Below, in pieces: positions 1-37,553 of a stretch of DNA of 37,553 nucleotides. Each line of letters begins with the position of its first letter. The stretch's first letter is position 1. The notes under the pieces are model-generated. The model had not been told where the DNA came from, did no database searches, and saw only the letters and a program-made list of their open reading frames with translations. Source of the DNA: Chitinophagaceae bacterium (lineage in GTDB: Bacteria > Bacteroidota > Bacteroidia > Chitinophagales > Chitinophagaceae); the NCBI GenBank assembly GCA_947381435.1, contig CANCVE010000035.1, positions 1 to 37,553 of the forward strand, given 5' to 3'. The position numbers were made by a program, and so were the translations under genes.

Positions 1-345
1 ACTACTTACTACCGAGTAAAAGCAATCAGCGAAGTTGGTACGGTTAGCTATAGTAACGTTGCACAGTTATCAGTAAACAGTAAACAGTTTACAGTTTATC
101 CTAATCCATTGGTTGGTAAAACGCTGAATGTAACATTTGGTAATATTGCTTCTGGTAAATACACAGTGACTATCAATAATGTACTTGGACAAAGAGTACA
201 AGAAGTTGCAATCAGTCATGCTGGTGGAAATGGTAGCCATGCGATAACTGTAAACAGTACGTTGGCAAAAGGTAATTACAGTGTAACTATCAGAGAAACT
301 GGAAGTGGAACAATAGTTAATCAATCAAATTTATCAGTAAACTAG
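1..345 (+). CDS. T9SS cargo protein, C-terminal part (5' end outside window)
   Basis: The reading frame is open from base 1, so this is the last 114 residues of a larger secreted protein. It starts with YYRVKAISEVGTVSYSN, the end of a fibronectin-III-like fold. A short linker (SVNSKQ) follows, then YPNPLVGKTLNVTF and a beta-rich domain ending in KGNYSVTI. This is the type A sorting domain (Por_Secre_tail) that sends proteins through T9SS to the cell surface in Bacteroidota. The linker DNA at about 70-98 is a run of AAACAGT words forming a near-palindrome, comparable to repeat DNA in the linker of the cargo gene at 35638-36906. The enzymatic or adhesive part lies outside the window. The sorting-domain call is firm; the substrate or role is unknown. 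Confidence 0.88.
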   Translation, partial: TTYYRVKAISEVGTVSYSNVAQLSVNSKQFTVYPNPLVGKTLNVTFGNIASGKYTVTINNVLGQRVQEVAISHAGGNGSHAITVNSTLAKGNYSVTIRETGSGTIVNQSNLSVN

Positions 346-350
346 TTATT

Positions 351-418
351 AGTCGAAAGTTGAAAGTCGAAAGTATTTGGTTTACTTTTAACTTTCAACT
401 TTTAACTTTCAACTTTAA
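351..418. repeat. Palindromic AAGTTGAAAGT / ACTTTCAACTT element
   Basis: The left arm at 351-375 (words CGAAAGTTGAAAGT) and the right arm at about 383-417 (words ACTTTCAACTTTTAACTTT) can fold into one long imperfect hairpin. The element starts 6 bp after the stop of the T9SS cargo gene and ends 12 bp before the next ATG, so it fills the whole gap. It may act as a transcript end or processing hairpin. It looks like one of several low-complexity palindromic mini-elements in this window. Confidence 0.7.
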
Positions 419-429
419 TCTTAAAGAAT

Positions 430-696
430 ATGGAAACGATTGTAAAAAGTGTGAAATTGATTGGGTTAGCCCTTGTTGTTGGAATATGCTTTACGAGTAC
501 AAACGTAAATGGCCAAAGTCCTGCGGATGATCCAGGCATTGGTGGGCCGGGTTCGCCAGGTAATGGTCCGAGTGGAGATGGAAGTCCTGTAGTTCCTTTT
601 GATGGTGGTATGAGTTTGATGCTAGCTATTTCTGGTATTACTTATGCATCAAAAAAAATAAAACAAGTTGGTTTTGTTTCTTTCATTCAGCATTAA
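430..696 (+). CDS. Small secreted protein with sorting-tail-like C-terminus
   Basis: An 88-residue protein. Residues 1-29 form a signal peptide (hydrophobic LIGLALVVGICFTS, likely cleavage after NGQ). A Pro/Gly/Asp-rich spacer (about 30-56) follows, then PFDGGMSLMLAISGITYASKKIKQ: a Pro-x-Asp-Gly-Gly motif, a short hydrophobic helix and a basic cluster. This three-part layout (motif, transmembrane helix, basic residues) resembles PEP-CTERM/PID-CTERM-type sorting tails, and similar P-[IVF]-D-G-G tails occur in small Bacteroidota proteins. There is no catalytic domain. It lies directly behind a T9SS cargo gene and before a strong terminator, so the two may be co-transcribed. The function is unknown, and membership of a named sorting family is inference from the pattern only. 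Confidence 0.7.
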   Translation: METIVKSVKLIGLALVVGICFTSTNVNGQSPADDPGIGGPGSPGNGPSGDGSPVVPFDGGMSLMLAISGITYASKKIKQVGFVSFIQH

Positions 697-725
697 TTTA
701 TTGAATACATAAAATCTTTCTTTGT

Positions 726-775
726 AAAGTAGTGTACTACATTGGCTTCAATGTTTTACACTACTTTTTTATTTT
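726..775 (+). terminator. Rho-independent terminator after the small secreted protein gene
   Basis: A long hairpin: the outer stem AAAGTAGTGTA (726-736) pairs with TACACTACTTT (757-767), and the inner stem ACATTG (739-744) pairs with CAATGT (749-754). A T-rich tract follows directly. It lies 30 bp after the stop of the 88-residue gene. Confidence 0.85.
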
Positions 776-849
776 AGGTAAAGGTTTAGTCAAAATAGGA
801 AATGAATGTTTTACAATGTCTGTCTGTGAAAACATATCTTAATTTCCAT

Positions 850-857
850 TAGTTTCG
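850..857 (+). promoter_or_regulatory. Candidate -7 box of the PfkB kinase gene
   Basis: TAGTTTCG matches the Bacteroidota -7 consensus TAnnTTTG except for C at position 7. It lies 25 bp before the ATG at 883. No good TTTG -33 element is seen at the expected distance, so this is only a candidate. Confidence 0.35.
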
Positions 858-882
858 CCGCTTAAATAATTAAAATAGTATT

Positions 883-1803
883 ATGTCTTTAGTAGTAGTA
901 GGGTCTATGGCTTTCGACCAAATTGAAACACCATTTGGTAAGACGGATAAAATAATTGGTGGTGCGGGAACATTCATCGCGTGGTGTGCGAGTAATTTTA
1001 CTGGCATTAAACAAATTTCTGTTGTTGGTGGAGATTTCCCTCAATCAGAACTTGATATTTTAACTGCACGTGGTGTAGAATTAGAAGGTGTTCAGATTAA
1101 GAAAGATGAAAAGACTTTCTTCTGGAGTGGTCGCTATCACATGGATATGAATACCCGTGATACTTTGGTTACTGAACTGAATGTATTGGGAGACTTTAAA
1201 CCCGTGGTTCCTGAAAGTTATCAAGATTGTGAGTTTTTGATGTTAGGTAACCTAGCTCCATCTGTACAAAGCAGTGTAATTGAGCAATTGAAAACTAAAC
1301 CTAAACTGATAGTAATTGATACTATGAATTTTTGGATGGATATTGCTTTAGACGACTTGAAACATACACTTAGCCTAGTTGATGTGTTGATGGTTAATGA
1401 TAGTGAAGCCCGTCAATTAAGTGGTGATTATTCTTTGGTTCGTGCTGCTCAGAAGATTTCTGCAATGGGGCCTAAGTTTATTATCATCAAGAAAGGAGAA
1501 CATGGTGCTTTATTGTTTCATAAAGACCAAGTGTTTTCTGCACCAGCATTACCACTAGAAGAAGTTTTCGATCCAACAGGAGCAGGAGATACGTTTGCTG
1601 GTGGCTTTATTGCACATTTGGCAAAGACGAAGGATATTAGCTTTGAAAACATGAAAACCGCTATTATCGTAGGAAGTGCAATGGCAAGTTTTGCAGTAGA
1701 GAAGTTTGGTACTGAACGCCTAAGAACGCTAACTAAAGAAGAAATTCATGAAAGAATACATCAATTTGTACAGCTTTCATCATTTGATATAAACTTAGTT
1801 TAA
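883..1803 (+). CDS. PfkB-family sugar/nucleoside kinase
   Basis: A 306-residue cytoplasmic kinase of the ribokinase/PfkB fold, usual full length. The N-terminal strand VVVGSMAFDQI with Asp12 and the glycine pair in IIGGAG (24-29) form the substrate side. Signature 2, DPTGAGDTFAGGF (from Asp230), supplies the anion hole and the catalytic base Asp236. MVNDSEARQLSG, about two thirds of the way along, is the usual N-D/N-x-x-E motif. It transfers phosphate from ATP to the hydroxyl of a sugar or nucleoside; the substrate cannot be read from the sequence. It has its own terminator upstream and converges with the deoxyhypusine-synthase-like gene, so it is probably monocistronic. The fold assignment is very safe and the substrate is open. 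Confidence 0.93.
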   Translation: MSLVVVGSMAFDQIETPFGKTDKIIGGAGTFIAWCASNFTGIKQISVVGGDFPQSELDILTARGVELEGVQIKKDEKTFFWSGRYHMDMNTRDTLVTELNVLGDFKPVVPESYQDCEFLMLGNLAPSVQSSVIEQLKTKPKLIVIDTMNFWMDIALDDLKHTLSLVDVLMVNDSEARQLSGDYSLVRAAQKISAMGPKFIIIKKGEHGALLFHKDQVFSAPALPLEEVFDPTGAGDTFAGGFIAHLAKTKDISFENMKTAIIVGSAMASFAVEKFGTERLRTLTKEEIHERIHQFVQLSSFDINLV

Positions 1804-1807
1804 ATAA

Positions 1808-1880
1808 GATATGAGATATTAGATAGTAGTTATGTAAGCATATTTCTCAATTACTATCTAATATCTCATAACTACTATCT
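1808..1880. repeat. Palindromic ATATGAGATATTAGATAGTA element between convergent genes
   Basis: A perfect 19-bp inverted repeat: 1810-1828 pairs with 1852-1870 (words TATGAGATATTAGATAGTA and TACTATCTAATATCTCATA). The right end runs into the stop codon of the gene on the minus strand (1879-1881). The same words recur at 8560-8601, 8670-8715 and 22625-22656. It can act as a two-way transcript end. Confidence 0.75.
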
Positions 1881-2853
1881 ACCAACCCAGTATCCATGCA
1901 AAAATCAATGGGGCTACAATCGTAGCATCACTTTCTACAATGAATTTTGGGGTATGAATATCCAGTTTGCCCCATGTAATCTTCTCATTAGGAACAGCAC
2001 CACTATATGATCCATAAGAAGTAGTACTATCACTTATCTGGCAGAAATAACTCCAAAAAGGGACATCATGCCATTCTAAATCCTGATACATCATTGGTAC
2101 CACGCATATTGGGAAATCGCCCGCAATACCTCCACCTATTTGAAAGAATCCAACGCCCTTTCCACCACTGTTTGCTCTGTACCATTCAGTTAAGAATACC
2201 ATGTATTCAATACCGTTTTTCACGGTGCTAGCCTTCAATTCTCCTTTTATTACATAGCTAGCAAAAATGTTTCCGGTAGTACTATCCTCCCAACCTGGAA
2301 CGATAATAGGAATATTCTTTTCGGCTGCAGCTAATATCCAGCTGTTTTTTGGGTCAATTTCATAGTATTGTTCTAGTTCGCCGCTCAAGACAGTTTTGTA
2401 TAAAAACTCGTGTGGAAAATACCTTTCACCTTTTTCTTCTGCATCCTTCCATTGTTTCACCAAATGCTTTTGCAAACGACGAAAAGCTTCTTCTTCAGGA
2501 ATACAAGTATCTGTTACTCGGTTATAATGATTCTCTAATAAATCCCACTCATCTTGCGGTGTAAGGTCGCGATAGTTTGGTACGCGTTTATAGTGGCTAT
2601 GTGCCACCAAATTCATCACGTCTTCTTCCAAGTTTGCACCTGTACAACTAATGATATCTACTTTCCCTTGGCGAATCATTTCTGCAAAAGAAATTCCTAG
2701 TTCTGCAGTACTCATGGCTCCTGCTAGTGTAACCATCATTTTACCACCTTCTGTAAGGTGCGTTTCGTATCCTTTTGCAGCATCTACTAATGCAGCTGCA
2801 TTGAAGTGACGATAGTGGTGCTCTATAAATTGAGAAACCGGTCCTTTATTCAT
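1879..2853 (-). CDS. Deoxyhypusine-synthase-family protein lacking the catalytic lysine
   Basis: A 324-residue protein from the ATG at 2853 (MNKGPVSQFIEHHYRHFN). The frame extends upstream to a TTG at 2895, but a -7-like box (2875-2882, TATTTTCG on the minus strand) lies between the two starts, so the ATG is preferred. Blocks shared with deoxyhypusine synthase include the NAD-binding TLAGAMSTAELG, SCTGANLEEDV, IPIIVPGWEDSTTGN and SGAVPNEKITWGKL. Eukaryotic enzymes have a lysine in GGGVxKHH that carries the aminobutyl group. Here the segment reads GGGIAGDFPI, with Gly245 at that place. Bacteria have no eIF5A, so the true substrate is probably a small amine or polyamine. The homospermidine-synthase-like activity of some bacterial relatives is one possibility. 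Function is not settled. Confidence 0.85.
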   Translation of the reverse strand: MNKGPVSQFIEHHYRHFNAAALVDAAKGYETHLTEGGKMMVTLAGAMSTAELGISFAEMIRQGKVDIISCTGANLEEDVMNLVAHSHYKRVPNYRDLTPQDEWDLLENHYNRVTDTCIPEEEAFRRLQKHLVKQWKDAEEKGERYFPHEFLYKTVLSGELEQYYEIDPKNSWILAAAEKNIPIIVPGWEDSTTGNIFASYVIKGELKASTVKNGIEYMVFLTEWYRANSGGKGVGFFQIGGGIAGDFPICVVPMMYQDLEWHDVPFWSYFCQISDSTTSYGSYSGAVPNEKITWGKLDIHTPKFIVESDATIVAPLIFAWILGW

Positions 2854-2995
2854 TATTATTTTTTTTAGCGGTGGCGAAAATATGGATATTATCAACTCCT
2901 TGTTATCCTTAAAGTCGTTCTTTAATAAATGTATGATACTAATCTTACCAACGCTTTATCTTTCAAGAATCTTTTCTCTCCCATTAAGCCATCCC

Positions 2996-3184
2996 CTCAC
3001 TTGAATCAGCTTTCCATTCACATGAATCGAAATTAAATTCAGTTGATGGAATAATGTATTCACTTGAATCAAAGACTCCTTCACTTGAGTCAGCTTTCCA
3101 TTCACTTGAATCGAACCTAAATTCAGTTGGAGGAATATTAAATTCAGTTGAATGAAAGTCTCATTCAATTGAATAAATCCTGTT
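2996..3184. repeat. 21-bp dyad array 1 (core TTCAnnTGAA), 9 units
   Basis: Cores start at 2996, 3017, 3038, 3059, 3080, 3101, 3122, 3143 and 3164, exactly 21 bp apart. The core is an inverted repeat, TTCA-NN-TGAA, usually followed by TC or TG. The other roughly 9 bp vary between units. It lies in the 509-bp region between two divergent genes (the deoxyhypusine-synthase-like gene and the outer-membrane protein gene). Because 21 is divisible by 3, the minus strand stays open and would read as a seven-residue repeat (IQLN/IQVN words). The substitution pattern does not look protein-driven. The same core occurs in array 4 (25419-25628). Confidence 0.9.
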
Positions 3185-3362
3185 TTAACTCATATTTTCA
3201 ATAAAATCAGGAAATAATAGCCTCAAATATCTTTACACATGAAAGATTAATAGTCTCACCGATTTTTTTTAAATCATTTCTCAGCCATGTCTTTAGTTTG
3301 CTACTTTCAAAGCTATAGGTGCTTGTAATTGCTTATTTTATTCACTCTCACAAAAATATATT

Positions 3363-6182
3363 ATGCTTAAACTGTACATACTTCCATTGTTAATGATATT
3401 TTCTATTGCCTCTTTTGCCCAAAAAGGATCAGTGAAAGGAAAGCTTATTGACAGCGTAGGCAAGCAAGCCCTGAGGGATGCATCTATAACCGTAGTAGAA
3501 GCGCAAGATTCCACTTTAGAAGCTTTTAGTTTATCGAAGGATGATGGCAGCTTTGAGGTAAGAAACATTTCTCAAGGGAAGTTTATCGTAAATATCTCTT
3601 TTGAAGGATTTAAAACAGTTCATAAAAGATTGATTATTAGTAAGGACAAGTTAGTAGTAGATCTTGGTGAAATTATAATGAAGACTAAAACGAAGGAGTT
3701 TGAAGAAGTAATAGTGACCGAATCTCCTATGAAAATAAAAAATGATACCATTGAATACAATGCAGGCAGTTTTAAAACAAAACCAAATGCTGTAGTAGAA
3801 GATTTATTGAAAAAACTACCTGGTGTAGAAGTGGCTAAAGATGGTAGCATAACGGCTCAGGGTGAAAAAGTTCAACGTGTTTTGGTGGATGGTAAACGTT
3901 TTTTTGGCGATGATCCTAAGATGGCTACTCGTAACCTTCCTCCTGATGTAGTTGATAAAATTCAGGTATATGATGCACAAAGCGACCAAAGTATGTTTAG
4001 TGGTTTTGATGATGGTTCGCGAACTAAAACAATAAACATAACTACCAAAAAAGATAAAAGAAAGGGCGTGTTTGGTAAGGGAATGGCAGGTGGAGGAAAC
4101 CAAGGCCGTTATGAAAGTAGCCTGAACCTAAATAGCTTTAAGAATGACCAACAGCTTAGTTTGGTGGCAGAAGGTAATAATGTAAATAGGCAAGCATTTA
4201 GTGTACAAGATATTTTGGGTGTGGTACGTAATGGTGGCGGCGGCCGTGGTGGTAGTGGTGGCGCAAACATTGTGGATGGTTATGGTGGTGGTAATAGTAG
4301 TAATGGAATTACCACAGTTTGGGCTGGTGGACTTAACTATAAAGATGTTTGGGGCAAGAAGACAGATGCTTATGGTAGCTATTTTTATACCAATGTAGCT
4401 GTTAATAATGCTAGCAATAGCCTTACACAGAGGTTTAATACTTCGGGCGATTCATCTCAATATGCAACACAAAATAGTAGCTCACTAAATAAGAACCAAG
4501 GTAATAGATTTAATTACAATATTGAATGGCCTATTGATAGCAATAATTCTTTAGTAATTCGCCCTAATGGTACACTTCAAAATAGTACAGTAGGCACACA
4601 TACGGGTACTTATACCACTTTTGGAAAAGCCACTCAATTGAGTAAGATTGATCAGCAATATAACAGCGAAAACAGTGGTTATAACGGAAGTATTGATGTA
4701 CTATTTAGACATCGTTTTAAAAAGAAAGGACATACGCTATCGTTAAACCTTAGCGGCGGTGGAAATAGTAATGATGGTACAGGAAACAATCTAGCATTAG
4801 ATACACTCTATGCTACAGGAGTACCGGTTGCTAGAAATGTTTATCAAAATAATAGCTCTAATAGCCATTCTGGGAATGGTAGTGCAACAGCATCTTATAC
4901 CTTCCCGATTGCAAAGAATCAAATGATAGAATTGAGTGCTAACCATAGTTATAGTCAGAGTATTTCTGGTAAATACACTTATGCCTTTAATAAAGCTGAT
5001 AGTTTGTACGACTTACCGGTGGATAGTTTAACGAATAACTTCAAGAACACCAATACAAGCGAAAGAGCAACGGTAGGTTATCGTATTCAAGGGGCTAAGT
5101 TCAATTTTGGTATTACCAATGGGGTTCAGTTTTCTACCATTAACAGCCTTAATCGTGCAAATAATTCAGTTTTCGAAAAGCGTTATGTAAATCTATATCC
5201 TACGGCAAACTTTGTTTACAATTTTACCCGTACCAAGAATATCAGGATAAACTATAACGGACGTACAAATCCTCCTAATATAAATCAGTTACAGCCTGTA
5301 CTAAATAACTCAAACCAAACAAATATTGTAGTGGGAAATGCTGATTTGAAACAATCTTTTGTAAACTCTATCAGGATATTTTTTACCTCATTTGATGTAT
5401 TTAAACTACGTAACATTTTTGCGGTGATTAATGCTAGCCAAACTAATAATGGCATTGTTAGTAGCATTACCCAATATAATTCGGGATCAAAAGCGGGTAC
5501 ACAGCGTACTACTTATGTAAACAGAACGGGTGGATATAATATTTCAGGGTTCTTTACATATGGTTTTCAATTGGATAAGCCAAAGAGTAACCTGAACTTC
5601 ACCACCAACCTGAGTAACAGTAGGAATCTAAGTATTATTAATGACGCAACAAACTATACTTACAATTCTTCTGTAGGTGAAACGATCGGCTGGACGATGA
5701 ACTTGAATGATAAGTTTGATATGAATCTACGCACAACTTCTACTTACAATATTGTAAAAAACACGATACAGTCGCAATCTAACTCTAACTATTTCACCCA
5801 AAACTTCTGGATTGAGCCTACATATACTTTTAATGGTGGTTGGGTATTTAGTAATGATTTCTCTTACAGTTTTAGCTCTGGAAGAACAGCAGGTTACAAT
5901 ACCTCTGTGCCTTTATGGAATGCATATGTAAGTAAATTGATGTTTAATCAAAGAGGAGAACTTAAGATAGCATTGTATGATATATTAAACAAAAATGTAA
6001 GCGTATCTCGGACAAGTAATAATAACAGTGTCACAGATTTGCAAACGAATGTTTTGAAACAATATTACAGCCTAACCTTCGCATACAATCTTCGAAAATT
6101 TGCTACTAAGCAAGCATCTACTCCATCGATGTTTAGAGGTATGAGTGGCAGTGGCGGTGGAAGAGGTAGAGGAGGAGAATAA
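3363..6182 (+). CDS. TonB-receptor-like outer-membrane beta-barrel protein
   Basis: A 939-residue protein. Residues 1-19 are a signal peptide (LPLLMIFSIASFAQ). Residues 22-105 form a carboxypeptidase-regulatory-like beta-sandwich (GSVKGKLIDSVGKQALRDASITV). Residues 130-225 are a plug-like domain (VVEDLLKKLPGVEV, VLVDGKRFFGDDP, DVVDKIQVYD), and the rest is a long beta-barrel of the OMP_b-brl_3 type. Gly-rich low-complexity stretches lie at about 289-315 and at the extreme C-terminus (SGSGGGRGRGGE). It sits in the outer membrane. Whether it transports a ligand with TonB or has a structural role is unknown; no SusD partner is next to it, which argues against a glycan-uptake pair. It is transcribed away from the deoxyhypusine-synthase-like gene, with array 1 in the shared upstream region. 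Confidence 0.9.
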   Translation: MLKLYILPLLMIFSIASFAQKGSVKGKLIDSVGKQALRDASITVVEAQDSTLEAFSLSKDDGSFEVRNISQGKFIVNISFEGFKTVHKRLIISKDKLVVDLGEIIMKTKTKEFEEVIVTESPMKIKNDTIEYNAGSFKTKPNAVVEDLLKKLPGVEVAKDGSITAQGEKVQRVLVDGKRFFGDDPKMATRNLPPDVVDKIQVYDAQSDQSMFSGFDDGSRTKTINITTKKDKRKGVFGKGMAGGGNQGRYESSLNLNSFKNDQQLSLVAEGNNVNRQAFSVQDILGVVRNGGGGRGGSGGANIVDGYGGGNSSNGITTVWAGGLNYKDVWGKKTDAYGSYFYTNVAVNNASNSLTQRFNTSGDSSQYATQNSSSLNKNQGNRFNYNIEWPIDSNNSLVIRPNGTLQNSTVGTHTGTYTTFGKATQLSKIDQQYNSENSGYNGSIDVLFRHRFKKKGHTLSLNLSGGGNSNDGTGNNLALDTLYATGVPVARNVYQNNSSNSHSGNGSATASYTFPIAKNQMIELSANHSYSQSISGKYTYAFNKADSLYDLPVDSLTNNFKNTNTSERATVGYRIQGAKFNFGITNGVQFSTINSLNRANNSVFEKRYVNLYPTANFVYNFTRTKNIRINYNGRTNPPNINQLQPVLNNSNQTNIVVGNADLKQSFVNSIRIFFTSFDVFKLRNIFAVINASQTNNGIVSSITQYNSGSKAGTQRTTYVNRTGGYNISGFFTYGFQLDKPKSNLNFTTNLSNSRNLSIINDATNYTYNSSVGETIGWTMNLNDKFDMNLRTTSTYNIVKNTIQSQSNSNYFTQNFWIEPTYTFNGGWVFSNDFSYSFSSGRTAGYNTSVPLWNAYVSKLMFNQRGELKIALYDILNKNVSVSRTSNNNSVTDLQTNVLKQYYSLTFAYNLRKFATKQASTPSMFRGMSGSGGGRGRGGE

Positions 6183-6199
6183 TAGTTTTTATAGAGTAA

Positions 6200-6345
6200 T
6201 ACGGTTTAAGTTATACGTTGTATGTTCTGCAACTTTACAGTACTTGGGAATGATTGGATAATCTTATTATTTAAACCTTTCTGCGAGCGTACAACTTAAA
6301 ACGTACTACTTAAACGTACAACTTTAAACGTAAAACTTATAACTT
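6200..6345. repeat. CGTACAACTTAAA tandem/palindromic element
   Basis: The 13-14-bp word CGTACAACTTAAA is repeated imperfectly about four times between 6286 and 6340. The left part (about 6208-6228, GGTTTAAGTTATACGTTG) is roughly complementary to it, so the region can fold back on itself. It lies between two convergent genes and its right end overlaps the stop codon of the FAD dehydrogenase gene (6345-6347). Confidence 0.6.
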
Positions 6346-7991
6346 TAAAGCAAACCAGCAATCATCAATGCAACCCTTTCGCCATCCATTGCGGCACTAA
6401 CAATGCCGCCCGCATAGCCTGCACCTTCTCCACATGGATACAAGTTTTTTATCTGTGGATGCTGCAAAGTATCATTATCTCTTGGTATTCTTACAGGAGA
6501 AGATGTTCTGCTTTCTGTAGCCACTACCACAGCCTCATTGGTATAATAGCCTCTCATCTTTTTGCCAAATGCTTTAAAGCCTTGCTGCAAGGTTTTATGA
6601 ATAAATGGTGGTAATGCTTCGCCTAAATTAACCGCTTTAATGCCAGGGCCATAACTACAATCAGGGAAGTTGGCAGATACTTTTCCATTACAAAAGTCCT
6701 CCACTCTTTGTGCCGGGGCAACGAAGCCTCCTCCTCCAATGGTATAACATTTTTGTTCAATAGCCTGTTGGAATTGGAGAAGAAGCAATGGGTTTACCGC
6801 TTTCCGTTTTCCGTTAACCGTAGAAAACGACCACTCTTCGGTTAACGGTAAACGGTCAGCGGTAAACTTCTTAAAGTATTCTGCCGCATCCTTCTCATCT
6901 ACCGTTACCACCATGCCACTATTAGAATATGGGTTGTTCCGCTTGCTAGGGCTCCATCCATTTACCACCACTTCGTTTGCATTGGTAGCCGCGGGGGCAA
7001 TGATACCGCCCGGACACATACAAAAACTAAATACACCACGCCCGTTTACCTGCTCCACCAAACTATAAGAGGCAGGAGGCAAATTTTCGCCGCGGGATAA
7101 TGCTGTAGAATTAGGAAGATTATATTGAATACTATCTATCAAAGCCTGAGGATGTTCTATTCGTACACCAAGGGCAAAGGGTTTTGCCTCAATAAGGATG
7201 TTTTTATTGTGCAATAACTCAAATATATCTCGTGCCGAATGCCCTGTTGCCAATATTACCGCATCGGCATTAATGGATAGTCCATTATGGGTTTTAATGC
7301 CCACAATTTCATCGTTTTTAATTATAAAGTCAGTCACCCTTTCTTCAAACAAAAAGTCTCCACCATTACCTATTATGGCTTCCCGCATGGCAGTGATAAT
7401 ATTGGGCAATTTGTTGGTACCAATGTGCGGATGAGCTTCGTAGAGTATCTTTTCTTCAGCACCAAACTGCACAAACAGGTTCAATATCCTATTTATGTCT
7501 CCCCGTTTATTACTGCGGGTGTATAGTTTACCATCGCTATAAGTGCCCGCGCCGCCCTCACCAAAACAATAGTTGCTTTCGGGGTTAATGATGCCCTCTT
7601 TGTTCAGCTTTGCTAAATCCCTTCGCCTAGCACGTACGTCTTTTCCTCTTTCTACAATGATTGGTTTAATGCCTAGTTCCATCAATTGCAAGGCGGCAAA
7701 TAATCCTGCAGGGCCAGCACCCACAATAATTACTCGTTTGGGCGATTGAGAAACATCTTTAAATTGAATATTGGTAACAGGTCGTGTTACAAAAGGCTCA
7801 TTGATAAAAACAAGAAGGGTAAGGTTAATCCATATCTGCCGAGGACTGCGGGCATCAATAGATTGTTTTAGTTTATAAAACCCTGTAATGCTCGAAGAGG
7901 GTTTACCTGTTTCTTTAGCAATATATTGGGTAATAATTGCATTATCATCTGCCTCGGAAGGCTTCACTTTTATAGAGAGTTGCTGTTGCAT
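6345..7991 (-). CDS. NAD(P)/FAD-dependent dehydrogenase (COG2509-like)
   Basis: A 548-residue cytoplasmic flavoprotein. An N-terminal alpha/beta domain (1-80) precedes the Rossmann FAD motif VIIVGAGPAGLFAA (GAGPAG 91-96). ERGKDVRARRRD, YCFGEGGAGTYSDGKLYTR, ATGHSARDIF, GGGFVAPAQRVEDF and the C-terminal LYPCGEGAGYAGGIVSAAMDG match the conserved family of uncharacterised FAD-dependent dehydrogenases. The electron partner and substrate are unknown. Oddity: residues about 376-400 (TADRLPLTEE to GKRKAV) are encoded by a near-perfect palindromic element (6793-6866). It sits between YFKK and the conserved NPLLLLQFQQAIEQK, so it looks like an in-frame insertion into a loop. The upstream gap to DUF3127 holds another hairpin element. 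Confidence 0.88.
   Translation of the reverse strand: MQQQLSIKVKPSEADDNAIITQYIAKETGKPSSSITGFYKLKQSIDARSPRQIWINLTLLVFINEPFVTRPVTNIQFKDVSQSPKRVIIVGAGPAGLFAALQLMELGIKPIIVERGKDVRARRRDLAKLNKEGIINPESNYCFGEGGAGTYSDGKLYTRSNKRGDINRILNLFVQFGAEEKILYEAHPHIGTNKLPNIITAMREAIIGNGGDFLFEERVTDFIIKNDEIVGIKTHNGLSINADAVILATGHSARDIFELLHNKNILIEAKPFALGVRIEHPQALIDSIQYNLPNSTALSRGENLPPASYSLVEQVNGRGVFSFCMCPGGIIAPAATNANEVVVNGWSPSKRNNPYSNSGMVVTVDEKDAAEYFKKFTADRLPLTEEWSFSTVNGKRKAVNPLLLLQFQQAIEQKCYTIGGGGFVAPAQRVEDFCNGKVSANFPDCSYGPGIKAVNLGEALPPFIHKTLQQGFKAFGKKMRGYYTNEAVVVATESRTSSPVRIPRDNDTLQHPQIKNLYPCGEGAGYAGGIVSAAMDGERVALMIAGLL
6793..6866. repeat. Palindromic GGTTAACGG element inside a coding sequence
   Basis: The left arm 6793-6820 (from TTTACCGC to GTTAACCG) and the right arm 6839-6866 are complementary at 25 of 28 positions, with an 18-bp loop. 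It is read through in frame by the FAD dehydrogenase gene. The word CGGTTAACGGTAAACGGT (6839-6856) recurs with one mismatch at 35856-35873 in another gene. Confidence 0.85.
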
Positions 7992-8028
7992 AATGTGTTA
8001 GGTGTTTATCCTAAAAACAGATTTTTTT

Positions 8029-8136
8029 GCCACAAAGACTCAAAGACCCAAAGGGGCACAAAGAAGAAAATAAGATTTAAACTTCTTTTTCTTTCTTTTT
8101 TCTTAGTGCTTCTTTGGGGCTTTGAGCCTTTGTGGC
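8029..8136. repeat. GCCACAAAG long inverted-repeat element
   Basis: The left arm 8029-8063 (GCCACAAAGACTCAAAGACC and onward) pairs with the right arm 8102-8136 (ending GAGCCTTTGTGGC) with 5 mismatches in 35. The loop is 38 bp and mostly A/T and pyrimidine-rich. It ends 8 bp from the stop of the DUF3127 gene and so can form a hairpin at the end of that transcript. GCCACAAAG-type repeats are familiar intergenic elements in Bacteroidota; no transposase is present here. Confidence 0.8.
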
Positions 8137-8144
8137 AAGATGCT

Positions 8145-8522
8145 TTAAAATGGCAAGTCGTCTACCATTTCATCTGGGGGAGGGGGTATATTCTTAAAAT
8201 CAGGTTCAGGCATACTGTCTTGCTGACCCATTTTCACTGTTTCTATTCTCCATGCATCAAGGTTGGTAATGTAGTTCTCTCTACCATCCTTCATCCATTT
8301 GCTTCCTTTCAGGTTAAAAGAAACCTTCACTTCTTCGCCTTGGCTAAACCTGTCTAGTATGCTGGTTTTATCTTGCACACACTGAAACTTCACGTAGTTA
8401 GTAATAATTCTACCGCCTATGTCTTCGCTTTTTTCAAGCACAAATTCTCTTGTTTTAAACGTTTCCGATCGTTGTACGGTGTCGTACTTGGCCAATAGTT
8501 TCCCTGTAATTTCGTAACTCAT
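8145..8522 (-). CDS. DUF3127 protein with SSB-like C-terminal tip
   Basis: A 125-residue cytoplasmic protein that matches the DUF3127 family of Bacteroidota: MSYEITGKLLAKYDTVQ, then TREFVLE, YVKFQCVQDKTSIL, GEEVKVSFNLKGSKW and NYITNLDAWRIE. This layout is consistent with a small OB-fold. The last residues are proline-rich and end in MVDDLPF, which resembles the acidic DDDIPF tip that bacterial single-stranded DNA-binding protein uses to dock repair and replication enzymes. A role in single-strand DNA or nucleoprotein handling is therefore plausible, but it is inferred. A -7-like box (TATATTTG, minus strand, 8542-8549) lies 20 bp upstream, at the edge of a repeat element. It is probably monocistronic. 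Confidence 0.85.
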   Translation of the reverse strand: MSYEITGKLLAKYDTVQRSETFKTREFVLEKSEDIGGRIITNYVKFQCVQDKTSILDRFSQGEEVKVSFNLKGSKWMKDGRENYITNLDAWRIETVKMGQQDSMPEPDFKNIPPPPDEMVDDLPF

Positions 8523-8559
8523 AATTATTTATTAAACAAGGCAAATATAGGAGATAGTA

Positions 8560-8601
8560 GATATGAGATATTAGATAGTAGATATGAGTTATTAGATATG
8601 A
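8560..8601. repeat. GATATGAGATATTAGATAGTA repeat, two 21-bp units
   Basis: Two adjacent 21-bp units, 8560-8580 and 8581-8601, both start GATATGAG and differ mainly in the last bases. Complementary words (CATATCTAATAACTCATA) follow at about 8682-8702, on the other side of a terminator, so the two parts can pair. This is the same word family as 1808-1880 and 22625-22656. Confidence 0.7.
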
Positions 8602-8616
8602 TAATTGTTTTTAAAT

Positions 8617-8658
8617 AAAGAGGCTGTTCAGAGTTTCTACCCTCCAAACAGCCTCTTT
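8617..8658 (-). terminator. Terminator of the 233-residue unknown gene
   Basis: Stem AAAGAGGCTGTT (8617-8628) pairs with AACAGCCTCTTT (8647-8658) around an 18-bp loop. Read on the minus strand it is followed by an A/T-rich tail (ATTTAAAAAC). It lies 57 bp past the stop of the upstream minus-strand gene. Confidence 0.75.
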
Positions 8659-8714
8659 CTTTTATACTCTCAAACTAATATCTCATATCTAATAACTCAT
8701 AACTTAAATCTAAT

Positions 8715-9416
8715 CTACACGTTTCCTTTTACTGCCACTGAGATAGTCTGACTCCAATGACCAATCTGTAAGTTTTGGTAACGAAAGATGATTTTATATT
8801 TCCAGATTTCCTCTACACCCAATGCTGGCAGTGCAGATTGATCACTGTAATCGGAGGCTGTACTTACATTATGAAAAATAAATCCAGCTCCTTTACCCGA
8901 GTCTTTCCACACTTCGAATGCATCATATCCGTTCAGGACAGTGTGCAACATTGGATGTCCACCACTCATTGATTTCAATGAAAGGCCTGGTGTTCCACTT
9001 GCCAATACTGTAGTACTCGGTTCGTCAAAAATACCCAAAGCCTTTGCAATATCTTCTGTTAGTTTCCCAGAATTTACACACACCTGCGCTATTTCCCTTA
9101 AAAGTCCTTCAATATTTGCATCACAAACAGGCGGTTTAATTGTTGGGTAAACAGGCAATTCGGGTAATGCACCCAAAACGTCAGTGCCATGACCATGCAA
9201 TACAAGGTTTTTATAGCTAGTAAAAGTGGTGGATCCCGTATGAATTTTACTATTCATATCCAATACAAAATCCAAGAATGCAATTCCCTTATCTAGCTTA
9301 TCAAGCAAAGCGGTTGGTACTTTTAGAAGTAATGCGTATTCTGATGAATACCCATTGCGAAATTTATGTAGTTGCACTGCTAACTTGTCTTCTGAACTTT
9401 CAATTAATATTCTCAT
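8715..9416 (-). CDS. Unknown protein with fibronectin-III-like C-terminus
   Basis: A 233-residue protein with no signal peptide or membrane segment. The N-terminal 95 residues are mixed alpha/beta with several Leu/Lys-rich helices (ALLLKVPTALLDKLDKGIAFLDF). The middle (about 100-135) is helical (IEGLLREIAQVCVNSGKLTEDIAKALGIF). The C-terminal 90 residues look like a beta-sandwich (FEVWKDSGKGAGFIFHN, IWKYKIIFRYQNLQIGHWS), much like one fibronectin-III domain. I do not recognise a named family. It is a single gene bounded by a terminator downstream and array 2 upstream. It may be an intracellular scaffold or binding protein, but no function is assigned. Confidence 0.75.
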   Translation of the reverse strand: MRILIESSEDKLAVQLHKFRNGYSSEYALLLKVPTALLDKLDKGIAFLDFVLDMNSKIHTGSTTFTSYKNLVLHGHGTDVLGALPELPVYPTIKPPVCDANIEGLLREIAQVCVNSGKLTEDIAKALGIFDEPSTTVLASGTPGLSLKSMSGGHPMLHTVLNGYDAFEVWKDSGKGAGFIFHNVSTASDYSDQSALPALGVEEIWKYKIIFRYQNLQIGHWSQTISVAVKGNV

Positions 9417-9549
9417 ATTGATTCATTTTAATAACTCACCTAAGTAAGCTTTTGTGATTGATAAATATTCTTTCTAATAAATGACTTAGTGATGATACTA
9501 TTGGATGGATTTAGGTTGAAACTGCAGTCTTGAGAAACTATTCTCCACT

Positions 9550-9717
9550 GAGTTTACTTTAAATCCCAGCGAGTTTACTCTAAACTCAACTGAGTTTGCT
9601 TTAAATTCCAGCGAGTTTACTTTAAATTCCATGGAGTTTACTTTAAACTCCAGCGAGTTTACTTTGAATCCCATGGAGTTTAGTTTAAACTCCAACGAGT
9701 TTAAGGTCTGCACTACC
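9550..9717. repeat. 21-bp dyad array 2 (core GAGTTTA-nnn-TAAACTC), 7-8 units
   Basis: Units start at 9550, 9571, 9592, 9613, 9634, 9655 and 9676, each exactly 21 bp, with a decayed eighth at 9697. The consensus is GAGTTTACTTTAAACTCC plus three variable bases (mostly AGC or ATG). Units 2, 5 and 7 contain a perfect 7-bp inverted repeat with a 3-bp centre (GAGTTTA and TAAACTC). The rest of this 575-bp divergent gap (9417-9549 and 9718-9991) shows no other gene or clear promoter. The minus strand is open and would read as a seven-residue repeat with EFKVN words, but the variable bases fall on all three codon positions. Confidence 0.92.
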
Positions 9718-10021
9718 CAATAAATTGTAAAATGAAAGCATTAAATGAAGGTGAGGCTATGCAGAAACAGTCTTTCTAAAGCCATACTGTTTCTCCGAAG
9801 ATGTAAAAGTAGTTGTATTGATATTCTTTGAAGGTTTATTTTTATTTGAAGATTATTGGGGAATGGAAAAGGTGTATTATTGTATTGGCGAAGGAGAACG
9901 GTTTCAGATATGTTTATAATACTCGCTGTTGTTGTGTCTTTTGACCAACAACTATAATGGCGATTTTGATTAATAAATAAAATGTTTAATAATGAATTGG
10001 ATAATTGGTAATAGCAATAAG

Positions 10022-10462
10022 ATGAGATATCACACAAATCTTTTCGAAATTACTAAACCCTTTAAAGAACAAATAGATAATTACAATTGGATACTTTCTG
10101 GCTTAGACTTATTAACTAATAAACTTTCTGATTTGCCTATAAATTTTGAGGGGGACTATTTTTTATTATCTCCTACTGATTTTAAAAAATTGGTTGAATC
10201 TAATACTCAAATTATTTGGGGAGTAATTCTTGGAGTTCCCCAAAATTTATCTATCTCTATTGATCTGGACAATTTACCTTTTGTAGAGGGAAATGATAAC
10301 ATTTGGCTGCCTGGCAATCTGCAGTTTAATTTTGCAGAGATTGAAATAGATTGTTTTGATAGTAGTTATACAATTATCAAATTTATATCAAAAGAACTAT
10401 CGCAGAAATTCAAAAACTATTTTGAAGAGGCAATCGAACTTGATAAATTTAATCAAAACTAA
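10022..10462 (+). CDS. Unknown small protein
   Basis: A 146-residue protein from the ATG at 10022 (MRYHTNLFEITKPF). The frame has an earlier ATG at 9992 that would add ten residues of no obvious character. It is AT-rich and acidic, with no signal peptide or membrane segment. Visible blocks are DNYNWILSGLD, INFEGDYFLLSPTDFKKLVES, TQIIWGVILGVPQNLSISID and a C-terminal helix (SKELSQKFKNYFEEAIELDKF). The style recalls small immunity-like or DUF proteins of accessory regions, but I recognise no family. It is followed after 16 bp by the YjbR gene and may be co-transcribed with it. No function is assigned. Confidence 0.65.
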   Translation: MRYHTNLFEITKPFKEQIDNYNWILSGLDLLTNKLSDLPINFEGDYFLLSPTDFKKLVESNTQIIWGVILGVPQNLSISIDLDNLPFVEGNDNIWLPGNLQFNFAEIEIDCFDSSYTIIKFISKELSQKFKNYFEEAIELDKFNQN

Positions 10463-10478
10463 ACCCTAGTTTTATACC

Positions 10479-10814
10479 ATGGATATAGAACAACTAAGAG
10501 ATTATTGTTTAAGCAAACCACTTACCGAAGAAGGATTACCTTTTGGGCCAAATGTATTGGTGTTTAAGGTAAAAGGTAAAATATTCCTGTTGGCTAGCTT
10601 GGATACGCCTCAACTGCAATTTAACGTGAAATGTAATCCTGACCTAGCCGAAGAACTGCGCGAACAATTTAGCTGTGTAATACCTGGCTTTCACATGAAT
10701 AAAAAGCATTGGAACACCATCATCCCCGATGGATCTGTATCTACTGCACAACTAAAAGAATGGATAGACCATTCTTATGACCTGATATTTAAATCGGTAA
10801 AGACAAAGGGTTAA
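10479..10814 (+). CDS. MmcQ/YjbR family protein
   Basis: A 111-residue protein of normal length for the MmcQ/YjbR family. Diagnostic blocks are the N-terminal helix MDIEQLRDYCLSKPLTEEGLPFG, the sheet VLVFKVKGKIFLLASLD, the NVKCNPDLAEELRE segment, PGFHMNKKHWNTIIPDGSV and the C-terminal helix LKEWIDHSYDLIFKSV. The family adopts a CyaY-like fold and is often labelled DNA-binding, though its biological role is poorly known. It lies 16 bp after an unknown gene and 48 bp before a toxin-antitoxin pair. The family call is firm. Confidence 0.9.
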   Translation: MDIEQLRDYCLSKPLTEEGLPFGPNVLVFKVKGKIFLLASLDTPQLQFNVKCNPDLAEELREQFSCVIPGFHMNKKHWNTIIPDGSVSTAQLKEWIDHSYDLIFKSVKTKG

Positions 10815-10862
10815 AGTACTTCTTTTAATTTCAATCCATCTAATTAGGCGTATATTTGAAAA

Positions 10863-11111
10863 ATGAGATTAATACTAGAAATACCCGATAAAAAAGCATC
10901 TGAGGTTTTGAGTGTATTAAACAAAATCCCTTACATAAAAATGAAGCCTGTAGAAGGCTCTGAGGCTTCAATTCCCATAAAAAAAGTACAAGATAATACA
11001 CACAAAGAAATTTTTTTGCAAGAGTTCAAGCAGGCAATAGAAGAAGTGAATTTGATAAAAGCTGGAAAAATGAAAGGAATTGATGCCAAAGACCTATTAA
11101 ATGAACTATAA
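10863..11111 (+). CDS. Antitoxin-like protein of a type II TA pair
   Basis: An 82-residue, charged protein. The start (MRLILEIPDKKASEVLSVLNKIPYIKM) is a beta-strand plus helix, and the second half is a long helix (EIFLQEFKQAIEEVNLIKAGKMKGIDAKDLLNEL) of the kind that wraps a RelE/ParE toxin. It has no clear ribbon-helix-helix or HTH signature, so the DNA-binding part is uncertain. Its last 11 bp overlap the start of the RelE/ParE-like gene, the typical translational coupling of antitoxin-toxin operons. Identification rests mainly on this context. Confidence 0.8.
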   Translation: MRLILEIPDKKASEVLSVLNKIPYIKMKPVEGSEASIPIKKVQDNTHKEIFLQEFKQAIEEVNLIKAGKMKGIDAKDLLNEL

Positions 11112-11427
11112 GTTCATAGCTACTCCGACTTTTAGACAAGGGCTGAAAAGATTGTCAAAAAAATTTAGTTCGCTAAAAGATGAATATGCCGCTTTATTGG
11201 ACGAATTAGAGAAAACCCCAACCATGGGTACTCCAATTGGAAGTAAATGTTTCAAAATAAGACTCGCCGTAGCATCAAAGGGAAAGGGTAAGAGTGGCGG
11301 TGCGAGAGTTATCACTCACGTAATTATTGAGGAGACTACAATTTTTCTATTAGACATTTATGATAAATCTGAACAAAGCAATATCAGAGATAAAGAACTC
11401 CAAGAACTATTAAAGGACTTGAACTAA
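11101..11427 (+). CDS. RelE/ParE-superfamily toxin
   Basis: A 108-residue basic protein. YKFIATPTFRQGLKRLSKKFSSLKDEYAALLDELEK is the two-helix N-terminal hairpin of the RelE/ParE fold. KCFKIRLAVASKGKGKSGGARVITHVI and TIFLLDIYDKSEQSNI are the central sheet, including the family-typical Y-x-K near the end. RelE-type members cut mRNA on the ribosome and ParE-type members inhibit gyrase; the sequence alone does not decide, though the K-x-R-x-A/GGARV arrangement is closer to RelE/HigB-like mRNA interferases. It overlaps the antitoxin gene by 11 bp. Its stop is separated by one base from the stop of convergent birA, so read-through into birA antisense is likely. Confidence 0.82.
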   Translation: MNYKFIATPTFRQGLKRLSKKFSSLKDEYAALLDELEKTPTMGTPIGSKCFKIRLAVASKGKGKSGGARVITHVIIEETTIFLLDIYDKSEQSNIRDKELQELLKDLN

Positions 11428-11428
11428 A

Positions 11429-12205
11429 CTATACCCATTCCACTTCTCCAAAAGTAAAAGAATCTTGGATGGCATTATCTATCAAAAGCTGCCCATATTC
11501 GTTCACCTCTTTAATGGTTGCCTCGAAAGTGATATTACCTTTTCGTAAAAGCACTTTTTCATTACGCCTAAATAAATGCTGGTTGTATTCTAGTAGAAGT
11601 TCTTGGTAATTCCCAAGTTTTAGCTGTTGATAACGCTTTTCTAAACTCGCACATAATTCCTTAGCTAAGGCTACTGTATCGAAGGTTTTGCCCGTTATTT
11701 GTTTTAGAGAAACAGGATTTTTAAGTTCAGGGGAAAAAGCTGTTTGGTTAATATTCATCCCAATGCCTACCACCGCCCATTGCCATTCTTGACCTCTAAT
11801 GGTATTTTCTATTAAAATTCCTGCTGCCTTTCTGTCACGCCAGTAAATATCATTTGGCCATTTTATAACCGTTTCTTCTCCAGCATATTGGGCTAAAAAG
11901 TCTTTACAGGCAAGGGCAACACTTACACTAAACAAAAATTGATTGTTTAATGATAGAAAAGACGTGTCAACAATGCTCGAAAAGATGATGTTAGTACTCG
12001 GCTCTGTGAGCCATTGCTTGCCACGTTGCCCCTTTCCGGCAGTCTGGCTATGTGCAAAATAGGTTGCACCATGTTCAGCCAAATTAGCCTGAATTAATTC
12101 AATGGCATAACTATTGGTACTGGAAATCTCAATTAATTCAAAAAAAGATGCTCCAATTGGAGATTTTATCGGATTAAGAACTTTATTAGTAATAAAAGGC
12201 GACAA
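11429..12205 (-). CDS. birA: Biotin-[acetyl-CoA-carboxylase] ligase
   Basis: A 258-residue class I biotin protein ligase (no DNA-binding N-terminus). It makes biotinyl-AMP and transfers biotin to the carrier lysine of acetyl-CoA and other carboxylases in the cytoplasm. SSTNSYA (28-34) binds the ligand, GKGQRGKQW (from Gly57) is the adenylate loop, KWPNDIYW (about 115-122) and AAGILIEN are core motifs, and VVGIGMNINQ follows. A small C-terminal SH3-like domain closes the protein. No in-frame ATG exists before the catalytic domain. Upstream the frame runs to a TAA at 12245-12247 with only non-AUG options, so the start is probably TTG at 12205. A -7-like TACCTTCG (minus strand, 12226-12233) lies about 20 bp upstream. 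Confidence 0.93.
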   Translation of the reverse strand: MSPFITNKVLNPIKSPIGASFFELIEISSTNSYAIELIQANLAEHGATYFAHSQTAGKGQRGKQWLTEPSTNIIFSSIVDTSFLSLNNQFLFSVSVALACKDFLAQYAGEETVIKWPNDIYWRDRKAAGILIENTIRGQEWQWAVVGIGMNINQTAFSPELKNPVSLKQITGKTFDTVALAKELCASLEKRYQQLKLGNYQELLLEYNQHLFRRNEKVLLRKGNITFEATIKEVNEYGQLLIDNAIQDSFTFGEVEWV

Positions 12206-12403
12206 AGAAGTATTATTTTTGAAGCCGAAGGTAAAAGGAAGTTGTTAAATAAAGATGGACTGTTTGAAATAACAAACAATTTTATTCTTCAATTTGTGAT
12301 TATTAATCGGTAACAAATATTTAATACTTTTACTTTAAAATATTTATTACAAACAAACGTTTACCTATTAGTAAACAAAAATTTATTCATTAAAATTTCG
12401 CAA

Positions 12404-12805
12404 TTGTTGGAACAACTCACATCTACAGAATCTCGTACTAAAAGCATAACTAAGCTTACTAAGAACTCCAAAATATTCAAGACAATTATTTCTGCTATTG
12501 AAGATAAAAAAGGGTCGGGCATTGTAAGTCTCGACTTAAGAAAAATACCAGAAGCAGTAGCAGACTTTTTTATTGTTTGTGAAGCATCTTCTACTACACA
12601 AGTTAAAGCAATAGGCGATTTCATAGAATATAAAGTGAAGGAACTGTGTGGAGAAAACCCATACAAAAACGAAGGAAAAGCAACAGGTCAGTGGGTGCTG
12701 ATAGACTACGTAACTATTGTAATACACGTGATGCACCCTGAAGCAAGAAGTTTTTATAAATTGGAAGATATGTGGAGCGATGCAATTGCTCAAACACACG
12801 GATAA
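12404..12805 (+). CDS. rsfS: Ribosomal silencing factor RsfS
   Basis: A 133-residue protein of the RsfS/Iojap family. It binds ribosomal protein uL14 on the large subunit and blocks subunit joining under starvation. The fold core is complete: FKTIISAIEDKKGSGIVSLDLRKIPEAVADFFIVCEASSTTQVKAI, then GQWVLIDYVTIVIHVMHPEARSFYKLEDMWSDA. The N-terminal 25 residues are a variable lead (TKSITKLTKNSKIF). No ATG is in frame upstream of the conserved part, so translation likely starts at a TTG (12404 or 12407). It diverges from birA and is 76 bp upstream of ftsH, an order common in this phylum. Confidence 0.93.
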   Translation: MLEQLTSTESRTKSITKLTKNSKIFKTIISAIEDKKGSGIVSLDLRKIPEAVADFFIVCEASSTTQVKAIGDFIEYKVKELCGENPYKNEGKATGQWVLIDYVTIVIHVMHPEARSFYKLEDMWSDAIAQTHG

Positions 12806-12881
12806 AATTGAAATTTAACAATTCATAATTATAGTAATAAGACTATAGGAACTATTTTTATTTTGAAGCAATAGCATAATC

Positions 12882-14951
12882 ATGGCAATAGAAGAGAAGG
12901 ATAAGGAAAAACAACCATCTAAAATACCATTCACCAATTTTGGCGATGACAAGGATAAGTCGTCTCGCAAACCACCGAAATTTAATATTTATTGGATTTA
13001 TGGGTTGATTTTCGCTGTATTGGTAGGTTCTACATTTATAAAGAACAGCCCAGATTTAACTAAAACTACCGAGCAAGAGTTTCTCAACGAAATGCTTGCA
13101 AAAGGAGATGTGGTAAAGTTGGAACCAGTAACAAACAAGGAATTAGTAAGAATATATATCAAGAGCGATAGTATCAATAAAGAATTCTACATTAAGAAAT
13201 TCAATGGTCATCGTGATGCAAGTACGGCAAAAGGAGTTCCTTTATTTTATTTTAAAATATACGATTGGGCTGCATTTACTACCAATTTGAATGAATTTTA
13301 TAAGAATCACCCAGAAGTTGCAAAAGTAGCTACAGACCCTACTGAAGATCAAGATTGGTTTGGGCCAGCTTCAAGCTATTTAGTTTCCATAGTAATTTTT
13401 GTAGGTATCTGGGTTTTATTGATGCGCAAAATGGGCGGTGGTGGACCTGGTGGCGGTGGACCAGGCGGTATCTTCAATATTGGAAAATCTAAGGCTACTT
13501 TATTTGATAAGGGCGCTAAGGTTAACATCAACTTCGGTGATGTTGCAGGTTTGGATGAAGCCAAGGTAGAGGTAATGGAAATAGTGGATTTCTTAAAGAA
13601 TCCAAAGAAATATACAGCCTTAGGTGGTAAGATTCCGAAGGGAGCATTATTAATAGGACCTCCAGGTACTGGTAAAACCTTGCTAGCAAAAGCAATGGCT
13701 GGTGAGGCACAAGTTCCTTTCTTTAGCTTGAGCGGTAGCGACTTTGTTGAAATGTTTGTGGGTGTGGGTGCAAGCCGTGTGAGAGATTTGTTTAAACAAG
13801 CTAGAGAAAAAGCACCTTGTATCATATTTATAGATGAAATTGACGCCATAGGTCGTGCACGCGGTAAAAACGTGATGATGAGTAATGATGAAAGGGAAAA
13901 CACCTTGAATCAGCTATTGGTGGAAATGGACGGATTTGGTGGCGATACCGGTATCATTATACTGGCTGCTACAAATAGGCCAGATGTATTAGATAGCGCA
14001 TTACTAAGACCAGGTCGTTTTGATAGACAAATTAGTATCGACAAGCCAGATGTAAAAGGCCGCGAAGCAATATTTAAAGTGCATTTATTGCCTATCAAGG
14101 TTAGTGAAACTTTGGATGTAACTAAATTGGCTGAACAAACGCCGGGTTTTGCTGGTGCAGATATTGCCAATGTATGTAATGAAGCTGCTTTGATAGCTGC
14201 CCGTAAGGACAAGCAAGCGGTAGAGATGATAGATTTTCAGGATGCAATTGATAGGGTAATTGGTGGATTGGAAAAGAAGAATAAAATCATCGCTCCGCAC
14301 GAAAAGGAAATCATTGCTTATCACGAAGCTGGTCATGCGGTTTGTGGTTGGTTCTTAGAACATGCTTATCCATTGTTGAAGGTAACCATCGTGCCAAGAG
14401 GAACTGCGGCTTTGGGTTATGCTCAATATACCCCAACTGAACAGTACTTGTATAATGAAGACCAATTGATGGATCAGATTTGTATGACTTTGGGCGGAAG
14501 GGCAAGTGAACAAATCTTCTTCGGAAAGATTTCTACCGGTGCAAGCAATGACTTGCAACAAATTACCAGAATGGCGTATGGAATGGTTACCGCTTATGGT
14601 ATGAGCGATAAGATTGGTAATGTAAGCTTCTACGATCCTACACAAGAAAACACTTTCACCAAGCCATTTAGTGAGGGTACTGGTAAGATAATAGACGAAG
14701 AAGTAAAGACGATTATTGATAGAGCATATCAGTTAACCATAGAACTACTAACTTTAAGAAAGAATGAAGTAGAGATATTGGCAAAAGAACTTTTATCTAA
14801 AGAAGTTTTACATAAGAGTGATGTGGAAATTCTTATTGGTAAACGTCCTTTTGAGCCTAAGAAAATCTTGGAAGCAGAACCAGAAGTGGTTATTGCTCCA
14901 CCTGAAACTACTATTGTAACAGCAACTAGTACTGATGAATTAGCTGACTAA
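12882..14951 (+). CDS. ftsH: ATP-dependent zinc metalloprotease FtsH
   Basis: A 689-residue membrane-anchored AAA+ protease that degrades misfolded membrane proteins and short-lived regulators. The layout is a short cytoplasmic tail, TM1 (about 36-53, [15 protein letters not shown]), a periplasmic domain, TM2 (about 165-181, [17 protein letters not shown]), a Gly/Pro-rich linker, the AAA module and the peptidase. Walker A is GPPGTGKT (259-266), Walker B is FIDEID with Asp318/Glu319, and the second region of homology is [20 protein letters not shown]. Zinc site HEAGH is at 481-485, with a third ligand at Asp557 (SNDLQQ). The C-terminal tail is Pro/Thr-rich. The stop overlaps the ATG of the next gene (TAATG), implying coupled translation. 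Confidence 0.97.
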
Positions 14952-15580
14952 TGAGTAATTCGAGAGAAAAAATATTAAGCAAAGTAAGACAGGCACTATC
15001 TAGTAAGGTACCTGTTCCTTTTGAAGGAATAAATCCTTCAGAAAGTGTTTTTCATTCTTCATCCGAAGAGTTGGAATTAGAATTTGCAGAAAACTTTACC
15101 AAACTCCAAGGTAAGTTTTGTTACTGTGCATCGAATGAGGAACTAGTTGAAAGTTTGAAAGAACTAGCTGCAATTAGAAAATGGACAAACATTTATTGTG
15201 TAGAAGATAACCTGAAACAAAATCTACAAACTAGTGGATTTGAGAACCTTACTAATTCAGATTTAAAAAGCAGCGATGCTTCCATCACTACCTGCGAAGC
15301 TTTAATAGCCCGAACAGGGAGTATGCTTTTAAGCAGCGCATCGCAAAGTGGTAGAACGGTTAGTGTTTACGCGCCTATACATATTTGTATTGCCTACACC
15401 AGTCAGTTAGTTTATGACATAAAAGACGGTTTATCATTCATCAAAATAAAATACAAAGGAAATATTCCTTCCCTTATTTCATTGGCAACGGGGCCTAGCC
15501 GTACTGCCGATATAGAAAAAACATTAGTAGTTGGCGTTCATGGTCCAAAAGAAGTCTTTTGCTTTTTGGTAAACGACTAA
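14951..15580 (+). CDS. LUD-domain (LutC/YkgG-like) protein
   Basis: A 209-residue cytoplasmic protein matching the LUD domain: SREKILSKVRQAL at the N-terminus, SDASITTCEALIARTGSMLLSS in the middle, and YTSQLVYDIKDGLSFI, LISLATGPSRTADIEKTLVVGVHGPKEVFCFLV at the end. The family includes LutC, a subunit of the LutABC lactate oxidase. The partner genes lutA and lutB (iron-sulfur proteins) are absent here, so it either works with remote partners or has another role. Its ATG overlaps the ftsH stop by one base, and lpxH follows after 14 bp, so it is in the same operon. Confidence 0.88.
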   Translation: MSNSREKILSKVRQALSSKVPVPFEGINPSESVFHSSSEELELEFAENFTKLQGKFCYCASNEELVESLKELAAIRKWTNIYCVEDNLKQNLQTSGFENLTNSDLKSSDASITTCEALIARTGSMLLSSASQSGRTVSVYAPIHICIAYTSQLVYDIKDGLSFIKIKYKGNIPSLISLATGPSRTADIEKTLVVGVHGPKEVFCFLVND

Positions 15581-15594
15581 TTTAAGAATATTAC

Positions 15595-16353
15595 ATGCAG
15601 ATACCTCCTCAAAAGAAAATATATTTCCTATCCGATTTTCATCTCGGTGCGCCAAACCATGAAAAGAGTTTGATACGTGAGAAAAAGATAGTGAGGTTTC
15701 TAGAGTCAATCAGGCATGATGCTTTTGAAATATTTATTGTAGGAGACCTATTCGATTTTTGGTACGAATATAAAACCGTTGTGCCAAGAGGATATACTAG
15801 AATTTTGGGGAAGCTTGCAGAAATTACTGATAGTGGCATCCCTATTCATTTCTTTGTAGGAAATCATGATATGTGGATGAGTGGTTATTTTGAGCAGGAA
15901 CTGAACATCCCAGTTTATCATCACCCCAAAACTTTTCAGTACAGCAATAAGTCATTCTTTATTGGTCATGGCGATGGATTGGGGCCTGGCGATAATGGCT
16001 ATAAATTCATTAAGAAGATATTTAGAAACCCTCTGTGTCATTGGCTATTTGGACAATTGCACCCAACTTTGGGTATGGGTATAGCCAACTATTTCAGCCG
16101 AAAAAGTAAAGAAAAGACAGGCACAAGCGATGAACATTTTTTGGGAGAAGACAAGGAATGGCTAATCCTTTTTTGTAAGGAGACTTTGCAAAAAGAACAT
16201 TTTAATTTCTTCATTTTTGGGCATAGACATTTTCCTTTGGATTTTAAATTGACTGAAACAAGTAGATATATTAATTTGGGCGATTGGATACGAACCTTCA
16301 CTTACGCTACCTTTGATAGCTCAGATATGCAACTACACGAATGGAAAGAATAA
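15595..16353 (+). CDS. lpxH: UDP-2,3-diacylglucosamine hydrolase (LpxH-like)
   Basis: A 252-residue calcineurin-like metallophosphoesterase that splits UDP-2,3-diacylglucosamine into lipid X and UMP, the fourth step of lipid A synthesis at the inner membrane. All metal motifs are present: DFHLG (Asp14, His16), GDLFDFW (Asp51), GNHDMW (about 86), GHGDG and GHRHFP near the C-terminus. The cap region (LCHWLFGQLHPTLGMGIANYFSR) fits LpxH rather than LpxI or a generic phosphoesterase. The start ATG lies 14 bp after the LUD gene, and the last 13 bp overlap the next gene. The LpxH assignment is strong by motif and length. Confidence 0.9.
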   Translation: MQIPPQKKIYFLSDFHLGAPNHEKSLIREKKIVRFLESIRHDAFEIFIVGDLFDFWYEYKTVVPRGYTRILGKLAEITDSGIPIHFFVGNHDMWMSGYFEQELNIPVYHHPKTFQYSNKSFFIGHGDGLGPGDNGYKFIKKIFRNPLCHWLFGQLHPTLGMGIANYFSRKSKEKTGTSDEHFLGEDKEWLILFCKETLQKEHFNFFIFGHRHFPLDFKLTETSRYINLGDWIRTFTYATFDSSDMQLHEWKE

Positions 16354-17171
16354 TAATTTATATACTAGCCTTTATTTTTATCTGTCATCCCGCAAAAGCC
16401 ACTCCCGATACCTTATTGCATCTACAATTAAAGAATACCATTAAAGGAGATTATGCAAATTTCTCTGTCGATAATTTGGGCAATATTTACCTAATTACTT
16501 CTGCTAATCAAATAAGGAAATTAAATAACAATCTAGACAGTATTGCGATTTTTAATGCAAGTAAACTCTATGGCGATATTTACTCCTTGGATGTAAGTAA
16601 CCCTTTGAAAGTATTGGTTTACTACAAAGATTACAATACCATTCTAAGCTTGGATAGGCAGCTTAGCAAGCGAAATACGCTGGATTTGCGCTTACGGAAT
16701 ATCTTTCAGGTGAGGGCAATAGCTCAGAGTTATGATAATAACATTTGGCTATTTGATGAAGTGGATAATAAACTGAAAAAGATAGATGAGGCTGGAAACT
16801 TACTCTTGGAAACAACAGATTTTAGGCAGTTGTTTGGTGATGCTTATCTGCCCCAAACAATCTTGGATATGAATGGATTATTGTATCTATACAATCCGAA
16901 AAAGGGGTGGAAACTATTTGATTATTATGGTGGATTTAAGTCTCAATATCCTGTTTTTAATTGGCAGGATGTGCAAGTAGCCGATGGCTATTTAAAGGGA
17001 CATGATAGCAGTTACTTTTATGCTGATAGACCAAAAGAGCTACAGTTTTTACGAGCTAAGCCGGATATAAACATTGCATCGGTACGAAAGATATTTCAGT
17101 TTAATGGGCTTTATTATTTTTTGACAAAAGATGGACTGAGTATTTACTCTGAACTTCAAGGTGGGAATTAG
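16341..17171 (+). CDS. Secreted/periplasmic beta-propeller-like protein of unknown role
   Basis: A 276-residue protein. The N-terminus (MERIIIYILAFIFICHPAKA) is a signal peptide. The rest is a series of short repeats in which a strand is followed by Asp/Asn-x-x-Gly/Asn turns: FSVDNLGNIYLITSANQIRKLNNNLDSI, YDNNIWLFDEVDNKLKKIDEAGN and DMNGLLYLYNPKKGWKLFD. This is the look of an NHL/YVTN-type beta-propeller, shorter than a full six-bladed one. It overlaps lpxH by 13 bp, so it is co-translated with the lipid A gene. A link to envelope assembly is possible but is inference from position only. I do not recognise a named family. Confidence 0.8.
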   Translation: MERIIIYILAFIFICHPAKATPDTLLHLQLKNTIKGDYANFSVDNLGNIYLITSANQIRKLNNNLDSIAIFNASKLYGDIYSLDVSNPLKVLVYYKDYNTILSLDRQLSKRNTLDLRLRNIFQVRAIAQSYDNNIWLFDEVDNKLKKIDEAGNLLLETTDFRQLFGDAYLPQTILDMNGLLYLYNPKKGWKLFDYYGGFKSQYPVFNWQDVQVADGYLKGHDSSYFYADRPKELQFLRAKPDINIASVRKIFQFNGLYYFLTKDGLSIYSELQGGN

Positions 17172-17354
17172 GATATTCATTTAGTTAATTATTTTTATTT
17201 TCATAATAATAATAATAATTGAGGATATATTCAAAAGATTTCATCTTAGTAATTAAACCAAAGCATGCACAAATAATATTTTTGGAAGTACGAAATTAAT
17301 AGCCTTCATATAAATGCAAACGATTCTTGTTTTATTACTCATTAATTTACGTCA

Positions 17355-17813
17355 ATGCCAATAAATACCCATCAAGCCCCGATAGTTTTTACTTTAAATA
17401 ATACAGACATTCACCACACCTATACCGCTACAGCCTTTGTAATAGTAGAACGGTTGTTAGGGGATAGGAAATCTTCCATACACAAGTTCATATCTGACTT
17501 AGGTTATTTTACTGCTGCAGATTTTTTTGTATTGAATACAAGAATAATAAATGTGCGTAACAAAAGGGTACCGATGAATGAAAAGCATATCATTATTTAC
17601 TTCGCTGTAGTGCATTTTGCCTGTGCCGCTTTGCTGATAGATGAAGAAATGAGCATACTTAATTATAATGGAACTGACGACTCTACGGAAAACTTAGAAG
17701 AGATTAGGGAAAAAGTACTAAGCTTTGGCACTGTTATAGGCAAAAAATTTAGAGCTGACTTTAAAGACCGCAAAATCTTTATGGCGGCTGTTGCAAAGAT
17801 TGCTTCCATTTAA
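17355..17813 (+). CDS. Unknown conserved-looking protein
   Basis: A 152-residue protein with no signal peptide. PIVFTLNNTDIHHTYTATAFVIVERLLGDRKSSIHKFISDLGYF is an alpha/beta start. IIIYFAVVHFACAALLI (about 79-95) is hydrophobic enough for one membrane or buried helix. The C-terminal third is charged and helical (NLEEIREKVLSFGTVIGKKFRADFKDRKIFMAAVAKIA). I do not recognise a family and assign no function. The 183-bp upstream gap has an ATA/AAT microsatellite (17205-17219). Array 3 starts 23 bp after its stop. Confidence 0.65.
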   Translation: MPINTHQAPIVFTLNNTDIHHTYTATAFVIVERLLGDRKSSIHKFISDLGYFTAADFFVLNTRIINVRNKRVPMNEKHIIIYFAVVHFACAALLIDEEMSILNYNGTDDSTENLEEIREKVLSFGTVIGKKFRADFKDRKIFMAAVAKIASI

Positions 17814-17836
17814 AGGTAGACAAATCTATTTTTCAT

Positions 17837-17920
17837 CCTCCGAGAAGTCATCTCTAGCCTCCGAGAACTCACTTCTAGCCTCCGAGAACTCACTTCTAGC
17901 CTCCGAGAAATTACCTCTAG
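17837..17920. repeat. 21-bp dyad array 3 (CCTCCGAGAActcacttctag), 4 units
   Basis: Four exact 21-bp units start at 17837, 17858, 17879 and 17900; units 2 and 3 are identical. Across unit borders TTCT-n-GCCTCC-n-AGAA has dyad symmetry. The word AGCCTCC is shared with array 5. It fills the gap between two convergent genes, 23 bp from one stop and 20 bp from the other. Confidence 0.9.
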
Positions 17921-17940
17921 GGCACTAAACGTGAACCTAT

Positions 17941-20409
17941 TTACTCAATAATTTTCTCTACCCTAGCTAGTTTGCCATCAGAATTTATGCCTTCTAATAC
18001 AAAACGCAATCGCTTAGAAATATCATTATTGAAGAATTCTATCTGAACAGTTTTTGTTTTGCCATTCGTCAATACATACGGATTCCAATAGAGGGTACTC
18101 CTTGTATCTAATTTGTAGTCGTTTGTATTTACGTCGTAATTTGGGTTGTAAAACTCCTTGTAAGGTGTATATCCAGCCAATGATTGAAAGGTTAATCCCA
18201 CACCCGGCGTTGGTTTTTGGTCACCGCCTTTTCTTGTATAAACACTAATAGCACCGCCTGCACCACCACTAGACGGGCCAAAGAATGGTGGTGGAAATAC
18301 TTTTACATAAGCCACATCATTCATCGAAAGCACTTTTAGCTGATCCTCTTCTACCCTTACCTCGTCTAGATATAGCTCGGGTCTGCTACCTCTCCAACTC
18401 AACGATACGTCTGCCCCATTATTTACAATTTGCAATCCAGCTACACGTCCTTGGAGGTAAGAAAATACATCCTGAGCCGATGCCGCAAAAGGATCTGACA
18501 TTACATCAAACTGACGGCTATTACCTCCGGCAAATAATCCATTAGCATATTTTTCATCAAGCACATCAACGGCTCTTTTTGCCTTGGTTTTTACCGTTAC
18601 TTCCTCTAGCTGATGTTCTGCCAAACGCTTATCAATTCTAGCTTTCTCTGTATAAAGCATCCTACTTCTTTCTAATAGAGTAGTGTCTTTTTCATCATAA
18701 TTCCAAAGAAAAGGTGAGGCGGTAACAGTACTGTATTTTTTAGAAGGTGCATCAATCAGACCTGTTTTAAAGCGTATTTCTACCCTGTCTGTAAGGCTTT
18801 TATTACCTGCCAATTGGTAGTAAACATTGATAGTGTCGTAAAATATTATTCCTTTCTGAGAAAAATTGCCTGTTCTATCTACTGGTAAAAAGAGTGTTTG
18901 TTTACTACTGTCTTTGCCTTTTAGGATGCAAAAAATACTTTGATTAAGCATTGTACTCTTGTTTAGGTTCCCAAAAATGGTGCCCTTCAGTGCCATAAAT
19001 TCTGTTTCTTTTGGATTGATAATGGTAGGATATTTATCTGCTACCACTGCCTTCCAACTAAATTTACGCCATCCGTGTGTAAGCATCACTAAGTCTAGGT
19101 GTCTCAAAACAGAATCCTCTTTACTTGCAAAATAGTAGGAAGCATTCGTTACATTTCCTTTTAAATCGCCACTCAATAGCAAATCTGATACAATGTTAGA
19201 GCCTGCATCGGTTAATAAATTAGCATCCGTAACAGCCACCGACATATTTGATAACAAAGAATCATCCACCTCAATTTCTATGGTGTTCATGGCTCTTTTA
19301 TCGAGGCCAGTTTTGGTAAAACGAACTTGTGGGGTAAACAAGAACTTGTAGTTATTTACAAACACCACACGCTCGGCAATAGGGTTGTAATTGGCATCGA
19401 AAAGGGTTATTTGCAATACCCCCGATGGTAATTCGGTTGTAGGGATTTCGCCAATAGCAGAGATTCTAGTACTCAGATTTATTTTAGATTTATATATTTC
19501 ATGTTGATGCATGGTAGCTATTACATACATTAGGTTCATGTTAGTGCTTGCCTCTTTACTTCTATTTACAAAGAATAAAGTCTTATTTTTTGTTGGTTCT
19601 ACTTGCAACGAAGCCCCAGAAGTTAGGCCTACAGGCAATGTGGAAACGTGCGACACACCATACTCATCTACCCAAGCTGCACTAAAAGGTTGGGTACTAT
19701 CAGGCTGAATACTGAAGCTGCCCATGCCATCGTGTTCCGTAATAAATGAATCAATAAATTCTCCTTTACTATTTTTTAAGGCGCCAGTGGCACTTACAGG
19801 TAAGCCAAATTCGTTATTTATCAGAAAAGCAATTCTATTAGTCACTCCATTTAGTACGGTACCGCCTTCAGGAAAAAATTGTATGGTTGCAGTATGAGTT
19901 TTAGGAGGTGTGGTAGGTGTGGCCTCAGTTTTATCTGCCCTAGTTGCTTTTTTAGCCGGTTCTGTTTTTGCCAAATTTTTATCGACAGGCACTTGGTCTA
20001 CCTTAATATCTTTATTAAAAACAAAGGCAGTGTCAAAGTTTAACATCCACTGAGTGTAAGCTTTTACATGTACGAATTTGCCCGTATAATCTGCTGGTAT
20101 GGCAAATTGTCCCCTTGCGCTAGAGGCAAACATGGGCATCATGGTATGCCTAATTAGTATTCCTTTGTCATCAAACCAATCAACATAAAAGTTTTTACTG
20201 CATTCGGATAAGTCGAGCCCTGTAATTACATAAGCCTTGTACCAAATAGTTTCGCCTTTGTAATAGATGCCTTTGTCGAAGTGTAAGTGTGCTTTTTCTT
20301 GTGGAAATTCGTCGGCATATTTAGCCAAAGTAGAGTCTATTTTCTGCGCAGATAATTGAATGCAACATAGAAAAACAAAGGATAGTAAAAGTGCAAATTT
20401 ATTATTCAT
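17941..20409 (-). CDS. Envelope protein with MG2-like and TonB-plug domains, no barrel
   Basis: An 822-residue protein. Residues 1-21 are a signal peptide (FALLLSFVFLCCIQLSAQ). EKAHLHFDKGIYYKGETIWYKAYV (about 38-61) resembles the macroglobulin MG2 entry strand seen in large Bacteroidota envelope proteins. Beta-sandwich domains follow (VQFFPEGGTVLNGVTNRIAFLI, IEIEVDDSLLSNMSVAVTDANLL). From about 630 a TonB-receptor plug-like segment appears (DVFSYLQGRVAGLQIVNNG, PELYLDEVRVEEDQL, VAYVKVFPPPFFG, GGAGGAISVYTRKG), but no beta-barrel comes after it. It may dock onto an outer-membrane complex or be a periplasmic handling protein. A candidate promoter is ATTG-N18-TTAATTTG on the minus strand (20468-20497). 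Function unknown. Confidence 0.8.
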   Translation of the reverse strand: MNNKFALLLSFVFLCCIQLSAQKIDSTLAKYADEFPQEKAHLHFDKGIYYKGETIWYKAYVITGLDLSECSKNFYVDWFDDKGILIRHTMMPMFASSARGQFAIPADYTGKFVHVKAYTQWMLNFDTAFVFNKDIKVDQVPVDKNLAKTEPAKKATRADKTEATPTTPPKTHTATIQFFPEGGTVLNGVTNRIAFLINNEFGLPVSATGALKNSKGEFIDSFITEHDGMGSFSIQPDSTQPFSAAWVDEYGVSHVSTLPVGLTSGASLQVEPTKNKTLFFVNRSKEASTNMNLMYVIATMHQHEIYKSKINLSTRISAIGEIPTTELPSGVLQITLFDANYNPIAERVVFVNNYKFLFTPQVRFTKTGLDKRAMNTIEIEVDDSLLSNMSVAVTDANLLTDAGSNIVSDLLLSGDLKGNVTNASYYFASKEDSVLRHLDLVMLTHGWRKFSWKAVVADKYPTIINPKETEFMALKGTIFGNLNKSTMLNQSIFCILKGKDSSKQTLFLPVDRTGNFSQKGIIFYDTINVYYQLAGNKSLTDRVEIRFKTGLIDAPSKKYSTVTASPFLWNYDEKDTTLLERSRMLYTEKARIDKRLAEHQLEEVTVKTKAKRAVDVLDEKYANGLFAGGNSRQFDVMSDPFAASAQDVFSYLQGRVAGLQIVNNGADVSLSWRGSRPELYLDEVRVEEDQLKVLSMNDVAYVKVFPPPFFGPSSGGAGGAISVYTRKGGDQKPTPGVGLTFQSLAGYTPYKEFYNPNYDVNTNDYKLDTRSTLYWNPYVLTNGKTKTVQIEFFNNDISKRLRFVLEGINSDGKLARVEKIIE

Positions 20410-20541
20410 AATATTTAATTAGAAAAAATGAAGATTGAAAACATGTATAAAAGCTCAAATGGTTCAGCAAATTAAGTTGTAAACGTCTTTGCTCAATAAT
20501 TTTATAGTAAACTAATTTGAGGCAAGTACTTTGCTAAATTA

Positions 20542-21309
20542 TTATTCATCTTTTTTAGGCAAGCTTTCTTTGTACTTAAGATAACGATACTCTTTAAAAT
20601 GCTGCTGAATATAATAACCTAACTCCAAATCATTAAACTGTTGAAGCAGTTCGTAATCTGGCCTGTATTTGCGCATGAAAGTATCAATTTCGGGGCTTTG
20701 AAGCTTAGTAATCTTTCGCACCAATAATTTGGAGAATCTATAATTAATGTACCTATCCTGTTCTTGTTGAACCAATCTATTTTGCAAGAACTGAAGGTTT
20801 CTGTTTCTTCTAAATCTAAACATGTTTATCAGCTCGTCAAGGTCTAATCCTATCATTGCACCGCCAGGACTGTAAGTATTATCAGTACTCAGCTTGATGC
20901 CTGGCTTTCTAAAGTCGAAGTATTTCTGGTAATCTTTTCTATTTTGGATGGAATCAAGTCTATAATCTCTAGACCGAACGGTTACTGCAGGCAATTCTAC
21001 AGCTTTTAAGTGAATGCTAATATCGAAGTTGGTTGGGTCGCCGATGGTATCTACAGCGTATTTCATGGTGTTTTTATTCAGCAAAGAAAACCAAATAGAG
21101 TCCTTACTTCTCACGGTCAGGCTATATCTACCTGCCGAGTCGGTAATGGTGCCTCTGCCAGAAGTACTCCTCACTGTTACAGCCTCTATTGGGTTTCTGG
21201 CAGAAATATCATACACTGTACCACTAATTGTAATAAACTGAGAATTTGCTGGGATATAGAAAATTACAAGCAGCAGAATGAATACAATATGCGGGTATTT
21301 ATTTATCAA
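20542..21309 (-). CDS. Secreted protein with carboxypeptidase-regulatory-like domain
   Basis: A 255-residue protein. Its N-terminus (YPHIVFILLLVIFYIPANSQ) is a signal peptide. Residues about 28-105 form a carboxypeptidase-regulatory-like beta-sandwich (ITISGTVYDISARNPIEAVTVRS, GRGTITDSAGRYSLTV). The C-terminal half is basic and helical, rich in Arg, Tyr and Gln (MFRFRRNRNLQFLQNRLVQQEQDRYINYRFSKLL), typical of small Bacteroidota envelope proteins of unknown role. The start appears to be TTG at 21309: there is no in-frame ATG before the signal peptide, and an in-frame stop lies at 21334-21336. It precedes the MG2/plug gene on the same strand with a 132-bp gap. Confidence 0.8.
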   Translation of the reverse strand: MINKYPHIVFILLLVIFYIPANSQFITISGTVYDISARNPIEAVTVRSTSGRGTITDSAGRYSLTVRSKDSIWFSLLNKNTMKYAVDTIGDPTNFDISIHLKAVELPAVTVRSRDYRLDSIQNRKDYQKYFDFRKPGIKLSTDNTYSPGGAMIGLDLDELINMFRFRRNRNLQFLQNRLVQQEQDRYINYRFSKLLVRKITKLQSPEIDTFMRKYRPDYELLQQFNDLELGYYIQQHFKEYRYLKYKESLPKKDE

Positions 21310-21593
21310 ATTACTTCCTTTAATAGCGTAATATTAAGACTGCATGTTCGTACAATGCACTCCTTAAATATTATTAACTGTTTTTTGGGGAAAAGTAGGC
21401 GTTTGCTTATTTGATATTTATAAAATGAATAAATTATTTGCTTGAAATTAAATTGTATTCTTCGAAAGTGACTGACCATTCTTTATCCTTCATTTAAGTG
21501 GCTTTTAAAGACAGAAGATAACTTCATCTTTGTTGTCAAATGAGAACAATGACACAAATGACACAGAGTAATTTAGCGAAAATTGTAGAAATG

Positions 21594-21995
21594 ATGAGTT
21601 TAAAAGTAATGATAGTAGACGACGACCCAATTTTTGTAATGTTGAACAAACTTAGGATTAAGACAAGTAACCTTGCCGAAAATCCTTCTTCGTTCAACAA
21701 TGGCAAGGCTGCTTTCGATGCCATGATAAATGACAAAGAGGAAGACGATTCTTACCTATTATTTTTAGACATTAATATGCCTATAATGGATGGTTGGGAC
21801 TTGTTGAATGCCATTCAGAATACGCCAATAGCCCACAAAGTATATGTGGTGTTGGTAACCTCATCTATAGATGGAGGCGAAAAGCAAAGAGCCAAAGATT
21901 ACCCTCAGGTAATTGGTTTCTATGAAAAGGCTATAGATGTAAATACGTGTATTGAGATAAGGGCAAACCCTAAAATATCGCACTTTTATGCTTAA
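21594..21995 (+). CDS. Single-domain response regulator
   Basis: A receiver domain with no output domain, 133 residues from the ATG at 21594; in-frame ATGs at 21591 and 21540 allow up to 151. SLKVMIVDDDPIF carries the acidic pocket, LFLDINMPIMDGW the phosphorylated aspartate (Asp59 from the ATG at 21594), VVLVTSS the switch Ser/Thr, and FYEKAID the conserved lysine. All receiver residues are present, so phosphotransfer is expected. CheY-like single-domain regulators usually act by protein contact, often in phosphorelays. No kinase gene is next to it. Its last 4 bp overlap the ispF stop on the opposite strand. Confidence 0.88.
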   Translation: MSLKVMIVDDDPIFVMLNKLRIKTSNLAENPSSFNNGKAAFDAMINDKEEDDSYLLFLDINMPIMDGWDLLNAIQNTPIAHKVYVVLVTSSIDGGEKQRAKDYPQVIGFYEKAIDVNTCIEIRANPKISHFYA

Positions 21996-22465
21996 ATCTT
22001 TTGTAGCAGGGCTGTAGCATAAGCTATTAAACCTTCTTCACGACCTACAAAACCCATATTTTCGGTTGTGGTTGCTTTTATGGAAATGTCTCTAATGGTT
22101 ATATTCAGAATGGTTGCAATTGCCTCTTGCATTTCTGGGATGAAAGGTTTTATTTTAGGTGCTTGCAAACAAAGTGTGGTGTCTATATTAATTACTTTGT
22201 AGCCCTCGTCAGTAATCAAATCGTAGGTTCGTTTCAATAATATTTTACTATCTATATTTTTAAACTCGTTGGAGGTATCTGGAAAATGAACGCCAATGTC
22301 TCCCAAGCAAAGCGCACCTAGTAAGGCATCACAGATGGCATGAAGTAGTACATCTGCATCGCTATGGCCTAATGCACCTTTAGTATGTGGTATTTTAATT
22401 CCACCAATCCACAAATCACGTCCTTCAACCATTTGGTGAAAGTCTACTCCAGAACCTATTCTCAT
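21992..22465 (-). CDS. ispF: 2-C-methyl-D-erythritol 2,4-cyclodiphosphate synthase
   Basis: A 157-residue enzyme of the MEP isoprenoid pathway, usual length. It cyclises CDP-ME-2-phosphate to the cyclodiphosphate with release of CMP, as a cytoplasmic trimer. Zinc ligands Asp8, His10 (GVDFH) and His42 are present in GHSDADVLLHAICDALLGA. LGDIGVHFPDT and the C-terminal IKATTTENMGFVGREEGL motif bind the cytidine side. The start ATG at 22465 begins MRIGSGVDFH as in most homologues. It lies downstream of porV on the same strand, with a terminator-like hairpin between them, so it likely has its own promoter. Confidence 0.97.
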   Translation of the reverse strand: MRIGSGVDFHQMVEGRDLWIGGIKIPHTKGALGHSDADVLLHAICDALLGALCLGDIGVHFPDTSNEFKNIDSKILLKRTYDLITDEGYKVINIDTTLCLQAPKIKPFIPEMQEAIATILNITIRDISIKATTTENMGFVGREEGLIAYATALLQKI

Positions 22466-22482
22466 AGTTTTATGTATTAAAA

Positions 22483-22515
22483 AAGAGAAACCACTCTTTC
22501 AATGAGGTTTCTCTT
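22483..22515 (-). terminator. Terminator between porV and ispF
   Basis: Stem AAGAGAAACC (22483-22492) pairs with GGTTTCTCTT (22506-22515) around a 13-bp loop. On the minus strand it is followed by a run of T (TTTTTT), as expected for the end of the porV transcript. Confidence 0.75.
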
Positions 22516-22624
22516 CTATATAAAGTTAATTTCTCTCTATTTTCATTCAAAGGAAGTTGTATGAAATGGGGCAAAAAGAAATTACATTTCAAAATCTTTC
22601 AATGAAATATCCTTTCAATCACCA

Positions 22625-22656
22625 CTTATATCTCATAATTCATATCTCATAACTTA
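22625..22656. repeat. ATATCTCATAA repeat at the porV stop codon
   Basis: Two copies of ATATCTCATAA-type words (22629-22639, 22643-22653) that touch the porV stop codon (22657-22659). They match the word family of 1808-1880 and 8560-8715. Confidence 0.55.
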
Positions 22657-23835
22657 TTAGTTAGGGTCTGTAGCAGGAGAAACAGTATTGTCTGAACCTC
22701 CATTTAAATCAAATGTAACCCCAAACCTAAGGGTATTTGATAATGGATTCTGATTTATTCCCTTTCCTCCTGATGGAACTAAATAGGATAAATCAATATT
22801 TACAATGTTATATTTTAAACCTGCTCCGAATGTTAGATATTTCAAGTTTCCTTGGCTTTCATCTTCGTAATGATACCCTGTTCTTAAAAAGAACTGATCA
22901 GCATAACAATACTCAATACCAGCAGATGCTTGAAGCAAACTAAGTTGGTTGCCACCACTAAAAGATTTGAAATAGCTACTTACTACACTTTGAGATTTGT
23001 ATGCAATTTCTGCGGCAGTATCGGCTGCTGTAGCAAGAGATGAATTTATTCCTACAGGAGGTGCGGGTACTAATAGTTTATTTACATCTAATGAAAAAGA
23101 AATGCGACTGCTTTCATTAGGGACTGATGTATATGAAATTCCAGCACCCAAATTAGCAGGTATATAGTCTTTATTCAAGGCATCGTTTGTATAACCTAAT
23201 TTACCACCCAAATTGCTCAATGCAACACCCCAACTAATTCCTTCCCCATTTTCGCCTGGAGCATTCTTAAACAAGGATATATCGCCAGCTACAGATGTGC
23301 CAGTTTTATAAACGGTTGTTCCAACAGTATTTGCTAAACTACTAGCTATGTAACGAAGGCTAACACCAAGGCCCAAACGGTCTCCAAGCTTACGGGTGTA
23401 TCCAAAGTCGAAGGCATATTCTTTTGGAGAGAACTTTTGTAGTTCAGTTCCATTATCGTCCGTAAATTGTATTTCACCTAAACTAAAATAACGTATTGAC
23501 GCAGCGATAGAGTTTAATCCATCAATTTTGTGGTATCCTGAGGCACAAAGCAAATACACATCATTGAGCCCTAAAGCATTCATCCATGGTGTATAAGTAG
23601 CACCAATTGCATTGTCATTTTTAGTGAAAGGGACTTTTGCTAGGTTCCAAAAGTTGGAATTTGCATCGGGTGCTGTAGCCACACCCACATCTCCCATACC
23701 ACCAGCACGAGCATCGGGAGAAATTCTTAAAAAAGGTACCGAGGTAGTTACAATATTAATTTGTGCATTAACACAACTAACTACACCTACTACCAACAAC
23801 AATAGTGATAAACGCTTAACTGATGAATTTTTCAT
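22657..23835 (-). CDS. porV: T9SS outer-membrane shuttle protein PorV
   Basis: A 392-residue outer-membrane beta-barrel protein of the FadL-like PorV/LptO family. It takes T9SS cargo from the translocon and brings it to the sortase PorU. Signal peptide: residues 1-25 (LSLLLLVVGVVSCVNAQ). Diagnostic block: FLRISPDARAGGMGDVGVATAPDANSNFWNLAKV, the typical start of the mature protein; then YTPWMNALGLNDVYLL, SIAASIRYFSLGEIQFTD, FDFGYTRKLGDRLGLGVSLRYI and a barrel to the end (LSNTLRFGVTFDL). A porU gene is not next to it. The three cargo genes in this window (1-345, 30257-34519, 35638-36906) are its expected clients. The family call is very strong. Confidence 0.94.
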   Translation of the reverse strand: MKNSSVKRLSLLLLVVGVVSCVNAQINIVTTSVPFLRISPDARAGGMGDVGVATAPDANSNFWNLAKVPFTKNDNAIGATYTPWMNALGLNDVYLLCASGYHKIDGLNSIAASIRYFSLGEIQFTDDNGTELQKFSPKEYAFDFGYTRKLGDRLGLGVSLRYIASSLANTVGTTVYKTGTSVAGDISLFKNAPGENGEGISWGVALSNLGGKLGYTNDALNKDYIPANLGAGISYTSVPNESSRISFSLDVNKLLVPAPPVGINSSLATAADTAAEIAYKSQSVVSSYFKSFSGGNQLSLLQASAGIEYCYADQFFLRTGYHYEDESQGNLKYLTFGAGLKYNIVNIDLSYLVPSGGKGINQNPLSNTLRFGVTFDLNGGSDNTVSPATDPN

Positions 23836-24158
23836 CTAATTGATTAAATTTAAAGTTCTGCAAATAAAGTAAAGAAAACTACAATTAAGTAAAAAACGAT
23901 TTCATTAATGTAGTTAAGCGTAGAGATGTATCCTATAATGTCTATGTTGTAAGAAGAATTTATACGGTGACTGCTTTGTAGCACCTGCTGCAATGATACG
24001 GTATTTGTTTTTATTTCTTCACAATGCCACCAAACTTTTATTACTATCCCTCCATTTTAACCGAGCTTTTACAATTGTTGAACATTGATTTTAGAATCTG
24101 CGGATAGAATTAGTTGTCGTTTTACTATATCATTTTCCTGCAATCACCAAAGTAAAAA
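23836..24158. other. Intergenic region without recognised gene
   Basis: About 320 bp upstream of porV. No ORF with credible coding character, no tandem array and no complete promoter were recognised. A TTTATTTG on the minus strand near 23870 could be a weak -7 box for porV. Confidence 0.4.
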
Positions 24159-24200
24159 AGGATTATTGACTGATATTAAATAATGTCAGTCAATAATCCT
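24159..24200 (-). terminator. Strong terminator of the YncE-like gene
   Basis: A 20-bp stem with one G-T-type mismatch: AGGATTATTGACTGATATTA (24159-24178) pairs with 24181-24200 around a 2-bp turn. On the minus strand the hairpin is followed by TTTTTACTTTGG. It lies 22 bp after the stop of the minus-strand gene. Confidence 0.85.
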
Positions 24201-24222
24201 CTGTGTTTTTCTTCTTTCTCTA

Positions 24223-25242
24223 TTATTTTCCTACTACCAATACTTGAAATGTTCCAGGAATTGCTTTGGGTCTTTTACCTGTGTTAGTTGCTTCTAAGTC
24301 TGCAGTTGGGGTGTATAATAAATGAGTCTTTTCATCGAGTGCGATTGTTCTAGCACCTTTTTTTGTAACAGCATTTTCAACTACTGAAAACTTATTTGCA
24401 TTATACTCATGAATCACGGTTATCGTTCCGTTTTCGCCATTGGATGTATAGATGTTTTTGGTAGTTTCATCAAACGCATTGCCATCGCAACCTCCGCCTA
24501 TAGGTAGGTTTGCTACAATTGCTCCTGTTTCTGCATTCAATATAATTAGCATTTTATTATCGCCACAAGCAGCAAATAATCTTTTTGTCTTCGTATCAAT
24601 TGCCAAACCTGTTGGCGCTTCTCCCGGGGCAATAGACCAATGTGCTAATACTTTATATGTTTTTGTATCAATGGCTACAACCTCACTTTTATCTTCTAAG
24701 TTTACAAATATTTTCCCAGCACCATTACTCACAGCCGTTTCTGGAGCACCACCTACTGCTACTGTAGCTACAACTTTGTCGTTTGAAGGATCAATAAAAG
24801 ATAAGTCTTTACTCTTACCATTACAAACTACTACTTTCTTTATAGATGCATCATAAAATATAGCATCTGGCTTTTCGCCCGTAGCAACTGTACCAGTTAC
24901 TTCAAGTGTTTTCAGGTTGAATACTGAGGCATTGTTAGTTTTGCCATTGGTAGTGTATCCCTTATTTAGTTCTGGAACAAAAGCAATTCCATGAACACCA
25001 CTTGTATTTGCAATAACGCTAATAGAATCTCCTGTATTTTTATCAATAACATTTACTTGGCTAGAATGCGATACAAATAGTCGATTACTATTTGGTTGTA
25101 AAGCTAAATAATCCCAACCTCCTGGGCCTCCAATTTTAAGCGTTTTTACTACTTTAAGTTGTGCATTAGTTGCAAAAGAAATGGCAACCATTAAACTAAT
25201 AGAGAGTACTTTTTTCAATATAATAATTTTATTTTGGTGCAA
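24223..25242 (-). CDS. YncE-like YVTN beta-propeller protein, secreted
   Basis: Up to 339 residues. A signal peptide (KKVLSISLMVAISFATNAQ) is followed by a seven-bladed-type propeller with repeated V-x-V-I/F-D-x-x-T-x-x-x-x-x-x-I/V-x-V-G blades: VNVIDKNTGDSISVI, ASVFNLKTLEVTGTVATGEKPDAIFYD, LSFIDPSNDKVVATVAVGGAPETAVS and LIILNAETGAIVANLPIGGG. The family binds ligands or partner proteins in the periplasm; no catalytic residues can be named. There is no in-frame ATG before the signal peptide. TTG codons at 25242 and 25218 fit, and 25218 gives MKKVLSISL, the more typical signal start. Array 4 lies in its upstream region. Confidence 0.87.
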   Translation of the reverse strand: MHQNKIIILKKVLSISLMVAISFATNAQLKVVKTLKIGGPGGWDYLALQPNSNRLFVSHSSQVNVIDKNTGDSISVIANTSGVHGIAFVPELNKGYTTNGKTNNASVFNLKTLEVTGTVATGEKPDAIFYDASIKKVVVCNGKSKDLSFIDPSNDKVVATVAVGGAPETAVSNGAGKIFVNLEDKSEVVAIDTKTYKVLAHWSIAPGEAPTGLAIDTKTKRLFAACGDNKMLIILNAETGAIVANLPIGGGCDGNAFDETTKNIYTSNGENGTITVIHEYNANKFSVVENAVTKKGARTIALDEKTHLLYTPTADLEATNTGKRPKAIPGTFQVLVVGK

Positions 25243-25418
25243 TATATCGAGTCAATATTGATTAATTGTAAACAAAAAGGTGAATACAACTCGAGAAGCT
25301 ACCCATTAGAATGAAATCGAAGAGAATAAGCGAGCAGATAAAGAAAAGTCATAAAACAATGAAAAGAGATGGAATACGCAACATTGGCGTTATAAAGCAT
25401 TGTTTTTTGGCAACAAAG

Positions 25419-25628
25419 TTCAACTGAACAGAAGATAAGTTCACCTGAATCAAAAAAAGATTCAACTGGATGTAAAGATGATTCAACTGGATGGAAAGAT
25501 GAATCAGGTGAATGAAAGAAAGATTCAGTTGGATGGAAAGATGATTCAACTGAATGGAAAGCTGATTCAATTGAACGGAAAATAAATTCAGGTGAATGGA
25601 AAGATGATTCAGGTGGATAAATGACCAT
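25419..25628. repeat. 21-bp dyad array 4 (core TTCAnnTGAA), 10 units
   Basis: Cores start at 25419, 25440, 25461, 25482, 25503, 25524, 25545, 25566, 25587 and 25608, exactly 21 bp apart. The core TTCA-NN-TGAA (often TTCAnnTGGA) has middle bases AC, CC, AC, AC, GG, GT, AC, AT, GG, GG. The linker is mostly TGGAAAGATGA. It is the same core as array 1, 22 kb away. It lies between lpdA and the YncE-like gene (476-bp gap), behind the lpdA terminator. The remaining 25243-25418 shows nothing recognised. Confidence 0.92.
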
Positions 25629-25660
25629 TTCTTAATGGATTTAGGTAAATCCAGACAATA

Positions 25661-25689
25661 AAAAACCCGATGTAAGAATACATCGGGTT
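25661..25689 (-). terminator. lpdA terminator
   Basis: Stem AACCCGATGTA (25664-25674) pairs with TACATCGGGTT (25679-25689) around AGAA. The minus-strand transcript ends in TTTTTTATTG. It lies 29 bp after the lpdA stop. Confidence 0.88.
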
Positions 25690-25718
25690 AATCATTATGA
25701 AAACCTAAAACCAATTTA

Positions 25719-27128
25719 TTAAATATCAGTTGCTTCACCGTAAGCTACTGCTGTAGCTTCTTTAAAGCCTTCACTCATAGTAGGGTGAGGATGTACAGCA
25801 TTCAAAATTTCGTGTGCAGTAGTCTCCAATTTCCTTGCAGTAACTGCCTCAGCTATCATTTCAGTTACGTTTGTACCAATCATGTGAGTACCCAAAAGTT
25901 CACCATATTTAGCATCGTAAATAACTTTCACAAAGCCATCTGTATTGCCAGAAGCACTTGCCTTACCACTAGCTATAAAAGGAAATTTACCCACTTTAAC
26001 TTCATAACCAGCGTCTTTTGCTGCTTTTTCGGTCATACCAACACTCGCAATTTCTGGTGTACAATAAGTACATCCTGGAATGTTGCCATAGTCTATAGCG
26101 TCTGGTAAATGGTGCAATTTCTTTTCATTATAACCAATAAATTCAGCAGCATTAATGCCTTCTTTACTAGCTACGTGAGCCAAAGCCTGACCAGGCGTTG
26201 CATCGCCAATGGCTAGTATGCCAGCCACATTGGTTTGACCGTATTTGTCAGTAACAATCTTTCCTTTTTCAGCCTTAATGCCCAATTCTTCTAAACCAAT
26301 GTTTTCTATATTAGCTACAACACCTACAGCACTTAGTACGATGTCGGCTTCTAGTGTAACATAACTACCATCTTGTAGTTTCACTTTAGCTTTAACGCCT
26401 TCTCCTGTTGTATCAACGCTTTCTACAGAAGAGTTAGTCATTATTTCAATGCCTTGTTTCTTGTAGCTTTTTTCTAGTTCCTTGCTGATATCTTCATCTT
26501 CTACAGGAACTATACGTGGCAAAAATTCAACGATGGTAACTTTTGTTCCCATGCTATTATAGAAATATGCAAACTCAACACCTATTGCGCCACTACCTAC
26601 TATAATCATGCTTTTTGGTTGAGTAGGCAAAACCATTGCTTCTCTGTAGCCAATAATTTTAGTGCCATCAATGGGTAAATTTGGTAATTGACGACCACGA
26701 CCACCTGTAGCAATGATGATGTATTTTGCTTCAACAATAGATTTGCTACCATCAGCAGCAGAAACTTCTACCTGACCCTTGGCTTTTATTTTGCCATAGC
26801 CCATTATTACATCAATCTTGTTTTTGCGCATCAGGTATTGAACACCCTTGCTCATTTTATCTGCTACACCACGGCTACGTTTTACAACACCCGTAAAATC
26901 GTGTTGAATACCAGTAGAAGTGATACCATAATCGGCAGAATGTTTTAAATACTCATATACCTGAGCACTCTTCAACAACGCTTTTGTAGGGATACAACCC
27001 CAATTGAGGCACACACCGCCTAAGCTTTCTTTTTCGATAATAGCTACTTTAAACCCTAGCTGAGAAGCACGGATAGCAGCAGGATAACCACCCGGACCAC
27101 TTCCTAAAACAATTACATCGTATGCCAT
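25719..27128 (-). CDS. lpdA: Dihydrolipoyl dehydrogenase
   Basis: A 469-residue E3 component shared by the pyruvate, 2-oxoglutarate and branched-chain dehydrogenase complexes and glycine cleavage. It reoxidises dihydrolipoyl groups with NAD+ in the cytoplasm. Motifs: FAD fold VLGSGPGGYPAA (9-14 GSGPGG), redox disulfide GGVCLNWGCIPTK (Cys40/Cys45), second Rossmann SMIIVGSGAIGVEFAYFY, FAD-binding ILAIGDATPG and the C-terminal HPHPTMSEGF with the catalytic His448/Glu453 pair. It is a single gene with its own promoter (27201-27231) and terminator. The paralogue choice is not open to doubt from motifs, though which complex it serves cannot be read. Confidence 0.97.
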   Translation of the reverse strand: MAYDVIVLGSGPGGYPAAIRASQLGFKVAIIEKESLGGVCLNWGCIPTKALLKSAQVYEYLKHSADYGITSTGIQHDFTGVVKRSRGVADKMSKGVQYLMRKNKIDVIMGYGKIKAKGQVEVSAADGSKSIVEAKYIIIATGGRGRQLPNLPIDGTKIIGYREAMVLPTQPKSMIIVGSGAIGVEFAYFYNSMGTKVTIVEFLPRIVPVEDEDISKELEKSYKKQGIEIMTNSSVESVDTTGEGVKAKVKLQDGSYVTLEADIVLSAVGVVANIENIGLEELGIKAEKGKIVTDKYGQTNVAGILAIGDATPGQALAHVASKEGINAAEFIGYNEKKLHHLPDAIDYGNIPGCTYCTPEIASVGMTEKAAKDAGYEVKVGKFPFIASGKASASGNTDGFVKVIYDAKYGELLGTHMIGTNVTEMIAEAVTARKLETTAHEILNAVHPHPTMSEGFKEATAVAYGEATDI

Positions 27129-27200
27129 AATATTTTTTTGATTACTTTAAAATGAAAGGAAGCAGTTTGTTTGGCCGCCAATCCAATCGTGTTGCGACGG

Positions 27201-27231
27201 CGAAAATAGTTGCTTATCTTCAAACAGCAAA
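27201..27231 (-). promoter_or_regulatory. lpdA promoter, TTTG-N19-TATTTTCG
   Basis: On the minus strand TTTG (27228-27231), exactly 19 bp, then TATTTTCG (27201-27208). This matches the Bacteroidota -33/-7 consensus TTTG-N19-TAnnTTTG at all bases but one. The expected start point is about 65 bp before the lpdA ATG. Confidence 0.65.
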
Positions 27232-27360
27232 GGGTTGTTTTGTACGAAATCGTTTGAAGGATGGTTTATTTTTAAGAATGATAAAATGATTTGAATGAAA
27301 GAAATGATTTTTTGAATTATTTCAAGTAAATATCAGTCATCTTCATCCTTCAATCAATAC

Positions 27361-27515
27361 AGATTTGACTTGATTTTGGAAGTCCAACCACAATTTGATT
27401 CAATTATACTCAGAATCTGAAAATCCAGTCACAATTCTATCATTTTGTACCTAGATTTTAGAAATCTAGGTTTAATTCAAACCTATTATACTCAGCGTTC
27501 TAAAACTCAGCTTAT
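27361..27515. repeat. Degenerate ~41-bp repeats with a perfect 23-bp palindrome
   Basis: Four similar blocks begin with ACT/ACC at about 27368, 27408, 27449 and 27490, so 40-41 bp apart. The third contains a perfect inverted repeat, ACCTAGATTT-TAG-AAATCTAGGT (27449-27471); the others have shorter dyads (GACTT/AAGTC, CAGA/TCTG). The gap 27129-27698 otherwise holds the lpdA promoter and a terminator, and no gene. Confidence 0.55.
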
Positions 27516-27628
27516 TTCTTTTGGGATTGATTGTAAAAATGCCAACTATTTGAATTTTTACATCTGCTTTAAACTAAGAAGAATACTTGTCAAAGAGTTG
27601 AAGTATTTTATTTGAAGGCTAAGGATAA

Positions 27629-27663
27629 ACAAAAAAGGGCTGTCTGGAAAGACAACCCTTTTA
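27629..27663 (-). terminator. Terminator of the LruC-domain lipoprotein gene
   Basis: Stem AAAAGGGCTGTCT pairs with AGACAACCCTTTT around GGAA, with one mismatch. The minus-strand transcript ends in CCCTTTTTTG. It lies 36 bp after the stop of the gene. Confidence 0.85.
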
Positions 27664-27698
27664 TCAAACAAATCCTCTCTTATAGTAAGTTTAAAAAT

Positions 27699-29801
27699 CT
27701 ATTTATTGAAAATGATTGAACTGTTTTGATATTCGGAACTAGTGTTTTTGTACCAATCCAAGTAAGATACTCCACCCGATCCTGTCCAATCGAAGAAGTG
27801 CAAGTAAGCCTTATATATTGGTGTCATCTCGGTAGGGTATTTAAATGAACTAGCAAAGTTGATAGCAAACGGATAGTTGTTTTTTGTAACGTAATAAATA
27901 CCTTTACTTACACTAGAAGCATCATCTCCAGTTCCTAGTAATGTTTTATCCGCAAGATCCGTAGGGTTGAAGCCTGGCAAATGCACTTCATAACTTCTTC
28001 TTCTATTGCTAATTAAGAATGGATTGAAGGTTGCAGGGTCTACGTTACTTTGAGGTGTAGATAACACAATATCAATGTGTGATGTATCACCAAGTATCTT
28101 AGGAAGTGATGGATCGGTGTTTACAAATGAATTTCCGCCTGCATTTTGTATCATTTGTTTTGTGCCATCAAATGGAATGAAAACTGCATTTGTTTGTCCC
28201 GCCTCAGTACCATTGCTATTTTGTTTGGTTATTCCATTTGTCAGTCTTTGTCCTGTAATAGAACTTACTGCAGAACTCGCAAAAGGTAGTTGAACTCCAA
28301 ATGAGTTTTCGTAAGTAGCTCCTGCTGCAATTGGTGCAAAGTCTCCTTCTATTTCTACAACTTGATTCTTCGCATTTGTAATCAAATTGTAATGATAGCT
28401 AACCACTAAATCATTCATATCATAATCTCCTTGTAAAGGCCAGTTATCTTCAAAAGCAAGTGTGCCATGCTGATTTACACTAGGATAGTGGTTATTGTAA
28501 GCACGAGTAGCATCATTAGGATATTCGTCTAAAGCATCACAAACACCATCTTTATCAGAATCTAGAGGATTAATTACTGGCTTAATGCCCGTTCTGTTTA
28601 CAGCAGTTGCAGGATTTGTAGTTGCATAAAAAACACAGTCATTAAAGTCATTATCACCGCCTCCATTAGTTCTGTTTATATCTTCAAACCCTACAAGGTA
28701 ATAGTCAAGCTTTGTTTTTGGGTCTGTGTATTGAATAAGTACAGTATGTTTTTTACTACCAGTTTCTTTTTCAGGGTTTAAATAAGCATCTGAAAAATAA
28801 GCGGGGTTGCCAGTTTTAACAACAGGTGTTCCATTTTTATCAACACTACTCCAAGCATCAGCATACAAAACAAAACCTATAGTTGTATCTTTTCCAATTC
28901 TTCCTAGATAAACTTTGTTTCCAGATACTAATTCGCCTCCGCTTCCTTTTAAGCTTGCATTGGGATATACAAAGGTTATGTTTTTAATGTCAGCTAAAGA
29001 AGTAGGGGGGGTATTTGTCGCATATTTATAATAGCCAAAGCTGTTTCTGTATCCAGCACCTTCGTATACAAAAGTTATCCAAACATCAGCATCTTCGGTT
29101 AAAATTATATTCGAAACAGCATTGCTGCTCACATAAGATGATCCACTTACTGACGTAGCTAAGTTTTTACTTTCAGGTAAAGTATTCGTTAAGTTAGTAA
29201 GCAAATCTGCAGTTATGGCATCATTTGTTTTTTCTAAATAGTTGGGTACTCCTTGATCATTTGCTGTTCCTAAATAAGAGAAAACAGTAGATGTTTTGGT
29301 GCCATTTATGTCAAAACTTGATTTGCCACTTGGTGTTGTTGATTCAATTATCGTATTACTAACCGCATCGAATGTTCCAACCACATTACCTTTAAAACCA
29401 GTTGATCCTCCTAGTGTACAAGTGAGCGAAGTTCCGTTTAAGGCAATTTTGGCATTGTTTAATACACCAATAAAGTTTGGTGCAACAATAAAAGTATCCA
29501 TGTAAGAAGGTGCTGCAACGGAATAATTAATTCTACCAGATGCATCAGTAACTGCTGTTGCTATTTTATCTCCTTTTGTTTTGTTGGTGTAACCATAAAT
29601 AGCCACAGGAACATTAGCAATAGGGGCATCAGTATTGGTAAGCAAGGTTACATCTACAGAAATCTGACGAGTAGTTTTGTACGTAAATCCGTCTGGCGCA
29701 ATTTTGCCAGTAGGAATGTTTGTGTTATTACTGTTTACGTCTTTTTTTGCACAAGCACCTAGTAATAGTAAAGATGCTAAAGGGATGAATAATTTTTTCA
29801 T
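27699..29801 (-). CDS. LruC-domain lipoprotein
   Basis: A 700-residue lipoprotein with signal MKKLFIPLASLLLLGAC and lipid-bearing Cys17. Asn/Thr/Lys-rich linker residues follow, then a beta-sandwich (ISVDVTLLTNTDAPIANVPVAIYGY), a DUF4114-like part (GFEDINRTNGGGDNDFNDCVFYA), a calcium-binding DSDKDGVCDALDEYP loop (thrombospondin-3-like), and the LruC domain (GTLAFEDNWPLQGDYDMNDLVVSYHYN, ENSFGVQLP, KNNYPFAINFASSFKYPTEMTPIY). The family is surface-exposed or periplasmic in Bacteroidota and Leptospira; the function is unknown. Calcium binding is expected from the Asp/Asn-rich loops. It is transcribed away from the giant surface protein, so the two share a 455-bp divergent control region. Confidence 0.9.
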   Translation of the reverse strand: MKKLFIPLASLLLLGACAKKDVNSNNTNIPTGKIAPDGFTYKTTRQISVDVTLLTNTDAPIANVPVAIYGYTNKTKGDKIATAVTDASGRINYSVAAPSYMDTFIVAPNFIGVLNNAKIALNGTSLTCTLGGSTGFKGNVVGTFDAVSNTIIESTTPSGKSSFDINGTKTSTVFSYLGTANDQGVPNYLEKTNDAITADLLTNLTNTLPESKNLATSVSGSSYVSSNAVSNIILTEDADVWITFVYEGAGYRNSFGYYKYATNTPPTSLADIKNITFVYPNASLKGSGGELVSGNKVYLGRIGKDTTIGFVLYADAWSSVDKNGTPVVKTGNPAYFSDAYLNPEKETGSKKHTVLIQYTDPKTKLDYYLVGFEDINRTNGGGDNDFNDCVFYATTNPATAVNRTGIKPVINPLDSDKDGVCDALDEYPNDATRAYNNHYPSVNQHGTLAFEDNWPLQGDYDMNDLVVSYHYNLITNAKNQVVEIEGDFAPIAAGATYENSFGVQLPFASSAVSSITGQRLTNGITKQNSNGTEAGQTNAVFIPFDGTKQMIQNAGGNSFVNTDPSLPKILGDTSHIDIVLSTPQSNVDPATFNPFLISNRRRSYEVHLPGFNPTDLADKTLLGTGDDASSVSKGIYYVTKNNYPFAINFASSFKYPTEMTPIYKAYLHFFDWTGSGGVSYLDWYKNTSSEYQNSSIIFNK

Positions 29802-30256
29802 GTTTGTACTTTTTTGAGAGTTAATTATTGTTTGTTTGATGAAGCAAAGATGCGGCTATGTAAAAACATATTTTACCCTTTAAAAAAGGGGGGTAGTGGG
29901 TATGTGTTGTAGGTACAGTTTAAAGTAAGTAATTATTTGAATAATTGTTTTCTTATTCAAAGATATATTCACGTTCAGTTGTTTTTTGTTAATAAGCTAC
30001 ATAAACCAATAAATACAAAATTTATTTTGCTTAATTATCAAATTGATGATTAATGTCATTAATTGCAAAAAATATTATAGCCTACTTTTGCTATTCTTAC
30101 AAAAACAAAACACATCTTACTACCATTTACGCTTTTACGCATCAAACTTTTTAAATAATTAAAGGCAAAATAATACGCCTATTCTGCCAATTGCAGAAAT
30201 AAGGTCTTGTCTCGGTTCTGTCGGTTTTTTGATTTGATTCACAAAAACAAAAGAAT
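29802..30256. promoter_or_regulatory. Divergent control region of the LruC lipoprotein and giant surface protein genes
   Basis: A 455-bp non-coding stretch. TACTTTTG at 30083-30090 matches the -7 consensus TAnnTTTG for the plus-strand gene and would give a 5' leader of about 160 bases. TCTGC-CAATT-GCAGA (30183-30197) is an inverted repeat in that leader. A 14-bp copy of GCCAATTGCAGAAA (30186-30199) recurs inside the start of the gene (30280-30293). A small CCCTT/AAGGG hairpin lies at about 29876-29890. Confidence 0.4.
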
Positions 30257-33200
30257 ATGAACAAGTTTCTTTTTACACAGCCAATTGCAGAAAAAATTGC
30301 AGTTTCGCTTTCACCAACCACTCCAAACATTCTTTGGAGAAAGAGTTTAGTTTTAATTGCAGTATTTACCTTGTCATTGATTATTGTTTGTACTAACAAT
30401 GTCATCTCACAAAACCTTTATTGGCGTACTGATGGTGCATCACAATCTTGGACGGGTGTAAATTGGAGTGTAACACCCACCACCGTTGGTGGAATAGGTT
30501 GGACAAATGGTTATAATGCCATTTTTACAACTAACTCATCACCAATCTTTGTTACCAATCAGCAAGTGGGCAATATTACTCTATCCGGCACAACTACTAC
30601 CGTTTCATTAACAAAAGCAGGAACATTTTCCACTAATGGAAAAATTATTTCCATCGATGTTTGTGGTGGCTGTACTTTTAATTGGGGTTCTCAACTTGTA
30701 TCAACAACCGCTGGAACTGGATTTAAAAAAGTTTCTGCAGGCACATGGAACATTGGAGGCTCAATGAATGCTTCTGGAGCTCCCGCTGGTATCACTATCA
30801 ATGCCGGTACTGTAATCGTTACTTCTTCTAATAGTTTAGGAGGGGGGCCACTTACAATGAATGGCGGAACGCTACAATCCACAGGAAATGCATTCAATAT
30901 TAGTCAAATGAATATTGGTGGCAGTTTTATTTTTTCTGGTACAGGAGCAGACACCTATGGCTATCCAATTATACTTTCAGTAACACCAACTATTACAAAC
31001 TCTACAAGTAGTGGTGCCATCAGGCAACTAACAGGAGGCATATCTGGCAATTTTGGTTTAAATTTCAATGGGGCAGGGGCAGGTGTGATAGCAATGGGAG
31101 GTGTAAATACTTTCACAGGACCATTAACCTTGGCTAGTGCAGAGGTTTGCTTTGCTAATGATGCTAGCTTTGGTGCAGTGCCTAGCTCTATTACACCTGC
31201 ATCTATTATAATAGATGGAGGCAAAATGACTGCAATTGGAACAGATAATAGTACTACAGTAAATTATACACTTGATAGTAAAAGAGGTATTCAAGTGGGA
31301 AGCAGTGCTGCTTCTGCAATAAATGTAAACACAGGAAGTACGCTAACCTATAATGGAGTCATAGCAAATAAACCAAGTGCAAATGGTACTTGGACAAAGT
31401 TGGGTAGCGGTACATTGATTTTAGGTGGTTTATGTACTTACACAGGAGCCACCACATTAAAAAATGGAACACTTAGGCTTACTTCTAATGCACTGCCTAC
31501 AGCAACCATTTTAAACATAGGTCAACCCACAAGCACCAATCTCGGATTGTTTGATCTAAATGGAAATTCCCAAACTATCGCTGGACTAGCTTCGATTGTT
31601 GGTAATAATGTAAGTGCCTCTAAAAACACAGTAACTTCCTTAACGGCTGCAACTTTAACCATTAATTCTTCTACGTCTAATGTTTTCGGAGCTGCCTCTA
31701 CTATAAACTCAGGGATAATTTCTGGTGCTATCTCGCTTGTTAAAGATGGATCTGGTACTCAAACTTTGGGGGACATAAATACTTACACTGGTGCAACTTC
31801 AATAACTGCAGGTACATTACTCATGGCTTCTACTGGATCATTATCTGCAAGTTCAGCTGTAACTGTTTCAACAAATGGTATCTTGAGTGGTACTGGTTCT
31901 GCTTTAGGAAGTGTTGATTTATTCGGCACTATTAGTCCTGCTGCTACTGGAACTATTGGTACTTTAACAACTGGAAATCTAACGTTAGAAGCTGGGGGCT
32001 TTTATCATTTTGATGTTAATAAAACTTCGGGCACTCCTGGAACTGATTGGGATAATTTAGTAACAGGATCATTAACCAATAACACAACTGTTGGTTCAAA
32101 CTTTACTGTAGCAATAAATGGTACAATTACAGGTTTTGTAAGTGCGAACGCAAATAGTTGGGTAATTGGCCGTTACACTGGCACAGCCCCTTCTTCCGCC
32201 AACTTAGTAGTAAATACAACAGGTATTACCAATAGTTTTACTGGTAAATTTACTATTGGGTTTTCATCAAATAACATTAATCTTAATTATTCTACATGCA
32301 CATTAGGAACATGGCAAGGGGGTAATACTGCATGGTCAACTAATTCAAACTGGTGTTCATCTTTTCTGCCTATAAGTTCTACCAATGTTACAATACCTGT
32401 TTCATCTTTTTATCCAATCATTAGTGCCACATCCCCTGTTAATAATATAGTAATCGCTTCGGGTGCAAGTGTAAATGTTGCTGGCATATTGCAGGTTGCT
32501 GGTAGTATTAGTAATGCCGGATTGTTGGACATCTCGAAGGGAGCTCTTGAACTAAATGGCACTACTGCACAATCAATTCAGGGTACTGATTTCAGCGGTA
32601 GCACTATCGGCGGATTGATAATTAATAACCTAGCAGGAGTTACTATTGGTGGTCAATTAAATATCACCGATTCAATTATTCCTGTATCTGGCATACTTTA
32701 CAGTGGAGGATTTATTACACTAAAATCTTCGGCTACAAAAACTGCTCGAATTGCTACTGGAACAGGTACTTATCTTTTAGGAAATGTTACTGCAGAGCGT
32801 TTTATTACTGCAAAGGCGGCAAGAAAGTATAGTTTTATTGGAAGTTCAGTTTCGCAAACTTTTCGAAATGCTTGGCAACAACAAATTTATATTACTGGTA
32901 TTGGTTCTGGCGGAACTCCTTGTGGTGCTACCGCCGGAAGTGGTGGTGCTACAGACAAATACAATAGTAGTGGTTTTGATGCTTCCCAAAACAATGCTTC
33001 TACAGTTTTATATTACACAGCAAACACCATAAAAGGCAGTCATTACGCGGGCCTTCCAAATACTAGTTCTCTTATTGTTCCTGGTATTGGTTATTGTGTA
33101 AATGTTAGAGGAGATAGAAATAGTAGCTCTGTAACTTGTACTAATCAACTAACCTCTTCGTCACCTATTGCTCCAGAGTCAGTTACACTAATAGCTACAG

Positions 33201-34519
33201 GAAGCGTTACTACAGGAAATATTTTAGTTACATTAAATGATACAGCTTCTCATAAATTAACTCTTTTGGCAAATCCTTATCCAAGCCAAATTAGTTTTTC
33301 AGCTTTTAAGTCAAGTAACACTATAATAAACAACAAAATGTGGATGTTTAGTCCTTTTGGTACTGGAAATTTTGCTACTTATGCAAATGGTCATATAACA
33401 AATGGCGCAGTAGGATATGACGATGTTTTGGGCGATAATATTGCCATTGGTCAGGCCTTTTTTGTGGAAGCAAACGCCAATGGAAGTGTCTCATTTGCAG
33501 AAGAGCACAAAACAAATGGTAGCATTCCAAACTCGCAGTATTTTGGGACTGCAGATAAAAGTGTTAGAATTGGATTGTTTAACACAGATAATATTCGATT
33601 AGACGAAATATTACTTCTGTACACAAAAGCAGGATCAACAAATTATAATGAAAAACTAGATGCTACATCAATGAGCCTTACTAGCCAAGCATTAGTTTTA
33701 TACAAAGGGAATGATAAATTGGCCATTGCTGAAGTGCAAGATTATCCTTCACCTATTAAAACTCAATTAGGCGTGAGCATAAAAACAGGCCTTTATCATT
33801 TGGCATTTAGTCAATTAGAATCAATAGATGTAGCTAGAACAATCACTCTGGTTGATAAGTTTTTGGGCATTGCATCCAATGTTCGCAACAATCCAAACTA
33901 CAGGTTTACAGTAACGTCAGATACTGCAAGCAAGGGCGGCAATAGATTTATTCTGTTATTGGGTAGTGCACAATCATTGCCTGTTAATGTTTCGAGTATT
34001 TCGGTGGTACTAAATCCAACTAATGTAATTGTTATCTGGCAGGTTGTAAATGAAGCCAATATTATTTCTTATGAATTGCAACGAAGTGTAAATGGGGTAA
34101 GCTTTACTTCCATAAACAGCTGTATGGCAAAGGGAGCCAATTCATATTCCTTGACAGACAATAGCTTGCCATTGGGAGCAGCTGTTATATACTATCGATT
34201 AAAAATAAAAGCAGAAAATGGAATGATTGAATACACAAAAGTTGTAGCGCAACAATTAAACGAAGAAAGAAATGTTGCCATCTCTCCAAACCCTGTTCAT
34301 GCAGAACTCTTTGCAAAACTTAATAATACATTGAATGGTAATCAAGTTAAAGTGAAAATATCAACGATGGCGGGTAATGATATTTACAATCTAGGTAATG
34401 TGTCGATACTAAATAATACCTTTAAAATAAATGTAAGTGCTCTAGCGGTAGGTGTTTATCTATTAGAATTAACGGATTGCAGTGGCAATAAATTTATAAA
34501 TATGTTTATCAAAGAGTAA
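30257..34519 (+). CDS. Giant surface protein: autotransporter-type strand repeats plus T9SS tail
   Basis: A 1420-residue secreted protein. A long basic/hydrophilic lead (1-28) precedes a signal-anchor-like helix (KSLVLIAVFTLSLIIVC, 30-46). Then come beta-helix repeats; three match the passenger-associated (PATR) strand pattern G-x-N-T-Y-T-G-A-T-x-x-x-x-G-T-L: LGGVNTFTGPLTL (about 280), LGGLCTYTGATTLKNGTL (about 388) and LGDINTYTGATSITAGTLL (about 500). The middle (ILQVAGSISNAGLLDISKGALEL) is more beta-helix, then a large adhesin-like C-terminal region (YSFIGSSVSQTFRNAWQQQIYI). A fibronectin-III-like part (VISYELQRSVNGVSF-type) precedes the type A sorting domain ISPNPVHAELFAKL to YLLELTDCSGNKF (1342-1420). 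It is expected on the cell surface via T9SS; the ligand is unknown. Confidence 0.88.
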   Translation: MNKFLFTQPIAEKIAVSLSPTTPNILWRKSLVLIAVFTLSLIIVCTNNVISQNLYWRTDGASQSWTGVNWSVTPTTVGGIGWTNGYNAIFTTNSSPIFVTNQQVGNITLSGTTTTVSLTKAGTFSTNGKIISIDVCGGCTFNWGSQLVSTTAGTGFKKVSAGTWNIGGSMNASGAPAGITINAGTVIVTSSNSLGGGPLTMNGGTLQSTGNAFNISQMNIGGSFIFSGTGADTYGYPIILSVTPTITNSTSSGAIRQLTGGISGNFGLNFNGAGAGVIAMGGVNTFTGPLTLASAEVCFANDASFGAVPSSITPASIIIDGGKMTAIGTDNSTTVNYTLDSKRGIQVGSSAASAINVNTGSTLTYNGVIANKPSANGTWTKLGSGTLILGGLCTYTGATTLKNGTLRLTSNALPTATILNIGQPTSTNLGLFDLNGNSQTIAGLASIVGNNVSASKNTVTSLTAATLTINSSTSNVFGAASTINSGIISGAISLVKDGSGTQTLGDINTYTGATSITAGTLLMASTGSLSASSAVTVSTNGILSGTGSALGSVDLFGTISPAATGTIGTLTTGNLTLEAGGFYHFDVNKTSGTPGTDWDNLVTGSLTNNTTVGSNFTVAINGTITGFVSANANSWVIGRYTGTAPSSANLVVNTTGITNSFTGKFTIGFSSNNINLNYSTCTLGTWQGGNTAWSTNSNWCSSFLPISSTNVTIPVSSFYPIISATSPVNNIVIASGASVNVAGILQVAGSISNAGLLDISKGALELNGTTAQSIQGTDFSGSTIGGLIINNLAGVTIGGQLNITDSIIPVSGILYSGGFITLKSSATKTARIATGTGTYLLGNVTAERFITAKAARKYSFIGSSVSQTFRNAWQQQIYITGIGSGGTPCGATAGSGGATDKYNSSGFDASQNNASTVLYYTANTIKGSHYAGLPNTSSLIVPGIGYCVNVRGDRNSSSVTCTNQLTSSSPIAPESVTLIATGSVTTGNILVTLNDTASHKLTLLANPYPSQISFSAFKSSNTIINNKMWMFSPFGTGNFATYANGHITNGAVGYDDVLGDNIAIGQAFFVEANANGSVSFAEEHKTNGSIPNSQYFGTADKSVRIGLFNTDNIRLDEILLLYTKAGSTNYNEKLDATSMSLTSQALVLYKGNDKLAIAEVQDYPSPIKTQLGVSIKTGLYHLAFSQLESIDVARTITLVDKFLGIASNVRNNPNYRFTVTSDTASKGGNRFILLLGSAQSLPVNVSSISVVLNPTNVIVIWQVVNEANIISYELQRSVNGVSFTSINSCMAKGANSYSLTDNSLPLGAAVIYYRLKIKAENGMIEYTKVVAQQLNEERNVAISPNPVHAELFAKLNNTLNGNQVKVKISTMAGNDIYNLGNVSILNNTFKINVSALAVGVYLLELTDCSGNKFINMFIKE

Positions 34520-34544
34520 GTAGCATCTTCCAAAAAAAATACAA

Positions 34545-34584
34545 AAGAAGTACAAGAACTTTATCGTGTGTTCTTGTACTTCTT
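34545..34584. terminator. Two-way terminator between convergent genes
   Basis: A perfect 15-bp stem: AAGAAGTACAAGAAC (34545-34559) pairs with GTTCTTGTACTTCTT (34570-34584) around a 10-bp loop. T/A-rich tracts lie on both sides, so it can serve both the giant surface protein gene and the gene ending at 34589. Confidence 0.85.
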
Positions 34585-34588
34585 TCTT

Positions 34589-35416
34589 CTATTTTTCCCT
34601 TCCTCCTGCCGGAATAGTAACGCCAAGACTTAGTATTAATTCGTAAGTGCCAAAATTTTGTCTGGCATGACCTTCATAAATTTTCAAGCCACTGTAGCTG
34701 GCAAAATCTACTTTATTAGCAAATTCTAAATAAACTGTTTTGTAAAACGTAGCACGCAAAGCACCTTCTACACCTATATTCCAACCGCCAAGCTGAAAAT
34801 GTGGCTTATTTGCCATCGAATCACCAGTTGGTGTGTAGCCAAACATATTTTCTACGTGAGGGATAACAGGCCCAATACCAGCCTTTGCAAAGCCATCTAG
34901 TTTAAAATTGCTTTTCTCGTCCTGACAGATGTGCCAACGTTTGGTAATATTAAATAGCAGGAAGTTAGCGCCATTATTTAGGTAGTAATAATAGCCGTTC
35001 TTCTTAGCAAAATTCACGGTAGTATCAACCGGTTTATTATTCATTGTACCCACAATGTGTGCGTTTTGATCTGCAAATATGAATTTGGTATGATCGAAAT
35101 TAATTTCCCATCCAAGTCCTCTTTTTTTATCAAATATGTAGCCTAGGCGATAATTATATTGTGGGATAGATAAGGCAATATGAAACAGGCCTTCATCCCA
35201 TCCTGGATGATCGTGTCCTTCAATGTTTTTAAATTTATAGTCGTTACCAAGGCCTGGCTGAATAACGTGAACACTGCTACGCGTGTACCATTCTTTGTTA
35301 TATCCCCACGAAAAATAGAATTCTCCCTTGCGCTCTTTCTTTTTTTGTTGTGCCTGAACGTTCAATACGGTAAATACTACTGCCACCAACACCATCACTC
35401 TTTTTGTAATCCTCAT
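34589..35416 (-). CDS. Outer-membrane beta-barrel-like protein
   Basis: A 275-residue protein. Signal peptide 1-22 (VMVLVAVVFTVLNVQAQ). The rest alternates amphipathic strands and polar turns with many aromatic residues: GEFYFSWGYNKEWY, ALSIPQYNYRLGYIFDKKRGLGWEINFDHTKFIF, NGYYYYLNNGANFLLFNITKRWHI, GGWNIGVEGALRATFYKTVYLEFANKVDFA and a final TYELILSLGVTI strand. This is the look of an eight- to twelve-stranded barrel, common in Bacteroidota as hypothetical outer-membrane proteins. A -7-like TATATTTG lies on the minus strand at 35481-35488. Function unknown; the barrel reading is inferred from strand pattern only. Confidence 0.78.
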   Translation of the reverse strand: MRITKRVMVLVAVVFTVLNVQAQQKKKERKGEFYFSWGYNKEWYTRSSVHVIQPGLGNDYKFKNIEGHDHPGWDEGLFHIALSIPQYNYRLGYIFDKKRGLGWEINFDHTKFIFADQNAHIVGTMNNKPVDTTVNFAKKNGYYYYLNNGANFLLFNITKRWHICQDEKSNFKLDGFAKAGIGPVIPHVENMFGYTPTGDSMANKPHFQLGGWNIGVEGALRATFYKTVYLEFANKVDFASYSGLKIYEGHARQNFGTYELILSLGVTIPAGGREK

Positions 35417-35637
35417 TTTATTATTATCAAGTTAAAAAAATAAATGCTCAAAATGTTTATAGGTATGCGGCAAGGCGGCGCAAATATAAAGTAGCTGAAT
35501 GGAAGAATGGGTGCGGAAGGTTGGTAAATCGGTTATTGGCAAGTTTATCTAAAAGAGTTTCAGCTGCAAACTGGATATATTGGTAAGCCCAAGGGACCAG
35601 CTTTGCTGAACACTTGGGATAGGGTGTAAATCAATTT

Positions 35638-36906
35638 TTATTCCTTCTCAAAGCTGCTTACTTGCCAGCCATTATTGTCTTTTATTCGTACCGTATAAGT
35701 TCCATTGCTCCAAGAGTTAGTGGTAATGGCATCTGTGGCAGTGAATTTTTTGTTTTCATACACTAATTTACCAGCCATATTATAAATGAGTACTTGAACC
35801 TTACTTTCTGTTGGAATCATTAAATGGATAGCACCTCTTGCAGGATTTGGTGCAACGGTTAACGGTAATCGGTTAACGGTTAACTGCGTAACATTACTAT
35901 AAAAGAACTTACCCGTTTTATCCACTTGTTGCAAGCGATAATAAACTGAACTTGTAGGGGTAACATTATCTGCAAAATGATAGACACTACCATTGGTAGC
36001 AGCCACTTGCCCTACATTATTAAAAGTATTACCATCCACACTGCGCTGCACATTAAAGGCTTTCGTGTTTTCTGTATTGGTAGCACTCCATTGCAAATAA
36101 GGCATTTTGTTTTGCCAAGAAGCAGTAAAGGAGGAAATTTGGATGGGAAGAGGTATACCAGAATAATAAGATGCAGTCCACCATCGTTTAAAGAGTATAG
36201 TATCACCTTGGAGAAATGAATTATAGGATAAAGTCATCAGAGAATTATATATTCCATTCTTTAAAAACAAATAACTATAACGCCCATTATGTGATACATA
36301 CATACAAACTACACTATCATAAATAGCATTTGGAAGTTTTAAAGTACCATAACCAACTCCTCGAAGTGTGTCATGACTGGTGCCTGAAGTAAAAGGTGAG
36401 GGTAAACTACTACTACCAGTACTATATATACTAACGTTATTGGTATATGTAATACTGTAAGACATTGGATATTTAATAATATTAGTTGCAGGTGAAACAT
36501 ACCCCACTTTCGATTGCTTGCCAGAAATAACACTATAACCACCTAACTGACCAAAAATCGTATCGCTTGTTTTATAGAAATAAGTTTTTGTATAGGTAGA
36601 GGTTTGATTCTGAACTGATGCAATAGTAGCGGATGGAAAACTATCAGAATTAGCCAATCCAATGGGCGAAATATATGAATAAACATTAGCAGATCCACTA
36701 TCTTTCATATTGCTGTAATCCCATACTATATTGGCGCCAGTATCAATATTCGGCGGGGTAAATGTATAATAATAAGTAGGCTGAAACTTATAACTATACC
36801 CAATCACTGGGTTAAACCCCGCCGCATTTATCACAGGCCCTTGAGCCTTTGCACCTATTGTTCCCAAAAGAAAAAGGAGAAGAAGGTTTTGTAGTTTTTG
36901 TTTCAT
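35638..36906 (-). CDS. T9SS cargo protein with type A sorting domain
   Basis: A 422-residue secreted protein. Signal peptide 1-21 (LLLLFLLGTIGAKA). The body (PVINAAGFNPVIGYSYKFQPTYYYTFTPPNIDTGANIVWDYSNMKDSG) is beta-rich with many Tyr/Ser/Thr and no recognised catalytic motif. From about 255 a fibronectin-III-like module follows (ISSFTASWQNKMPYLQWSATNTENTKAFNVQRS to VYYRLQQVDKTGKFFYSN). After the linker VNRLPLT the sorting domain APNPARGAIHLMIP to GTYTVRIKDNNGWQ occupies residues about 350-422. The linker is encoded by a GGTTAACGG-type repeat (35854-35884). It is expected to be exported through T9SS and anchored or released at the surface. The role of the body is unknown. Confidence 0.9.
   Translation of the reverse strand: MKQKLQNLLLLFLLGTIGAKAQGPVINAAGFNPVIGYSYKFQPTYYYTFTPPNIDTGANIVWDYSNMKDSGSANVYSYISPIGLANSDSFPSATIASVQNQTSTYTKTYFYKTSDTIFGQLGGYSVISGKQSKVGYVSPATNIIKYPMSYSITYTNNVSIYSTGSSSLPSPFTSGTSHDTLRGVGYGTLKLPNAIYDSVVCMYVSHNGRYSYLFLKNGIYNSLMTLSYNSFLQGDTILFKRWWTASYYSGIPLPIQISSFTASWQNKMPYLQWSATNTENTKAFNVQRSVDGNTFNNVGQVAATNGSVYHFADNVTPTSSVYYRLQQVDKTGKFFYSNVTQLTVNRLPLTVAPNPARGAIHLMIPTESKVQVLIYNMAGKLVYENKKFTATDAITTNSWSNGTYTVRIKDNNGWQVSSFEKE
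35854..35884. repeat. GGTTAACGG repeat in the linker of a T9SS cargo gene
   Basis: Repeated CGGTTAACGGT words (35856-35866, 35870-35880) encode the linker VNRLPLT on the minus strand. The 18-bp word at 35856-35873 matches 6839-6856 in the FAD dehydrogenase gene at 17 of 18 bases and is read in the same frame (RLPLT). Confidence 0.75.
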
Positions 36907-37208
36907 AAAAAGAGATTTTGCAGTTTATTATTTTGTTTTACAATGATAGAAATAAAATTGGGATAAAAGATAAAATGGTTTTGTATGGAAGAAAAAAGAT
37001 TGGGGAGAAAGGCAATCTTATTTGTTTTCGGGATGAATAGAGAGGTACTCAAAATCTTATTTTTCATAAAATTAGTTTATATCGAATTTTTAAGTGAGTT
37101 TCACCGTGTGCTAAACAACCATATCGTTGCCCAAGTCAAAAACCCTTCCGTGGCGATTAGTACTACCAAGCCTTCTTTAAAAAATAGGATAATAGCTGTC
37201 AATATCCT

Positions 37209-37418
37209 CCTCCTAATCATAAATTTTAGCCGCCTAAAGTGTTTCATTAGCCTCCTAATCATTTGTAAAAGCCCCCTAAAATGTTTCATAAGCCCCCTAA
37301 TGTTTTATAAAAGCCGCCTAATCTTTTGCATAAGCCTCCTAAAATATTTTGTAAGCCTCCTAAAATATTTTGTAAGCCTCCTAAAGTTTTATAAAAGCCT
37401 CCTAAAATAGAGTTTATG
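37209..37418. repeat. 21-bp dyad array 5 (core TTAG-CCTC-CTAA), 10 units
   Basis: Units start at 37209, 37230, 37251, 37272, 37293, 37314, 37335, 37356, 37377 and 37398, each exactly 21 bp. CC[T/G/C]CCTAA is conserved and the rest varies (mostly T-rich, ending AAG or TAG). Across unit borders TTAG-nnnn-CTAA forms an inverted repeat. Units 7 and 8 are identical, which suggests a recent duplication. It lies upstream of the cargo gene at 35638-36906, in a stretch (36907-37553) without a credible gene. Confidence 0.92.
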
Positions 37419-37553
37419 TCAGTTTAATTACAGGGTAATTAAACGGCTTTCTTTCCACCCTAAAGTTATGCAAGGCGGCACAAATGGCAAATATCTTGTA
37501 CGGATATTTGTTTTTTCTTAACCTGCATTCATCCTTTACAATTCTGTACCTTT

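Follow-up and report, generated by a model that had tools for sequence, protein, structure and literature searches.

Tandem arrays that keep a constant 21-bp period while the sequence of the repeated unit drifts very probably run through one bacterial genus of the Bacteroidota. They are described here from a window of 37,553 nucleotides (the whole stretch of DNA that was analysed), from further stretches of its source genome, a draft that probably belongs to the Chitinophagaceae, and from related species. The overall explanation that we favour, at slightly less than an even chance, is a selected geometry carried by a drifting satellite sequence. We read the arrays foremost as a possible DNA platform on which proteins bind symmetrically, neutral satellite turnover being the main rival.

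Arrays of period 21 in the window and the source genome

The original prediction placed about 40 units in five arrays of the window, and all five were located, with a total of about 41 units over five intergenic arrays (Table 1). The period of 21 was confirmed in every one of them, by eye in the case of array 1, for which TRF returned 42 and 84. An inverted repeat had been claimed for each array; it exceeded column-shuffled units in arrays 1 to 4 (p 0.002-0.044) but not in array 5 by itself, although three other arrays of the array 5 family pass the same test (C12, p=0.006; C23, p=0.002; C34, p=0.014). The consensus was likewise found to differ between arrays, yet clustering gave three families rather than five separate cores: arrays 1 and 4 (TTCAnnTGAA), arrays 3 and 5 (TAGCCTCC), and array 2.

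Table 1. Features of the window; dyad p values are against column-shuffled units.
Feature	Position	Strand	Units	Type	Dyad p	Setting
Array 1	2996..3184		~9 units of 21 bp	core TTCA-nn-TGAA and variable spacer	0.002	
Array 2	9550..9717		~8 units	GAGTTTA-CTT-TAAACTC type	0.016	
Array 3	17837..17927		4 units (4.0 by TRF)	TAGCCTCCGAGAA type	0.044	convergent spacer
Array 4	25419..25628		10 units	TTCAnnTGAA family, orientation opposite to array 1	0.002	
Array 5	37209..37418		~10 units	AGCCTCCTAA type	0.244 (not significant)	
Conserved flank A	9704..9850					right of array 2; in related species adjoins arrays of other units
Conserved flank B	37081..37205	+				left of array 5; mostly precedes arrays in relatives, some of other units
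Gene, ~230-aa protein family	8715..9416	-				has array 2 and flank A upstream

The lag scan of the source genome covered 35 stretches that were not picked for earlier hits (700,000 bases, about one fifth of the genome) and counted distinct places at which identity reached 70% or more across 63 positions. It returned 26 places at lag 21, 34 at lag 42 and 22 at lag 63, compared to none at lags 18, 19, 20, 24, 31 and 32 and 3 at lag 22 in the same 700 kb; period 21 was thus commoner than periods 18, 20, 22 and 24 (26 versus 0, 0, 3 and 0 places), the comparison on which the original prediction had staked itself. Concordantly, TRF at a minimum of 3 copies detected 24 arrays of period 21, 3 of period 22 and 13 of 41-43 in these 700 kb, and none of period 18, 19, 20 or 24. 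The 10 places at lag 7 and 7 at lag 14 constitute a separate heptad class. Most stretches open at the start of a contig, a position at which repeats can interrupt an assembly, and 5 of the 42 arrays analysed below begin no more than 1,000 bases into such a stretch.

These 42 arrays, with 5 to 20 units each and typically about 10, derive from 92 segments, 22 of which were true heptad arrays; 28 of the other 70 were dropped before the dyad count as being shorter than 120 bp or having a lag-21 identity below 0.5, and many of these are 42-bp arrays. Among 341 scored inner units 333 were in exact register and 8 were off by one, a result that partly follows from selection, since identity at lag 21 or 42 was the criterion by which arrays were detected. 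Periods of 42 and 63 bp are present on top of 21. A heptad origin of the 21-bp units was rejected, the lag-7 identity being 0.14-0.36 in the 42 arrays.

As a set the 42 arrays are non-coding, with 3 overlapping a predicted ORF. Their placement relative to genes called by a simple script is weakly biased: the 33 two-sided arrays comprised 18 tandem, 13 divergent and 2 convergent cases, compared to 155, 65 and 38 among spacers of at least 150 bp. Eight of the 42 lie upstream of 210-233-aa genes of similar look by eye. The ~230-aa protein family encoded next to array 2 had no match in Pfam, NCBIfam or PDB sequences, and this gene was rejected as a general partner of the arrays, as tblastn with nine members against 53 stretches of the source genome and the window detected the window gene only.

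Unit families and replacement of units at conserved places

Clustering of 99 of the 113 detected arrays, the 14 omitted being of the 42-bp type, resulted in 57 unit families, within which single linkage may join unlike units through intermediates. The 54 arrays of the source genome (G000) fell into 35 families, 23 of them represented by a single array. Across these 35 families no k-mer of 4, 5 or 6 rose above the 95% level of the shuffle null; the top 5-mer occurs in 8 families, and the null 95% is also 8. A total of 57 families in 99 arrays is hard to reconcile with one sequence-specific protein. A viral origin was rejected: two patterns were tried, of which AGCCTCCTAA matched one viral contig in what is by eye a proline-rich coding repeat, and GAGTTTA had no viral match.

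Replacement of the unit was seen beside three conserved flanks and within the trpC-trpD spacer, mostly without loss of the array or of its period of 21 or 42 bp. Tandem periodicity was found beside flank A at all 11 places, with a top lag of 21, 42 or 63 in nine; the period beside this flank departs from 21 in G000:C65, where it is 20, and in G001:C9, where it is about 41. Beside flank B it was found at 7 of 8 places, weakly at one of them, G006:C106 carrying the flank without an array, and beside leader D at 8 of 9, the remaining place (G005:C143) showing no array within the 149 bp visible. Judged by eye, the trpC-trpD spacer holds arrays in 8 of 11 assessable members of the genus and none in G008, G009 and G011. 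In G000 and G006 the second unit from the left edge of this spacer array is still of the G005 type and the inner units differ, which implies homogenisation from the inside. The hisF-hisA array with its given unit was present in G000 and G005 only. The right flank of the C34 array (L034 3623-3735) was rejected as an array-bound flank, since one of its seven other copies (G005:C15) lies clearly by a repeat.

Four pairs of orthologous arrays provided 730 aligned array sites with 123 substitutions (17%), and the gaps within arrays measured 21, 21 and 42 bases only, so that all length changes in these pairs are multiples of 21; in the same alignments three of eight flank gaps touch the alignment end and a 21-base flank gap lies one base from it. 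The ortholog of array 1 in G003:C14 has one extra unit, the sole within-array gap being 21 bases, and the ortholog of array 2 in G005:C1 aligns without gaps inside the array. A constant phase with a changing core, as proposed from the window, is real across the source genome and its genus.

Symmetry of the units

Dyads are real in most arrays. They exceeded the column-shuffle null at p<0.05 in 26 of the 42 arrays of the source genome, so that symmetric cores occur outside the window, as had been anticipated, and in 30 of 45 arrays of relatives; judged by the median, 34 of the 57 unit families are dyadic. The other 16 arrays of the source genome, array 5 included, had no significant dyad. At the same threshold dyads were found in 4 of 14 arrays when those of 41-43 bp were taken alone, and in 3 of 4 arrays from other genera, one being nearly all A and T.

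In the 26 dyadic arrays the pairing excess continued up to the axis: the innermost two positions gave 0.29 and 0.33, compared to 0.20 and 0.16 in the column-shuffled null. Where a sense strand could be assigned (16 dyadic arrays), G-U and A-C mismatches were equally common (44 and 47); in the other 10, of unassigned strand and read on the arbitrary plus strand, G-U exceeded A-C (31 versus 17). Neither of the features of a hairpin RNA, tolerance of G-U and an unpaired loop at the axis, was thus seen in the 16 sense-assigned arrays, and the 10 others are ambiguous. As pairing extends to the axis and no G-U bias appears where the sense strand is known, the symmetry of the unit looks DNA-level rather than RNA-level. 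Each 21-bp unit showed a single peak of information (core and spacer, t=3.8). A+T and AA/TT showed no extra 10.5-bp component, which leaves phased A-tract bending unsupported, and this candidate was rejected.

A proposed symmetric DNA platform and its rivals

Selection would act on the geometry, with symmetric sites spaced two helical turns apart and about 10 of them in succession. This geometry may be read by a DNA-binding protein of architectural or regulatory function, or by a small set of paralogues, which would bind as dimers along one helix face and tolerate many cores provided that they are symmetric. Unequal exchange or slippage would homogenise the units, such that the core drifts and period and symmetry are kept. 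Putative protein sites stacked on one face of the DNA are the best fit of the three readings originally offered, and a function of the arrays as a protein platform is a tentative proposal, somewhat less likely than not. A self-extending element, another of the three, is a hypothetical candidate that the data neither favour nor disfavour. It is rather doubtful that the arrays follow a logic like that of centromeric satellites, with chromosome places marked by geometry, a protein reading symmetry or shape, and the sequence drifting in concert. On plasmids, centromeres and iteron arrays (sopC, omega heptads, iterons) are phased direct repeats that provide sites for dimeric proteins, with one sequence per system and a cognate gene, whereas the arrays described here comprise 57 unit families, with no candidate cognate gene noticed.

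Neutral minisatellite dynamics, under which the arrays go back to a small number of founding 21-bp satellites that spread through the genome by copying and have no function, is somewhat unlikely. Slippage or unequal exchange would change array length by whole units and homogenise them, 21 would be kept by descent, and dyads would be favoured either by more frequent slippage of units that form hairpins or by template switching that turns near-palindromes into perfect ones. This agrees with the concerted replacement that leaves relic edge units, the unit-sized length changes, the dispersed families with some unlike units linked via intermediates, and the 42- and 63-bp periods over 21. However, descent does not explain the recurrence of a 20-21 nt size in unrelated bacteria, as reported in the accessible part of PMC8161180, arrays are mostly kept beside the three conserved flanks, and in the four orthologous pairs compared the gaps within array sites are multiples of 21 only, at 17% substitution. 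If each family were instead a cluster of operators for its own transcription factor, the symmetric cores, the families with several places each and the weak upstream bias would find an explanation. Against this, the 54 arrays of the source genome divide into 35 families, 23 of which hold one array each, arrays also occur in operon interiors and convergent spacers, and sister species carry different units at the same gene; we consider this reading quite improbable.

A function at the RNA level, as hairpin chains or small RNAs transcribed in operon spacers or long 5' regions, is suggested by arrays between co-directional genes that read from their translations as hisA-hisF and trpC-trpD, and by a hairpin with paired changes, seen by eye, in leader D preceding arrays; the available portions of PMC8161180 and PMC8625621 also contain a discussion by Subirana and Messeguer of transcription of the 52-nt kind. 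The G-U excess in the 10 arrays of unassigned strand points the same way, but the sense-assigned arrays lack it, and pairing runs on to the axis instead of giving way to the loop expected there. The window had no Rfam match at gathering score, and the 12 Rfam matches at E<=1 in 9 loci were all below gathering. The RNA hairpin chain of the original prediction is accordingly disfavoured and a function in RNA unlikely. REP elements moved by RAYT transposases share with the arrays the form of short extragenic palindromes, but in the part of PMC3733652 at hand they are sorted by GTAG or CGTC tags and partly tied to RAYT genes, a tie not seen here. Y1_Tnp matches occur in 25 of 29 genomes (7 in G000), one of them within the trpC-trpD spacer of G004. 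Nevertheless, a repeat of period >=18 lay within 1.5 kb at 4 of 14 RAYT or Y1_Tnp places (C142, C40, G001:C303 and G010:C154) and at none of the other 10, close to the chance expectation of roughly 2 to 3 from array density; five genera of the same family all have Y1_Tnp matches and, in the stretches sampled, no period-21 array of 3 copies. GTAG and CGTC are outside the six commonest 4-mers and were seen by eye in single families. The link to RAYT and REP was rejected for want of an association beyond chance, and such an origin is very improbable. Coding of heptapeptide repeats draws on 21 being a multiple of 3 (seven codons), on open frames that span arrays 4 and 5, and on a mean of 1.95 open frames compared to 1.67 +- 0.14 expected. 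Arrays with at least one open frame numbered 35, however, against 33.8 expected, and 3-periodicity of variability was found at p<0.05 in 0 of 42. It was rejected for the whole set on these results and is scarcely conceivable, but single arrays could still code.

Repeats of constant size and variable sequence were reportedly described in a 2020 paper by Subirana and Messeguer that is cited in their later one. The original prediction held that no such family had been described, which was wrong: the available part of that later paper (PMC8161180) covers tandem repeats whose sequence varies while their size is constant at 20-21 or 52 nt, takes 20-21 as two helix turns and proposes a protein polymerising on DNA. 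The arrays described here resemble its 20-21-nt class in being non-coding, scattered, of at least 4 units and of fixed 20-21 length, with many unrelated units and several families per genome. They differ in that no short motif is common to the arrays, whereas one shared by most repeats is reported there for B. weihaiensis, as a trait that may not define the class. A setting in a Bacteroidota genus, dyad units in most arrays, and unit replacement at orthologous places with conserved flanks and unit-sized gaps were not found in the accessible text of PMC8161180. The kind is thus already known; within the literature examined, the dyad units, the unit replacement at fixed places and the spread through one genus are apparently new. 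Prokaryotic satellites as treated in the available part of PMC6749651 are also intergenic and in some cases in dispersed families, but the only dispersed non-coding families given there for repeats >30 nt are those of Leptospira interrogans and Methanocella conradii (37-69 nt). Their density in the bacterial table reaches 23 per Mb versus ~34 per Mb here, the latter counting period-21 arrays of at least 3 copies and the former resting on other thresholds. TAACTGA-type heptamer repeats, as presented in the portion of PMC4679880 available, have counterparts in 7- and 14-bp arrays of the source genome and form a separate class, the 42 period-21 arrays not being of unit 7.

One helical rule could hold for the whole class, 52 nt being close to five turns (52.5) and 41-43 bp to four; three-turn arrays of 31-32 bp were absent from the 700-kb lag scan. 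This genus offers handles on why bacterial repeats combine a fixed length with a free sequence, with the same places carrying an equal period and different units in sister species, a symmetry that can be broken, conserved flanks that could be kept unchanged, and operon spacers in which any effect would be measurable. Should selection act on the geometry, a layer of chromosome organisation escapes searches that rely on sequence.

Period, register and distribution of the arrays

TRF assigned period 21 to four of the five intergenic arrays of the window and the multiples 42 and 84 to array 1, in which period 21 was recognized by eye. Together they hold about 41 units, in agreement with the original prediction of five period-21 arrays with some 40 units. 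The source genome, G000, is a 4.88-Mb draft of 231 contigs with the window as contig C35, and the best named match to its lpd protein, at 86% identity, comes from a metagenome assembly of Chitinophagaceae.

Sequence features of the window and one further stretch
Feature	Position	Remarks
Array 1	2997-3174	TRF periods 42 and 84
Array 2	9550-9703	TRF period 21
Array 3	17837-17920	TRF period 21
Array 4	25419-25611	TRF period 21
Array 5	37228-37408	TRF period 21
Flank A	9704-9850	right of array 2
Flank B	37081-37205	left of array 5
Heptamer and 14-bp tandem arrays	63-98, 351-416, 6288-6349, 8547-8601, 8669-8714	distinct from the 21-bp class
Gene of the roughly 230-aa family	8715-9416	relatives in stretches L265, L276, L274, L275, L262, L263
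Dispersed repeat	8021-8141	many matches in G006, others in G003
Dispersed repeat	9907-9982	matches in G003 and G005
Deoxyhypusine-synthase family protein (PF01916), here in a bacterium	1879-2895	
Region past array 5 with an ATG TCA GTT TAA stub	37410-37553	contig ends shortly beyond the stub
AT-rich dispersed motif	L034, 3629-3735	numerous in G003 and G005; most copies lie away from arrays

Forty stretches of G000 were sampled, 35 of them (700,000 bases) picked independently of earlier hits. In these 35, repeats occurred at 26 places with lag 21, 34 with lag 42 and 22 with lag 63, against three with lag 22 and none with lags 18, 19, 20, 24, 31 or 32, and the predicted excess of period 21 over neighbouring periods was borne out. 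With at least three copies required, TRF reported 24 arrays of period 21, three of period 22 and 13 of period 41-43. Arrays of 7 and 14 bp form a separate class in G000; those of the window are similar in kind to the TAACTGA-type repeats (PMC4679880). A heptad make-up of the 21-bp arrays was ruled out by the absence of lag-7 structure in them.

Identity at lag 21 or lag 42 was shown by 92 segments of the 40 stretches and the window. After setting aside 22 heptad-like and 28 short or low-identity segments, 42 arrays were kept, with a median length of 217 bp and 5-20 units each (median of 10). Leave-one-out placement gave offset 0 in 333 of 341 scored inner units and ±1 in eight, an exactness that is partly built in because arrays were detected by their lag.

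Sampled stretches of six of seven other genus genomes contained period-21 arrays of at least three copies; G010 had none in its single 20-kb stretch, yet one elsewhere in the genome. Among five other genera of the family (369 kb, apparently with N runs) no such three-copy array was detected, and three had a two-copy one. Eighty loci (1.53 Mb) of named Bacteroidota contained two period-21 arrays.

Dyad symmetry of the units

Unit profiles were scored for dyad symmetry against 500 column shuffles, taking the best axis every time. Dyad symmetry, originally ascribed to the window's arrays, was significant in 26 of the 42 (p<0.05; 2 expected), 17 of them at p<0.01, and was lacking in 16. Arrays of relatives, drawn from sampled stretches or by place and never by symmetry, showed it in 30 of 45 cases. 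Counted by unit family, it was present in 34 of 57. The pairing excess reaches right to the symmetry axis, and no short motif common to the unit families rose above the null.

A chain of RNA hairpins would be one reading of this symmetry. A sense strand could be assigned to 16 dyadic arrays, in which the non-Watson-Crick pairs were as often G-U (44) as A-C (47). This would fit a DNA palindrome and not a selected RNA hairpin, provided that the flanking genes tell the strand. The ten other dyadic arrays, read on an arbitrary plus strand, gave 31 G-U and 17 A-C pairs.

Persistence of arrays with replacement of units

The 147-bp flank A occurs at 11 places in six of the 13 genus genomes, and a tandem array adjoins it at every one. 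Lag 21, 42 or 63 ranks first at nine places, the exceptions being G000:C65 (lag 60, period 20) and G001:C9 (lag 41); about eight kinds of unit were distinguished by eye. Flank B was found at eight places in four genomes. Six have a clear array, their units falling into three families; the array at G001:C30 is weak, and G006:C106 has none. Leader D, a conserved stretch of contig C31 that lies left of an array, was traced at nine places, its own and eight others. Arrays stand beside it at eight. Judged by eye, their units fall into about six kinds; two of these were joined by clustering through intermediates. G005:C143 shows no array in the mere 149 bp available up to the contig end.

In L349, L281 and L278 leader D, directly before the arrays, contains a strong hairpin (GGGAGGC...GCCTCCC) whose two arms, judged by eye, vary together from copy to copy (GGAAGGC...GCCTTCC). 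It is possibly a structured RNA, and had no Rfam match at gathering score.

At six of the 11 flank A places the far-side gene belongs to the roughly 230-aa family. The window member of this family had no Pfam, NCBIfam or PDB-sequence match. Family members have conserved leaders and 21-bp arrays upstream, and several genes of similar length stand after arrays elsewhere. The stub past array 5 takes the position at which a 226-227-aa gene starts in relatives, and some contigs of the genus (L181, L182, L184) start inside arrays of this kind.

By eye, the trpC-trpD spacer, its genes named by reading translations and not by family search, carries arrays in eight of the 11 genus members that could be assessed (G000, G005, G006, G001, G010, G012, G004, G007), a set that leaves out G002 and G003; G008 and G009 lack one, and G011 has other sequence in its stead. 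The units are ATTTGGTTAACACTTTGTCGC in G000, ATTTGCTTGAACTTATGCCGC in G005 and CATAAGTTGGAACTTATGCCG in G006. Since the G005-type unit is second from the left edge in both the G000 and G006 arrays, inner units were replaced in concert. The dyad test was passed by the arrays of G000 (p=0.036), G005, G006 and G007 and failed by that of G010. In the G004 spacer (L331) a Y1_Tnp (RAYT-like) match lies alongside a repeat of about 42 bp. A hisF-hisA array is present in G000 and G005, its unit in none of the remaining genus members; at that position G001 and G010 have different repeats, which by eye are about 42 bp long.

Possible selection on geometry or neutral turnover

The novelty inferred in the original prediction does not stand. 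In 176 Bacillus genomes, Subirana and Messeguer found that tandem repeats of 20-21 or 52 nt mostly keep one size and vary in sequence, each species having families of its own; repeats of 20-23 nt are reported from many bacterial groups (PMC8161180). The present arrays match these on the features tested, except that a shared short sequence, reported there for one species, has no counterpart here. The available part of that paper describes short sequences plus their reverse within one 52-nt repeat; symmetry of 20-21 nt units, orthologous places at which the unit has been replaced, conserved flanking sequence and gaps of whole units are absent from it and may be in the authors' 2020 paper.

The main rival to selection on geometry is a neutral satellite, in which 21 is maintained through descent and homogenisation. 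Against descent, the 20-21 nt size recurs in unrelated bacteria (PMC8161180), suggesting a general cause of this length, possibly mechanical rather than functional. Gaps were compared in a small sample of four orthologous pairs, array 1 among them. The arrays showed 123 substitutions at 730 aligned sites and gaps solely of 21, 21 and 42 bases; the flanks showed 96 differences at 641 sites and gaps of 21, 1, 5, 2, 3, 7, 1 and 6, three of which touch the alignment end, with the 21-base gap one base from it. As array 1 units retained their individual differences between species, recent homogenisation does not account for the missing single-base gaps in array 1.

Altogether, the arrays combine a fixed period and register with symmetry in most of them and persistence with replacement at many places, and in the four orthologous pairs their length changes by whole units. 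Selection may act on this geometry, via a dimeric DNA-binding protein.
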